Shown here: piece after piece, positions 1 to 64,000 of the stretch
Numbering within the stretch: the stretch's first letter is position 1
Layout: every line of letters begins with the position of its first letter
From: Billgrantia tianxiuensis
GTDB lineage: Bacteria > Pseudomonadota > Gammaproteobacteria > Pseudomonadales > Halomonadaceae
Length of the DNA stretch: 64,000 nucleotides
Assembly: GCF_009834345.1 (NCBI RefSeq)
Contig: NZ_CP035042.1
Span: 3,224,001 to 3,288,000 of the forward strand
Direction of reading: 5' to 3'
Notes under the pieces: model-generated
The model's input: only the letters and a program-made list of their open reading frames with translations
Database searches by the model: none
Told to the model about the DNA's origin: nothing
Made by a program: the position numbers and the translations under genes

Positions 1-319
<319 letters not shown>

Positions 320-486
320 CTAGTGCAGACCGGGACCAGTGCGGAGGCAAACGGTATCATCGCGGCCCCCGTGCAGCAAGCGACATGGCACCGCTGCGGG
401 TGCGAGAAGAGTGCCCGCCACGCGTCGGATATGGTACCTTTTCCTGCTGTGCATAACACTCTAATCCGTGCGAGGACACTCAGCTC

Positions 487-774
487 ATGGCGCTTGAACA
501 CGCAGACGTGCAGCGGGCCGCCCATTTGGCCCGCCTCGGCCTGACCGACGACGAAGCCGCCCGCTACGTGGACGACCTAGGCCGCATTCTCGAGATGGTC
601 GACATGCTCCAGGGTCTCGACACCAAAGGCGTCGCGCCGCTGGCTCACCCGCTGGACGTCACTCAGCGCCTGCGTGCCGACGAAGTCACCGAGAGCGACC
701 AGCGCAGCCGTTTCCAGCGCTGCGCGCCGGCCGTGGAGAACGGGCTCTACCTCGTTCCTCGAGTCGTCGAATGA
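487..774 (+). CDS. gatC: Asp-tRNA(Asn)/Glu-tRNA(Gln) amidotransferase subunit C
   Basis: Small subunit of the GatCAB amidotransferase, which converts mischarged Glu-tRNA(Gln) and/or Asp-tRNA(Asn) to the correct amide forms. GatC wraps around GatA and GatB and stabilises the complex. The 95-residue product has the usual length and the family pattern of an N-terminal helix (VQRAAHLARLGLTDDEAARY), a central LQGLDTKGVAPLAHPL and a C-terminal YLVPRVVE. A GAGGA ribosome site at 472-476 lies ten bases before the ATG. It is the first gene of gatC-gatA-gatB, with 84 bases before gatA. Confidence 0.96.
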   Translation: MALEHADVQRAAHLARLGLTDDEAARYVDDLGRILEMVDMLQGLDTKGVAPLAHPLDVTQRLRADEVTESDQRSRFQRCAPAVENGLYLVPRVVE

Positions 775-858
775 GCCCCGGCCGGCCGCCACAGCGGCCG
801 TCGGTCAACGCAGGATCCGCTTTCTCTCTCACGGCACGCCTTCATGGAGCCATGCCGC

Positions 859-2319
859 ATGCATGACAAGACCCTTGCCGAACTGGCCCGTTCGCTCGAA
901 GCCGGCGAGTTTTCCAGCCGCGAACTGACCCAGCACCTGCTGGGCCGCATCGACCGCCTCGACGGCAAGCTGAACAGCTTCATCACCGTCACCTACGACC
1001 AGGCCCTGGCTGCCGCCGACGCTGCCGACAAGGCACGCGCGGCTGGCGAGGCAGACCTGTTGACCGGCCTGCCCCTGGCGCTGAAGGACATCTTCTGCAC
1101 CCAGGACATCAAGACCACCGCCGGTTCACGAATGCTCGACAACTTCATCTCGCCCTACGACGCCACCGTGGTCGAGAAGCTCAAGGCCGCCGGTACCGTC
1201 AGCCTGGGCAAGACCAACATGGACGAGTTCGCCATGGGCTCCTCCAACGAGAACAGCCACTACGGTGCAGTGAAGAATCCCTGGGATCTCACCGCGGTAC
1301 CCGGCGGCTCCTCGGGCGGCAGCGCGGCGGCAGTGGCTGCCGGCCTGGTCCCGGCCGCCATCGGCACCGACACCGGCGGCTCGATCCGCCAGCCCGCCGC
1401 CTTCTGCGGCATCACCGGACTCAAGCCCACCTATGGGCGGGTGTCGCGCTACGGCATGATCGCCTACGCCTCGAGCCTCGACCAGGCCGGCCCCATGGCC
1501 CGCTCCGCCGAAGACTGCGCGCTGCTGCTGGGGGCCATGGCCGGCCACGACCTGCGCGACTCCACCTGCGTGGCGCGCGGCGTGCCCGACTACACCGAGG
1601 AGCTCGACACGCCCCTCACCGGCCTCAAGATCGGCCTGCCCCGCGAGTACTTCGGCGACGGCCTCGACCCGCAGGTGGAGGCGGCGGTACGCGATGCCAT
1701 CAAGGTGTATGAATCGCTCGGCGCCAGCGTGCGCGAGGTGAGCCTGCCGCACACCCACTACGCGATCCCGGCCTACTACGTCATCGCTCCCGCCGAGGCC
1801 TCGTCGAATCTGTCGCGCTTCGACGGCGTGCGCTTCGGCCACCGCTGCGCCAACCCAGCCGACCTGATCGACCTGTACAAGCGCAGCCGCGCCGAGGGCT
1901 TCGGTGACGAGGTCAAGCGTCGCATCCTGATCGGCACTCACACCCTTTCCGAAGGCTTCTTCGACGCCTACTACAAGAAGGCCCAGCAGGTACGCCGCCT
2001 GATCCGCCAGGACTTCCTCGATGCCTTCGAAGAGGTCGACGTACTGATGGGCCCGGCCTCGCCCACGCCGGCCTTCGACCTCGGCGCCAAGAAGGATCCG
2101 GTCTCGATGTACCTGCAGGACATCTACACCATTGCCATCAACCTGGCGGGCATTCCCGGCATGAGCGTACCGGCCGGTTTCGCCGGCAGCCGCCCCATCG
2201 GGCTGCAGATACTGGGCAGCCACTTCACCGAGGCGCGCCTGCTCAACGTCGCCCATCAGTTCCAGCAGGCCACCGACTGGCACCGTCAACGCCCCGCCTT
2301 CGCCGAGGAGAACGCCTGA
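859..2319 (+). CDS. gatA: Asp-tRNA(Asn)/Glu-tRNA(Gln) amidotransferase subunit A
   Basis: Amidase-signature subunit that hydrolyses glutamine and passes ammonia to GatB for tRNA-dependent amidation. With the start at 859 the protein has 486 residues and begins [13 protein letters not shown], the usual GatA start. An in-frame ATG at 844 would add five residues, but a GGAG motif at 846-849 fits the 859 start better. The Ser-cisSer-Lys triad is visible as Lys76 (LPLALKDIF), Ser151 ([11 protein letters not shown]) and Ser175 ([12 protein letters not shown]). The stop overlaps the gatB start by one base (TGATG), which indicates translational coupling. Confidence 0.97.
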
Positions 2320-3773
2320 TGCAATGGGAAACCGTGATCGGGTTGGAGGTCCACGTCCAGCTCGCCACCCGCTCGAAGATCTTCTCCGGCGCCTCCACCG
2401 CCTTCGGCGCCGAGCCCAACACCCAGGCCTGTGCCGTCGACCTGGGCCTGCCCGGGGTACTGCCGGTTCTCAACGAGGCCGCCGTGGCCATGGCGGTCAA
2501 GTTCGGCCTGGCGATTCATGCCGAGATCCCCGAGGTTTCGGTCTTCGATCGCAAGAACTACTTCTACCCCGACCTGCCCAAGGGCTACCAGACCAGCCAG
2601 ATGTACCAGCCCATCGTCGGTGCCGGTGTGGTCGAGATCACCCTGGAGGACGGCACCACCAAACCGATCCGCGTCCACCACGCGCACCTCGAGGAAGACG
2701 CCGGCAAGTCGCTGCACGAAGACTTTCATGGCATGACAGGCGTCGACCTCAACCGCGCCGGCACGCCGCTGCTCGAGATCGTCTCCGAGCCCGACATGCG
2801 CTCGGCGAAAGAGGCCGCCGCCTATCTCAAGGCGATCCACTCCATCGTCACCTATCTCGGCATCTCCGACGGCAACATGGCCGAGGGCTCGATGCGCTGC
2901 GACGTCAACGTCTCGGTGCGCCCCAAGGGACAGGAAACCTTCGGCACCCGTGCCGAGATCAAGAACGTCAACTCCTTCCGCTTCGTCGAGCGTGCCATCG
3001 CCTTCGAGGTAGAGCGCCAGATCGAGCTGCTCGAAGAGGGCGGCAAAGTGGTGCAGGAAACCCGCCTGTTCGATCCCGAGCGCGACGAGACCCGCAGCAT
3101 GCGCACCAAGGAGGAAGCCAACGACTATCGCTACTTCCCCTGTCCCGACCTGCTGCCGGTGGTGCTCGACAAGGCCTATATCGACCACCTGCGCGACAAC
3201 CTGCCGGAACTGCCCGCCGAGAAGCGCACCCGCTTCGAGAACGAGCTGGGACTTTCCGCCTACGACGCCAGCGTGCTCTCCGCCACCCGCGAGATGGCCG
3301 ACTACTTCGACGAGGTGAGGGACGTCTGTGGAGATGCCAAGCAGGCCGCCAACTGGGTCCAGGGCGAACTCTCCGGAGCCCTGAACCGTGAGAACCTGTC
3401 GATCAAGGACAGCCCGGTGTCGGCCCGCCAGCTCGGCGAGCTGATCGTGCGGGTCATCGACGACACCATCAACGGCAAGGCCGCCAAGCAGGTGTTCCAG
3501 GCGCTGTGGAACGGCCAAGGTGCAAGCGCCGACGACATCATCGAGGCCCAGGGGCTCAAGCAGGTCACCGATACCGGCGCCATCGAGACGATGATCGACC
3601 AGGTCATTGCCGACAGCCCGGCTCAGGTGGCCCAGTATCGCGACGCCGAGCCGGACAAGCGTGGCAAGATGATCGGTTACTTTGTCGGTCAGGTGATGAA
3701 GGCTTCGCGCGGCACCGCCAACCCGCAACAGGTCAATCAGCTGCTCAAGCAGAAGCTGGATGCCCTCTGCTGA
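2319..3773 (+). CDS. gatB: Asp-tRNA(Asn)/Glu-tRNA(Gln) amidotransferase subunit B
   Basis: tRNA-binding kinase subunit of GatCAB. It phosphorylates the side chain of the mischarged aminoacyl-tRNA and then amidates it with ammonia tunnelled from GatA. The 484 residues have the family length. They start [15 protein letters not shown] and carry the cradle-domain signature ([38 protein letters not shown]) and the C-terminal YqeY-like tail that contacts the tRNA elbow (about residues 340-484, ending [15 protein letters not shown]). It is translationally coupled to gatA. Presence of GatCAB implies that Gln-tRNA and/or Asn-tRNA is made indirectly in this organism. Confidence 0.97.
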
Positions 3774-3825
3774 GCCTGTCGGAGCGCCGTCGTCGACGGC
3801 GCACGCCGTGGACGAGGAGACCGGC

Positions 3826-4377
3826 ATGTCGGACGATGTAGGCACGCGCCTGCGCGCCCTGCGCACCCTGCGCGGCATTTCCCAGCGCGAGCTGGCCAAG
3901 CGCTGCGGGGTCACCCACTCCAGCCTGTCGCTGATCGAACAGGGCAAGGTCAGCCCCTCGGTCAGCTCGCTGAAGAAGATCCTCGACGCTATCCCCATCA
4001 GCGTCGGGGATTTCTTCACCATGGACATGGAGAGCCGTAACCAGGTCTTCTACTCCGCCGAGGAACTGGCCGATGTGGGCAGCGGCGAAGTCATCTACAA
4101 GCTGGTCGGCGCCAATCGCGCCAGCCGCGCGCTGGCCTTCATGATCGAGACCTACCCCCCCGGCGCCGATACCGGCCGCGAGATGATCGCCCACCAGGGC
4201 GAGGAGGCCGGCGTGGTGCTCGAGGGCGAGATCGAGATCACCATCGGCCCTGAAACCCGCCTGCTCGGCCCCGGTGAGGCCTATTACTTCGATACCAACG
4301 TGCCGCACCGCTTCCGTAACCCCGGCAAGATCCCCTGCCGACTGGTAAGCTGCTGCACCCCGGCACGCACCTTCTAG
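3826..4377 (+). CDS. puuR: PuuR-like transcriptional regulator (XRE helix-turn-helix plus cupin)
   Basis: Predicted repressor of polyamine catabolism, by resemblance to E. coli PuuR. Its 183 residues match the usual length (about 185) and two-domain plan. An N-terminal XRE helix-turn-helix (about residues 5-60; GTRLRALRTLRGISQRELAKR, then SLSLIEQGKVSPSVSSLKKIL) precedes a C-terminal cupin (about 110-178; HQGEEAGVVLEGEIEI, GPGEAYYFDTNVPHRFRN). The ATG at 3826 is preceded by GAGGAG, and the product then starts MSDDVGTRLRALR. An upstream in-frame start at 3760 would add 22 low-complexity residues with no support. The polyamine genes from 8820 onward make it the likely local regulator. The exact ligand is not shown by sequence. 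Confidence 0.82.
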   Translation: MSDDVGTRLRALRTLRGISQRELAKRCGVTHSSLSLIEQGKVSPSVSSLKKILDAIPISVGDFFTMDMESRNQVFYSAEELADVGSGEVIYKLVGANRASRALAFMIETYPPGADTGREMIAHQGEEAGVVLEGEIEITIGPETRLLGPGEAYYFDTNVPHRFRNPGKIPCRLVSCCTPARTF

Positions 4378-4404
4378 CCACGCCGCCTTTCCGAGCCGCC
4401 CTTC

Positions 4405-4556
4405 TGTACAAGTTTCATCACCTGCCCAACGCGGCAGGTTTCTTTTTGCGTGCCCATTGCATAGCGCAACGAACTTCTTTCGACGCGACTATCGTCAGGA
4501 TAGGCTGAAAATATTTGTACATTTTATGTACAAGTTTTATGGTACAACCTGTACAA
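4405..4556. promoter_or_regulatory. Cluster of TGTACAA half-sites upstream of the chemoreceptor
   Basis: Five near-identical copies of TGTACAA or its complement lie at 4405-4411, 4515-4521 (as TTGTACA), 4527-4533, 4541-4547 (GGTACAA) and 4550-4556. The second and third form a perfect inverted repeat of 7-base arms around a 5-base spacer. The last two form a direct repeat. The surrounding 60 bases are AT-rich, unlike the flanking genes. The cluster ends about 50 bases before the chemoreceptor ATG, so an operator or activator site controlling that gene is likely. The protein that binds is not identifiable from sequence. Confidence 0.55.
4421..4447 (+). terminator. Rho-independent terminator after puuR
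   Basis: Stem CCTGCC (4421-4426) pairs with GGCAGG (4433-4438) across a 6-base loop and is followed by TTTCTTTTT (4439-4447). It lies 44 bases after the puuR stop. Confidence 0.75.
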
Positions 4557-4607
4557 CAATGAACGTCTCGAGGTCACGCCTCCACGTACGCAGAAGGAAC
4601 GACAACC

Positions 4608-6302
4608 ATGAAGGCATTCCCGCCCCGCCTCGTCCGGCTCGGCATCCGCAGCCGCCTGCTAGCCGGATTCTCCGCTGTGCTCGCCCTGATCGTCCTGCTC
4701 ACCGCCATCGGCATCGTGCAGGTCAACCGCATCGACCGCAGCCTGACCACCATCAACGAGGTCAATGGCGCCAAGCAGCGCCACGCCATCGACTGGCGCG
4801 GCAGCGTGCACGACCGCGCTATCCTGCTGCGCGACATGACCCTCGTCGAGTCGCCGACGGACCTTGCCACGCTCATGCGCGACTACCGGACGCTGGCCGA
4901 TGACTACCGCCTCGCCGCCGACGGCATGAGCGATGTGACGCGCGATAGCGTCACGCCGCGCGAGCGCGAGCTGTTGGCCGCCATCGAGCAACAAGCCGAT
5001 GTCACGCAGCAATTCGCCAGCCAGGTAATGGAGCGCCGCGACCAGGGCGATCTGGATGGCGCAAGAGAGGCCCTTCTGCGCGGTGCTGGGCCGGCCTTTT
5101 TTGCCTGGCTCGATCGTATCAACGACTTCCTCGATCACCAGGAGGCCGAGAGCGCAGCCGATACCGCCCTGGCGCGCGATACCGCCGCCGGCTTCCAGAA
5201 GTTGATGCTGGCGCTGTGCCTGGTGGCCCTGGTCCTGGGAGGATCCATTGCCTATCTCCTCTCGCGCCAGCTGCTGCGCGAACTGGGCGCCGAACCGCAT
5301 GAGGTACGTGCCTTCGCCGAGGCAATCGGCCGCGGCGAGCTGGCGACAACCGGACGCCTGCGCAAGAACGACGAGCGCAGCATAATGGCCGCCCAGGTAG
5401 CGATGGCGCGCCAGCTGCAAGACATCGTGTCACAGGTGCGAGCCGCCGCCGAAGCGGTGGCCAGCAATAGCGAGCAGATTGCCGAGGGCAATACCGATCT
5501 CGCATCACGAACCCAGCAGCAGGCCAGCGCCCTGACCCAGACCGCCTCGGCCATGGAGGAGCTCAACGGTACCGTGGTGCAGAACACAGAGAACGCCGGC
5601 CAGGCCAGCCGCGAGGCAGAGAACGCATCGAATACGGCCCGCCAGGGAGGCATTGCAATCGAACAGATGGCCTCAACGATGGATGAGCTCGACAAGAGCG
5701 CCGGCGAGATCGCGACAATCATCTCGACCATCGATGACATTGCCTTTCAGACCAATATCCTGGCGCTCAACGCCTCAGTCGAGGCGGCACGTGCCGGTGA
5801 ACACGGCCGTGGCTTCGCTGTGGTCGCCGCCGAGGTGCGCAAACTTGCCCAGAAGAGCGCCGATGCCGCCAGCGAAATCAATGAGCTGGTCACCAGCAAC
5901 GTGGAGCGCGTGAAGAGCGGTAACGCCAGGGCCACGGAAGCACGCCAGGCCACGGAGGAGATCGTCGCAGCCATCGCACGGGTCAACCAGTTGATGCGTG
6001 AGATCAGCCAGGCCAGCGTTGAGCAGAGCGCCGGCGTGCAGGAAGCCGGTACCGCCGTAGCCGAGATGGACCGGGTCACCCAACAGAACGCCACTTTGGT
6101 GGGAGAGAGCGCCACGGCAGCCGACAACCTGCGTCAGCAGGCGCGACAGCTGCTGACGGCCATGTCAGCCTTCCAATTGCCGGCGAACGGCCCCGGCCTG
6201 GAGCGCCACACGAGCCAGTTGGTAAGCATGCCGACCCAGGCGAAGCGCCCCCTCCTGCACCAGCTGGAGCGAACCACCCAACCCGAATGGGCGAGCTTCT
6301 AG
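4608..6302 (+). CDS. Methyl-accepting chemotaxis protein with CheR/CheB tether
   Basis: Transmembrane chemoreceptor of 564 residues. TM1 spans about 17-39, a periplasmic helical sensor about 40-195 (four-helix-bundle type by its heptad-like pattern), and TM2 about 198-218. HAMP and methylation helices follow, then the signalling hairpin with the conserved tip ([20 protein letters not shown], then [14 protein letters not shown]). The last five residues are EWASF, resembling the xWxxF pentapeptide that tethers CheR and CheB in Tar/Tsr-type receptors. An AAGGA site precedes the ATG at 4608. Its place next to the PuuR-like gene suggests, but does not prove, taxis toward a polyamine or amino acid. 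Confidence 0.9.
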
Positions 6303-6309
6303 GCTCGAG

Positions 6310-6331
6310 CCGGTCGCCTGCGGGCGGCCGG
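6310..6331. terminator. Possible hairpin between convergent chemoreceptor and rmuC
   Basis: CCGGTCGCC (6310-6318) can pair with GGCGGCCGG (6323-6331) with one mismatch and a 4-base loop. It sits in the 36-base gap between two convergent genes. There is no T-run, so this is a weak call. Confidence 0.3.
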
Positions 6332-6338
6332 TATCGCC

Positions 6339-7721
6339 TCACGGCGTCTCGTCATTCGTCCTCGTGCCCCTGGCCGACGCCGCCGTTTCGAGCTCAAGCC
6401 CGGCCCGCTCGACCAGCTCGGCGGGCAGCTCCTTCTTCACCGCTACGCCCAGTTCCTGGAACTCGGCAGCCTGCTTGATCAGGTTGCCGCGGCCGTTGAC
6501 CAGCTGCCCCATGGCGCGGTCGTAGCTGTCGCGGGCGCCGTCGAGCTTCGCCTGTACCTCCTGCATGCTCTCGAGGAACAGGCGCAGCTTGTTGTAGAAC
6601 CGCTCGGCGCGGCTGGCGAGTTCGGCGCTGTGGCGGCTCTGGTCCTCGAAGCGCCACAGCTGGCGTACCACGTTGAGGCTGGTCAACAGCGTGGTGGGGG
6701 TCGCCACCAGCACATTGTGCTCGATGGCACGCTGGTAGAGGGTCTCGTCGTGCTTGAGCGCCTCGACGTAGGCAGACTCGACCGGAATGAACATGATCAC
6801 CACGTCGGGCGAGTTGAGGCCCGGCAGGTCGTAGTAGTGCTTGTCGGCCAGCTCGGCGATACGCTCGCCCACCGCCGTGGCATGGGCGGCCAGGGCCTGC
6901 CCTCTCTCCACCTCGTCCTCGGCGTTGACGTAGCGCACATAGGCGGCGAGAGAGGTCTTGGCGTCGATCACCAGGTGGCGCCCCTGGGGCAGGTAGACCA
7001 CCGCGTCGGGCCGCCGGCGACCCTCGGCCGTGGCGAAGCTCACCTCGCGCTGATAATCCTTGCCGGGGCGCAGGCCGGAGCCCTCGAGCACGTTCTCGAG
7101 CATCAGCTCCCCCCAGTTGCCCTGCACCTTCTTCTGCCCCTGCAGAGCCTGGGTGAGGCGCTCGGCCTGGTCGGTGATCTCACGATTGAGCGCCTGCAGA
7201 TGGCGTAGTTCGGCGCGCAGCCCGGCGCGCTGTTCGGTATCGTGGCGGTGGATCGTCTCGACCTTCTCGCGAAAGCCCTTCATCTCGGCCTGGATCGGCT
7301 GCAACAGGCCGCTGATGCGCTGCTGGGAGAGTTCGGAGAAGGCGCGCCCCTTGCGTTCGAGAATCTCGTTGGCCAGGTTCTCGAATTCCTGGCGCAGTTG
7401 GTCGCGGCTATCGCGCAGCAGGGCCAGCTGCGCCTCGAAGTGCTGCTGCTTCTGCTCCAGGGTCGTAGCCAGGCGCGCCTCGCGTACCTGCACCTCGCCC
7501 AGTTCGCGCTGAAGCTGCTCGAGGCGCTGCTCACGCTCGGCCAGCCGCTCGCGCAGCTCGTTCATGGCGGTCTCGTGCCGCGCCGCATCGGCGCGCTGAC
7601 GTCGTGCGGCAAGCCAGCCGGAAAAGCCGAAGGCAAACAGGAACGCCGCCAACGCGACAGCCATCAGGGCAATATCCTGGGGAAGAGAGGCCAGCAGCGT
7701 GGTGAGATCGGTCAAGGGCAT
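6339..7721 (-). CDS. rmuC: DNA recombination protein RmuC
   Basis: RmuC-family protein of 460 residues, linked genetically in E. coli to limiting recombination at inverted repeats. The N-terminus has a membrane anchor (about residues 15-37, ALMAVALAAFLFAFGFSGWL). A long Gln/Glu/Arg-rich coiled coil follows (about 40-190). The RmuC nuclease-like domain spans about 200-440, with NWGELMLENVLEGSGLR, HLVIDAKTSLAAYVRYV, DVVIMFIPVESAYVEAL and LVATPTTLLTSLNVV. An AGGAG motif lies just upstream of the ATG at 7721. It converges with the chemoreceptor gene. Confidence 0.93.
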   Translation of the reverse strand: MPLTDLTTLLASLPQDIALMAVALAAFLFAFGFSGWLAARRQRADAARHETAMNELRERLAEREQRLEQLQRELGEVQVREARLATTLEQKQQHFEAQLALLRDSRDQLRQEFENLANEILERKGRAFSELSQQRISGLLQPIQAEMKGFREKVETIHRHDTEQRAGLRAELRHLQALNREITDQAERLTQALQGQKKVQGNWGELMLENVLEGSGLRPGKDYQREVSFATAEGRRRPDAVVYLPQGRHLVIDAKTSLAAYVRYVNAEDEVERGQALAAHATAVGERIAELADKHYYDLPGLNSPDVVIMFIPVESAYVEALKHDETLYQRAIEHNVLVATPTTLLTSLNVVRQLWRFEDQSRHSAELASRAERFYNKLRLFLESMQEVQAKLDGARDSYDRAMGQLVNGRGNLIKQAAEFQELGVAVKKELPAELVERAGLELETAASARGTRTNDETP

Positions 7722-7909
7722 TCTCCTGCTGCAGCAAAGGGATAGCTCGCAAGTCTCCTCAATACCGCTGAGTTTGTCACGGCCTGCATCGCATCCAACA
7801 TGGCATCGTTCATCGTTTCTTCGTCCGCTCAGCCATCAACGAACGGCATCCAGGCATCAACGCAGGGTCATGCTATCGTGAAAGCCAGGCTCTACTGACG
7901 CACCTACCC

Positions 7910-8728
7910 ATGCTCGATTTCCTTGCCCGCTCCGAAAGCCATGCCTGGCACCAGCAGTTGGCTCGCCTGCTGCGCACGGCGGCGACCCCCGACTTCCCCG
8001 CCAGGCTCGATCAATCCCTGCGCGAGCTGGTGGGTCACGAAACCGTGCTGATCAACGCCTATCGTGGTCGTCGGCAACCGCTGCTGATCCACGACGACTA
8101 CCCGCCACATCGCCACGAGCAGGGCGTCGAGCGCTACCTGAGCCAGGCCTATCTGCTCGATCCCTTCTTCGCAGCAGTGAGCAATGGCCTGGATCAGGGT
8201 GCCCATCGCCTGCGCGAGCTGGCCCCGGATCGCTTCGAAGCCAGTGAGTACTACGCTCATTACTATCGTGCCTTGGGCCTGGTCGATGAAGTCGGCATTT
8301 TCTGCCGGGTCGAAGCGGAGGTGGTGATCGCCGTGTCGCTCGGCTTCGGGACGAAGTCGCCGCCCTTGACCCGCCGTGCGCTGCAGGCGTTGCGCTACGT
8401 GTCACCCATTGCCGAGGCCCTGCTGACCGAGTACTGGAAATGGCAGGGAAGTCAGTTCCAGCAGCGTCTCGCGGAGCAGGAACCGGTGGAAGCCGCACTC
8501 GCCAGCTTCGGCGCCGCGGTACTGACGGCAAGGGAGCAGGAGATCGTGCGTCTGCTGCTGGCCGGCCACTCGACGAAATCGGCGGCCCGGGAACTCGACA
8601 TCAGCGACGGTACGGTCAAGGTACACCGCAAGCACATCTACCAACGTCTCGAGGTCTCCAGCCAATCGCAACTGTTCCGGCTGTTCCTCGATCATGTGGC
8701 GCTGGTATCACGCCAGCAGGCGGTATGA
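7910..8728 (+). CDS. LuxR-type helix-turn-helix transcriptional regulator
   Basis: A 272-residue regulator. The C-terminal LuxR/FixJ-type helix-turn-helix (about residues 205-262) shows LTAREQEIVRLLLAGHSTK, AARELDISDGTVKVHRKHIY and RLEVSSQSQLFRLFL. The N-terminal 200 residues match no sensor domain I recognise with confidence and have no receiver phosphorylation motif, so this is a one-component regulator of unknown ligand. It lies directly before the leftward puuC/carbamoylase genes and converges with them. It may regulate the neighbouring catabolic genes, for example through the repeated sites at 11586-11632, but that link is inference. Confidence 0.82.
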   Translation: MLDFLARSESHAWHQQLARLLRTAATPDFPARLDQSLRELVGHETVLINAYRGRRQPLLIHDDYPPHRHEQGVERYLSQAYLLDPFFAAVSNGLDQGAHRLRELAPDRFEASEYYAHYYRALGLVDEVGIFCRVEAEVVIAVSLGFGTKSPPLTRRALQALRYVSPIAEALLTEYWKWQGSQFQQRLAEQEPVEAALASFGAAVLTAREQEIVRLLLAGHSTKSAARELDISDGTVKVHRKHIYQRLEVSSQSQLFRLFLDHVALVSRQQAV

Positions 8729-8735
8729 GACGCGT

Positions 8736-8768
8736 AAAAAGCCGGCACCCCAGACATGGAGAACCGGC
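8736..8768 (-). terminator. Rho-independent terminator of the carbamoylase-puuC1 operon
   Basis: Read on the minus strand, GCCGG and CTCCA pair with TGGGG and CCGGC around a TGTC loop with a small internal bulge (8741-8768). TTTTT follows (plus-strand 8736-8740). It lies about 50 bases after the puuC1 stop. Confidence 0.6.
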
Positions 8769-8819
8769 AAGTCGAGGATTTCCTAACAGGCGATGTCGGT
8801 AGCCTGTCGTGGTGAGCCC

Positions 8820-10319
8820 TCAGAGCGAAAGCGACATCCACACGCTCTTGAGTTCGGAGTACTCCTCCAGGCTGTGGTGCGACTTGTCGCGGCCGTTGCC
8901 CGACTGCTTGACCCCGCCGAAGGGCATGGTCTGGTCGCCGCCGGCCCAGTTGTTGACGAACACCTGACCCGACTGCAGCCGTCGCGTCACGCGCAGGATG
9001 CGGTCGATGTCCTGGCTCCACAGCCCCGCCGCCAGGCCGTAGGGCGTGTCGTTGGCCATGGCCACCGCCTCCTCTTCCGTGTCGAAGCCGAACACCGCCA
9101 GCACCGGACCGAAGATCTCCTCGCGGCCGATGGTCATCTGCGGCGTGACGCCGTCGAACACCGTGGGCGGGATGAACAGCCCCGGCCCCTCCAGTGCCTG
9201 GCCGCCGCTGCGCAGCCGCGCGCCCTCTTCCACGCCCTGGCGGATGTAGTCGAGGATGCGTCGATGCTGAACCTCGTCGACGATGGCGCCCATGAAGCTC
9301 TGCGGGTCCAGCGGGTCGCCCGGCTGCATGCTCTCGGCGGCCTTGAGTACCCGCTCGACGAAGTCGTCGCGAATCGTGTTCTCCACCAGCAGCCGGGAGC
9401 CGGCGATGCACACTTCACCCTGGTTGTGGAAGATCGCCGCGGCGGCGTGGCTGGCTACCCGGTCGAGGTCCTTGCAGTCGGCGAAGACGAGGTTGGGCGA
9501 CTTGCCGCCGCACTCCAGGTAGACCCGCTTGAGGTTGGACTGCCCGGCGTACTGCATCAGCTGCTTGCCCACCGCGGTGGAGCCGGTAAAGGCCAGGCAG
9601 TCGACCTCGTGGGAGAGCGCCAGGGCCTTGCCCACGGTGTGGCCGAAGCCCGGCAGCACCTGGAACACGCCCTTGGGCAGGCCGGCTTCCTTGGCCAGTT
9701 GGGCCAGACGCAGCGCGGAGAGCGGCGACTTCTCCGAGGGTTTTAGAATCACGCTGTTGCCGGCGGCCAGCGCCGGGGCGATCTTCCAGGCGGTCATCAT
9801 CAGCGGGAAGTTCCACGGCACGATGGCCGCCACCACGCCGATGGGCTCGCGCAGCACCAGCGCCAGGGTCTCCTCGCCGGTGGGCGCCACTTCGCCGTAG
9901 AGCTTGTCGATGCACTCGGCCTGGTAGCGAATGCAGCCGATGGCGCCGGCCATGTCGCCCAGCGAGCTCGAGATGGGCTTGCCCATGTCGAGGGTGTCGA
10001 GCAGCGCCAGCTCGTGCTTGTGGGCCTCCATCAGGTCGGCCAGGCGCAGCAGGGTCTTCTTGCGCTTGCCCGGCGCCAGCCGCGACCACTCGCCGCCGGC
10101 GAAGGCCTGGCGCGCCGCCGCCACGGCGCGCGCGGCGTCGGGTTCGTCACAGCTCGCCACCTGGGCGAGAACCTCGCCGGTGGCCGGGTTGCGCGACTCG
10201 AAGGTATCGCCGCTTTCGGCAGCGACGAAGGCGTCGTTGATAAAGGCACGGGCCTCGAAGCCGAGTGACTCGGCCAGGGCGTGCCAATCGTCGCGGGTTC
10301 TGGGAATCTCAATGCTCAT
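8820..10319 (-). CDS. puuC: Gamma-glutamyl-gamma-aminobutyraldehyde dehydrogenase, copy 1
   Basis: NAD(P)-dependent aldehyde dehydrogenase of 499 residues that would oxidise gamma-glutamyl-gamma-aminobutyraldehyde, or 4-aminobutyraldehyde, in putrescine breakdown. Family motifs are the nucleotide-site IVPWNFPLMM, the FTGSTAVGK loop, the general-base Glu in LECGGKSPN, and the catalytic Cys in NQGEVCIAGSR (about residue 305). AAGGAGG lies before the ATG. The start overlaps the upstream carbamoylase stop by four bases (ATGA). A second copy at 15906-17408 is almost identical: beyond about residue 38 only four residues differ. Substrate assignment rests on similarity to PuuC and on the neighbourhood. 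Confidence 0.9.
   Translation of the reverse strand: MSIEIPRTRDDWHALAESLGFEARAFINDAFVAAESGDTFESRNPATGEVLAQVASCDEPDAARAVAAARQAFAGGEWSRLAPGKRKKTLLRLADLMEAHKHELALLDTLDMGKPISSSLGDMAGAIGCIRYQAECIDKLYGEVAPTGEETLALVLREPIGVVAAIVPWNFPLMMTAWKIAPALAAGNSVILKPSEKSPLSALRLAQLAKEAGLPKGVFQVLPGFGHTVGKALALSHEVDCLAFTGSTAVGKQLMQYAGQSNLKRVYLECGGKSPNLVFADCKDLDRVASHAAAAIFHNQGEVCIAGSRLLVENTIRDDFVERVLKAAESMQPGDPLDPQSFMGAIVDEVQHRRILDYIRQGVEEGARLRSGGQALEGPGLFIPPTVFDGVTPQMTIGREEIFGPVLAVFGFDTEEEAVAMANDTPYGLAAGLWSQDIDRILRVTRRLQSGQVFVNNWAGGDQTMPFGGVKQSGNGRDKSHHSLEEYSELKSVWMSLSL
8834..10254. repeat. Long direct repeat, copy A (within puuC1)
   Basis: This stretch matches 15920-17340 at a constant offset of 7,086 bases with only scattered single-base differences. 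Both copies have the same orientation. The similarity fades at both ends inside the coding regions: the first 30 or so residues of the two proteins are unrelated in detail. Boundaries were judged by eye. Confidence 0.85.
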
Positions 10320-11563
10320 TGCACACCTCCTTGACGGTTGGCTCGTTCCAGCAGGGCATCGCAGAGCACTTGGGCGCCCAGGGCACAGTGTTCCGGCGTG
10401 GCGTATTCGGCCTCGTTGTGACTGATACCGTCACGGCAGGGGATGAAGATCATCGAGGTCGGCGCCACCCGCGATACATATACAGAATCATGACCGGCAC
10501 CGCTCATCATCCGCCGGTATGGCACCCCCTGGGCGCGGGCAGCGCGCTCGACGGCCTCGATACAGCCGGCATCGAAGTTGACCACCGGCGACGCCCAGAT
10601 GCGCTCGCTGGTCGCTTCCACGCCGAAGGCCTCGGCCGCGGCGGCCAGCTCCCGGTCATAGCGGGCCTCCAGGTCGTCCAGTTCACCCTCGTCGACATGG
10701 CGCAGGTCCACGCTCAGGCGCACCTCGCCGGGAATCACGTTGCGCGAGGGGCTGTCGATCTCCAGGCAGCCGAAGGTCACCTTGGTGGCGCCGCTGCCGT
10801 CGGCCATGGCCAGAGCCTGCAGGCGATCGATCAGGCGTGCTGCGGCGGCCAGGGCATCGTGGCGATAGCGCATCGGCGTGGGCCCGGCATGGGCCGACTG
10901 GCCCCGCAGGATGACGTCGAACCAGCGCATGCCCTGCACGCCGGTGACCACGCCGATGGCCTCTTGCTCCTCCTCCAGCACCGGCCCCTGCTCGATGTGC
11001 AGCTCGAAGAAGGCATCGAGTCGCGGTTCGCCCACCGGCAGCTCGCCGGCGAAGCCGCAGGCGGACAACGCCTCGCCGAAGGAGACGCCATCGCGATCCT
11101 TGCGAGCCAGGGTCGACTCGACGCTGAATTCACCAGCATAGGTGCCGGAGGCCACCATGGCCGGGGCGAAACGGCTGCCCTCCTCGTTGGTCCACACCAC
11201 CAGCTCCAGCGGGCGCTCGGTGACGATGCCCCGGTCATGCAGGGTGCGGAATACCTCGAGCCCCGCCAGCACCCCGAGAATGCCGTCGAAGCGTCCGCCC
11301 TTGGGCTGGGTGTCGAGATGACTGCCGATGGCCACCGGATCGAGGTCGTCGCGCTTGCCGGAGCGACGCAGAAAGAGATTGCCGACCCGATCGATTCGCA
11401 GCGTGCAGCCGAGCGCCTCGCACCATTCGATCAGCAAGCGCCGACCGGCGGCATCCTCCTCGGTCAATGCCAGGCGGCAGCTGCCGCCGTTTTCGGTGGG
11501 GCCGATCTCGGCCATGGCCATCAAACTTTCCCAGAGCCGCTGGCCGTCGATGGAAACGCTCAT
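10316..11563 (-). CDS. M20-family N-carbamoyl-amino-acid hydrolase (HyuC/AllC type)
   Basis: Zn/Mn-dependent amidohydrolase of 415 residues in the N-carbamoyl-L-amino acid hydrolase, beta-ureidopropionase and allantoate amidohydrolase group. Metal-ligand motifs appear in order: GSHLDT, GGRFDGILG, WTNEEGSRF, ELHIEQGP and the C-terminal DGISHNEAEY. The dimerisation domain carries GQSAHAGPTPM and RNVIPGEV. A GGGAGG site precedes the ATG. It forms a two-gene operon with puuC1 through a 4-base overlap. A nearby agmatine deiminase yields N-carbamoylputrescine and no AguB-type nitrilase is visible, so it might act on a carbamoyl intermediate of polyamine breakdown. That is inference. A ureido-acid substrate is the conservative call. 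Confidence 0.82.
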   Translation of the reverse strand: MSVSIDGQRLWESLMAMAEIGPTENGGSCRLALTEEDAAGRRLLIEWCEALGCTLRIDRVGNLFLRRSGKRDDLDPVAIGSHLDTQPKGGRFDGILGVLAGLEVFRTLHDRGIVTERPLELVVWTNEEGSRFAPAMVASGTYAGEFSVESTLARKDRDGVSFGEALSACGFAGELPVGEPRLDAFFELHIEQGPVLEEEQEAIGVVTGVQGMRWFDVILRGQSAHAGPTPMRYRHDALAAAARLIDRLQALAMADGSGATKVTFGCLEIDSPSRNVIPGEVRLSVDLRHVDEGELDDLEARYDRELAAAAEAFGVEATSERIWASPVVNFDAGCIEAVERAARAQGVPYRRMMSGAGHDSVYVSRVAPTSMIFIPCRDGISHNEAEYATPEHCALGAQVLCDALLERANRQGGVQ

Positions 11564-11585
11564 GCAGGTTGCCTCCCTTTGTCTT

Positions 11586-11632
11586 TATACCCCAACCCTA
11601 GGCCGACCCGTCGCGGAACCGATATACCCCAA
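11586..11632. promoter_or_regulatory. Direct repeat TATACCCCAA in a divergent promoter region
   Basis: Two perfect copies of TATACCCCAA lie at 11586-11595 and 11623-11632, spaced 37 bases start to start. A degenerate third (TATTCCCC) follows near 11641. They sit in the 164-base gap between the divergent carbamoylase and class-III aminotransferase genes, which suggests a shared operator. No regulator is assigned. Confidence 0.5.
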
Positions 11633-11727
11633 TCAGGATATATTCCCCGCTTCCGCCCCCTCGCTAGTCTGGCCCTGACCTCAAAGCAGCACACTCCAAC
11701 AATGACATCGGACACGCGAGGCCGACC

Positions 11728-13137
11728 ATGACCACCGCTACCCGTACTCCGCCCCGGCCCCTTGATGCCCAGGCGCTGTGGCAGAAGGACAGGGACCACT
11801 TCATCCACCCCTTCACCGACTTCAGCCTGTTCCACGACAAGGGCTGCGACCTGATCGTCGACAGCGACGGTATCTACGTGGAGGACATCCATGGCAACCG
11901 CTTCATCGACGGCATCGCCGGCCTGTGGTGCGTCAACGTGGGCCACGGCCGCGCCGAGATCGGCCAGGCCATGGCCGAGCAGGCCACCCGCATGGCCTAC
12001 TTCTCCACCTTCAACAACCTCTCCAACGCCCCGGCGGCGGAGCTCGCCGCCAAGCTCGCCGAGCTGGCCCCGGCAAACCTCAACCACGTCTTCTACAGCT
12101 GCGGCGGTTCGGCGGCCAACGACGCCACCATTCGCCTGGTGCACTACTACTTCAATCGCCTGGGCAAGCCGAACAAGAAGCGTATCCTGTCGCGCAACAA
12201 CGCCTACCACGGCACCACCTACCTGGCAGCGAGCCTGACCGGCATCGAGAGCAACAACTGGGGCTTCGACACCCTGGATCACCTGGTCACCCACCTGAGC
12301 GAGGCCAACCTCTATCGCCGGCCGAAGGGGATGAGCGAAGCGGAGTACTGCGGCCATCTGGTGGCCGAACTCGAGGAGACCATCGAGCGCATCGGTGCCG
12401 AGAACATCGCCGCCTTCATTGCCGAGCCGATCATGGGCGCCGGCGGCGTGCTGATGGCGCCTCGAGGCTACCACGCCCGCATGCAGGCGGTGTGCCGCGC
12501 CCACGAGATCCTCTATATCGCCGACGAGGTGGTCACCGGCTTCGGCCGCCTGGGCCACTTCTTTGCCTCCGAGGCGGTGTTCGATACCCAGCCGGACATC
12601 ATCAACTGCGCCAAGGGGCTGTCGTCGGGCTATGCGCCCCTGGGCGCCACCCTGATCTCCGACGAGATCTACGAGGTGCTGGGCACGCCCCAGCGCAAGG
12701 GCGGCGTGCTGAGCACCGGCTTCACCTACTCCGGCCATCCGGTGAGCTGTGCGGCGGCGCTCAAGAACATCGAGATCATGGAGCGCGAGGGCATCTGCGC
12801 CAACATACGCGAGGTGGGCCCCTACCTGGAGCGGCAGCTCAAGACGCTCTCGCATCATGAAACCGTCGGCGACGTGAGGGGCAGCCACTTCATGCTGGCC
12901 ATCGAGAACGTCGCCGACAAGGCCTCCAAGGAGCTGCTGCCGGTGGAGGCACGGGTCGGCGACCGGGTCGCCGCCGAGGCCCAGAAGCGCGGCCTGATCA
13001 TTCGCCCGGTGGGCCACCTCAACATCATCTCGCCGCCGTTGATCTGGAATCGTGACGTGGTGGATCGGGTAGTGGCAATCCTCGACGAGGCCTTCACCGC
13101 CACCACGGCATCGCTACGCAAGGACGGTTATCTGTAA
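11728..13137 (+). CDS. Class-III aminotransferase (omega-amino acid/polyamine:pyruvate type)
   Basis: PLP-dependent aminotransferase of 469 residues. The PLP lysine is in NCAKGLSSGYAPLGA, the cofactor Asp in YIADEVVTGFGRLGHF, and the phosphate-binding segment in FYSCGGSAANDATIRL. The N-terminal motif HFIHPFTDF and the substrate segment GLWCVNVGHGR are typical of omega-amine:pyruvate transaminases such as SpuC and beta-alanine:pyruvate enzymes. It is divergent from the carbamoylase gene and followed by nhaC-type and aguA genes, so it likely transaminates an amine or omega-amino acid from agmatine or putrescine. A GAGG site precedes the ATG. Confidence 0.85.
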   Translation: MTTATRTPPRPLDAQALWQKDRDHFIHPFTDFSLFHDKGCDLIVDSDGIYVEDIHGNRFIDGIAGLWCVNVGHGRAEIGQAMAEQATRMAYFSTFNNLSNAPAAELAAKLAELAPANLNHVFYSCGGSAANDATIRLVHYYFNRLGKPNKKRILSRNNAYHGTTYLAASLTGIESNNWGFDTLDHLVTHLSEANLYRRPKGMSEAEYCGHLVAELEETIERIGAENIAAFIAEPIMGAGGVLMAPRGYHARMQAVCRAHEILYIADEVVTGFGRLGHFFASEAVFDTQPDIINCAKGLSSGYAPLGATLISDEIYEVLGTPQRKGGVLSTGFTYSGHPVSCAAALKNIEIMEREGICANIREVGPYLERQLKTLSHHETVGDVRGSHFMLAIENVADKASKELLPVEARVGDRVAAEAQKRGLIIRPVGHLNIISPPLIWNRDVVDRVVAILDEAFTATTASLRKDGYL

Positions 13138-13229
13138 CCCGCCGGCAGCCGCCGCATGCGCATGTATGACTCGGCATTTCCCGGCGGGGCCAGCCATCGT
13201 GCGATGTACAACAACAAAGGTGAACGACC

Positions 13230-14699
13230 ATGACACACTCTCCTTCGGGTCCGACGGCCCACCCCCAAAGCTTCGGCAGCGCCACCAAGGGTGGCCTGCT
13301 GTTTCTCGGTGTCGTGCTGATTGCCAGCCTCGGCGGCTTCGCACTGTTCGACGGCGACGACTACGGCATCTACAGCCTGCTACCCACCACCGTGGTGCTG
13401 GGCATGGCCATCCTCACGCGACGCACCATCGAATCGCTGCTCGCGGGCGCCCTGGTCGGCCTGCTGATGGTCGACCCCACCAGCGTGGTCTCCCAGGGCT
13501 CCGACATCCTGCTCGGGGTGCTGGGCAACGATACCGTCACCTGGATCATCCTGGTCTGCGGCCTGTTCGGCAGCCTGATCGCCCTGCTGGTCAAGACCGG
13601 CGGTGTGCTGACCTTCGGCGATGCCGTCACCAAGCATATCCATAGCCGCCGCCAGAGCCTGCTGGCCACCTGGCTGCTGGGCCTGGTGATCTTCGTCGAC
13701 GACTATCTCAATGCCCTGGCGATCAGCGCGTCGATGAAGAAGATCACTGATCGCTTCAACATTTCGCGCGAGAAACTCGCCTACGTGGTGGACTCCACCG
13801 CCGCGCCAATCTGCATTCTGGTACCGTTCTCCACCTGGGCGGTGTTCTTTGCCGGCCTGCTGGAAGAGAACGACATCGCCGGCAACGGCATGAACCTCTA
13901 CATCGAGGCGATTCCCTTCATGTTCTACGCCTGGGTGGCCGCCGCCCTGGTCCCCCTGGTGGCTCTGGGCTGGATCCCCAATCTCGGCCCCATGAAGGCC
14001 GCCGAGGCCCGCGCCGCGGCCGGCCAGCCGATTCCGACGGGCGTCGACGACAGCGCCCTGGAAGCGGCAGACGACGGACGCAAGCGGCCGCACCTGCTCA
14101 ACTTCCTGCTGCCCATCGTCACGCTGATCTTCTTCACCTGGTACTACGACATCGATATCCTACGCGGCGTGATCGTGGCGCTCGCCGTGACCCTGGTACT
14201 GATCGCCAGCCAACGGCTGCTGAGCTTCCACGACACCTTCGACACCGCGCTCGACGGCTTCAAGGCGATGATCATGCCGCTGGGCACCCTGGTGGCCGGC
14301 TTCAGCCTCAAGGAGGTCAACGACGCCCTGGGGCTCACCGACTATGTGATCAGCACCGTGCAGCCGCTGATGACGCCGGGAATGTTGCCGGCGGTGGTCT
14401 TCGTCACCATGGCCTTCCTGGCGTTCGCCACCGCCTCCTTCTGGGGGCTGTTCGCCGTGGCCATGCCCATCGTGCTGCCGCTGGCGGCCAGCCTCGATGC
14501 TCACATGCCGCTGGTGGTCGGCGCCCTGATCTCGGCCAGCGCCTTCGGCAGTCACGCCTGCTTCTACGGCGACTCGACGGTGCTCTCCGCCCAGGGGGCC
14601 GGCTGCACGCCCATGGCCCACGCCCTGACCCAGTTGCCCTACGTGCTGATCGCCGCCGCCATCGCCGCCGCGATCTTCCTGGTCGCAGGCCACCTGTGA
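13230..14699 (+). CDS. NhaC-family Na+/H+ antiporter-like transporter
   Basis: Polytopic membrane protein of 489 residues with about 11-12 hydrophobic segments, in the NhaC/ion-transporter superfamily. It has the conserved segment LGLVIFVDDYLNALAIS, a second-half counterpart (FATASFWGLFAVAMPIV) and a late GSHACFYGDSTVLS motif. AAAGG precedes the ATG. It lies between an aminotransferase and agmatine deiminase and is likely co-transcribed with both. NhaC-like proteins also include carriers for amino acids and cationic compounds, so import of agmatine or a related amine is as plausible here as Na+/H+ exchange. Specificity cannot be read from sequence. Confidence 0.82.
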   Translation: MTHSPSGPTAHPQSFGSATKGGLLFLGVVLIASLGGFALFDGDDYGIYSLLPTTVVLGMAILTRRTIESLLAGALVGLLMVDPTSVVSQGSDILLGVLGNDTVTWIILVCGLFGSLIALLVKTGGVLTFGDAVTKHIHSRRQSLLATWLLGLVIFVDDYLNALAISASMKKITDRFNISREKLAYVVDSTAAPICILVPFSTWAVFFAGLLEENDIAGNGMNLYIEAIPFMFYAWVAAALVPLVALGWIPNLGPMKAAEARAAAGQPIPTGVDDSALEAADDGRKRPHLLNFLLPIVTLIFFTWYYDIDILRGVIVALAVTLVLIASQRLLSFHDTFDTALDGFKAMIMPLGTLVAGFSLKEVNDALGLTDYVISTVQPLMTPGMLPAVVFVTMAFLAFATASFWGLFAVAMPIVLPLAASLDAHMPLVVGALISASAFGSHACFYGDSTVLSAQGAGCTPMAHALTQLPYVLIAAAIAAAIFLVAGHL

Positions 14700-14708
14700 G
14701 AAAGCATC

Positions 14709-15828
14709 ATGAACCAACCACTTATTGATTCTCACACTGTTAGGTCCTCCCCCGAGCCCGGGGATTCGCCATGCCGGCAGAGTTCGCCCCCACGACGCCT
14801 GCTGGATGCTGTGGCCCCAGCGGCCCGATACCTGGCGCTTCGGAGCCAAGCCGGCCCAGCAGGCCTTCGTCGAGGTCGCTACCGCCATCTCTGAAAGCGA
14901 GACGGTCTACGTCGGCGTCAACGACGACCAATACGAGAATGCCCTCCATCAGCTGCCCGCCCACGTGCGGGTGGTGGAACTCTCCAGCAACGATGCCTGG
15001 ATGCGCGACGTGGGGCCCACCTTCCTGACCCACCCGGACGGACGCCTAGCCATGGTGGACTGGGAGTTCAACGCCTGGGGCGGTCTCAAGGGTGGGCTCT
15101 ACTTCCCCTGGGACAAGGACAAGCGCATCCGCACCAAGATCGCCGAGATGCTCGGCATCGAGCGCTTCAAGGCTCCCGTGGTGCTGGAGGGCGGCGCTAT
15201 CCATGTCGATGGCGAGGGCACGCTGCTGACCACCGAAGAGTGCCTGCTCAACCCCAACCGCAACCCCGGCCTGAATCGCACCGAGATGGAGCGGGTGCTG
15301 CACGAGACCCTGGGTGTCGACAAGATCATCTGGCTACCGCGGGGCTGCTACCTGGACGAAACCGACGGCCACGTCGACAACCTCTGCTGCTTCGTCACCC
15401 CCGGCGAGGTGGTGCTGAGCTGGTGCGATGACGAGACCGATCCCCAGCACGCCATCTGCCGGGAGGCCCTACAAGTGCTGGAATCGTCGACTGATGCCAA
15501 GGGCCGCAAGCTGCTTGTGCACAAGCTGCCCCAACCGGGTCCGCTGTTCATCGAGGAGGACGAGGCCAGCGGCATCGACCGGCTGAGCAGCTCCCATCCG
15601 CGGCGCCCCGGCGACCGCATGGCCGGTTCCTACGTCAACTTCTATATCGGCAACTCGGTGGTGGTGATGCCGCTACTGGACCCGACCCGGGACGAGCAGG
15701 CTCGCGATATTCTTCAAGGATTGTTTCCCGACAGGCGGATTGTGGGCGTGCCGGCCCGGGAGATCCTGCTCGGTGGCGGCAACATCCACTGCATCACCCA
15801 GCAACAGCCCAAGCGCCGGTTGCCGTGA
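14709..15828 (+). CDS. aguA: Agmatine deiminase (two 1-base losses near the 5' end)
   Basis: Hydrolyses agmatine to N-carbamoylputrescine and ammonia. Most of the family is intact: WMLWPQRPDTWR, SNDAWMRDVGPTF, VLEGGAIHVDGEGT, DETDGHVDN and the C-terminal nucleophile Cys in LLGGGNIHC. The N-terminal part is spread over three frames. Adding one C to the C5 run near 14749-14753 and one to the C5 run near 14786-14790 restores MNQPLIDSHTVRSSP, then RARGFAMPAEFAPHDACW. The restored gene is 374 codons including stop, the normal AguA length. As deposited, an open frame starts only at 14725 with a scrambled N-terminus. It follows nhaC closely (9 bases) in one operon. Confidence 0.88.
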
Positions 15829-15853
15829 GCGACAGGCAAGCTGCAGCAACAAC

Positions 15854-15886
15854 ACGGGCCGACCGCACAGCGCGCGGTCGGCCCGT
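15854..15886. terminator. Bidirectional hairpin between convergent aguA and puuC2
   Basis: A perfect 13-base inverted repeat (15854-15866 with 15874-15886) surrounds a 7-base loop in the 77-base gap between convergent genes. No clear T-run follows on either strand. Confidence 0.55.
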
Positions 15887-15905
15887 CGTTCGGTTCCGCG
15901 TGTCG

Positions 15906-17408
15906 CTATAGTGTCAGCGACATCCACACGCTCTTGAGTTCGGAATACTCCTCCAGGCTGTGGTGCGACTTGTCGCGCCCGTTGCCCGACTGCTTGACCC
16001 CGCCGAAGGGCATGGTCTGGTCGCCCCCGGCCCAGTTGTTGACGAACACCTGGCCCGACTGCAGCCGCCGCGTCACGCGCAGGATGCGGTCGATGTCCTG
16101 GCTCCACAGCCCCGCCGCCAGGCCGTAGGGCGTGTCGTTGGCCATGGCCACCGCCTCCTCTTCCGTGTCGAAGCCGAACACCGCCAGCACCGGACCGAAG
16201 ATCTCCTCGCGGCCGATGGTCATCTGCGGCGTGACGCCGTCGAACACCGTGGGCGGGATGAACAGCCCCGGCCCCTCCAGTGCCTGGCCGCCGCTGCGCA
16301 GCCGCGCGCCCTCTTCCACGCCCTGGCGGATGTAGTCGAGGATGCGTCGATGCTGAACCTCGTCGACGATGGCGCCCATGAAGCTGTCCGGGTCCAGCGG
16401 ATCGCCCGGCTGCATGTTCTCGGCGGCCTTGAGTACCCGCTCGACGAAGTCGTCGCGAATCGTGTTCTCCACCAGCAGCCGGGAGCCGGCGATGCACACT
16501 TCACCCTGGTTGTGGAAGATCGCCGCGGCGGCGTGGCTGGCTACCCGGTCAAGGTCCTTGCAGTCGGCGAAGACGAGGTTGGGCGACTTGCCGCCGCACT
16601 CCAGGTAGACCCGCTTGAGGTTGGACTGCCCGGCGTACTGCATCAGCTGCTTGCCCACCGCGGTGGAGCCGGTAAAGGCCAGGCAGTCGACCTCGTGGGA
16701 GAGCGCCAGGGCCTTGCCCACGGTGTGGCCGAAGCCCGGCAGCACCTGGAACACGCCCTTGGGCAGGCCGGCTTCCTTGGCCAGTTGGGCCAGACGCAGC
16801 GCGGAGAGCGGCGACTTCTCCGAGGGTTTTAGAATCACGCTGTTGCCGGCGGCCAGCGCCGGGGCGATCTTCCAGGCGGTCATCATCAGCGGGAAGTTCC
16901 ACGGCACGATGGCCGCCACCACGCCGATGGGCTCGCGCAGCACCAGCGCCAGGGTCTCCTCGCCGGTGGGCGCCACTTCGCCGTAGAGCTTGTCGATGCA
17001 CTCGGCCTGGTAGCGAATGCAGCCGATGGCGCCGGCCATGTCGCCCAGCGAGCTCGAGATGGGCTTGCCCATGTCGAGGGTGTCGAGCAGCGCCAGCTCG
17101 TGCTTGTGGGCCTCCATCAGGTCGGCCAGGCGCAGCAGGGTCTTCTTGCGCTTGCCCGGCGCCAGGCGCGCCCACTCGCCGCCGGCGAAGGCCTGGCGCG
17201 CCGCCGCCACGGCGCGCGCGGCGTCGGGTTCGTCACAGCTCGCCACCTGGGCGAGAACCTCGCCGGTGGCCGGGTTGCGCGACTCGAAGGTGTCGCCGCT
17301 CTCGGCAGCGACGAAGGTGTCGTCGATAAAGGCCCGCGACTCGAAAGAAAGCTCGGCAGCCCTGGCCTGCCAATCGGCCAGGGTGCGGGGGGATGGCGTA
17401 CGGCTCAC
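15906..17408 (-). CDS. puuC: Gamma-glutamyl-gamma-aminobutyraldehyde dehydrogenase, copy 2
   Basis: A 500-residue aldehyde dehydrogenase almost identical to the copy at 8820-10319. The catalytic Glu (LECGGKSPN) and Cys (GEVCIAGSR) are present. Compared with copy 1 it differs at GEWA/S, AEN/S, DPD/Q and MSLT/S plus a divergent first 30 residues. The start is GTG at 17408, overlapping the aminotransferase stop by four bases (GTGA), with GAGGAG about nine bases upstream. It is the last gene of a leftward operon puuD-aminotransferase-puuC, which supports a role in the gamma-glutamyl or aminobutyraldehyde oxidation step of putrescine catabolism. Confidence 0.92.
   Translation of the reverse strand: MSRTPSPRTLADWQARAAELSFESRAFIDDTFVAAESGDTFESRNPATGEVLAQVASCDEPDAARAVAAARQAFAGGEWARLAPGKRKKTLLRLADLMEAHKHELALLDTLDMGKPISSSLGDMAGAIGCIRYQAECIDKLYGEVAPTGEETLALVLREPIGVVAAIVPWNFPLMMTAWKIAPALAAGNSVILKPSEKSPLSALRLAQLAKEAGLPKGVFQVLPGFGHTVGKALALSHEVDCLAFTGSTAVGKQLMQYAGQSNLKRVYLECGGKSPNLVFADCKDLDRVASHAAAAIFHNQGEVCIAGSRLLVENTIRDDFVERVLKAAENMQPGDPLDPDSFMGAIVDEVQHRRILDYIRQGVEEGARLRSGGQALEGPGLFIPPTVFDGVTPQMTIGREEIFGPVLAVFGFDTEEEAVAMANDTPYGLAAGLWSQDIDRILRVTRRLQSGQVFVNNWAGGDQTMPFGGVKQSGNGRDKSHHSLEEYSELKSVWMSLTL
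15920..17340. repeat. Long direct repeat, copy B (within puuC2)
   Basis: Partner of 8834-10254, in the same orientation at an offset of 7,086 bases. Recombination between the copies would delete or duplicate a segment carrying the carbamoylase, aminotransferase, antiporter and aguA genes. Confidence 0.85.
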
Positions 17409-18862
17409 GATCGGGACTCCTCTATTGATGGCTGGATCATGATAGCTGGACCATCCGCCTGTTCGCGTGCGGCCAGTCGCCTTGCAGTCTCGTCCAGCGC
17501 CTCCCAGGCCAGGCGGACCAGCTCATCGATCTCGGCGCGGGTAATGACCAGCGGCGGCGAAATGATCATCGTATCACCCACCGAGCGCATCACCAGGCCA
17601 TGATCGAAGCAGATGTCGCGACACAGGGTGCCGACGCCAAAGCCCTTGGGGAACCGCGCTTTGTCGAAGCGCTCGCCGGTGTCGGGGTCGATCAGCTCCA
17701 GTGCCCCGATCAACCCCAGCGAGCGCACCTCGCCCACCAGGGAGTGATCGGCCAGGGTGGCCCAGCGCTCGGCGAGATAGGGTCCCACGTCGTCACGCAC
17801 CCGCTCGACGATGCCCTCGGCCTGCATCAGCTCGAGATTCTTCAGCGCCACGGCAGCGCACACCGGATGCCCCGAATAGGTGAAACCGTGGAAGAACTCG
17901 CCGCCGCGCTCGATCAGGGTCTCGGCGACTCGGTCGCCCACCAGCACGCCGCCGATCGGCAGGTAGCCGGACGAGAGCCCCTTGGCGATGGGCATCAGAT
18001 CGGGTTTCAAATCGTAGTGGACGCTGCCGAACCACTCCCCCAGCCGGCCGAAGCCGCAGATCACTTCGTCCACTACCAGCAGGATGTCGTACCTGGCCAG
18101 CACCTCCTTGACGGCCGGCCAGTAACTCTCCGGCGGAATGATGGCGCCACCCGCGCCCTGCACCGGCTCGGCGATGAAGGCGGCGACGTTCTCCTCGCCG
18201 AGTTCCAGAATCTTCGCCTCCAGGGCTGCGGCGCACTCGCGGCCGAACGCTTCCGGGCTGATATCGCACCCTTCTCCAACCCGCCCTTCTGCAAACTTTC
18301 CCTCACCAAACCAATAGGGCTGCCGCACATGGGCGATCTTGGGCACCGTCGGGCCGCCCTGGGCATGCATCGGCGCCATGCCGCCAAGGCTCATGCCAGC
18401 CACGGTGGAACCGTGATAGGCGTTCTCGCGGGCGATCACCCACTGTTTGTCGGGCTTGCCTTCGAGCGCCCAGTAGCGACGTACCATGCGCAGCACGGTG
18501 TCGTTGGCCTCGGAGCCCGAGCCGGTGAAAAACACCCGGTTCATGTGCGCCGGCGCCAGTCGGCACAGCATCTCGGCCAGCTTCACCGCCGGCGGATGGG
18601 TACTCTTGAAGAAGTTGTTGTAGTAAGGCAGTTCTCGCAGCTGCGCGGTGGCCGCCTCGACCAGCTCCTCGCGGCCGTAGCCCAGATTGACGCACCACAG
18701 CCCGGCCATGGCGTCGAGGATGCGGTTGCCCTCGCTGTCATGGATGTAGACGCCCTCGGCGTGGATGACGATACGGCTACCCTCATCGCCCAGCGCCTTG
18801 AAGTCGGTGAAGGGGTGCAGGTGGTGCTCCCGATCCAACTGGCGGTAGGTCTCGGTATGCAT
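17405..18862 (-). CDS. spuC: Putrescine/polyamine--pyruvate aminotransferase (SpuC-like, class III)
   Basis: PLP aminotransferase of 485 residues resembling SpuC, which transfers an amino group from putrescine or other polyamines to pyruvate. Motifs are the N-terminal HHLHPFTDFKAL, FFTGSGSEANDTVLRMV for the phosphate site, LLVVDEVICGFGRLGEWFG and the PLP lysine in PIAKGLSSGYLPIGG. Near residue 185 the sequence reads WFGEGKFAEGRVGEGCDISPE. Relatives usually run directly from GEG to the acidic segment, so about ten residues with a repeated GEG appear inserted. It lies 11 bases after puuD and overlaps puuC2. The first product, 4-aminobutanal, would be oxidised by the adjacent dehydrogenase. Confidence 0.85.
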   Translation of the reverse strand: MHTETYRQLDREHHLHPFTDFKALGDEGSRIVIHAEGVYIHDSEGNRILDAMAGLWCVNLGYGREELVEAATAQLRELPYYNNFFKSTHPPAVKLAEMLCRLAPAHMNRVFFTGSGSEANDTVLRMVRRYWALEGKPDKQWVIARENAYHGSTVAGMSLGGMAPMHAQGGPTVPKIAHVRQPYWFGEGKFAEGRVGEGCDISPEAFGRECAAALEAKILELGEENVAAFIAEPVQGAGGAIIPPESYWPAVKEVLARYDILLVVDEVICGFGRLGEWFGSVHYDLKPDLMPIAKGLSSGYLPIGGVLVGDRVAETLIERGGEFFHGFTYSGHPVCAAVALKNLELMQAEGIVERVRDDVGPYLAERWATLADHSLVGEVRSLGLIGALELIDPDTGERFDKARFPKGFGVGTLCRDICFDHGLVMRSVGDTMIISPPLVITRAEIDELVRLAWEALDETARRLAAREQADGPAIMIQPSIEESRS

Positions 18863-18873
18863 GGCTCCCCCGA

Positions 18874-19635
18874 TCAGCTCGTCAAGGCCAGTGAGCGCTC
18901 GTCACTGTGCTCGCGGCAGGCGCTGGCAAACCCTTCGAACAGCGCGTGGTAGAGCGGGTGCTCCTGTGTACGCCATTCGGGGTGCCACTGCACAGCCAGG
19001 GCGAAAGCCGAGGCTGCGGCCACCGATATCGCTTCGATCAGCCCGTCCGGCGCCACCGCCTCCACCTTCAGCCCGTCACCCAAGCGATCGATACCCTGCT
19101 GGTGCAGTGAATTGACCCTCGTTTGCGGTTCGGCATACAGCGTCGCCAGGCGGCCACCGGCGCGAATCTCGACGTCATGCGCGGGGGCATAGCGGGTCGC
19201 GTAGTCGGCCTCGGGCTCGCGGTGGTCGGAGAGTCCAGGCACATTCTGCACCGCCTGGTGCAGCGTGCCACCGTAGGCCACGTTGAGCTCCTGAAAGCCG
19301 CGACAGATCCCCAGCAGCGGCAGGCCGCGCCGAATGGAGGCGGGTATCCAGGCCAAGGCGGCGGCGTCACGATGCGGATCGTCGCGGGTGTTTTCCGGTG
19401 CCCGCTCAGCGCCATAACGCGCAGGCTCGACGTTGGAGTAGCTGCCGGTCAGCAACAGACCGTCCAGATGAGCAAGCAGATCGCCGTCCACGGCGTCCTG
19501 CCAAACCGGCAGCACCACCGGCGCCAGGCCATAGGTACGCAGCGCACTCAAGTACTTGTCGGTTACCACATGGGCGGGGTGCCCCTCCACCTCACGGCGA
19601 CAGGCAATGACGCCCACCAGGGGTCGGCTCGGCAT
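18874..19635 (-). CDS. puuD: Gamma-glutamyl-gamma-aminobutyrate hydrolase
   Basis: Class-I glutamine-amidotransferase-like hydrolase that releases GABA and glutamate from gamma-glutamyl-GABA, the last step of the Puu pathway. With the start at 19635 the product has 253 residues, the length of E. coli PuuD (254). The nucleophile is Cys111 (LLGICRGFQELN) and the His/Glu pair is His218 and Glu220 (AVQWHPEW). GAGGAGG lies just before this ATG. A longer frame starting at 19728 would add 31 unsupported residues. It is the first gene of puuD-spuC-puuC2, divergent from puuA1. Confidence 0.93.
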   Translation of the reverse strand: MPSRPLVGVIACRREVEGHPAHVVTDKYLSALRTYGLAPVVLPVWQDAVDGDLLAHLDGLLLTGSYSNVEPARYGAERAPENTRDDPHRDAAALAWIPASIRRGLPLLGICRGFQELNVAYGGTLHQAVQNVPGLSDHREPEADYATRYAPAHDVEIRAGGRLATLYAEPQTRVNSLHQQGIDRLGDGLKVEAVAPDGLIEAISVAAASAFALAVQWHPEWRTQEHPLYHALFEGFASACREHSDERSLALTS

Positions 19636-19666
19636 GGCGGCCTCCTCGAAAATCAGATTGGCGCAA

Positions 19667-19692
19667 ATAGTGTTGATTAAACTTTCCACTAT
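19667..19692. promoter_or_regulatory. Inverted repeat in the puuD-puuA divergent region
   Basis: ATAGTG (19667-19672) and CACTAT (19687-19692) form an inverted repeat around 14 AT-rich bases, 32 bases upstream of the puuD start. It is a candidate operator for the divergent puu genes. The binding protein is unknown; the PuuR-like protein is the obvious candidate. Confidence 0.35.
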
Positions 19693-19800
19693 CGAGGCAA
19701 AAAAATCCAGCCCGCCCCTGCCCGACACTCAACCAAGCAATGAAAGACAGGACTCGTCTCGAACCAAGCAAGAGATTTTCCCCGGCCAAACGTAAAGGAT

Positions 19801-19830
19801 TTGACAACACTGACTCATCATCGAAAGATA
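19801..19830 (+). promoter_or_regulatory. Possible sigma-70 promoter for puuA1
   Basis: TTGACA at 19801-19806 is a consensus -35. AAGATA at 19825-19830 is a weak -10 at 18-base spacing. The puuA1 ATG follows 39 bases later. Confidence 0.4.
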
Positions 19831-19868
19831 GACGTCAATAACGACCCAGCGACACTCACAGGTGCCCC

Positions 19869-21245
19869 ATGCCGCCGCTCAGCGCCGATCAGGCCCGGGA
19901 ATTTCTCGCGCGCCACCCTGACATCGACAGCATCGACCTACTGATCAGCGATCTCAACGGTGTCATGCGTGGCAAACGCATCCCGCGAGACAACCTGGAC
20001 AAGGTCTGCCGGCAGGGCGTCAACCTTCCGGCATCGGTCTTCGCCCTGGATATCAATGGCCACACCATCGAAGCCACCGGGCTGGGACTCGCCATCGGCG
20101 ACAGCGACCGGGTCTGCCGGCCCGTGGCGGGCTCCCTGATGCCGACGCCGTGGCTGCGCAATGGCCGCCAGGGGCAACTGCTGATGACCATGGTCGAGCC
20201 CGACGAGACCCCCTTTTTCGCCGACCCGCGCCAGGTACTGTCACGCCAGCTGGAACGACTGCACAAGCGCGGCCTGACGCCCGTTGTCGCCGTGGAGATG
20301 GAATTCTATCTGCTGGATCGCGAGCGCACCGGGGACGGACTGATACAACCGCCGCGCTCGCCCCGCAGCGGCGAGCGTGCCAGCCAGAGCCAGCTCTACT
20401 CCATCGGCGAACTCGACGAATATGCCGACTTTCTCGAAGACGTGCAGCGGGCGGCCGAGTGCCAGGGCCTGCCGCTCGATACGGCGCTCAAGGAGTGCGC
20501 GCCGGGTCAGTTCGAGATCACCCTCGGCCACTGCGACGATGCGCTCAGGGCGTGCGACAGCGCCGTCCTGCTGAAGCGCCTGATCAAGGGCGTAGCGCTC
20601 AATCACGGCTTCGAGGCCACGTTCATGGCCAAGCCCTATGGCCTCGAGGCCGGCAACGGCACCCATGTGCACCTCAGCATGCTCGACGCCAGCGGCCGCA
20701 ACGTGTTCGCCGCTCCCGACGGCGATCCGCTCGGCAGCGCCACCCTGCATCAGGCCGTTGCCGGGATGCTGGCGCTGATGCCGGCGTCGATGGCGATCTG
20801 TGCCCCCAACCTAAACTCCTTCCGCCGCTTCCAGCCAGGTCTCTACGTGCCCATGACGCCCACCTGGGGCTTCGACAACCGCTCGGTGGCACTGCGTATT
20901 CCTTCGGGCAGCAACGACGCACGCCGTATCGAGCATCGTGTTGCCGGTGCCGACGTCAACCCCTACCTGCTGCTCGCCGTGCTGCTGGCCAGCATCGAGC
21001 ACGGCATTGCGGAACGGCTGACGCCGCCCGCCCCTGTCACCGGCAACGCCTACGAGCAGTTCGAGCCCTCCTTGACCAACAGCTGGCATCGAGCCCTCGA
21101 CCTGCTGGAAGCCAGCGAGCCGTTGCAGAATGCCCTGGGCCGCGATTTCGTCCACGTTTTCGTTGCCAATCGGCGCGCCGAGCGCGACCTGGCCATGCAG
21201 ACGGTGAGCCAGTTGGAGTATGCCTGGTATCTCAGGCACGTGTAG
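19869..21245 (+). CDS. puuA: Gamma-glutamylputrescine synthetase (glutamine synthetase family), copy 1
   Basis: ATP-dependent ligase joining glutamate to putrescine, the first step of the Puu pathway. The 458 residues have the length of the GS-like PuuA group. The N-terminal beta-grasp segment reads DLLISDLNGVMRGKRIPRDN. Catalytic-domain motifs include VAVEMEFYLLD, KECAPGQFEITLGH, EAGNGTHVHLSM and APNLNSFRRFQPG. It is divergent from puuD with a 233-base regulatory gap and converges with the LysR gene at a 7-base distance. A second, only distantly similar paralogue lies at 32151-33496. Activity on other amines is possible. Confidence 0.88.
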   Translation: MPPLSADQAREFLARHPDIDSIDLLISDLNGVMRGKRIPRDNLDKVCRQGVNLPASVFALDINGHTIEATGLGLAIGDSDRVCRPVAGSLMPTPWLRNGRQGQLLMTMVEPDETPFFADPRQVLSRQLERLHKRGLTPVVAVEMEFYLLDRERTGDGLIQPPRSPRSGERASQSQLYSIGELDEYADFLEDVQRAAECQGLPLDTALKECAPGQFEITLGHCDDALRACDSAVLLKRLIKGVALNHGFEATFMAKPYGLEAGNGTHVHLSMLDASGRNVFAAPDGDPLGSATLHQAVAGMLALMPASMAICAPNLNSFRRFQPGLYVPMTPTWGFDNRSVALRIPSGSNDARRIEHRVAGADVNPYLLLAVLLASIEHGIAERLTPPAPVTGNAYEQFEPSLTNSWHRALDLLEASEPLQNALGRDFVHVFVANRRAERDLAMQTVSQLEYAWYLRHV

Positions 21246-21252
21246 TGGCGAC

Positions 21253-22161
21253 TTACAGCAACTCTTCTTCTTGTATCTTCAAGCACGTCTGCCAGATTCG
21301 CTCCGCAATGGGCTGATCGTGTTCGGCATGTCGGAAGAGACAAATATCCAGTGGTGCGGTATGGGAGGCATCGCCGACAATAACCAGCCGTCCTGTCGAT
21401 AACTCATCACGCACGGCACGCTCCGGTACCCAGGCAATCCCGCTACCGGCGATTGCACCTCGCTTCAGCACGTCGGACATGGAGCATTCATAGCAAAACT
21501 GCAGTCGTGACGAGAGATTCTCACGCGCCAGGATCAGCGCCGTCATGCGGCCAAGATAACTGTCCGTGGAATAGCAGAGATAAGGCTGAGGTGTTGTGTC
21601 GTCATCGAGTGGGTATATTGCCTGTCCCGCTTTACCCACAGCGCTGACCGGCACCAGCCGCTCGGAGCCCAGTACTATCGAGGGATAACGTCCGATATCG
21701 GTCAGTGTCGGTAACAAGGGGCTGTTATAGGCAAGCATCAGGTCGCAGTTGCCGCTGATCAAAGCCTCGACGCATCCTGCCACGTGATCGGCCACGACCC
21801 TCGCCCTGATACTACCTAAACGACTTTGCAGCTGCTCATGCCAGTCCACGAAGAAGCTGACCGCCAGGGTATGCGAGGCGGAGATGGAGACGACCTCCTC
21901 GATCTGAGGCACAAACCCCAGCGCTTCCTCACGCCCGACGCGTAGCAACGAGAGAGCATCCTGTGCGGTGCGCTGAAAGGACTCCCCAACCGGGGTAAGA
22001 GCTACAGGGAAAACACTGCGATCGAACAAAGGGGCGCCGACCCAGTATTCGAGATTGCGAATACGGCGGCTGAAAGCTGGCTGAGTCACATTGCGCAGCG
22101 TTGCGGCGCGCGAGAAGTTGCGTGTGGCAGCCAAGGTGAGGAAATCTTCCAGCCAGTTCAT
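21253..22161 (-). CDS. LysR-family transcriptional regulator
   Basis: A 302-residue LysR-type regulator. The winged helix-turn-helix spans about residues 1-60 (MNWLEDFLTLAATRNFSRAA, then TQPAFSRRIRNLEYWVG). A periplasmic-binding-like effector domain follows from about 90. The ATG at 22161 gives the standard LysR N-terminus; a longer frame from 22206 would add 15 residues without family support. It is the last gene of a leftward trio after a symporter and a racemase, so it probably controls amino-acid uptake and racemisation in response to an acidic amino acid or similar ligand. The divergent layout usual for LysR genes is absent. Confidence 0.87.
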   Translation of the reverse strand: MNWLEDFLTLAATRNFSRAATLRNVTQPAFSRRIRNLEYWVGAPLFDRSVFPVALTPVGESFQRTAQDALSLLRVGREEALGFVPQIEEVVSISASHTLAVSFFVDWHEQLQSRLGSIRARVVADHVAGCVEALISGNCDLMLAYNSPLLPTLTDIGRYPSIVLGSERLVPVSAVGKAGQAIYPLDDDTTPQPYLCYSTDSYLGRMTALILARENLSSRLQFCYECSMSDVLKRGAIAGSGIAWVPERAVRDELSTGRLVIVGDASHTAPLDICLFRHAEHDQPIAERIWQTCLKIQEEELL

Positions 22162-22260
22162 TTCCACGGCATGGCCCAGAACGCAGGGAGACATGAGTCC
22201 CAGCATAACGTCAATGCCCTCCTCGCCGCCAGCCTCATGTTTCCTTGGGGAAGCAGCCGG

Positions 22261-23718
22261 TTACTGCGCCAGTGCCACACAGCTGTGAGCCAATATTTCA
22301 GTCGGGTCCAGAAGCGTTACGTGTTGACACCGCACTGGGTCAAGCTCGATCAGCGGCAGCTCAGTGCAGCCGAGAATGATGACCTCGGCACCGTTTTCCA
22401 GCAGGTGATCAATGGCGGCGTGCAGATGCTCGCTGCATTCACCCGATACATACCCGGCCTTTACCCCCCGGCTGCCATAGATGGCCTCCATGACACGCGC
22501 CTGAAACTCCGGCGCTGGAACCAGAGTTTCACGGCCTGAGGACGACATGATGTCATGGTAGACGCGGCTCTCCACGGTACCACTGGTCGCCAGCAGCCCC
22601 ACCCGGGTGAAAGATTCGTTGCCGGCACCGAGGTGGTCGACCACAGCGGTCAGCATGTTGATGATGGGTATGCCGATATAAGGTTGAATCCGTGCCACGA
22701 AAGCATGTGCCGTATTGCAGGGGATGGCTATCGCGTTGGCTCCCTCTGCTTCAAGACGCTGGCAGGTAGCCAGCATCGGAATACTCGGATCCTCGCCATT
22801 ACCAATGAGATTGGCAGTACGATCAGGGATCTGAGGGTTTTGCTCTACGACTATCTTGAGGTGGTCCTGATCACGTTCGGCACGGGTCAGGCTGACCACC
22901 TTACGCATGAAATCGACCGTCGCCGCGGGCCCGACTCCGCCCAGCACGCCTAACTTGAAGGAGTGGCGTTCACGCTCACGGTCATGGCCTAGCGCATACT
23001 CGGCATAAATCAGATTCGAATCCAACAAGGGCACCGGCGTCAGGGACTGCAATGACGCCATCAGCACCGGTATCTCGCTCAGCCCCGGCACGATGATGTC
23101 GGCGCCCTTGGTGACGAGGTTATCGCAGGTCTCCAACAACAATTGCAGACACCCGCTCCCGTGATGACCGCTCTTGATGCCTGAAGGACCATAGATCGCT
23201 TGCATCAGGGCATCGCGCTGCACGACTTGATCCGGATACACGATCTCAGCGCAGCCTTCGAAGCGCTGTTCAAAGAGACACGAAGCCCTCACATAGCTGG
23301 AAGTCAGCACCCCGATCTTGCGCGCCTCCGGATATTTTCCACGAATGTGATCCAGCAAAGCATCGAATATGTCGACAACGTTGTAGCTTATTTCTGGTGT
23401 GATTTCGGAAAGGAAGGTATGAGACAGGAAGCAAGGGACCAAGGCATTCTCAACCTTTCCCTGCATACCCTTTAGAACATCGTATACATAAAACTTTCGA
23501 CGAATGGGATTGTAGTCTTCATCGGCAATGCCGGGGCCGTCGTCGAAGTGGCGCTGCTCGAAGGCAATATCGACACCACCGGTCGGCTTACAGTTCTGTG
23601 CAGCCCGCACTGTCTTGATCAGCACATCGGCACTGCCAAGCGCCCCTAGTCCACCCACGACTCCATAGCGAACTACCGGTCTGACGGAAGAGCTGCAACC
23701 GGATACTTCACGCCTCAT
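22261..23718 (-). CDS. Tandem aspartate/glutamate racemase-like protein
   Basis: A 485-residue protein with two Asp/Glu racemase-family domains in tandem (about 15-240 and 253-480). Racemases of this family use two cysteines. The C-terminal domain has both, Cys334 (IPCNTAHAF) and Cys451 (ILGCTELPL), so it looks active. The N-terminal domain keeps the first, Cys96 (VPCFLSHTF), but has PGLSEIP at 211-217 in place of GCTELP, so the second is lost. GC content is clearly lower than in flanking genes, some 60-base lines being near 40%. AAAGGAG precedes the ATG. The neighbouring symporter suggests use of acidic or D-amino acids. Confidence 0.85.
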   Translation of the reverse strand: MRREVSGCSSSVRPVVRYGVVGGLGALGSADVLIKTVRAAQNCKPTGGVDIAFEQRHFDDGPGIADEDYNPIRRKFYVYDVLKGMQGKVENALVPCFLSHTFLSEITPEISYNVVDIFDALLDHIRGKYPEARKIGVLTSSYVRASCLFEQRFEGCAEIVYPDQVVQRDALMQAIYGPSGIKSGHHGSGCLQLLLETCDNLVTKGADIIVPGLSEIPVLMASLQSLTPVPLLDSNLIYAEYALGHDRERERHSFKLGVLGGVGPAATVDFMRKVVSLTRAERDQDHLKIVVEQNPQIPDRTANLIGNGEDPSIPMLATCQRLEAEGANAIAIPCNTAHAFVARIQPYIGIPIINMLTAVVDHLGAGNESFTRVGLLATSGTVESRVYHDIMSSSGRETLVPAPEFQARVMEAIYGSRGVKAGYVSGECSEHLHAAIDHLLENGAEVIILGCTELPLIELDPVRCQHVTLLDPTEILAHSCVALAQ

Positions 23719-23749
23719 GGCGGCTGTCTCCTTTGACGCCTACATCGAT

Positions 23750-23786
23750 CCGTACCGGCAGCCACGATTCAACGCTGCCAGTACGG
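23750..23786. other. Intercistronic stem-loop between symporter and racemase genes
   Basis: CCGTACCGGCAGC (23750-23762) pairs with GCTGCCAGTACGG (23774-23786) with one mismatch and an 11-base loop. It lies right after the symporter stop, in the 80-base gap. Five Ts follow on the plus strand rather than the transcribed strand, so it may act as an mRNA-stabilising or attenuating structure more than a strong terminator. Confidence 0.45.
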
Positions 23787-23798
23787 ATTTTTAGAGGT

Positions 23799-25094
23799 TC
23801 AGGTGAATGAGGACCGCATTACGTGAGGCGTGTTATAGACAGCTTCGTCCAGTTCGCCTTCGCTCTTGGCCACCAGACAGCTCACCGCACAATCTCCGGC
23901 TACGTTAAGTCCGGTACGTGCCATGTCGAGCACACGGTCGATACCCGCAATAATGGCAACACCCTCCAGCGGCAAGCCCACCGAGGTTAGAACCAGAGAC
24001 AGCATGATCAGCCCCGCGCCCGGCACACCAGCCGTACCGATGGAACCCAAGGTTGCTGTCAGAATGATGGTCGCGTAAGCGCCAGCGCCCAGATCGACAC
24101 CATAGGCCTGGGCGATAAACAACGCACAGACACCCTGATAAAGCGCAGTACCATCCATGTTGATCGTGGCACCCAGCGGAAGTACAAAGCTGGAAACTCC
24201 CCGCTTGACACCTAAATTCTGCTCAGCGGCCATCATGGTAACAGGAAGTGTGCCGGCACTTGAGGTGCTGGTAAAAGCCAGCATGATCGGCTCGATGCTG
24301 CCCTGGAAGTAGCGTAACGGATTCAGCCGCGCCAAGAAGCGAAGCATGCCACCATAAACCACCACGGCATGAACGATGCAGCCCAGGTAGACGATCCCGA
24401 TCACCTTGGCTAACGGCAACAGCATCTCCAAACCATAAGTGCCAGCCACCCAAGTCATCAGAGCAAAGACGCCGTAGGGAGTGAACGCGATGATGATACT
24501 GGTCATGCGGTAGATGATTTCAGCAGCGGACTCGAAGAACTCACGCACAGGCCGCGCCTTCTCGCCGACCAGTGTGATGCAAAGGCCGAACAGGATGGCG
24601 AACACGATAATCTGCAGCACATTGCCTTCGGCGAAGGCTTCGACAGCATTGGTCGGCACCAGTCCCAATAGGGTTTCCACTGCCGTAGGCGCCTCAGGCA
24701 CTGCTACTGCTGCAACTGTGCCAAGTTCAATCCCGACACCAGGCTGGAACACGCTTGCCAGCACCAACCCGATGGCAATGGCCACTGCCGTCATGCCTAG
24801 ATATAGCAGCAGTGTCTTGAAACTCAGGCGGCCCATCTTGGATAAGTTGTTTAGCGACGCCACCCCGGTCACCAGGGAAACGAACACTAGTGGCACAATC
24901 AACATCTTGATGCCGCGAATGAACAGATCACCCAACGGCTTGATGTCGGCAGCGAGGTCGGCGCGCCCCACCTGATTGAGCACGACCCCTAGACTCAGGC
25001 CGAGCACCAGGGCGATGAAGATTTGCTTCCATAGCGGAAGTCGGGTCCAGGGAGAGAGAAAACCTCGACGTGGTAGGGTTTGTGTGTCCGCCAT
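23799..25094 (-). CDS. Dicarboxylate/amino acid:cation symporter (GltP/DctA family)
   Basis: Membrane symporter of 431 residues in the DAACS family, which takes up glutamate, aspartate or C4-dicarboxylates with Na+ or H+. Eight transmembrane segments and the two re-entrant loops are evident. Signature parts are FTSTSSAGTLPVTMMAAE (the serine-rich loop), VLPLGATINMDGTALYQG, and the late PGAGLIMLSLVLTSVGLP and GIDRVLDMARTGLNVAGD. AGGAAA lies upstream of the ATG. The downstream racemase favours an acidic amino acid as substrate. Base composition is a little lower in GC than the flanks, as for the racemase. Confidence 0.9.
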   Translation of the reverse strand: MADTQTLPRRGFLSPWTRLPLWKQIFIALVLGLSLGVVLNQVGRADLAADIKPLGDLFIRGIKMLIVPLVFVSLVTGVASLNNLSKMGRLSFKTLLLYLGMTAVAIAIGLVLASVFQPGVGIELGTVAAVAVPEAPTAVETLLGLVPTNAVEAFAEGNVLQIIVFAILFGLCITLVGEKARPVREFFESAAEIIYRMTSIIIAFTPYGVFALMTWVAGTYGLEMLLPLAKVIGIVYLGCIVHAVVVYGGMLRFLARLNPLRYFQGSIEPIMLAFTSTSSAGTLPVTMMAAEQNLGVKRGVSSFVLPLGATINMDGTALYQGVCALFIAQAYGVDLGAGAYATIILTATLGSIGTAGVPGAGLIMLSLVLTSVGLPLEGVAIIAGIDRVLDMARTGLNVAGDCAVSCLVAKSEGELDEAVYNTPHVMRSSFT

Positions 25095-25656
25095 AGTGAA
25101 ATTTCCTGCTTATCGTTATAGGGCCCTGCGCGTGAAACAGCCGGGTCGAGTGGTCATGGTCATACAGCACCTCAATGGGCGGCCAACTCTTTATTTTTAT
25201 TTCTCATGCAAAGATTGCATGGAGCGGCAGGAAGCGGCGTGCGGCCGCACGTGGCAGGAGGTACGCCATGTCCATCGTCATGACGGAGCACATCAGCGCT
25301 GTTTTTCGGCAATCAAACCGAGAAATCCAAGCCAGCTAAGAAATTGACCACTACCGAGGAAGGTGGTTAAGTTTTCCAATTGACTTGGATATGCCAATGA
25401 TCGATTCGCAAGCATTTAGCATAAAGATAAATAAAACTGGCTTTCGTGAGGGCGTACGATTTCACACAACCTAACCTGGCCGTCGGCATTACTGCGAACA
25501 AGGAGCATTGCCAAGGAGTCCCTACAGAGCGGCCAAAGAGTGCTGGGTCTCGTGCGCGAAGAATCATGCCGAACTGAAAGTAACGCCCCGAACCGGGTCG
25601 GGGCGATGCATGAAGGAGAAAGCATGAAGGAGAAAAAAGTCAGCTGAAGGAGAATA
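25095..25656. other. Gene-free region upstream of the symporter gene
   Basis: About 560 bases without a convincing gene, AT-richer than the flanks. The right part holds the terminator at 25572-25605. It also has two tandem copies of GCATGAAGGAGAAA (25608-25621 and 25622-25635) and a degenerate third, so three ribosome-site-like AAGGAG motifs occur within 45 bases without an ORF of note. The left part presumably carries the symporter promoter on the minus strand. Short frames here show no family resemblance. Confidence 0.6.
25572..25605 (-). terminator. Rho-independent terminator of the glycine-zipper gene
   Basis: CGCCCCGA (25584-25591) pairs with TCGGGGCG (25598-25605) across a 6-base loop. 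On the minus strand TTACTTTC follows. It lies about 50 bases beyond the stop of the minus-strand gene at 25657. Confidence 0.6.
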
Positions 25657-26232
25657 TCAGCCGTCCGCGCTGGCCAGCGGCAGGTCCCAGCGCGGCTGCC
25701 CCTCCTCGAGCAGTACGCGGTTGCCCTGGGGCTGATGTTCCAGACGCGACACCTCGGTGAGTTCGCCGTGGCGCCAGGTCACGTCATAGCCGACGGTTTC
25801 CTCTCGGGTATCCATCACGGTATGGCACTGGCGCTGCGTGGTGGTGTAGGTCTGGGTCTGGTTGGCCTCGATACGTCCCTGGATTTCACGTCCGGCGAAG
25901 CCACCTCCGACCGCCCCCGCCACGGTGGCCAGCGTCTTGCCGCTACCGCCACCGACCTGATTGCCGAGCAGGCCTCCCACCACAGCCCCCGCCGCCGTGC
26001 CGGCGATGCGATGCGGGTCGCGGCTGGGTGCCTGGGCCTGCTGTTGCACCACCACGTCTTCACACACCTCTCGCGGCGTCTCGACGCTGCGCGTCACCGG
26101 TTGTACCGCCACGACCTCGGCAAACTGGGGACCGCTCTCCTGCGGCTCCTGTTGCACTTGCCACGCACCCAGGGCTAGACCACCCAGGCCGAGCACGCTC
26201 AACGTCGTTCCGATCACGATCGACTTGTTCAT
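25657..26232 (-). CDS. Glycine-zipper 2TM domain protein
   Basis: Envelope protein of 191 residues with the start at 26232 (MNKSIVIGTTLSVLG), preceded by AGGAGG. An N-terminal hydrophobic segment (about 4-24) serves as signal or anchor. Residues about 78-115 form a glycine-zipper repeat (IAGTAAGAVVGGLLGNQVGG, then AGAVGGGFAGREIQGR) typical of the Rick_17kDa/YMGG-like outer-membrane family. Two cysteines (REVCEDVV and QRQCHTV) could form a disulfide. An in-frame ATG at 26337 lacks a ribosome site. The function is unknown. It seems unrelated to the polyamine genes on both sides. Confidence 0.8.
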   Translation of the reverse strand: MNKSIVIGTTLSVLGLGGLALGAWQVQQEPQESGPQFAEVVAVQPVTRSVETPREVCEDVVVQQQAQAPSRDPHRIAGTAAGAVVGGLLGNQVGGGSGKTLATVAGAVGGGFAGREIQGRIEANQTQTYTTTQRQCHTVMDTREETVGYDVTWRHGELTEVSRLEHQPQGNRVLLEEGQPRWDLPLASADG

Positions 26233-26426
26233 GACACTCCTCCTGCAGGGCGTTAGGCGCCCCGGGCTGACTAAGGCTAGGCTCGATGCGATGTGGAGGA
26301 GAGACGCGGGGCGGCGACTCCGTGCCACCCGCTTCATCGCTTTATTATACGACGTCGAAGGAAGGCAATAAGCGCGACGCAGCGGCTTTCACGTTTTTTG
26401 TCCCGGTGTCAGTTCCCGGCGACACT

Positions 26427-27719
26427 TCACCAGCCGAGCCGATCCCGCGTCGCGTAATACCAGGCGCCCAGCGCCGAAAGCGGCACGCGCAGCAACCGCC
26501 CACCGGGAAACGGCAGGTGCGGCAGCCCAGCGAAGGCGTCGAAGCGCTCGCTCTCGCCACGCATCACCTCGGCGATCAGCTTGCCAGCCAGGTGCGAGCA
26601 GGTCACGCCGTGGCCCGAGTAGCCCTGGGCGTAGTAGACGTTGTCATTGAGACGACCGAACTGCGGCAATCGATTGAGCGTCATCAGGAAATTGCCGCTC
26701 CAGGCATAATCGATGCGCGTATCGGCCAGTTGTGGAAAGGTCTTGAGCATCTTGGGTCGAATCACCGCGGCGATGTCCGAGGGATCCTGGCCACCGTAGT
26801 TGACGCCACCGCCGTAGAGCAGACGGCCATCGGCGGTGAAGCGGTAATAGTCGAGCAGATAGTTGCAATCCTCCACCGCCATGTCGTGGGGGATCAGCTC
26901 GCGACGCAAGGCTTCCGGCAACGGCTCGGTGGTGATGATCTGAGTGCCGCAAGGCATCGACCTGCTCTCCAGCTCCGGCAAGACCCCCTGCAGGTAGGCG
27001 TTGCCGGCCATGACCACCCGCTGGGCACGCACGCGCCCCTGCGGCGTACGCAGCGTCACGCTCGCGCCGTGGCTCACCTCGAGCACGGGTGTTTGCTCAT
27101 GGATCGTGCCGCCCAGCGACTCGAACGCAGCGGCCTCGCCCAGTACCAGATTGAGCGGGTGCAGGTGGCCACCGGAGTGGTCCACCAATGCTCCGACATA
27201 GCGCTCGCTGCCGATCTCACGCTTGTAGGCCTCGCCCTCCAGCAGCTCCAACTGTTGGTTGCCGTAGCGCTCCCATAGCGCCTTGTGCTCGCGCAGTCCG
27301 GCGAGTTGCTTGTGGTTGCAGGCGGCGAACAGGTTGCCCTCCTTCAGGTCACAGGCAATAGCGTAGCCGGTGATGCGGTCGCGAATGATGCGATTGCCCT
27401 CGAAGGCCATGTCGCCCAAGGCCCGCGCGGTGTCGGCGCCGTACCTGTCCTCGATCACGTCCATGTCGCGGCTGTAGCTATTGACGATCTGGCCGCCGTT
27501 GCGCCCGGAAGCACCGAATCCCACCCGCGCGGCCTCCAGCACCACCACTCGATACCCCTGTTCGGCGAGATGCAGCGCCGACGAGATGCCGGTGAAGCCG
27601 GCCCCCACCACGCACACCTCGCACTCGATGTCGCCGACCAGGGCGGGACGCTCGGGCGACGAATTGGCCGTCGCCGCATAGTAGGACGCCACGTGCTCGG
27701 TGTTGGCTTGGGTCGACAT
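26427..27719 (-). CDS. puuB: Gamma-glutamylputrescine oxidase-like FAD oxidoreductase, copy 1
   Basis: FAD-dependent DAO-family oxidase of 430 residues (E. coli PuuB has 426). It would oxidise gamma-glutamylputrescine to the aldehyde with release of ammonia and H2O2. The dinucleotide fold is at the N-terminus (CVVGAGFTGISSALHLAEQG, VVLEAARVGFGASGRNGGQI). A late motif is NVYYAQGYSGHGVTCSHLAGK. The ATG at 27719 starts MSTQANTEHVASYY with a GAGG site; the frame stays open far upstream, but that part overlaps potI in another frame. It is the last gene of potFGHI-puuB, 26 bases after potI, so import and oxidation are co-transcribed. Confidence 0.9.
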   Translation of the reverse strand: MSTQANTEHVASYYAATANSSPERPALVGDIECEVCVVGAGFTGISSALHLAEQGYRVVVLEAARVGFGASGRNGGQIVNSYSRDMDVIEDRYGADTARALGDMAFEGNRIIRDRITGYAIACDLKEGNLFAACNHKQLAGLREHKALWERYGNQQLELLEGEAYKREIGSERYVGALVDHSGGHLHPLNLVLGEAAAFESLGGTIHEQTPVLEVSHGASVTLRTPQGRVRAQRVVMAGNAYLQGVLPELESRSMPCGTQIITTEPLPEALRRELIPHDMAVEDCNYLLDYYRFTADGRLLYGGGVNYGGQDPSDIAAVIRPKMLKTFPQLADTRIDYAWSGNFLMTLNRLPQFGRLNDNVYYAQGYSGHGVTCSHLAGKLIAEVMRGESERFDAFAGLPHLPFPGGRLLRVPLSALGAWYYATRDRLGW

Positions 27720-27745
27720 AACTACCTCATACTCAAAGAAAAGAG

Positions 27746-28582
27746 TTACCTTCCAGCCGTCATGTCCTGGAGCATCGCCTGCCGCCGCCTCGCTTCGCTG
27801 CGTCGCATCAGGTACCAGGCGAGGAAAGTGGCCAGCGACACCGCCAGGATGATCAGCGTGGCCAGGGCGTTGATCTTGGGCGAGACGCCAAGGCGCACCG
27901 AAGAGAACACCACCATCGGCAGCGTGGTCGCACCGGGACCAGAGACGAAGCTGGCGATCACCAGGTCGTCGAGCGACAGAGTGAAGGCCAGCAGCCAGCC
28001 CGCCGCCAGCGCCGGCGCGATCACCGGTAAGGTAATCTGGAAAAAGGTACGCACGGGCCTGGCTCCCAGGTCCATGGCCGCCTCCTCGATCGAAAGATCC
28101 ACCTCGCGCAGACGCGAGGCCACCACCACCGCGACGTAGGCACTGCAGAAAGTGGTATGGGCGATCCAGATGGTGACCATGCCGCGATCCGCCGGCCAGC
28201 CGATCAACTGCGCCATGTGCACGAACAGCAACAGCAGCGACAGGCCGGTAATCACCTCGGGCATTACCAGCGGTGCGGTGACCATGCTGGAGAGCGCCGT
28301 CTTGCCACGAAAGCGGGCGAAGCGAACCATCACGAAGGCGGCAAGCGTACCCAGGCACACCGCCATGGAGGCGGAAAAGAAGGCGATTCGCAGGCTGGTC
28401 CATACTGCCGAGAGAATCTGCTGGTCGCGGAAGAGTTCCACATACCAGCGCGCCGAGAAGCCTGCCCATACGGTGACCAGGCGCGACGAGTTGAAGGAGT
28501 AGATCACCAGGATGATCATCGGCAGGTAAAGGAAGACCAGCCCGGCGATCAGCATCACGGTGGTGAAGGATGGCTTGCGCAT
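27746..28582 (-). CDS. potI: Putrescine ABC transporter permease PotI
   Basis: Inner-membrane permease of about 278 residues with six transmembrane segments. The cytoplasmic EAA loop that docks on the ATPase reads EEAAMDLGARPVRTFFQITL. The N-terminal PMIILVIYSFNSS motif is typical of PotI/PotC. The ATG at 28582 has GGAGG six to seven bases upstream; a GTG at 28588 is also in frame and would overlap the potH stop. It partners with PotH in the transmembrane channel. The gene order potF-G-H-I matches the putrescine importer of enteric bacteria. Confidence 0.92.
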   Translation of the reverse strand: MRKPSFTTVMLIAGLVFLYLPMIILVIYSFNSSRLVTVWAGFSARWYVELFRDQQILSAVWTSLRIAFFSASMAVCLGTLAAFVMVRFARFRGKTALSSMVTAPLVMPEVITGLSLLLLFVHMAQLIGWPADRGMVTIWIAHTTFCSAYVAVVVASRLREVDLSIEEAAMDLGARPVRTFFQITLPVIAPALAAGWLLAFTLSLDDLVIASFVSGPGATTLPMVVFSSVRLGVSPKINALATLIILAVSLATFLAWYLMRRSEARRRQAMLQDMTAGR

Positions 28583-28584
28583 GG

Positions 28585-29493
28585 TCACTCCTCCAGCTCG
28601 CGGGACTGATAGCGATGAAACAGGGCGATGGGCACGATCAGGATCGCCAGCATCACCATTGCCAGCGCCGAGGCGACCGGCCAGTCACGGTTGTGGAAGA
28701 ACTCTTCCCACAGCACCTTGCCGATCATTACCGTGTTGGGTCCGCCCAGCAGCTCCGGGATCACGTACTCTCCCACCGCCGGGATGAACACCAGCATCGA
28801 GCCGGCGATGATGCCGCCCTTCGATAGCGGCAAGGTCACCCTGAGAAAGGTATTGAATTTGCGCGAACCGAGATCCGAGGCGGCCTCCAGCAGCGAGGTA
28901 TCGAGCCGGGTCAGGTTAGCGTAGAGCGGCAGCACCATGAACGGCAGGTAGGCATAGACGATGCCGAGGATCACGGCGAAGTTGGTGTTGAGCATGCGAA
29001 TCGGCGAGTCGATCAGCCCCGCCCAGATCAGCAGGTTGTTGACCAGGCCGTTGTTGCTGAGGATGCCCATCCAGGCGTAGACGCGAATCAGGAACGAGGT
29101 CCACGATGGCAGCATTACCAGCAACAGCAGCACCAACTGCCAATGGGCCGGGGCGCGGGCCATGGCGTAGGCCATGGGGTAACCGATCGCCAGGCACAGC
29201 ACGGTGGCGAGCAGGGCGATCTTCACCGAACCCCAGTAGGCCGAGACATAGAGCGTATCGGTGGTCAGGAACAGGTAGTTGCTGAAGGTGACGATGACGT
29301 TCAGCGTCTCGTTGGCGTAGTCGAAGATGGGGCCATAGGGCGGTATCGAGATGGCCGCCTCGGAAAGGCTGATCTTGAGCACGATGCCGAACGGCAGCAG
29401 GAAGAACAGGGTCAGCCATAGCAGAGGCACGGCGATGACCCAGCCGCGACTGGGCTTGAACAGTCGCTGCAGGCGAGCGGTGAAGTTAGTCAT
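28585..29493 (-). CDS. potH: Putrescine ABC transporter permease PotH
   Basis: Permease of 302 residues with six transmembrane helices. The N-terminal helix carries VIAVPLLWLTLFFLLPFGIV. The EAA loop is LEAASDLGSRKFNTFLRVTL. The conserved periplasmic PSWTSFLIRVYAWMGIL and the GEYVIPELLGGPNTVMIG stretch are typical of PotH/PotB. It lies 21 bases after potG and is followed at once by potI. It acts with PotI, PotG and PotF to import putrescine across the inner membrane. Confidence 0.93.
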   Translation of the reverse strand: MTNFTARLQRLFKPSRGWVIAVPLLWLTLFFLLPFGIVLKISLSEAAISIPPYGPIFDYANETLNVIVTFSNYLFLTTDTLYVSAYWGSVKIALLATVLCLAIGYPMAYAMARAPAHWQLVLLLLVMLPSWTSFLIRVYAWMGILSNNGLVNNLLIWAGLIDSPIRMLNTNFAVILGIVYAYLPFMVLPLYANLTRLDTSLLEAASDLGSRKFNTFLRVTLPLSKGGIIAGSMLVFIPAVGEYVIPELLGGPNTVMIGKVLWEEFFHNRDWPVASALAMVMLAILIVPIALFHRYQSRELEE

Positions 29494-29514
29494 GCGGATC
29501 TCCCGGCGTCTTGC

Positions 29515-30702
29515 TCAGTCGTGCAGGATGACGGCGCTCTGGTCGTCCCAGTGAACGAACACCGGCTCATCCCAGCGTGGCCGGTCGCCGCGTCGCTCGG
29601 TATTGGCCATGCTGGCCTTGACCAGTTGCCCGCTCTCGAGCCTCACGTAGTAGACCGAGAAGCCGCCGAGGTAGGCAATGTCCTCGACGATACCGGCCGC
29701 CCAGTTGAAGTCGCCCGATGGGCACTCGCGGGTCAGCCAGGTCTTTTCCGGCCGCACCGCCACCCACACCCGGCGTTCGTCGGCCTGAGTGCTGACGCCG
29801 TGGCCGATACGGATCGCACGGCCTAGTGCAGGACTTTCGATCACGCAATGATCGGTCTCGTCGACCACGATCTCACCCTCGAACAGGTTCACCGTGCCGA
29901 CGAACTCCGCCACCATGCGGTTGGCCGGACTCTCGTAGACATCCATCGGCGTGCCGACCTGGGCGATCCAGCCGTCGGCCATGATGGCCACCCGATCGGC
30001 CATGGTCATGGCCTCCTCCTGATCGTGGGTGACCATGATGCAGGTCACCCCGACCCGCTCCAGGATCTGTACCACTTCGAGCTGCATCTCGGTGCGCAGT
30101 TTCTTGTCCAGTGCCCCCATCGGCTCATCGAGCAGGAGCAGCTTGGGCCGCTTGGCCAGCGATCTCGCCAGCGCCACGCGCTGACGCTGGCCACCGGAAA
30201 GCTGGTGCGGCTTGCGTCGGGCGTAGGCTTCCATGTGCACCAGCTTGAGCATTTCGGCTACACGCTCGTCGATCTCGCGGCGCGGCAGCTTGTCCTGCTT
30301 GAGGCCGAAGGCGATGTTCTGTGCCACCGTCATGTGCGGGAACAGCGCGTAGGACTGGAACATCATGTTGATCGGCCGCTCATAGGGCGGCATGGCGGTG
30401 ATGTCCTCGCCATCGAGCACGATCTGTCCTTCGCTGGGCTTCTCGAAGCCGGCCAGCATGCGTAGCAGTGTCGACTTGCCCGAACCGGAACCGCCCAACA
30501 GTGCGAAGATCTCGCCACGGCGGATCGACAGGCTGACATCGTCCACCGCCAACACCCCGTCGAAGCGCTTGCTGACGCGGCGGATCTCCATCAAGGCCTC
30601 GTTGTGGGCAGGGCGCGGCTTGCCTACCATGGCGTCGGCATCGGTCGAACGCTCGACGGTTCGTCGCGGCGACTCCGCGGCTTGGGTCTGGGACTGCGGC
30701 AT
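29515..30702 (-). CDS. potG: Putrescine ABC transporter ATP-binding protein PotG
   Basis: ATPase of 395 residues. Walker A is GGSGSGKSTLLRML, the Q-loop MMFQSYALFPHMTV, the signature LSGGQRQRVALARSL and Walker B LLLLDEPMGALD, with the switch His in VTHDQEEAM. A C-terminal TOBE-like regulatory part (about 300-390) completes the PotA/PotG type. The ATG at 30702 is preceded by CAGGAG; the frame is open to 30774 but without a better start. It energises the PotH/PotI permease. Confidence 0.94.
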   Translation of the reverse strand: MPQSQTQAAESPRRTVERSTDADAMVGKPRPAHNEALMEIRRVSKRFDGVLAVDDVSLSIRRGEIFALLGGSGSGKSTLLRMLAGFEKPSEGQIVLDGEDITAMPPYERPINMMFQSYALFPHMTVAQNIAFGLKQDKLPRREIDERVAEMLKLVHMEAYARRKPHQLSGGQRQRVALARSLAKRPKLLLLDEPMGALDKKLRTEMQLEVVQILERVGVTCIMVTHDQEEAMTMADRVAIMADGWIAQVGTPMDVYESPANRMVAEFVGTVNLFEGEIVVDETDHCVIESPALGRAIRIGHGVSTQADERRVWVAVRPEKTWLTRECPSGDFNWAAGIVEDIAYLGGFSVYYVRLESGQLVKASMANTERRGDRPRWDEPVFVHWDDQSAVILHD

Positions 30703-30818
30703 CACAGCATCTCCTGTAGCAAACGGGATCGTTGAGGATGCTGAAGATGCCGTAGGCAGTGGCCAGAGCGGCACCGGTCAGCATGCTCTGCCGGCCCCAT
30801 GGGGCCGGCACGGAGCGA

Positions 30819-31922
30819 TCAGATGCCGGACTTCACCCGGTTCCAGACACGAGTGCGTACGCGCTGCACGGCCAACGGCTTCTCTTCCTGCACGAACAGG
30901 TTATCCATTACCTCCTGGTCCGGGTAGATGGCCGGATCGTTGAGGATGTCGGGGTCGAGAAACTCGTTGGCGGCAATGTTGGGGTTGGCGTAGACCACGT
31001 ACTCGGTAATGCCGGCGGCAATCTCGGGCTCGAGGATGAAGTTGATGAAGGCGTGGGCGTTATCAGGGTTCGGCGCATCCGCCGGAATCGCCATCATGTC
31101 GAACCACAGCGCCGCCCCTTCCTTGGGTATGGAATAGGCAATGGTGAAATCGCGTCCCGCCTCCTCGGCGCGGTCTGCGGCCTGGAAGATATCGCCGGAG
31201 TAGCCCGCCGCCACGCAGATATCGCCGTTGGCGAGATCCGAGATATAGCGCGAAGAGTGGAAATAGGTGATGTTGTCGCGCACCGCAGCGATCAGGTCGC
31301 CTGCCGCCTCGATATCCGCGGATTCCTCGGAGAGCGGCGATAGTCCCAGGTAGGCCATGCCGGAGGAAAGCATGTCATCGCCAGTGTCGAGCATGGCGAT
31401 ACCACAGCCGCCCTCGCGCAGTGCAGTAGTGGTCTCGGGATCGAAGATCAGCGCCCAGGAATCCAGCGGCGCGTCCTCGCCAAGTATCTCGGTGACCCGC
31501 TCGACGTTGTAGCCGATGCCGTTGGTGCCCCACATGTAGGGAATGGAGTAGCGGCTGCCGGGATCGATCGATTCCAGATCGTCCATCAGCTCGGGGTTGA
31601 GGTTCTCCATGTTGGGGATCTTGTCATGATCCAGCTCCATGTAGACCCCGGCACTGACCTGACGGGTCAGGTAGTGGTTGGAGGGCACCACCACATCGTA
31701 GCCGGAACGGCCCGAGAGCATCGCGGCGTCGAGTACTTCGTTGCTGTCGTAGACATCGTATATGACACGGATGCCGGTGGCTTCGGTGAACTTTTCCAGG
31801 GTATCCGGCGCGATGTAATCCGACCAGTTGTAGACTCTCACCTCGTTGGCCTGGGCAGCGGTTGCGGCCATGGCCAGCGAGCCCAGGGCGACGGCCAGCG
31901 ACAGCTTGCGTTGACAGGTCAT
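30819..31922 (-). CDS. potF: Putrescine-binding periplasmic protein PotF
   Basis: Periplasmic solute-binding protein of 367 residues (E. coli PotF has 370). A Sec signal peptide covers about residues 1-25 (SLAMAATAAQA, cut before NEVRVYNWSDYI). The mature part has the polyamine-binder features VYNWSDYIAPDTLEKF, YDVVVPSNHYL, YMWGTNGIGYN and ALWFDMMAIPADAPN. The ATG at 31922 follows a GAGG site; a frame from 32012 would add 30 residues before the signal and is unlikely. It delivers putrescine or a related polyamine to PotHI. It is preceded by puuA2 with a 228-base gap holding a stem-loop. Confidence 0.94.
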   Translation of the reverse strand: MTCQRKLSLAVALGSLAMAATAAQANEVRVYNWSDYIAPDTLEKFTEATGIRVIYDVYDSNEVLDAAMLSGRSGYDVVVPSNHYLTRQVSAGVYMELDHDKIPNMENLNPELMDDLESIDPGSRYSIPYMWGTNGIGYNVERVTEILGEDAPLDSWALIFDPETTTALREGGCGIAMLDTGDDMLSSGMAYLGLSPLSEESADIEAAGDLIAAVRDNITYFHSSRYISDLANGDICVAAGYSGDIFQAADRAEEAGRDFTIAYSIPKEGAALWFDMMAIPADAPNPDNAHAFINFILEPEIAAGITEYVVYANPNIAANEFLDPDILNDPAIYPDQEVMDNLFVQEEKPLAVQRVRTRVWNRVKSGI

Positions 31923-32107
31923 GATGGCACCTCTTCTGTTGTTTGCGTTGTAGGCATCGACATCGATCCGGCCAAGTTCTTCGGATCGACTCTCGGCGGC
32001 CGCCAATCCCATGGCCCGTCACAACGGACGGCAGGCCACGCGGCGCCAAGCGCCGCGGCGAGCGTCACACTGCCAGGCCCACACATAGACCCGGCAGCCG
32101 AGCCCTG

Positions 32108-32144
32108 TGCGAAAAGTCGACGGCAAGCGCGGTCACTTTTCGCA
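32108..32144. promoter_or_regulatory. Stem-loop between puuA2 and potF
   Basis: TGCGAAAAGT (32108-32117) and ACTTTTCGCA (32135-32144) form a perfect 10-base stem around a 17-base loop whose outer bases can pair further. It starts six bases after the puuA2 stop. No T-run follows on the minus strand, so mRNA processing or differential stability of the upstream and downstream genes is as likely as termination. Confidence 0.45.
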
Positions 32145-32150
32145 TAAGGC

Positions 32151-33496
32151 TCAGACGCTCAACAGCAGGAACTCCCTCTCCCACGAACTGATGACCTTCT
32201 TGAAGTTCTCGTTCTCCACCCGCTTGACCGCGACGTAGCCAGTCACGAACCGATGCCCCATGTAACGCTCCAGCTCGCTGCAGTTCTCCATTCGCTCGAG
32301 CGCCTGCTCAAGGGTAAACGGCAGGCGCAGGTTGCGCCGCTCGAAGGCGCGACCCTGCACCGGTGCAGAGGGGTTGAGCTTCTGCACCATGCCCAGGTAA
32401 CCGCACAGCAGGCTCGCCGCAATGGCCAGGTAGGCGTTGGCATCGGCACCGGGCAGGCGGTTTTCGATGCGCCGGTTCTGCGGCGAGGAGTCGGGTACCC
32501 GTAGACCGCAGGTGCGGTTCTCCTCGCCCCACTCGACATTGACCGGTGCCGAGGTGTCGGGCAGGAACCGGCGGAAGGAATTGACGTTTGGCGCCATCAG
32601 CGGCAGCGCTTCGGGAATGAAGCGCTGCATGCCGCCGATATGATGGAGGAACAGTTGGCTCATGGAGCCATCCTCGTTGGCGAACACACTCTTCCCGGTG
32701 GCGACGTCCAGCACGCTCTGGTGAATGTGCATGGCACTGCCGGGCTCGTTGGTGATCGGCTTGGCCATGAAGGTCGCTACCACATCGTGCTTCAGCGCCG
32801 CCTCGCGCAGGGTGCGCTTGAACAGGAAGACCTGGTCGGCCAGCATCAAGGGTCGCCGTGACGGAAGTTGATCTCCATCTGGGCGGTGCCCTCTTCATGG
32901 ATCAGGGTGTCGATATCCAGGCCCTGGATCTCGCACCAGTCATACATGTCCTCGAACAGCGGGTCGAACTCGTTGGCCGCATCGATGGAGAACGACTGCC
33001 GGCCGGTCTCCTGGCGGCCGCTGCGGCCGATAGGCGGCAGCAGAGGCAGATCGGGATCCTCGCAGCGCTTGGTCAGGTAGAACTCCATTTCCGGTGCCAC
33101 CACCGGCTTCCAGCCCTGCTCGGCATAGAGTGCCAGCACGCGCTTGAGCTGGTTGCGGCAGGAGAGTTCGATGGGGTTGCCCATCTTGTCATAGCAGTCG
33201 TGGATGACCTGTGCGGTGGGCTCGATGGCCCAGGGCACCGGATACACCGCCGAGATATCGGGCCGGCACAGCATGTCGATGTCGGCGGGATCGAGCAGCG
33301 AGTAGTAGAGTTCATCCTCGACATAGTCGCCGGTCACGGTCTGCAGCAGTACGCTTTCGGGGAGACGCATGCCCTTCTCGGCCATGAACTTCGACACCGG
33401 GGTGATCTTGCCGCGGGCGATGCCGGTGATATCGCTGACCAGGCACTCCACCTCGGTGATGCGTCGCTCCTTCAGCCAGCTTTCCAGGTCTTTCAT
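32151..33496 (-). CDS. puuA: Gamma-glutamylputrescine synthetase-like glutamine synthetase, copy 2 (frameshifted)
   Basis: GS-family ligase likely to glutamylate putrescine or another polyamine. The N-terminal half (33496 to about 32850) has CLVSDITGIARGKITPVSKF, VVAPEMEFYLTKR and EEGTAQMEINFRHGDP. The C-terminal half continues in another frame with LMLADQVFLFKRTL, EPGSAMHIHQSV and PNVNSFRRFLPD. One missing base in the GGG run at 32850-32852 (CCC on the coding strand; CCCC expected) explains the break. Restoration gives 448 residues. The ATG at 33496 has GAGG upstream. It lies between puuB2 and potF in a leftward cluster. It differs clearly from puuA1, so substrates may differ. Confidence 0.87.
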
Positions 33497-33534
33497 GGGA
33501 ACCTCATTGCGGCCCGTCCCGGGCGTCACGTTCG

Positions 33535-34830
33535 TTATAGTCGGTCGCGCAGCTTGTAGAAAGCAGTCGCCAGTACCAGCAATGGCGTGCGCAGGCGCTC
33601 GCCCCCCGGAAAATGGCGGTGGGGCATGGCGGCAAAGGCATCGAAGCGCTCGCTCTGCCCACCGATAGCCTCGGCCATCAGCTTTCCGGCCAGACCGGCG
33701 AGCGCCATGCCGTGACCTGAATAGCCCTGGGCATAGTAGACGTTGTTGCCGAGGCGGCCGAAATCCGGCGCACGGTTGAGCGTGATGGCCACGTCGCCGC
33801 CCCAGCGGTAATCGATTCGCACGCCTTCGAGCACCGGGAACAGCCTTGCAATCTTGGCATCCATGCGCTGCTGAAGACCGCGCGGCTCCCGGCCATCGTA
33901 GCTGACCTCACCGCCATAAATCAGCCGCTTGTCAGCTGAGAGACGATAGTAGTCGAGGACGAAATTGGCATCGGACAGGGCATCGTTGCACGGTAGCACT
34001 TGAGCCGCACGCGCCTCGCCCAGCGGCTCGGTGGCCACGATGTAGTTGGCCGCGCGCATGATGCGCCCCTCCAGTTCCGGCAGAAGGCGCCCCAGGTAGG
34101 CATTGGCCCCTACCACCACGAAGTCGGCGACGATCTCTCCTTGAGCCGTCTGCACGATGGCTGGCTGACCGCGGCGAATGGCCAGGGCCGGGCTGTGCTC
34201 GTAAATCGACACCCCCGCCTGCTGGGCCGCTCGCGCCAGCCCCAGGGTGTAGTTCAGCGGATGGAGATGCCCACCCTCACGCTCAAAGAGGGCGCCGGGA
34301 TAGGCGTCGGTGACCACCCGCTCGCGCAGTGCCTCGCCTTCAAGCCAATCTAGCGCTTCGTAGTCGTAATCGCGGGCCATGCGCTCCTGGAACTGGCGCA
34401 TCTCGCGCACGTGCCGCGGTTTCACTGCGGCGTGCAGATAGCCCCAGGCAAGATCGCAGGGAATCGCATGGCGTTCGATGAGCTCCACCGTCAGGCGCAC
34501 CGCCTCGCGGCTCATCTCCCAAACCTCGCGGGCACGCTCGCGGCCCAGCGCCTGCTCCACCGTGGCGATATCGGTTCCCAGGCCGGGGAGTATCTGTCCC
34601 CCACTGCGCCCGGAAGCGCCAAACCCCACCTCGTGTGCCTCGAGCAGCGCTACCGAATAACCGCGCTCCGCCAGGTGCAGAGCCGTGGAGCAGCCCGTGA
34701 TCCCACCGCCAACCACGCAGACGTCGACACGTCGCTGCCCGCGCAACGGCGAACAGCCTTGATCGAGAGTCAGCGCGACCGTATCGCGGTAGTAGGTAGC
34801 GGGGAAGTCGGTCTGGGCATCAGTCGCCAT
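33535..34830 (-). CDS. puuB: Gamma-glutamylputrescine oxidase-like FAD oxidoreductase, copy 2
   Basis: FAD-dependent DAO-family oxidase of 431 residues. It has the N-terminal dinucleotide fold (VCVVGGGITGCSTALHLAER, LLEAHEVGFGASGRSGGQI) and the late NNVYYAQGYSGHGMALAGL. It is a paralogue of the gene at 26427-27719 with the same layout, but many residues differ, so it is not a recent copy. The chosen ATG at 34830 gives MATDAQTDFPATYY; its ribosome site is weak, and a start at 34890 is possible. It is the first gene of puuB2-puuA2-potFGHI-puuB1, 38 bases before puuA2. The two oxidases may serve different gamma-glutamyl amines. Confidence 0.87.
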   Translation of the reverse strand: MATDAQTDFPATYYRDTVALTLDQGCSPLRGQRRVDVCVVGGGITGCSTALHLAERGYSVALLEAHEVGFGASGRSGGQILPGLGTDIATVEQALGRERAREVWEMSREAVRLTVELIERHAIPCDLAWGYLHAAVKPRHVREMRQFQERMARDYDYEALDWLEGEALRERVVTDAYPGALFEREGGHLHPLNYTLGLARAAQQAGVSIYEHSPALAIRRGQPAIVQTAQGEIVADFVVVGANAYLGRLLPELEGRIMRAANYIVATEPLGEARAAQVLPCNDALSDANFVLDYYRLSADKRLIYGGEVSYDGREPRGLQQRMDAKIARLFPVLEGVRIDYRWGGDVAITLNRAPDFGRLGNNVYYAQGYSGHGMALAGLAGKLMAEAIGGQSERFDAFAAMPHRHFPGGERLRTPLLVLATAFYKLRDRL

Positions 34831-35148
34831 GCAGCGGTTTCCCGAAAATTGAACCGATCCGGGTCGAGCCAACGAAAGCCATGTCCGCATCGGCGGCCGG
34901 CACGACCAGGCACTGGATGCAACTAGTCTGGCACCAAACCGCCATAGGCTGTCAAGTATTCAATAACGATTGCGCTCGTTTTGCCCTGTCTTAGGGATTT
35001 TCAAAACGATGCAACATGGCTCAACCATGGCAGTATTCGGCAGAATAATCGCCTCTCGATACTGATAACGGCCGTACTCACCAAACCCAGCGTGTCAAGT
35101 AATGACAATCACGAGTCGATATTTCTCAAGGTGGATCGGCCGGCGAGT
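34831..35148. other. Gene-free regulatory region upstream of puuB2
   Basis: About 318 bases between puuB2 and the 3' end of moeB, AT-richer than the flanks. A minus-strand TTGACA (34950-34955) could be a -35 element for the puuB2-pot operon, but no convincing -10 lies at the right distance. A short inverted repeat CATGG/CCATG lies near 35014-35028. No gene is visible. Confidence 0.5.
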
Positions 35149-35901
35149 CTACCCGGCGCAGACAGGACAGCCAGGATCGCGCGGCACCTGGTAGTGGCGC
35201 CACTGACCGGAAAGCCCGTCGAAGGTGGATAGACCACGATGAGGAATGCCGGCCCCGCTGAGCAACTTGACCGCCTCCAGCGCCTGGAAACAGCCGATCA
35301 GCCCGACCAGGGGCGCCACCACGCCGTTCTCGGCGCAGCGCAGCTCTTCGTCGCCGCCCTCCCCTGGAGGATAGAGGCAGGCATAGCAGGGCGAGGCGGT
35401 ATCGCGGGGATCGAATACCGCCAGCTGCCCTGAAAAGCGAATCGCCGCCCCTGAAACCAGCGGCACACCGGCACGATGGCAGGCAGCGTTGATGGCATAG
35501 CGGCTAGAGAAGCGATCGGTGCAGTCGAGCACCAAATCGACCTCCCCCACGGCCGCATCGAGCGCGGCCTCATCGAGATGCGCCTCGATCACGCGAATCT
35601 CGCAGCCCGGGTTGAGCGCCATGGCCGCGTCGCGCGCCGACTGCGCCTTGTTACGTCCCAGGTCGGTCATGCCATGCGCGATCTGGCGCTGCAGGTTGGA
35701 AAGCTCCACCGCATCGGCATCGGCCAGGGTCAGGCGACCCACTCCGGCGGCGGCCAGATAGAGCGCCACCGGCGAGCCCAGCCCTCCGGCGCCCACCACC
35801 AGCACCCGCGAGGCCAGCAGGCGCTCCTGCCCCTCGATATCGATCGCCTCCAGCATGATCTGCCGGCTGTAGCGCAACAGCGCCTCGTCGTTCATCGCCA
35901 T
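35149..35901 (-). CDS. moeB: Molybdopterin-synthase adenylyltransferase / ThiF-family protein
   Basis: E1-like adenylyltransferase of 250 residues that activates the C-terminus of MoaD (molybdopterin synthase) or a related sulfur carrier. The nucleotide loop is VVGAGGLGSPVALYLAAAGV, followed by DADAVELSNLQRQIAHG and VDLVLDCTDRFSSRYAINAA. Two CxxC pairs (CYACLYP and CPVCAG) form the zinc site, the usual MoeB arrangement. The ATG at 35901 directly follows the lrp stop codon; a second ATG at 35895 fits the family start MNDEALLRYSRQ. It closes the hemA-prfA-prmC-lrp-moeB run. Confidence 0.92.
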   Translation of the reverse strand: MAMNDEALLRYSRQIMLEAIDIEGQERLLASRVLVVGAGGLGSPVALYLAAAGVGRLTLADADAVELSNLQRQIAHGMTDLGRNKAQSARDAAMALNPGCEIRVIEAHLDEAALDAAVGEVDLVLDCTDRFSSRYAINAACHRAGVPLVSGAAIRFSGQLAVFDPRDTASPCYACLYPPGEGGDEELRCAENGVVAPLVGLIGCFQALEAVKLLSGAGIPHRGLSTFDGLSGQWRHYQVPRDPGCPVCAG

Positions 35902-36402
35902 TTACTTGCCTTCGAGCTCCTCGATGTCGGGTACATAGAGCGAGAACTCCTCCTTGACCTCCTCCATCACCACGTAGCTCTTCGACTCCTTGACGCCGGG
36001 AAGGGTCAACACCACGTCGCCGAGCAATTGACGATAGGCGGACATCTCGGGAATCCGGCACTTGAGAATGTAGTCGAACTGCCCCGAAACCAGATGGCAC
36101 TCCTGAATCTGCGGCAGGCGGGAGACGGCGCGGCGGAACTCATCGAAGACCGCCGGCGACTGCGTTTCGAGACTGATCTCGACGAATACCAGCAGATTGG
36201 CCTTGAGCGAGCGCGGATTGAGTATCGCCTTGTAGCCACGGATCACGCCGGACTTCTCGAGACGCTTGACGCGCTCCAGGCAGGGGGTGGTGGAGAGCCC
36301 GACCTGGGCAGCCAGGTCGACATAGGAGATACGCGCATTTTCCTGCAGGCAGCGCAGGATCTTGAGGTCGATACGGTCGAGCGAGCGGGTCTTGGTTTTC
36401 AT
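35902..36402 (-). CDS. lrp: Lrp/AsnC-family transcriptional regulator
   Basis: Leucine-responsive-type regulator of 166 residues. The N-terminal helix-turn-helix spans about 8-60 (LDRIDLKILRCLQENARIS, then STTPCLERVKRLEKSGVI). The C-terminal RAM ligand domain spans about 70-150 (VFVEISLET, ECHLVSGQFDYILK). Length and motifs fit global Lrp of gammaproteobacteria rather than short AsnC forms. The stop is directly abutted by the moeB ATG. There is no strong ribosome site before its ATG. It lies between prmC and moeB, genes that are adjacent in related genomes. Confidence 0.93.
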   Translation of the reverse strand: MKTKTRSLDRIDLKILRCLQENARISYVDLAAQVGLSTTPCLERVKRLEKSGVIRGYKAILNPRSLKANLLVFVEISLETQSPAVFDEFRRAVSRLPQIQECHLVSGQFDYILKCRIPEMSAYRQLLGDVVLTLPGVKESKSYVVMEEVKEEFSLYVPDIEELEGK

Positions 36403-36581
36403 TGTCGTGTCGGGGAAGCCGGGTCAGAGTGGATGACGTGTCGCCATGACAGCAGATCGGCCTGAAAAATCGCGGCAATCAGGCGAGGTGCTGGTGTTCG
36501 GTCGCACAAACATGCCGACATTTGGAATTATTTCCTGAACAGATGTACCACAGCCACCGCTTCCCCTCCAATGCGCCTCCC

Positions 36582-37425
36582 TCAACGCTGATTCGGTCCT
36601 CGGCCGAAAGTGACCCGCTCCTGCCCCCCAGGTCCCGCCGACTCGCGACGTCTCCATACCCCCTCGCCTCGAGCAACTCGCGCACGGCCGCCGCCTGGTC
36701 GTGCCCATGCTCCAGGGCAAGCCAGCCGCCGGGAACGAGATGGTCAACAGCGCTTTCGGCAATATGGCGCAAGTCGGCCAGCCCCGATTCAAGAGCCACC
36801 AGGGCGCTTCTCGGCTCGAAGCGCACGTCACCCTGAGCCAGGTGCGGATCGCGCGCATCGATATAGGGCGGATTGGCTGCGATCAGCGCGAAACGCTGCT
36901 GCGCCACTGCCGAGAACCAGTCGCTGACCAGGAAGCGTGCGTTGGCGATGTCCAGCCGCCGGGCATTCGATTCGGCCAGGGCCACCGCCTCGGGCACCCG
37001 GTCGATGCCGAGAACCTGCCAGCCAGGGCGCTCGCTGGCAAAGGCCAACGCAATCGCCCCGGTACCGGTCCCCAGGTCGAGCAGGCGGCCCGAAGTCTCG
37101 CCCGCCAGACCGAGCAGCACCTCCACCAGGGTTTCGGTATCGGGCCGGGGGATCAGGGTATGCGGCGAAGTGGCCAGGGCAAGTCCCAGAATTCCCGCTC
37201 GCCGGTGAGGTAGGCCACCGGGTGGCCTGCCGCCCGCGCGGCGACGAGAGCCTCGAAGCGGGCGCGCTGGAAGGTGTGCGCCGTCCGGTCACCCCAGGTA
37301 TAGAGCCAGGCGCGTTCGACACCCAGCACATGGCACAGCAGCACCTCGGTATCCAGCCGTGGGCTGGGCGAGCCGGCTCGCGCCAGGCGCTCGGCAGCCC
37401 GCGCCAGCAGCGTATCGAGCTGCAT
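36582..37425 (-). CDS. prmC: Release factor glutamine methyltransferase (two 1-base losses)
   Basis: SAM-dependent enzyme that methylates the GGQ glutamine of release factors RF1 and RF2. N-terminal residues read [18 protein letters not shown], then YLTGEREFWDL. The SAM-binding DLGTGTGAIALAFASERP and catalytic NPPY (LIAANPPYIDAR) lie in a second frame. A missing base in the GGG run at 37177-37179 (CCC on the coding strand) breaks the N-terminal frame. A second loss in the C6 run at 36624-36629 would otherwise extend the protein past its natural end; restored, it ends RRDLGGQERVTFGRG and stops at 36582. The restored length, 281 residues, matches the family (277 in E. coli). The start overlaps the prfA stop by one base. 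Confidence 0.9.
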
Positions 37426-38513
37426 CAGGCTTCCTGCTGCAGCGCCGCGAGCTGCTCGGCCTGGTGCTCGTGAACCAGGGGATCGAGCACTTCGTCTAGC
37501 TCGCCTGCCAAGACCTCGCCAAGCTTATAGAGCGTCAGGTTGATGCGGTGGTCGGTCAGCCGGCCCTGGGGGAAGTTGTAGGTGCGAATGCGCTCGCTGC
37601 GATCCCCCGAGCCGACCAGGCTGCGACGCGTGTCGGCCCGCTCGCGCTGATGACTCTCCACGGCGCTCTGCTTGAGGCGCGCGGCCAGTAGCGACATGGC
37701 CTTGGCCCGGTTCTTGTGCTGGCTGCGCTCCTCCTGGCACTCGACCACCACCCCGCTCGGCAAGTGAGTGATCCGGATCGCCGAATCGGTGGTGTTGACG
37801 TGCTGGCCGCCGGCGCCGCTGGAGCGGAAGGTGTCCACTCTCAGATCGGCCGGGTTGATATCGACATCGCCCACCTCATCGGCTTCGGGCATCACGGCCA
37901 CGGTACAGGCGGAGGTGTGGATGCGCCCCTGGGATTCCGTCGCCGGCACGCGCTGCACGCGGTGTGCGCCCGACTCGAACTTGAGCCGGGCATAGACGCC
38001 CTCACCCTTCACTCGCGTGATGATCTCCTTGTAGCCGCCCTGCTCGCCATGGCTGGCGCTGATCACCTCGACCTTCCAGCCCTGTTTCTCGGCATAACGG
38101 GAATACATGCGGAACAGGTCGCCGGCAAACAGCGCGGCCTCGTCACCGCCGGTGCCGGCACGGATCTCGAGAAAGACGTTGCGGCCGTCGTCCGGGTCGC
38201 GCGGCACCAGCAAGCGCTTGAGTCGAACCTCCAGCTCCTCCAGGCGTTCGCGTCCCTCGCTCAGCTCCAGTTGCGCCAGTTCGCGCATCTCGGCATCGCT
38301 GTCGCCGGCCAGCAGCTCGGCGTCCTCCAGGTCACTCTCGGTCGCCCGGTAGTCGCGCCAGGCCTCGACCAGGGATTCGAGTTCGGCGTATTCGCGGGAA
38401 TAGTCGCGGAAGCGAGGCTGATCGCTAATCACCTCGGGCTCCGCCAGCAGGGCGGCGAGCTCCTCGAAGCGTTCGACGAAGCCATCGAGACGCTGGCGCA
38501 GGGTCGCTTTCAT
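37425..38513 (-). CDS. prfA: Peptide chain release factor 1
   Basis: RF1 recognises UAA and UAG stop codons and triggers peptide release. The 362 residues have the normal length. The hydrolysis motif GGQ sits in [19 protein letters not shown]. The codon-recognition region carries the PAT-like tripeptide of RF1 in [22 protein letters not shown] precedes the ATG at 38513. It lies 11 bases after hemA and is coupled to prmC, whose product modifies it. Confidence 0.96.
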
Positions 38514-38524
38514 GGCGTGTCCTG

Positions 38525-39790
38525 TCAGGGTTTCGTTGATGTGGGGTTGAGCAGCAGCGCCTCGGCGGCGTTGAGCAGGTCACGTCGCTCGCTACCCGAC
38601 GCCTCGCGCAGCGCCACCGTGGGTCGATGCAGCAGGCGGTTGGTCAGTTGGTGTGCCATCAGCCGAATCACTTCCTCGGGGTCCTCCCCACGTGCCAGCC
38701 TGGCCAGTGCCTGGCGCTCCGACAGCTCGCGCAGATCGGCTGCCTGGTCGCGATAACGGCGAATCAATTCCCCGCTGCTGCGGATACGCCGCTCGTGCAA
38801 CCAGACGTGAACGCCATGCTCGATCAGAGCCTCGGCCTGATCGGCGGCCGCCTGGCGATGGCGACGGTTCTCCTGGATCACCTCGTTGAGGTCGTCGACG
38901 GTGTATAGAAAGATGTCGTCCAGGTCGCCGACTTCGGGTTCGATGTCCCTCGGCACGGCAATATCGACCATGAAGATCGGCCGGTGACGCCGCTTCTTCA
39001 GCGCCCGCTCCGCCATACCCTTGCCCAGGATCGGCAGCGGCGCGGCGGTCGAGGAAATGACGATGTCCGCGCGGGACAGGGCATCGGGAATCTCGTCGAG
39101 CGAGATCGCCTCGGCATTGAACTCGCCGGCCAGCAGCTCGGCGCGCTCCCGCGTCCGATTGGCCACGATCATGTTGCGCACGCCCGCCTCGCGCAGGTGG
39201 CGGGCGACCAACTCGATGGTCTCACCGGCGCCGATCAACAGTGCCCGTGAACGGCTGAAATCATCGAAGATGCGACTGGCCAGGCTGACCGCCGCATAAG
39301 CCACCGAGACCGGGTTCTGACCGATGCCGGTGCGTGTCCGCACCTGCTTGGCCACCGCAAAGGTATGCTGAAAGAGCAGCTCCAGCTCACCGCCCAGCCC
39401 ACTCGCCTGGCGCGCCGACTGGTAAGCTTCCTTGAGCTGGCCGAGTATCTGCGGTTCGCCTAGTACCATGGAGTCCAGCCCCACGGCGACGCGCATCAGG
39501 TGCCGGGCGGCATCGTTGTCCAGGTAATGATAGGCACAGGGGGTAAGCTCCTCGAGCTGCAGCCCATGGAAGTGGCTCAACCAGTCGAGGATGAGACGCT
39601 CGCCGGCCGGCTCGGTAACGCAATAGAGCTCGGTGCGGTTACAGGTCGAGAGCACCGCCGCTTCATGCACCTGGGGGATATGGCGCAGCTCGGTCAGCGC
39701 CGACTCCAACTGAGCGGGGGTGAAGGCGACCCGCTCGCGCACCGCGACGGTGGCCGTCCTGTGGTTGATTCCAAGGGCAAGAAGCGTCAT
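38525..39790 (-). CDS. hemA: Glutamyl-tRNA reductase
   Basis: NADPH-dependent reductase that turns Glu-tRNA(Glu) into glutamate-1-semialdehyde, the first step of C5 haem synthesis. The 421 residues start [20 protein letters not shown]. The nucleophile is Cys50 in [12 protein letters not shown]. The NADPH domain has [16 protein letters not shown] and the C-terminal dimerisation helix follows from about 310. It begins the leftward operon hemA-prfA-prmC and is divergent from the TPR lipoprotein gene, the same arrangement as in Pseudomonas. Confidence 0.96.
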
Positions 39791-40022
39791 GCGTTAAGCG
39801 TCTTCGGAAAAGTCGGCCGGCGGCACCGTAAATGAAAAAACGTCTCTGCGGCGCTGCATTCTATCACAGCCTTTCGAACTCGGCGCCAGGCGCAGCAACC
39901 CGGCAATTGACGCACGACAAGGCGCGGCTCATTCGCCAACCGCGCATTGCGATGCAGCGATCCCTTTGCCCATGGGCCGCTAGCCGGTATGCTGGCACCT
40001 CGGGATACCGGATGAGATACGC

Positions 40023-41807
40023 ATGCCCTCGACGCTGATACGCTCTTCTCGCCAAGGACTGGCAGTGCTTGGTCTAACCGTCTTGCTGAGCGGTTGCCAA
40101 GGCCTGGCCTCCTCCCCCTTCGGCACGCCTCAAGAAGACCCTCTGGCCTCGGCACCCCCCATCGAGCGTGGGCTGGATGCAGAGGGCCTCTCCACGCTGT
40201 TGAGCGCCGAGATGGCAGGACAGCGCGGCGACTATCGCCGTGCCACGCTGGGCTACCTGGCCATGGCCGAGCGTTACCGCGCCCCGCAACTGGCGGAGCG
40301 CGGCACGCTGGCGGCGCGCTTCAGCAACGACGTACTGCTGCTCGAACAAGCGGTCAGCACCTGGCATGAGCTCGACCCCGCCGCCGAGGCACCGCTGCGC
40401 CTCCTCTCAGGCCTGGCACTGCAGCGCGGCGACTGGCCGACGGCACTCGATCGGCGCCTGACACTGGTCGAGCAGGGGCTGCACGGCGAGCTGGCGCTGT
40501 TCGCCGAACTCGCCCTGGAATCCGGCACCGACCCACTTCCCCTGCGCGAGCGTCTGCGCGAGCACCTCGAGCGCGCCGGTGCCGACGCGCATCCTCATCG
40601 CTACGATGCCGTGCTGGCCATGGCGATTCTCGAGGCCGCCACCGGTCAGCGCCAGCAGGCCGAACGACGCCTGGACCTACTCGCCCGCGACCACTCGGAA
40701 CTGCCCGCCCTGTGGCTGACCCGCGCCCAACTGGCGCTGGAAGCCGACAGTCCGCGCCAGGCCCGCGAGGCCGCGCGCCGCGGCCTCGAGATATCTCCCG
40801 GCGATCCCCGCTTCCTGCTGCTGATGGCGCAAGCCGAGCTGATGCTGGGCAACGTCGCCGCAGCGGAGGAGCACACCTCCACCCTGCTGGACGAGCACGT
40901 CGGCAATCAGGAGCTACGCATTTCACTGGCCCGCCTCTACCTCGAGGACAATCACCTGGATGCGGCTCGCCGCCTGCTGCTGCCACTGGTCAGCAGCGAC
41001 GAGCCACCTCCCGCGGCTTTCTACCTGATGGGCCTCATCGCCGAGGAAGAGGGCGAGATCGACAATGCCCTTCTTTATTACCGTCAGGTATCCCCCGGCA
41101 GTGACTTCCTGCGTGCGCGACTGCGGGCAGCGCAGATGCTGATCGAGGACGACCGCCTGCTCGATGCCCGCGCCTTCCTGCGCATCGAGCGCCTGCGCCA
41201 CGAATCGCGCTTCAGCGAGCTGGTTGCCCTCGAGGTGGAACTGCTCGACGAGGCCGGGCTGCATGCCGAAGCCAATGCCCTGCTCAACCGTGAACTCTCG
41301 CGCACGCCCAACGACGAGCCGCTGCTCTACCTGCGCGCCATGCGTGCCTGGGAGCAAGGTGACATCGATGCCATGGAGCGGGATCTTGGCCGCATTATCG
41401 AGACCAACCCGGACAACGCCTCGGCCCTGAATGCGCTGGGCTACACCCTGGCGGACCTCAACCAGGAAGAGCGACTGGACGAAGCCCGCGAGCTGATCGA
41501 GCGCGCTCACGCCCTCGAACCGGGCAGCCCCGCGATCATGGATAGCCTGGGCTGGGTCTATTACCGCCAGGGCGATCCGGAACGCGCCTTGCCCTGGCTC
41601 GAACGGGCCTATGCCAGCATGCCCGACCAGGAGATCGCCGCCCATCTCGCCGAGGTTCTCTGGGCACTCGGACGGCATGAGGATGCCCGTCGCGTGGTGG
41701 AGCAAACCCTGCTCCGCTACGATGAACATCCCCTGATCGATGAACTCCTCGAGCGCATTCCCGAACTGGCGCCCACATCATCCACAGTCAACGAGACGAC
41801 GCCATGA
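40023..41807 (+). CDS. TPR-repeat lipoprotein next to lolB
   Basis: A 594-residue tetratricopeptide protein. The N-terminus has a lipoprotein signal with lipobox LLSGC at about residues 19-23, so it is probably anchored in the outer membrane facing the periplasm. Helical TPR repeats cover most of the rest, for example NPDNASALNALGYTLADLNQ, PGSPAIMDSLGWVYYRQGDP and the following ERALPWLERAYASMPDQE. It overlaps lolB by four bases (ATGA). The same TPR-lolB-ispE-prs order occurs in Pseudomonas. The partner proteins and exact role are unknown. Confidence 0.87.
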   Translation: MPSTLIRSSRQGLAVLGLTVLLSGCQGLASSPFGTPQEDPLASAPPIERGLDAEGLSTLLSAEMAGQRGDYRRATLGYLAMAERYRAPQLAERGTLAARFSNDVLLLEQAVSTWHELDPAAEAPLRLLSGLALQRGDWPTALDRRLTLVEQGLHGELALFAELALESGTDPLPLRERLREHLERAGADAHPHRYDAVLAMAILEAATGQRQQAERRLDLLARDHSELPALWLTRAQLALEADSPRQAREAARRGLEISPGDPRFLLLMAQAELMLGNVAAAEEHTSTLLDEHVGNQELRISLARLYLEDNHLDAARRLLLPLVSSDEPPPAAFYLMGLIAEEEGEIDNALLYYRQVSPGSDFLRARLRAAQMLIEDDRLLDARAFLRIERLRHESRFSELVALEVELLDEAGLHAEANALLNRELSRTPNDEPLLYLRAMRAWEQGDIDAMERDLGRIIETNPDNASALNALGYTLADLNQEERLDEARELIERAHALEPGSPAIMDSLGWVYYRQGDPERALPWLERAYASMPDQEIAAHLAEVLWALGRHEDARRVVEQTLLRYDEHPLIDELLERIPELAPTSSTVNETTP

Positions 41808-42424
41808 GACGCCCCACTCTCGCGATACGCTGGTTTGCCATGAGCCTCGCCCTTGCCCTGCTGGCCGGTTGCGCCACGCCAGGCACGACACCGGACGGCG
41901 GACGCTCGGCCGACCAATGGCAAGCCCAGCAGGAACGCCTGGAGGCGCTGGATACCTGGATCCTGATCGGCAAGGCCGGGTTGCGCACCTCCCGGGAAAC
42001 GACCAGCGCCAACCTCGACTGGAGTCAGCACCCACATTATTACCGCATGCTGATCAGCGGCCCCTTCGGCAGCGGCCGCAACCTGCTCGAAGGGCGCGAG
42101 GGACGCTTCACCCTGACCAACGCCGAGGGCCGCTTCGAAGCTCCCTCTCCCGAATCCCTGATGCAGCAGCAGTTGGGCTGGTCGCTGCCGGTCAGCTCGC
42201 TGTCCGACTGGATTCGCGGCCTGCCTGCCGACCACAGCGACTACCGTCTCGAACGCGACGAGCGCGGCTTTCCCCAGCAGCTCGAACAGGATGGCTGGCA
42301 GATCGTCTATCGCGACTGGGCCCAGGTCGAATCGCTGTGGCTACCGCGACGCCTGAGCATGGAATACGACGACCTCAGCGTCACGCTGGTGGTCACCGAG
42401 TGGCGACCCGTCATTGACGACTGA
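41804..42424 (+). CDS. lolB: Outer-membrane lipoprotein receptor LolB
   Basis: Accepts lipoproteins from LolA and inserts them into the outer membrane. The 206 residues begin with a lipoprotein signal and lipobox LLAGC (about residues 19-23). The beta-barrel half follows with [39 protein letters not shown] and [10 protein letters not shown]. Length and features fit the family (207 residues in E. coli). It is coupled to the upstream TPR gene and followed by ispE, as in related gammaproteobacteria. Confidence 0.92.
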
Positions 42425-42455
42425 GCCGCAAGCAAGCGCACCGAGCCATCCGTCG

Positions 42456-43303
42456 ATGAACGCACTCACGCTGCCGGCGCCGGCCAAGCTCAATCGCCTG
42501 CTGCATATCGTCGGCCGCCGAGCGAACGGTTATCACGAGCTGCAGACGCTGTTCCAGTTTCTCGACCATGGCGACGAGCTGCGCTTTCAGTTGCGGCAGG
42601 ATGGCGAGATCCACCTGACGCCCGGCCTGCCGGGCGTGCCCGACAGCGACAACCTGATCGTGCGGGCAGCCCGGCTGTTGCAGGCGGTAAGCGGCTGCCC
42701 CCTGGGCGCCGACATTCAACTGACCAAACGCCTGCCCATGGGCGGCGGCCTTGGCGGCGGCAGCAGCAACGCCGCCACCGCGCTGCTTGGCCTCGACCGC
42801 TTGTGGCGTCTCGACCTCCCGCTCGACCACCTGGCCGAACTCGGCCTGCAGCTCGGGGCCGATGTGCCGGTGTTCGTTCACGGCCAGGCCGCCTGGGCCG
42901 AAGGTGTCGGCGAGAAGCTCACACCGGTGGCACTCGACACCCCCTGGTTCGTGGTCGTGCACCCTGGCATCGAGGTCGCCACCGCCGCCGTGTTCAGGGC
43001 GCCGCAATTGACACGTGACACTGCCCCGATTACCATGGCGCGCGCACTGCAGGGGGAGCGCCCAGCTGGCACAACGACTGCGAACCGACGGTCAGGTCAC
43101 TCTATCCGCCTGTCGCCGAAGCACTCGACTGGCTTGGTAGCCGGGCACCCGCCATGCTGACGGGAACCGGAGCCTGTGTCTTCGCCTGGTTCGATTCAAG
43201 AGCCGAAGCGAAGCGTCTATTGGCCGACCTGCCGGACCGCTATACTGCTTTCACGGCCCGCGGCCTGAACCTCTCCCCGCTACATGCTGCTCTAGGTCGA
43301 TGA
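42456..43303 (+). CDS. ispE: 4-diphosphocytidyl-2-C-methyl-D-erythritol kinase (frameshifted)
   Basis: GHMP kinase of the MEP isoprenoid pathway. It starts [20 protein letters not shown] and has the ATP loop [20 protein letters not shown]. After ITMARALQG the frame is lost at the G5 run 43052-43056, where G6 is expected. In the next frame the product continues [18 protein letters not shown], with the C-terminal motif [13 protein letters not shown], and stops at 43301-43303. Restored, it has 282 residues, as in E. coli (283). The enzyme is essential in bacteria that rely on the MEP route, so a sequencing error is the likely cause. Confidence 0.92.
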
Positions 43304-43396
43304 ACATGTCGCCATTCAGCGCGCGGTCCGATCACCGCGCTGACGGTAAAGCCTCATCGCCTGCGGAGCTCCCCAATACTGCATAGGTGGACGCGC

Positions 43397-44338
43397 GTGT
43401 CAAAATTGATGGTTTTTGCCGGGAATGCCAACCCCGAGCTCGCCCAGAAGATCGCCGAGAGTCTCGATACTCGTATGGGTAATGCCACGGTCGGGCAGTT
43501 CAGCGATGGTGAGATCGCGGTCGAGATCAACGAGAACGTTCGCGGCAAGGACGTATTCATTCTGCAGTCCACCTGCGCGCCGACCAACGACAACCTGATG
43601 GAACTGATCCTGATGGTGGACGCCCTGCGGCGCGCCTCGGCCACCCGTATCACCGCCGTGGTGCCCTACTTCGGCTACGCGCGTCAGGACCGGCGGGTAC
43701 GCTCCGCCCGAGTCCCGATCTCCGCCAAGGTAGTGGCCGACATGATGGTCAAGGCCGGCGTCGATCGTGTCATGACCATGGACCTGCACGCCGACCAGAT
43801 CCAGGGCTTCTTCGACGTGCCGGTGGATAACGTCTACGGCTCGCCGATTCTGCTCGATGACATCGAGCGCCAGAACTACGACGATCTGGTGGTGGTATCG
43901 CCCGACGTAGGCGGCGTGGTGCGCGCTCGCGCCATTGCCAAGCAGCTCAACGCCGACCTCGCCATCATCGACAAGCGGCGTCCCCAGGCCAACCAGGCCC
44001 AGGTGATGCACATCATCGGCGAGATCGAGAACCGCACCTGCGTGGTGGTGGACGACATGATCGATACCGCCGGCACCCTGTGCAAGGCCGGCGATGCTCT
44101 GAAGGACCACGGCGCGCGGCGCGTGGTAGCCTATGCCACCCACCCGATCCTGTCGGGCCCGGCGGTGGAGAACATCACCGGCTCGGTACTCGACGAGGTG
44201 GTGGTGACCGATACCATACCGCTGTCCGACGTTGCCCGTCGCAGCGGCAAGATTCGTCAGCTCAGCGTGGCGGGCCTGATCGCCGAGGCGATCCGCCGCG
44301 TCAGCAACGAGGAATCCGTCAGCGCCATGTTCCACTGA
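43397..44338 (+). CDS. prs: Ribose-phosphate pyrophosphokinase
   Basis: Makes PRPP from ribose-5-phosphate and ATP for purine, pyrimidine, histidine and tryptophan synthesis. The 313 residues match the family. The start is GTG at 43397 ([17 protein letters not shown]), with AGGTGG upstream; the ATG four codons later would lose conserved residues. Motifs include [10 protein letters not shown], the catalytic His region [15 protein letters not shown] and the PRPP loop [13 protein letters not shown]. It follows ispE and precedes rplY. Confidence 0.96.
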
Positions 44339-44378
44339 GACACTCAGCAGCTCTCAGCAAAACAGGCGCCGGAGTAGC

Positions 44379-44395
44379 GCCCCCACGGGGGCTTT
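44379..44395 (+). terminator. Weak terminator-like hairpin after prs
   Basis: GCCCC and GGGGC pair around a CACG loop (44379-44392) and TTT follows. The T-run is short, so readthrough into rplY is likely. Confidence 0.35.
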
Positions 44396-44459
44396 CGGGA
44401 AGCGTAGCGATCAGGTCGCGGGTCGCACGCCTCCCTTACATTCAGCAAGAGGCAATACC

Positions 44460-45107
44460 ATGTCCGATTTCACACTCAATGCCAGCGTTCGTAACGACCT
44501 GGGGAAAGGTGCGAGCCGCCGCCTGCGTCGTTCGAACCTCCAGGTGCCGGCCATCGTTTACGGTGGCGAGAAGGCTCCGCAGCCGATCTCCGTCGAGAAA
44601 GCCGCGTTCTACAAGGCCATCGAGGACGAGTCCTTCTTCTCCTCCGTGCTCAACCTGGTCATCGACGGCAAGAGCGAGCAGGTGGTGGTGCGTGACCTGC
44701 AGCGTCATCCGTACAAGCCGCTGATCACTCACGCCGACTTCATGCGCGTGGACGCCACCCACGAGATCACCATCAACGTGCCGCTGCACGTGGTGGGTGA
44801 GGAGAAGTCCAAGGGCATCAAGGACCAGGGTGGCGAACTGCACGTGCTCTCCAACGAGGTCCAGATCAGCTGCCTGCCGAAGGACCTGCCCGACTTCCTC
44901 GAAGTCGACATCAGCAACGTCGAGATGGGCACCACCCTGCACCTCTCTGATCTCAAGCTGCCAGCCGGCGTCACCCTGGTCGAGCTGACTCACGGTGCGG
45001 ATCACGACAACGCCGTACTGAGCATCACCAAGCCCAAGGGCCGCAGCGAGGCTGACGAAGGCGAAGGTGAAGGTGAAGGCGAGGAAGGCGAAGGCAGCGC
45101 CGAGTAA
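44460..45107 (+). CDS. rplY: 50S ribosomal protein L25/Ctc
   Basis: 5S-rRNA-binding ribosomal protein of the long Ctc type, 215 residues. The N-terminal L25 domain (about 1-95) has [20 protein letters not shown], and the TL5 beta domain follows (about 95-190). The C-terminal tail is very acidic and repetitive ([13 protein letters not shown]), a common feature of proteins from halophiles and of this family. It sits in the conserved prs-rplY-pth-ychF order. Confidence 0.95.
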
Positions 45108-45155
45108 GCTGCCCCGCAGGGGTCGCCCAAGCGGGCGGCCCCTTCCCGGTCCCAT

Positions 45156-45178
45156 CAAGCGCTGCGGCGCTTGTTTTT
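45156..45178 (+). terminator. Rho-independent terminator after rplY
   Basis: CAAGCGC (45156-45162) and GCGCTTG (45167-45173) pair around a TGCG loop and are followed by TTTTTG. It ends 16 bases before the pth start, so pth may depend partly on readthrough or its own promoter. Confidence 0.75.
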
Positions 45179-45193
45179 GTTTGGAGACCCCTC

Positions 45194-45774
45194 ATGCCCC
45201 AGATCAAGGCGATCATCGGGCTGGGCAATCCCGGTGACGGGTACGCCGCCACACGCCACAACGCCGGCGCCTGGCTGGTGGAAATCCTGGCCCGCCAGGC
45301 CGGCACCGAGCTGCGCCCGGAGAAGAAGTTCCTCGGTCTGTATGCCAAGGTGCTTCTCGACGGCCAGGAACTACATCTACTCGAACCCACTACCTTCATG
45401 AATCGCAGCGGCGCCGCCGTGGCGGCCCTGTGCCAGTTCTACAAGATCGCCCCGGATGAGCTGCTGGTGGCTCACGACGAGCTGGACATCCCCCCGGCAC
45501 GGCCCGCTACAAGCAGGGCGGTGGCCACGGCGGTCACAACGGCCTGCGCGACATCATCAGCGCGCTGGGCGAGAAGGGCTTCAACCGCCTGCGCATCGGC
45601 ATCGGCCACCCCGGCGACTCGCGCCAGGTCACCAACTACGTGCTGGGTCGCCCCGGCAAGGCGGAGTTCGAGGCCATCGGCGGCGCCCTCAACGAGTGCC
45701 TGGCCACGCTGCCGCTGGCCGTGTCGGGCGACTGGGCCAAGGCCATGAGTCGACTGCACAGCTTCTCGGGCTGA
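45194..45774 (+). CDS. pth: Peptidyl-tRNA hydrolase (frameshifted)
   Basis: Releases peptides from peptidyl-tRNAs dropped by the ribosome. The N-terminal half has [19 protein letters not shown], with the catalytic His in TRHNAG, and [11 protein letters not shown]. The frame breaks after HDELDIPP. One G missing from the GG pair at 45496-45497 restores [20 protein letters not shown] and [10 protein letters not shown], with a stop at 45772-45774. The restored 193 residues equal the family length (194 in E. coli). Pth is essential in related bacteria, so a consensus error is likely. GGAG precedes the ATG. Confidence 0.93.
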
Positions 45775-45846
45775 ACCGGCGCCAAGGCTGGGCTAGAATA
45801 GCGCCCGTTCGCGAGCACCACTCGCCATCTTACTCAGGACATCATC

Positions 45847-46938
45847 ATGGGTTTCAACTGCGGTATCGTCGGTCTGCCCAACGTGGGCAAGTCGACCCTC
45901 TTCAACGCCCTGACCAAGTCCGGCATCGATGCCGAGAACTTCCCCTTCTGCACCATCGAGCCCAACGTCGGTATCGTGCCGATGCCCGATCCACGCCTCG
46001 ACAAGCTGGCCGAGATCGTCAAGCCGCAGAAGGTGATTCCCACCACCATGGAGTTCGTCGACATTGCCGGCCTGGTGGCGGGAGCCTCCAAGGGCGAGGG
46101 GCTCGGCAACCAGTTCCTGGCCAACATTCGCGAGACCCAGGCCATCGCCCACGTGGTGCGCTGCTTCGACAACGACAACGTCATCCACGTGGCCAATCAG
46201 GTCGATCCGCGCTCCGATATCGAGACCATCAACCTGGAGCTGGCGCTGGCCGACCTCGACACCGTCGAGCGTGCCATCCAGCGCCTGGTGCGTGTGGCCA
46301 AGGGCGGTGACAAGGATGCCATCGCCACCAAGGCGATCCTGGAGCGCGTCCAGCCGCACCTGGCCGAAGGCCAGCCGCTGCGCAGTTTCGGCCTCGACGA
46401 GGATGAGAAGCGCCAGGTCAAGAGCTTCGGCTTCCTCACGCTCAAGCCGACCATGTACATCGCCAACGTCAACGAGGACGGTTTCGAGAACAACCCCTAC
46501 CTCGATATCGTCAACGAGATTGCCGCCGAGGAAGGTGCCGTGGTGGTGCCGGTGTGCAACCAGCTCGAAGCCGAGATCGCCGAGCTCGACGACGACGAGC
46601 GCGCCATGTTCCTCGGCGAGATGGGCATGGAAGAGCCCGGGCTCGACCGGGTGATCCGCGCCGGCTACAAGCTGCTGGGCCTGCAGACCTACTTCACCGC
46701 CGGGGTGAAGGAAGTGCGCGCCTGGACCGTCAAGGTGGGTGCCACCGCCCCCGAGGCCGCCGGCGTGATCCACACCGATTTCCAGAAGGGCTTCATCCGC
46801 GCCGAAGTGATCGGCTACGACGACTTCGTCACCCTGGGTGGCGAACAGGGCGCCAAGGACGCCGGCAAGTGGCGCCTGGAGGGCAAGGAGTATGTGGTGC
46901 AGGACGGCGACGTGATCCACTTCCGCTTCAATGTGTAG
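45847..46938 (+). CDS. ychF: Redox-regulated ATPase/GTPase YchF (OLA1 family)
   Basis: Obg-related P-loop NTPase that prefers ATP and binds ribosomes. The 363 residues have the family length. The P-loop is [18 protein letters not shown], switch [21 protein letters not shown], and the TGS domain lies at the C-terminus (about 278-361, [20 protein letters not shown]). The NKxD motif of true GTPases is replaced, as usual in YchF. It follows pth, as in most gammaproteobacteria. Confidence 0.96.
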
Positions 46939-46947
46939 CCTTCAGGC

Positions 46948-46976
46948 TTGACCTGATGGGGGCGAATCCGTAAACT
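46948..46976 (+). promoter_or_regulatory. Sigma-70 promoter of tRNA-Met
   Basis: TTGACC (46948-46953) and TAAACT (46971-46976) are separated by 17 bases and followed by a GC-rich discriminator (TCGCCTCC), as in stringently controlled tRNA promoters. The tRNA begins 16 bases after the -10. Confidence 0.75.
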
Positions 46977-46991
46977 TCGCCTCCGTCGATT

Positions 46992-47068
46992 GGCTACGTA
47001 GCTCAGTTGGTTAGAGCACATCACTCATAATGATGGGGTCCCCTGTTCGAGTCAGGGCGTAGCCACCA
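46992..47068 (+). tRNA. tRNA-Met(CAT), elongator type
   Basis: A complete cloverleaf of 77 bases including encoded CCA. The acceptor GGCTACG pairs with CGTAGCC, the D arm has GCTCAGTTGGTTAGAGC, the anticodon CAT is at 47026-47028 in loop CTCATAA, and the T arm is CCCTG/CAGGG with TTCGAGT. The sequence closely resembles elongator tRNA-Met. A tRNA-Ile2 read as CAT is excluded by this acceptor and arm pattern. Confidence 0.95.
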
Positions 47069-47082
47069 GAGATCGAAAAAAA

Positions 47083-47109
47083 CCCGGCGCCTCCTGGCGC
47101 CGGGTTTTT
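47083..47109. terminator. Bidirectional terminator between tRNA-Met and apeB
   Basis: CCCGGCGCC (47083-47091) pairs with GGCGCCGGG (47096-47104) around TCCT. TTTTT follows on the plus strand and a run of seven As precedes, so it can act for the tRNA and for the leftward apeB gene. Confidence 0.85.
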
Positions 47110-47121
47110 CGTGGTGAAGAC

Positions 47122-48419
47122 TCAAACCAACTGGGGGCGGTTGGCGAAGGCGATCAGCGCCCGGGTCAGATATTCGACATCGTGGCTGCCCGCCGTCTCG
47201 CGAATCGAGTGCATGGCCCACTGTGGCACACCCACATCCAGCGTCGGCACACCGAGTTCGGTGGCAGTGATCGGACCGATGGTGCTGCCGCACCCCATGT
47301 CGGCGCGAGTAACGAAAGTCTGCACCGGCACCCCGGCCTCGCGACAGAGATCGCGAAACAGCGCAGACGTAGCGCTGTTGGTGGCATAGCGCTGGTTGGC
47401 GTTGACCTTGATCACCGGTCCGCCATTGAGCGCCGGCCCATGGGCGGCGTCATGCTTGTCGGTAAAATTGGGGTGAAGAGCGTGAGCGTTGTCGCAGGAG
47501 ATCATTCGCGAGGCCTGGATCAGACGAATGAAGCCCTCTTCGCCTGGTTCGCCGAGCTGCGCGTTCACGCGACGCAAGACGTCGCCGAGGAACGGTCCCT
47601 GGGCACCGCAGGCGCTGGCACTACCGACTTCTTCATGATCGTTGGCCACCAGCACCACGCCCTGGCTGCCGTCGCTCTCCAGCAGCGCTTCCAGGCCGAT
47701 GAAGCAGGAAAGCAGGTTGTCCAGGCGGGCGCTCGCTACCAGCTCGCGCTCGATGCCCACCAGCGCCGGTGGCTGCACATCGTAGAGTGCCAGCTCGAAA
47801 TCGAGGATCTCGGCTCCGGCGATGCCATGCTGCACCTCCAGCCACTCGAGCAGCAGGCGTTGCAGGTCGGCTTTTTCTCCGCCCTGCAGGAAGACCGGCG
47901 GCATCTGGGTCTGGGCATTGATCGCCCGGCCGTTGTTGACCTCGCGATCGAGATGAATGGCAAGACTGGGAATGATGGCGATCGGCCGGTCCACGTACAG
48001 CAGCACGCCTTCGATGCAACCGTCGGCATGTCGCACGTGGACTCGCCCGGCCAGCCCCAGGTCGCGATCGTACCAGGGGGCCAGCAGCACGCCGCCGTAC
48101 AACTCGACGCCGAGCTGCAGCCAGCCCGCCGAATTCTGGGCCGCGTTGGGTTTCAACCTCAGGCCGGGGCTATCGGTATGGGCGCCAATCATGCGCAGTG
48201 ACTCAAGTTCCTGCCGAGGCAGCTGCAGCGCCACGATGGATGAGTCGTTACGCGTGACAAAGACTCGCTCGCCGGGTGAAAGCTGCCATGACTGGCGCTC
48301 GTCGAGGCGACGAAACCCGGCGGCCTCGAGCCGGTCGGCCATTATTGCCACGGCATGCCAGGGCGTAGGGAACGATGCAGAAAATCGAGCAGTCGCTCGA
48401 GACGGGCTTCCCGAGACAT
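47122..48419 (-). CDS. apeB: M18-family aspartyl aminopeptidase (frameshifted near start)
   Basis: Zinc aminopeptidase of the M18 family, removing N-terminal acidic or other residues. Motifs are IGAHTDSPGLRLKP, NDHEEVGSASACGAQGP, SCDNAHALHPNF and the C-terminal MGCGSTIGPI. The natural start at 48419 reads MSREARLERLLDFLHRS. One base is missing in the GGG run at 48368-48370, after which the product continues PTPWHAVAIMADRLE. As deposited, the main frame has an unrelated N-terminus. The restored length is 432 residues, normal for the family. It converges with tRNA-Met and is divergent from prc. Confidence 0.88.
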
Positions 48420-48544
48420 GTGGATCCTCATCAGGGGTCGTGGTTGGCGCGAGAGCTGCTACAATGCGGTTTCTGCTTGGCAACTCACACGCCATACGCT
48501 TGTCTAGGGAAGGAAGTGTACACGAAACCAGGGGTGCTTCATCG

Positions 48545-50608
48545 ATGAGCCAGTTAGTCATTATTCGGCACACAGCGATCATGACGCTGGTGCTGCTGTT
48601 GTCGTGCGCTCAACTGGCGCTTGCTCAGATCCAGCCCGGCGATGCCCAACGGCAGGCCGCGGTAGAGGTGGCCGAATCGCTACGCTATGGCCACTATGCC
48701 GACGCCGCTCTCGATGACGCCTGGTCGCAACTGGCCTTCGAGCGCTACCTCGACATCCTCGACGGCCAGCGCGCCTTCCTGCTGGAAAGCGACATCGAGG
48801 AATTTCGCCATCTCGAGGAACGCATCGACGACATGCTGTTCGAAGGCGACCTGACTTCCGTCTACCAGCTCTACCAGCGCTATCACGATCGTGCCGAGAG
48901 CCGCTTCGAATGGCTGCTCTCCGCCCTCGATCAAGGGCTGAACTTCACCTATGAAACCGATATGCGGCTCGACCTCGATCGCCGCGACGCCGATTGGGCC
49001 ACCAGCGAGGCAGAACTCGACGACCTGTGGCGCAAGCGTCTGAAGAACGCTGCCCTGACCCTGGACATCAGCGGCCAGGACGAGGAGCAGGTAACGAACA
49101 ACCTGCGCCAACGCTACGAAGGCCAACTCTCGCGGCTTCGCCAAACCAATGGCGAAGACGTGTTCGGCCTGTTCATGGCGGCCGTGACCAGCAGTATCGA
49201 CCCGCATACCGAATACCTCTCCCCGCGCCAGGGCGAATCCTTCGATATCCAGATGCGGCTGTCGCTGGAAGGCATCGGTGCCATGCTGCAATCCGACGGT
49301 GAATACGTGAAGGTGACCAGCCTGGTGCCCGGCGGTCCGGCGGATCGCGCCGGTGTGCTCGAGCCCGCCGATCGCATCGTCGGTGTCGGGCAGGAAGATG
49401 AAGATGAAGTCGTCAACGTCGTCGGCATGCGTCTGGACGAAGTGGTCGACCTGATCCGTGGCCCCAAGGGTACCGTGGTGCGCCTCGAGGTAGTGCCTGC
49501 GGAAGCCGTGGACATGACCCGCTCGCACACCATCGAGATCACCCGCGACACCGTGGACCTCGAAGAACAGGCCGCTCGGGGGGAAATCGTCGAAGTAGAG
49601 CGTGACGACGGCATTAAGCGCATCGGCGTAATCACAATCCCCACCTTCTACGTCGATTTCGATGCCTGGCAGTCCGGCGCCGAGGAGTTTCGCAGCACCA
49701 CCCGCGATGTGGCGCGCGAAGTCGAGCGGCTCAAGGCAGAGGGTATCGACGGCATCATGCTCGACCTGCGCAACAACGGCGGTGGCGCGCTTCAGGAGGC
49801 AAACTCACTGCTCGGCCTGTTTATCGACCGTGGTCCCACCGTGCAGGTGCGCGACGCTCGCGGCCGCATCAGCCTCTACGGCGACACCGAGACTGGCACT
49901 CTCTATGACGGTCCGCTAGCGGTGCTGGTCAACCGCCTGTCGGCCTCGGCCTCGGAGATCTTCGCCGGTGCGATCCAGGATTACGGTCGCGGCCTGGTGC
50001 TGGGCAGCTCCACCTTCGGCAAGGGCACCGTGCAGACCCTGAACGACCTCAGCCATGGCCAGATCAAGCTGACCCGGGCCAAGTTCTACCGCATCTCGGG
50101 TGAGAGTACCCAGCATCGCGGCGTCGAACCCGACATTCTGTTCCCCGACATGATCGATCCGGATCGGATCGGCGAAAGCAGCCTGGACAACGCCTTGGAG
50201 TGGGATACCGTCCAGGCGGTCCAGTATCGCCACTACGGCGAGCCGTGGGAATATCTCGAAACGCTGCGCTCCCGGCATCGCGAGCGGGCCGACTCCCACC
50301 CCAACTTCGTCTATCTCAAGGAGCGCGTGGAACTGGCACGTCGCATGCGCGAGGAGCACACCAGCGTCAGTCTCGACCGTGAGCAGCGCCAGCGCGAAGT
50401 GGAAGCCCGCGATGCGGAGCAGTTGGCTCTCGAAAATCGCCGCCGCGAGGCCCTGGGACTGGAGCCGCTGGACGAGCTGATCGATGCTCGCGGTGAGGAA
50501 GAAGGTGAAGAGGACGAACCCGTGGACCGCGTCCAAGTCGTCGAGGCTGCGGCGATCCTTGCCGACTATGCCGAGCTGACCCAACGGCGCCTGGCCGGCC
50601 GATCCTGA
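48545..50608 (+). CDS. prc: Carboxy-terminal (tail-specific) protease
   Basis: Periplasmic S41 protease that trims or degrades proteins with apolar C-termini. With the start at 48545 it has 687 residues (E. coli Prc has 682), and a signal peptide ends at about 27 (LLSCAQLALA). The PDZ domain is around 240-330 (GIGAMLQSDGEYVKVTSLVP). The catalytic region has NRLSASASEIFAGA (Ser within 466-470) and Lys493 in FGKGTVQTLN, the Ser-Lys dyad. The reading frame stays open back to 47957, but that part is antisense to apeB and is not used. Confidence 0.94.
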   Translation: MSQLVIIRHTAIMTLVLLLSCAQLALAQIQPGDAQRQAAVEVAESLRYGHYADAALDDAWSQLAFERYLDILDGQRAFLLESDIEEFRHLEERIDDMLFEGDLTSVYQLYQRYHDRAESRFEWLLSALDQGLNFTYETDMRLDLDRRDADWATSEAELDDLWRKRLKNAALTLDISGQDEEQVTNNLRQRYEGQLSRLRQTNGEDVFGLFMAAVTSSIDPHTEYLSPRQGESFDIQMRLSLEGIGAMLQSDGEYVKVTSLVPGGPADRAGVLEPADRIVGVGQEDEDEVVNVVGMRLDEVVDLIRGPKGTVVRLEVVPAEAVDMTRSHTIEITRDTVDLEEQAARGEIVEVERDDGIKRIGVITIPTFYVDFDAWQSGAEEFRSTTRDVAREVERLKAEGIDGIMLDLRNNGGGALQEANSLLGLFIDRGPTVQVRDARGRISLYGDTETGTLYDGPLAVLVNRLSASASEIFAGAIQDYGRGLVLGSSTFGKGTVQTLNDLSHGQIKLTRAKFYRISGESTQHRGVEPDILFPDMIDPDRIGESSLDNALEWDTVQAVQYRHYGEPWEYLETLRSRHRERADSHPNFVYLKERVELARRMREEHTSVSLDREQRQREVEARDAEQLALENRRREALGLEPLDELIDARGEEEGEEDEPVDRVQVVEAAAILADYAELTQRRLAGRS

Positions 50609-50642
50609 TCGAGACGCACCTCGACTCCCTTCCTGACTCTTC

Positions 50643-50683
50643 CGCCCAAGGTGCCCGGCTGCGATGACCGGGCGTCTTGGGCG
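50643..50683 (+). terminator. Terminator-like hairpin after prc
   Basis: CGCCCAAG (50643-50650) pairs with CTTGGGCG (50676-50683), and an inner GCCCGG/CCGGGC pair extends the stem. No T-run follows. Confidence 0.5.
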
Positions 50684-50845
50684 TCCATTGAACCACACAG
50701 GCTCGTATCCGGCTTACCCACTAGCGTTTGTGCCGAATCGAGCCCCTGATAAAGGCTTCACTTATACTCAACGCAAGTGATGCCGGGTGAGACGACATAG
50801 CGCATGTCAGCGACACGGTATCGTGCCGGCCCGCAGAGAGGTCGT

Positions 50846-54068
<3,223 letters not shown>

Positions 54069-54089
54069 ATGGCGCAATACTTCTGGAAA

Positions 54090-54168
54090 GAGCCGATGGC
54101 TCTCTTTGAAGCCGAGCTGATGGTTCTTTTCGAACTTGAGCTGATGGCTCTTTTCGAACTTGGGCTGA

Positions 54169-54175
<7 letters not shown>
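54090..54175. repeat. 24-base tandem repeat between tRNA-Asn genes
   Basis: Three units of 24 bases start at 54090, 54114 and 54138 (core GAGCTGATGGCTCTTTTCGAA), with a partial fourth at 54162-54175 that runs into the tRNA copy 2 terminus. Units 2 and 3 differ at one base; unit 1 is more diverged. The repeat resembles the tRNA 3' border (TGATGGCTC), so slippage or duplication from the tRNA end is a possible origin. Confidence 0.8.
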
Positions 54176-54244
<69 letters not shown>

Positions 54245-54274
54245 ATGACGAGCGTCAGGATCAGCGTGTGTTCT

Positions 54275-54350
<76 letters not shown>

Positions 54351-54371
54351 ATGGCCCTGAACACGGTGCGT

Positions 54372-54399
54372 AGTATACGGATCGCTCACATAAGGTCAA
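54372..54399 (-). promoter_or_regulatory. Promoter of the tRNA-Asn trio
   Basis: Minus-strand TTGACC (54394-54399) and TATACT (54372-54377) are separated by 16 bases. The first tRNA-Asn starts about 22 bases downstream. Confidence 0.65.
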
Positions 54400-54430
54400 G
54401 GGCGGATTCTGCTGGCCTGGCACTGCCCTC

Positions 54431-54476
54431 AAAACACATGACGCCCGCGCAACGGGAACTGCGCGGGCGTCATGTG
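54431..54476 (-). terminator. Terminator of the second tRNA-Met
   Basis: A perfect 17-base inverted repeat (54435-54451 with 54460-54476) around an 8-base loop, followed by TTTT on the minus strand. It begins eight bases after the end of the minus-strand tRNA-Met. Confidence 0.8.
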
Positions 54477-54483
54477 GAGAATC

Positions 54484-54560
54484 TGGTGGCTACGCCCTGA
54501 TTCGAACAGGGGACCCCATCATTATGAGTGATGTGCTCTAACCGGCTGAGCTACGTAGCC
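54484..54560 (-). tRNA. tRNA-Met(CAT), second copy
   Basis: A 77-base cloverleaf with acceptor GGCTACG/CGTAGCC, anticodon CAT (ATG on the plus strand at 54524-54526) and encoded CCA. It is nearly the same as the gene at 46992-47068, with small changes in the D arm (GCTCAGCCGGTTAGAGC) and T loop. It is of elongator type. Confidence 0.95.
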
Positions 54561-54595
54561 TTTTCGGGGGAACAAGGCCCCTTCAACGCGGCAGG

Positions 54596-54624
54596 ATTAT
54601 GCACGATACCTAGCATGCAAGCAA
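54596..54624 (-). promoter_or_regulatory. Possible promoter of the second tRNA-Met
   Basis: Minus-strand TTGCTT (54619-54624) and CATAAT (54596-54601) at 17-base spacing. The tRNA begins about 36 bases after the -10, so a short leader would be processed. Confidence 0.45.
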
Positions 54625-54650
54625 GCCGGTAGCTGCTTTGTTTTTATTGA

Positions 54651-54679
54651 TTGAACGTTCAATAAAAAAATGACATACT
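54651..54679 (+). promoter_or_regulatory. BetI operator overlapping the betIBA promoter
   Basis: The 12-base palindrome TTGAACGTTCAA (54651-54662) lies in an AT-rich stretch and resembles the known BetI operator of E. coli. Its left half, TTGAAC, also serves as a -35, with CATACT (54674-54679) as a -10 at 17-base spacing. Binding of BetI would block RNA polymerase directly, and release by choline would open the operon. Confidence 0.75.
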
Positions 54680-54720
54680 GATGAGCCAACGTGGAGTCAT
54701 TGCATTCACAGGAGTCAGCG

Positions 54721-55337
54721 GTGCCAAAGACAGGTATGGAGCCGATCAGGCGTAGCCAGCTCATCAAGGCCACCATGGCTGCCATCGACGAGGTCGGTCT
54801 GGCGGATGCTACCGTACTGAGAATCGCCCGGCATGCCGGCGTATCGGCGGGCATCATCAGTCACTACTTCGGCGGCAAGGACGGCCTGCTCGAGGCCACC
54901 ATGCGCCAGATCCTCACTGACCTGGGCCAGGCCGTAGCGGCCCGGCGCGGTCAGTTGAAAGATGGCTCTCCACGCGACCATCTCGGCGCCATCATCGATG
55001 GCAACTTCGACCGTAGCCAAATCTCCGGCCCAGCAGCCAAGACCTGGCTCGCCTTCTGGGCCAGCAGCATGCACAAGCCGCGGCTCCAGCGGCTCCAGCA
55101 TGTCAACGATCAGCGGCTCTATTCCAACCTGTGCTGCCAGTTTCGCCGCCTGATGCCGCACGCAGCGGCACGCGATGCCGCTCGCGGCCTTGCCGCCATG
55201 ATCGACGGCCTATGGCTGCGTGGCACCCTGAGTCCCGAGGGGCTGGATACCGAGCGCGCCCGACGCTTGGCGCACGCCTATCTCGATCAGTTACTGACCG
55301 GTTACGACACCTCCCTTGCGTCCACAAAGGAGACTGC

Positions 55338-55341
<4 letters not shown>
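54721..55341 (+). CDS. betI: Choline-responsive repressor BetI
   Basis: TetR-family repressor of glycine-betaine synthesis from choline. The start is GTG at 54721, with AGGAG eight bases upstream, giving (V)[17 protein letters not shown] as in BetI proteins. An ATG at 54691 is in frame but has no ribosome site and overlaps the promoter region. The helix-turn-helix is [20 protein letters not shown], followed by [17 protein letters not shown]. The product has 206 residues. The stop overlaps the betB start (ATGA). Confidence 0.93.
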
Positions 55342-56807
<1,466 letters not shown>

Positions 56808-56898
56808 GTATCAGTGAAGAGACCCGTCATTGCCGCTCGCACACACATGGCGTGTCGGCCCAAGTCAAGTGCGGCTGGCTGCAGCGAGGGGCGCCGGG

Positions 56899-56986
56899 GA
56901 CAAGCCGAAGAGGAGGTCCTACGCCATGGATGGCGTAGGTAGCGCCCACAGCGCCTCCTCGCCGGTCCGGCGCTCCGGGGCTTGTC
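56899..56986. repeat. Nested palindromic element between betB and betA
   Basis: Three concentric inverted repeats: GACAAGCC (56899-56906) with GGCTTGTC (56979-56986); GAGGAGG (56910-56916) with CCTCCTC (56954-56960); and CCTACGCCAT (56918-56927) with ATGGCGTAGG (56930-56939). The innermost is a 10-base stem with a 2-base loop. The whole element could fold into a branched hairpin of about 88 bases. It resembles an intergenic BIME/REP-like repeat unit and may stabilise betIB mRNA relative to betA. No second copy was seen in this window. Confidence 0.6.
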
Positions 56987-57050
56987 GACGGATCAGCCCC
57001 GAGCGACCCCGTTAAAGGCCCGCCCCGTCGCGTTATCAGTGAGAGATGTC

Positions 57051-58741
57051 ATGTCCCAGATTCGTGAATTCGACTACGTCATCATCGGCGCCGGCTCGGC
57101 CGGCAACGTATTGGCCACCCGCCTCACCGAGGACCCGGCGGTCAGCGTGCTGCTGCTCGAGGCCGGCGGCCCCGACTACCGCTTCGACTTCCGCACCCAG
57201 ATGCCCGCCGCCCTGGCCTTCCCGCTGCAGGGCAAGCGCTACAACTGGGCCTTCGAGACCGACCCGGAGCCGCACATGAACGGCCGCCGCATGGAGTGCG
57301 GCCGCGGCAAGGGGCTCGGCGGTTCGTCGCTGATCAACGGCATGTGCTACATCCGCGGCAATGCCCTGGACTACGACAACTGGGCCAGCATGGCGGGGCT
57401 CGAGGACTGGCGCTACGCTGATTGCCTGCCCTACTTCAGGAAGGCCGAGTGCCGCGACATCGGCGCCAACGCCTACCACGGCGGCGACGGGCCGGTGAGC
57501 GTGACCACGCCCAAGGAGGGCAACAACGAGCTCTACCGCGCCTTCGTCGATGCCGGCGTGCAGGCCGGCTACCCCGAAACCGAGGACGTCAACGGCTACC
57601 AGCAGGAGGGCTTCGGCCCCATGGACCGTTTCGTCACGCCCAAGGGGCGTCGCGCCTCCACCGCCCGGGGTTATCTCGACCAGGCCAAGCAGCGCGACAA
57701 CCTCACCATCGAGACCCACGCCACCACCGACGTGATCGAGTTCGAGGGCAAGCGCGCCGTGGGCGTGCGCTACCTGCGTCGCGGCCAGCCCCACCGGGTC
57801 CACGCCCGCCGCGAGGTACTGCTGTGCGCCGGGGCCATCGCCTCGCCGCAGATCCTGCTGCGCTCGGGGGTCGGCAATCCGGAGCACCTGCGCGAGTTCG
57901 ACATTCCCGTGGTTCACGACCTGCCCGGTGTCGGTGAGAACCTGCAGGACCACCTGGAGATGTACATCCAGTACGAGTGCAAGCAGCCGATCACGCTCTA
58001 CCCCGCGCTCAAGTGGTTCAACCAGCCGAAGATCGGCGCGGAATGGCTGTTTCTCGGCAGCGGCATCGGTGCCAGCAACCAGTTCGAGTCGTGCGCCTTC
58101 ATCCGCACCCACGATGAGGAGCCCTGGCCCAACCTGCAGTATCACTTCCTGCCCATCGCCATCAGCTACAACGGCAAGAGCGCGGTGCAGGCGCACGGCT
58201 TCCAGGCCCACGTGGGCTCGATGCGCTCCGAGAGCCGCGGGCGCATTCGCCTCACCTCGCGCGATCCCAAGGCCGCTCCCAGCATCCTGTTCAACTACAT
58301 GGCCAAGGAGAAGGATTGGCAGGAATTCCGCGATGCCATTCGCCTGACCCGCGAGATCATCGCCCAACCCGCCATGGATCCGTATCGCGGCCGCGAGATA
58401 TCGCCAGGGCCGGACGTGCAGAGCGATGAGGAATTGGATGCCTTCGTGCGCGAGCACGCGGAGACTGCCTACCACCCCTGCGGCAGCTGCCGCATGGGAG
58501 AAGGCGACGACGCCGTGGTCGACGGCCAGGGCCGCGTGCACGGCCTGGAGGGCTGCGTGTGGTGGATGCCTCCTTGTTCCCGGTGATCCCCACCGGCAAC
58601 CTCAACGCACCGACCATCATGCTGGCCGAGAAGATCGCCGACCGTATCCGTGGCCGCGAGCCGTTGCCACCCTCGGACGCGCCCTACTACGTGGCCGGTG
58701 ACAGTCCGGCCAGGCGCGAGCCCCAGCGACGCCTAACCTGA
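57051..58741 (+). CDS. betA: Choline dehydrogenase (frameshifted near 3' end)
   Basis: FAD-dependent GMC oxidoreductase that oxidises choline to betaine aldehyde. It starts [20 protein letters not shown], with GMC signatures [20 protein letters not shown] and [16 protein letters not shown] and the C-terminal active-site His region [12 protein letters not shown]. After GLEG one C is missing near 58553-58554. In the next frame it continues [20 protein letters not shown] and [14 protein letters not shown], with the stop at 58739-58741. The restored product has 563 residues, near the family length (556 in E. coli). It is the last gene of betIBA. Confidence 0.93.
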
Positions 58742-58763
58742 GCCTGTTACTCCCTCCCCACCC

Positions 58764-58796
58764 AGCGCCCTGCCACCGAGCAGGGCGCTGTCATTT
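58764..58796 (+). terminator. Terminator after betA
   Basis: AGCGCCCTGC (58764-58773) pairs with GCAGGGCGCT (58780-58789) around a 6-base loop and is followed by GTCATTT. Confidence 0.6.
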
Positions 58797-58892
58797 CGTC
58801 TGTGCCTCAGGGCTGGCCAGCACCGGGGAGATCGGCTAGGCTGACACATTCAAACAACCGTTCTAAACATGAACCAAGGGAGCGCCGAACAC

Positions 58893-61336
58893 ATGCTCAC
58901 CCTGATACTCCTCATCCTCACTGTCGCTGGCCTGCTGGCGTTAATGCGGCGCGAGGCCGGCGCCATGCCGATCCTGGTCATGCTCGGAGGCCTTGGCCTG
59001 GTGAGTCTGCTGGTCTCCCCCGTACTTGGCGTACTGCTGCTGCTCGGCGCGGCGGCAGTCGCCGTGGCTGGCCTGCCGGCGCTGCGCACCCAGTGGCTCA
59101 CGCCGCGCCTGTTCGTCATGTTCAAGCGCGTCTCGCCCAAGGTTTCCGACACGGAGCGTATTGCGCTGGAAGCCGGCACCGTGGCCTGGGATGGCGAGCT
59201 GTTCTCGGGTCGTCCGCAGTGGGACAAGCTGATGAGCTACCGCGACGACGGCCTAAGCGAGGAGGAGCGCAGCTTCCTCGAGCATCAGTGCTCGGTGGCC
59301 GCCGGCATGTGCAATGCCTGGGAGATCGCCAAGGAGCGTGCCGATCTGCCCGAAGAGCTGTGGCAGTACCTGAAGAAGGAGGGCTTCTTCGGCATGATCA
59401 TCCCCAAGGAGTACGGCGGCCTCGGGTTCTCGGCCAAGGCCCAGTCGCTGATACTGCAGAAACTCTCGATCAGCGAGACGCTGATGGTCACGGTGGGAGT
59501 GCCCAACTCCCTGGGCCCGGGCGAGCTGCTGCTCAAGTACGGTACCCAGGCGCAAAAGGATCACTATCTACCGCGCCTGGCCGACGGCCGCGAAATCCCC
59601 TGCTTCGGCCTGACCGGCCCCCGCGCCGGCAGTGACGCCACCTCGCTTCCCGACACCGGTATCGTCTGCAAGCAAGTGATCGACGGTGAAGAGGTGTTGG
59701 GCTTGCGCCTCAACTTCGAGAAGCGCTGGATCACCCTGGCGCCCATCGCCACCGTCATAGGCCTGGCTTTCCGCCTGTTCGACCCCGACCACTTGCTGGG
59801 CGGGGAGGAGGATCGTGGCATCACCCTCGCACTGGTGCCTCGCAATACCGCTGGCATGGAGATCGGCCGCCGCCACCACCCCATCGGCAGCCCGTTCCTC
59901 AACGGCCCGATCAAGGGCAAGGACGTCTTCGTCCCACTGGACACCATCATCGGCGGCACCGAGATGATCGGTCAGGGCTGGCGCATGCTGGTGGAGTGTC
60001 TTTCCATCGGCCGCTGCATCACCCTGCCCTCCGGTGCCAGCGGCACCATGCGCTACGCCCTGGGCTGGACCGGCGGCTTCGCCCGCATTCGCCGCCAGTT
60101 CAACGTACCCGTCGCTGAGATGGAGGGCGTACAGGAGCCGCTGGCACGCCTGGCCTCGCTGGGCTACATCGCCCAGGCGGCGGTCTACCAGACCGCCAAC
60201 ACCATCGACCGCGGTGAGAAGCCTTCCGTACCATCGGCAATCCTCAAGAGCCAGCTCACCGAGTTCCAGCGCCTCGGGCTCTCCGATGCCATGGACATCC
60301 ACGGCGGCAAGGCGGTGACCCTGGGCCCGCGTAACTACCTGGGCATCGGCTACAGTGCTAACCCGGTGTCGATCACGGTCGAGGGTGCCAACATCATGAC
60401 CCGCAACCTGATGATCTTCGGCCAGGGCGCCATCCGCTGCCATCCGTTCGTGCTCGAGGAGCTGGCCGCTTCGGACAGCAACGATCTGCCGGCCTTCGAT
60501 CGTGCCTTCTTCGGCCACGCAGCCCTAGTCTTCAGCAACGCCGCACGCGCCTTCACCATGGGGCTCGGCATCGGCAAGCCGAGCGTGCCCTTCGATGCGG
60601 TCGCCGCGCCCTACGCCCGCGACATGGCGCGTCTCTCGGCCGGCTTCAGCCTGTGTGCCGATGCCGCCATGGCCAGCCTCGGGCCACGCTCAAGCAGCGC
60701 GAGATGATCTCTGCACGCCTGGGCGACGTGCTCTCCAATCTCTACCTTGCTTCGATGGTGCTCAAGCACTGGCAGGAGGGCGACAAGGTGGAAGGCGAGG
60801 CCGCCCTACTCCACTACAGCTGCACCCACCTGCTGCAGCGTGCCGAGCAAGCCTTCGACGAGCTGTTCGACAACCTGCCCAACCGCGCGCTGGCCGGCGT
60901 GCTGCGCGCGGTGACGATGCCGTTGGGACGGCGCTGGAAGCGCCCCGCCGATCACCTGACCCGGCAGATCGCTCAGTCCGTGTCGCGCAACACCGCGCTG
61001 CGCGCCAAGCTCCTCGCGGCAGCCTGGCAGCAGAACGACGGCGTCAAGGACAACCCGCTGGCCCGCTACAACGCCCTGCTGGCCGACTACGACCGCGCCG
61101 AAGCGCTCTACCGCACGGTCAACAAGGCCTACGCCAAGGACGAACTGCCGCGTCAGGCGCTGCATCCCGAGGCGCGGCTGGAGGCAGCGCGGGAGAAGGG
61201 CCTGGTCAGCGAGGAGGACGCCGAGTTCATGCGCCGCTTCGAAGCCGAAGTACTCGAACTGCTCAGCGTGGACGACTTCGAGTACGACGAATTCGCCACC
61301 GACAAGGCCAACATCCTGCGCCACAACGCCGCCTGA
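58893..61336 (+). CDS. fadE: Acyl-CoA dehydrogenase FadE (frameshifted)
   Basis: Inner-membrane-associated acyl-CoA dehydrogenase for the first oxidation step of fatty-acid beta-oxidation. Two N-terminal hydrophobic segments (about 1-60) precede the dehydrogenase fold, with MIIPKEYGGLGFSAKAQSL, ITLPSGASGTMRYALGWTGG and ITVEGANIMTRNLMIFGQGA. The frame breaks at the GGG run 60681-60683 (GGGG expected after MASL). The remainder reads ATLKQREMISARLGDVLSNL. The restored product has 814 residues, identical in length to E. coli FadE. The ATG at 58893 has AGGGAG 11 bases upstream; an in-frame ATG at 58869 would add eight residues. Confidence 0.93.
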
Positions 61337-61361
61337 CGCTTGTCTCGACCACTGCACCACC

Positions 61362-61386
61362 GCCCCGGCCCAGCGCCGGGGCTTTT
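61362..61386 (+). terminator. Terminator between convergent fadE and the SLC13-type gene
   Basis: GCCCCGGC (61362-61369) and GCCGGGGC (61375-61382) pair around a 5-base loop and are followed by TTTT. Confidence 0.75.
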
Positions 61387-61388
61387 GC

Positions 61389-63305
61389 TTAAAGGGGCCA
61401 GACCAGCAGAATCATCGGCATCGCCACCGCCAGCACCAGCAGTGAGAGCGGCAAGCCCATCTTCCAATAGTCGCCGAAGCGATAGCCACCGGGCCCCATC
61501 ACCAGGGTATTGGATTGGTGGCCTATCGGTGTCAGGAAGGCGCATGAAGCACTCACCGCCACTACCATGAGGAAGGGGTCGACCGAGGCACCGAAGCCCT
61601 CCGCCAGGCTGGCGGCGATGGGCGCCATCAACAGCGCCGCCGCGGCGTTGTTGATCACGTTGGAAAGCAGCATCGAGAGCAGGAACAGACCGACCAGCAG
61701 CGCCATGATCGGCCACTGCTGGCCGGCCGTGAGCAGCCCTTCGGCGATCAGGCTGGCCCCGCCGCTGGTTTCCAACGCCTGCCCCACCGGAATCATCGCT
61801 CCCAGCAGCACGATGACCGGCCCATCGACGGCCTGGTAGGCCTCGCGCAGCGGCAGCACCCCCACCAGCAGCGAAACCAGCGCAGCCGCCGACAGGGCAA
61901 CCGCCGCCGGCAGCAGGTCCATCAGCATGGCCAGAATCGCCACGGCGAAAACGGCAATCGATACCAGCAGCATGCGCGGCTGTCCGAGCGGCAGGTTGCG
62001 CCGGGCCAGCGGCAGGCAGCCCAGCGTCGCCAGGCTCTCGCCAAGATTGCTCTCGCCCCCCTGCAGGAGTAGCACGTCGCCGGCGCGGAAACGAATGTCA
62101 CGCAGGCGTTGCTTGAGCCGCCCGCCATCACGAGCGACGGCGATCAGGTGCAAACCGTACTGGTTCTGCAGGCGCAACTGGGTGACGGTCCGGTTGATCA
62201 TCATGGAGTCGTTGCGCACCACCGCCTCGATCAGCTCGAGACCTTCGGTGGTGGCCGGCTTCTTCTTCTTCTCCGCCTTCTTGCCGGCGTCCTGTTCGCC
62301 GTTGTCCCGCCGAGGGCTGGCATCGCCCATCGCCCGGGGCGTGACCTCGAGCTTTGCGGCGGGGTTGTCCCCCGCCTCTTGGGGCTGCGCCTCGTTCTCC
62401 AACGCCTCCTGCTCTTCAGGTCCCAAGCCCACGAGTAGCCCGGCCTTGTCCTCGAGCAGCTTCATTTCCTCGGGCCCGGCCTCGACCAACAGGATGTCTT
62501 CCGCCTTCAGCGTGCCAAGAAAGGCATGTCCGGCCCAGCGTCGATCTCCGCGTACTACGGCCAATACCGGCACGGTCTCCTCCAACTCCCGCTGCAGTTC
62601 ACGAAGCGTCCAACCAGCGGCCTTGGAATCCTCAGCGACTTTCAGTTCCACGAGGTAATTGGCGGTATCGAACATCTCCTCGGTAGACGCCTTGCCCGCC
62701 CGTCTGGGCACTAGGCGCCAGCCGAGCAGCACGATGAAGGCAAGCCCCACCAGGGCCACGCTGGCCCCCACGGGGAAAAACGAGAACATGCCGAAGGTCT
62801 CGCCGGTCACGCTGCCGCGATAGCTGGCGATGATGATGTTGGGCGGGGTACCGATCAGTGTCATGAGACCGCCGAGCAGCGAGCCGAAGGCAAGCGGCAT
62901 CAGCAATAGCGAAGGCGAGGTATTGTGCTCACGCGCCAGGCGCATGGCCACCGGCAGGAGCAGCGCCAGGGCACCCACGTTATTCATGAAGCCGGACAGC
63001 ACCACCACGGTGGCGGTGAGCGCTACCAGTTGCAGGAACAGGCGGTCGCCTACCTTAAGCACCTGCTCGGCGATGACATCCACCACGCCGGAACGCTCGA
63101 AGCCGCGGCTGAGCACCAGCACGGCAGCCACGGTGATCACCGCCGGATGACCGAAGCCGAGGAAGGCGTCGTCGCCCGGCACCAACCCCAGCATGACCGA
63201 GACCAGCAGGGCCGAGAGCGCCACCAGGTCGTAGCGGAAGCGTCCCCAGACGAAAGCGGCCAGCGTCAGTCCCAGCACGATGAAAACCAGCGTATGGTCG
63301 GCCAT
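61389..63305 (-). CDS. SLC13/DASS-type permease with two TrkA-C (RCK_C) domains
   Basis: Membrane transporter of about 638 residues. An N-terminal half with five or six helices carries GFMNNVGALALLLPVAMRLA and GGLMTLIGTPPNIIIASYRG. Two cytoplasmic TrkA-C domains follow (about 205-290 and 355-420), then a second membrane half with AMIPVGQALETSGGASL, LLSNVINNAAAALLMAPIAA and FLTPIGHQSNTLVMGPGGY. A charged Glu/Lys-rich linker of about 55 residues separates the two TrkA-C domains. Proteins of this plan move sulfate, dicarboxylates or other anions; the substrate is unknown. The ATG at 63305 has GGGAG upstream; a GTG at 63311 is also in frame. Confidence 0.87.
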   Translation of the reverse strand: MADHTLVFIVLGLTLAAFVWGRFRYDLVALSALLVSVMLGLVPGDDAFLGFGHPAVITVAAVLVLSRGFERSGVVDVIAEQVLKVGDRLFLQLVALTATVVVLSGFMNNVGALALLLPVAMRLAREHNTSPSLLLMPLAFGSLLGGLMTLIGTPPNIIIASYRGSVTGETFGMFSFFPVGASVALVGLAFIVLLGWRLVPRRAGKASTEEMFDTANYLVELKVAEDSKAAGWTLRELQRELEETVPVLAVVRGDRRWAGHAFLGTLKAEDILLVEAGPEEMKLLEDKAGLLVGLGPEEQEALENEAQPQEAGDNPAAKLEVTPRAMGDASPRRDNGEQDAGKKAEKKKKPATTEGLELIEAVVRNDSMMINRTVTQLRLQNQYGLHLIAVARDGGRLKQRLRDIRFRAGDVLLLQGGESNLGESLATLGCLPLARRNLPLGQPRMLLVSIAVFAVAILAMLMDLLPAAVALSAAALVSLLVGVLPLREAYQAVDGPVIVLLGAMIPVGQALETSGGASLIAEGLLTAGQQWPIMALLVGLFLLSMLLSNVINNAAAALLMAPIAASLAEGFGASVDPFLMVVAVSASCAFLTPIGHQSNTLVMGPGGYRFGDYWKMGLPLSLLVLAVAMPMILLVWPL

Positions 63306-63397
63306 TTCCACTCCCTGTGTCGGCGAGCTTTCAGCACAACAGCCACACGCGAAAAAATCCAGCGCTTTCTTTACCTTGGCATGCGTTCAGCACGCGC

Positions 63398-63428
63398 CGA
63401 AACGAAAGAACCCGGCCGCAGCCGGGTT
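63398..63428 (-). terminator. Terminator of the enoyl-CoA hydratase gene
   Basis: AACCCGGC (63409-63416) and GCCGGGTT (63421-63428) pair around a 4-base loop. On the minus strand CTTTCGTTT follows. It lies about 20 bases after the stop of the leftward gene. Confidence 0.7.
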
Positions 63429-63448
63429 CCTTGGTCATAAAGCGCCGG

Positions 63449-64000
63449 TTATTTCGCCATCTTCTCGAGCATGGCGTTGACCGCCGCCAGGTGCTCCGGC
63501 TCGTTGTGGCACATGCCCTGGAACACGGCGCACAAGTCGAGGAAATCCTTGAGCTCGGTGCGTTGTGCCATCTTCATCAGGCGCTTGGTCAGCCGCGTGG
63601 CCTTGGGCGGCTGGGCGGCGATGCGTGCCGCCAGCTCGTTCACCTTCTCCATCAGCGCCTCCGGCTCGGTGACCTCGAGCACGATGCCGTACTCCTTGGC
63701 CTCCTCGGCATCGATCACCCGCCCGGAGAGGGTCAGCTCGAAGGCCCGCTGGTAGCCGATCAGACGCTGCATGAACCAGGCGCCGCCGTCGCCGGGGATG
63801 ATCCCCAGGTTGAGGAAGGTCTCGCCGAACTTGGCCTTTCTCGAGGCGATGCGGATATCCGCCATGTTGGCCAGGTCGAAGCCGGCACCGATGGCAGGGC
63901 CATTGACCGCGGCGATGACCGGCACCTCCACCGCCTGCAGCGCCAGCGGGATGCGCTGGATACCCCGTCGATAGCGCCCCGCCACTTCGGCCACGTCGCC
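63449..64000 (-). CDS. Enoyl-CoA hydratase/isomerase family protein (5' part outside window)
   Basis: Crotonase-fold protein acting on enoyl-CoA esters in fatty-acid or amino-acid breakdown. The visible 183 or so residues include the second oxyanion-hole and catalytic region (VIAAVNGPAIGAGFDLANMA, then DIRIASRKAKFGETFLNLGI, IPGDGGAWFMQRLIG) and the C-terminal helices. The frame is open to the window edge, so the N-terminus lies beyond base 64000. The nearby fadE fits a beta-oxidation role, but the exact substrate is unknown. Confidence 0.9.
   Translation of the reverse strand, partial: GDVAEVAGRYRRGIQRIPLALQAVEVPVIAAVNGPAIGAGFDLANMADIRIASRKAKFGETFLNLGIIPGDGGAWFMQRLIGYQRAFELTLSGRVIDAEEAKEYGIVLEVTEPEALMEKVNELAARIAAQPPKATRLTKRLMKMAQRTELKDFLDLCAVFQGMCHNEPEHLAAVNAMLEKMAK

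Follow-up and report, generated by a model that had tools for sequence, protein, structure and literature searches.

Single-base frame breaks in a Billgrantia tianxiuensis assembly as very probable residual consensus errors

Are eight genes within one 64-kb stretch of the Billgrantia tianxiuensis chromosome truly broken, or has the assembly dropped single bases from intact ones? The initial annotation of this stretch described ten frame breaks in aguA, puuA2, prmC, ispE, pth, apeB, betA and fadE, and proposed that each was the loss of one C or G from a short run. Judged from sequence comparison, we consider it very probable (about 97%) that these breaks are errors left in the consensus of the assembly and not broken genes. 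They would then represent an ordinary sequencing artefact, because the same dropouts occur in rRNA and ribosomal-protein genes.

The ten sites in the window

The window, i.e. the whole stretch analysed (G000:C1:3224001-3288000; 64,000 nucleotides), belongs to a genome (G000) of one contig of 5,015,118 bases, and its GC content is 60.0-66.5% in 4-kb bins. By its prfA protein, the genome has Halomonas and Billgrantia species as closest named kin, 80 named loci having been used for this comparison alone. We aligned the window with five relatives of the same genus (G008, G010, G012, G005 and G009; DNA identity 79-86%) using blastn and local MAFFT, and took the deficit at each site as the net length difference of the window against the aligned relatives, modulo 3. 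The sites, in window positions, are the following:

14747-14751, plus strand: aguA (agmatine deiminase; TIGR03380), first break; -1 and +2 against 2/2 relatives, both -1 modulo 3
14785-14790, plus strand: aguA, second break; -1 against 2/2 relatives
32849-32852, minus strand: puuA2 (glutamine synthetase family), break between ORFs 32846-33529 and 32151-32849; -1 against 5/5 relatives, tblastn split with five relatives
36624-36632, minus strand: prmC, 3'-terminal break; -1 against 5/5 relatives, tail divergent
37177-37187, minus strand: prmC, main break; tblastn split with G009 and G012, shift -1
43051-43056, plus strand: ispE, break at a G run; -1 against 5/5 relatives, five G in the window and six G in 5/5 relatives
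45489-45496, plus strand: pth, break at a C run; -1 against 5/5 relatives
48366-48369, minus strand: apeB (M18 aminopeptidase; NF002759), break near the start; -1 against 4/4 relatives
58549-58553, plus strand: betA (choline dehydrogenase), break near the C-terminus; -1 against 3/3 relatives
60681-60683, plus strand: fadE (acyl-CoA dehydrogenase), break; -1 against 3/3 relatives

Against the same-genus relatives that align there, the window shows a net difference of -1 modulo 3 at every one of the ten sites, which bears out the one-base deficits first proposed from the window by itself. The case is weaker at 14749, which lies in a divergent N-terminus with only two relatives, and at 36624, where only about ten residues at the end of PrmC are affected and the profile is already matched to position 248 of 253 ahead of the break. 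For the main prmC break, blastn gives -1 at 37187 in 3/5 relatives and MAFFT gives the relatives one additional base in 5/5 across a 91-base stretch, a placement no finer than 37177-37187, and at several sites the exact lost base and its position could not be fixed. The proposed loss from a short G/C run holds fully for ispE, where 5/5 relatives carry a run one base longer, and partially for pth (2/5), betA (1/3) and puuA2 (four G in 2/5 relatives, five G in 1/5). It is not seen at apeB and fadE, where the base that the relatives align with the site is not part of a run.

Protein comparisons follow the same breaks. Family matches back the names aguA, prmC, ispE, pth, apeB (as an M18 aminopeptidase), betA and fadE; the name puuA2 is that of the initial annotation, and both halves match glutamine synthetase families. 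The raw window frames at aguA hold successive pieces of the relatives' N-terminus, and the apeB frame downstream of its break is open from 48582. The relatives' open proteins switch frame at puuA2, prmC (37.18 kb), ispE, pth, betA and fadE in 20 of the 28 tblastn split rows, the other eight having been left out by inspection as antisense or gene-junction matches, and the shift computed from one row for each of these six genes was -1 every time.

The initial annotation had further claimed that all the changes were losses and none gains, and this was sustained: the listed sites comprise ten losses out of ten (sign test, p = 0.002). Across the window, we found 61 consensus length-difference clusters, namely the ten listed sites, 28 intergenic, 15 no more than 90 bases from the end of an ORF and eight deeper. 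Of the eight deeper clusters, five either vary between relatives or are cancelled by another change within 20 bases (27744, 30640, 61715/61727, and 6210 together with 6227); the other three fall where two genes meet (3783, 35900 and 48473). No unanimous, uncancelled gain was found inside a gene of the window, the 15 clusters near ORF ends being counted as a group. At 35899-35903 the window has one base more than 4/5 relatives, just 5' of a start codon common to the next gene; judged by its place in the sequence, this is a junction difference and not a broken gene.

Ribosomal RNA and essential genes

If single bases were dropped without regard to coding, where else should they be missing? The four 23S rRNA copies of this genome differ from one another at five G/C runs and one substitution. 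The run at alignment column 1479 is short in three of the four copies and that at column 2648 in two, and those at columns 2041 and 2487 are each short in one; the longer form is found in all 15 matched relative rows at columns 1479 and 2041 and in all 12 at columns 2648 and 2487. These rows are on-target pattern matches, several of which overlap the same copy, and off-target rows from the loose patterns (runs of two or three) were ignored. At column 2346, where one own copy is short, the pattern matched no relative, and the loss is therefore judged by the other three own copies. This amounts to eight copy-level losses and no gains, seven judged against relatives and one against own copies alone. 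Because 23S rRNA is not translated, neither ribosomal recoding nor the decay of protein genes can explain these losses. The substitution is A/G, at alignment column 740, with two copies each way.

The same deficits recur in ribosomal-protein genes. We sampled a ribosomal cluster (G000:C1:4368001-4428000), of which ~49 kb could be matched to relatives, and in it rpsC, tuf and rpsL are each broken at a C/G run, being one base short against 5/5 relatives. The tuf split refers to the cluster copy. Other split rows in the cluster were left out by inspection, and four control comparisons gave 15 split rows, which we presume to reflect the ends of genes or matches with gaps. Seven consensus indels fall in the cluster, of which four are of uncertain standing (offsets 31359, +1; 56306, -1; 58667, +1; 59414, -1). 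The last of these, at G000:C1:4427414, is -1 against 3/3 relatives inside an open frame that, we presume, resembles a type III pantothenate kinase.

It could be argued that the frameshifts are real mutations, and that decay or hypermutation in this lineage has turned the genes into true pseudogenes. Indeed, the loss of one base from a G/C run is a recognised type of real mutation, and aguA, puuA2, betA, fadE and apeB - five of the eight genes - might, in principle, be dispensable. However, pth, ispE and rpsL each have a single locus in the genome, and each lies there in two frame pieces. Conservation past the lesions is not weaker either: protein identity on the two sides of the break is 96.8/93.6% for puuA2, 97.1/95.7% for pth and 95.0/98.4% for betA, with similar values on both sides in most tblastn rows, and no lesion other than one-base shifts was noticed in the eight split genes in the tblastn splits and alignments. 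With the 23S rRNA copies affected too, we regard true gene decay as a very unlikely account of the set, and a few of the genome's many breaks could nevertheless be real.

Still less credible is that the short runs are real, with the proteins restored by frameshifting on the ribosome or slippage during transcription. Many of the sites do lie in or beside G/C runs, and coding is kept on both sides; against this, bases are also lost from untranslated 23S rRNA, no common motif was seen (as judged by eye), some runs span just two or three bases, and the relatives have the longer form. Least credible of all is a cell in which the short runs are real, and in which a general slippage-based correction of G/C runs makes it possible to live with a great number of broken genes, rpsL included, and with shortened runs in some 23S copies.

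Run lengths and extent across the genome

Residual consensus error, the reading that we favour, should leave an excess of lost bases in this genome by comparison with its relatives. We used a leave-one-out test on G/C runs of at least three, requiring unanimous relatives and identical flanks, and it gave 4 losses and no gains in 623 informative runs of this genome, compared with 1 loss and 2 gains in 2343 for seven relatives together (losses, Fisher p = 0.008). The four losses are in rpsC, tuf, ispE and one intergenic run (cluster offset 55529), and ispE is thus the sole window site among them; the other nine drop out because the test admits only runs with matching flanks on which the relatives agree. 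Losses in the pairwise table climb with run length, from 1/1144 at three to 3/44 at five and 2/5 at six against G010. The excess was found in this genome alone. The differences thus bear the marks of an artefact: they keep a constant direction, affect RNA as well as essential genes, are peculiar to this assembly and are concentrated in runs, the last being seen in the pairwise table, with some window sites not seen as run losses.

Several observations count against an artefact. The four 16S rRNA copies are identical, with no gap against G008 and gaps against G010, G004 and G007 only in variable places, and rpoB is intact, with no split. A/T runs show no loss in the leave-one-out test (0/164, compared with 1 loss and 1 gain in 653 for the relatives), and the pooled pairwise Fisher tests on runs of at least three, which preceded the leave-one-out test, are borderline (p = 0.06, 0.07 and 0.12). 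While 19 of the 20 frame shifts that we computed, from rows chosen in the window, cluster and flanks, are -1, in keeping with a constant direction, one is +1; it falls in a match of 66-71% identity. To these we add the lack of a run at apeB and fadE, and the position of three of the four leave-one-out losses outside the window.

Breaks were found at densities of ten in the 64-kb window, five shifts in 29,310 matched bases downstream and three certain cases in ~49 kb of the cluster; splits upstream of the window are putative. Several hundred breaks genome-wide is our guess, and only a guess, since just these stretches were sampled and, outside the window, only scattered stretches are syntenic with G010, with four blocks longer than 1.5 kb across 200 kb. 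The genome is 95.21% complete despite its single contig. Among the 12 same-genus genomes searched, ten reach 99-100%, and the remaining two, with 79 and 85%, are assemblies of 180 and 260 contigs. The cause named in the initial annotation, homopolymer consensus error, thus finds support in the 23S run losses, the splits in rpsL, tuf and rpsC, the loss excess specific to this genome and a completeness that is low for a single contig.

How might such an error arise? Probably the read technology or its polishing under-counts G/C runs, in which case single bases would be dropped across the whole chromosome, and the living cell would very probably have intact aguA, puuA2, prmC, ispE, pth, apeB, betA and fadE. 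By inference, the strain was sequenced on an error-prone long-read platform, and its reads would contain the longer runs. The phenomenon is an already known class of artefact. The Homopolish paper describes uncorrected nanopore errors as mainly homopolymer indels, which shift frames and raise pseudogene counts (PMC8011154), and the Kastor paper reports that false deletions were the majority of indels in its test assembly, typically following runs of four to five bases, with errors commoner after A/T than after G/C runs (PMC12007338). The deficits described here would resemble these systematic errors, being one-base homopolymer errors that survive polishing, shift frames and inflate pseudogenes (PMC8011154, PMC12007338); unlike in the Kastor assembly, the losses that we counted lie in G/C runs (PMC12007338). 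The nanopore-only genome of Halomonas olivaria TYRC17, for which its own paper states uncorrected indels, is that of a different organism, with 55.3% GC and 4,998,083 bases (PMC6498226), compared with 5,015,118 bases and a window GC of 60.0-66.5% here.

Consequences for annotation

Calls of gene absence and of pseudogenes made from this assembly are unreliable. The initial annotation had expected eight pseudogenes to be listed, which proved too many: fragments of aguA, ispE, pth, apeB, betA and fadE each exceed at least one NCBIfam cut-off, and since six of the genes are still recognised in this way by curated families, an annotation would not have to list all eight. The two puuA2 halves are below the NCBIfam cut-off, and prmC is borderline, at 180.9 bits for the ORF piece and 219.1 for the open frame around a cut-off of 199.1; the next PrmC match in the genome, presumably the paralogue PrmB, is below it. 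A check that needs no reads is to compare the lengths of runs between the rRNA copies of one genome, and in its single-copy ribosomal-protein genes; it separates consensus error from real gene loss.

Two further features of the window deserve mention. Two similar minus-strand ORFs, at 8820-10319 and 15906-17408, fall in the same alignment place in G008 and G010 and are for that reason probably paralogues. A minus-strand cluster at 53993-54560 comprises three tRNA-Asn genes and one tRNA-Met gene.
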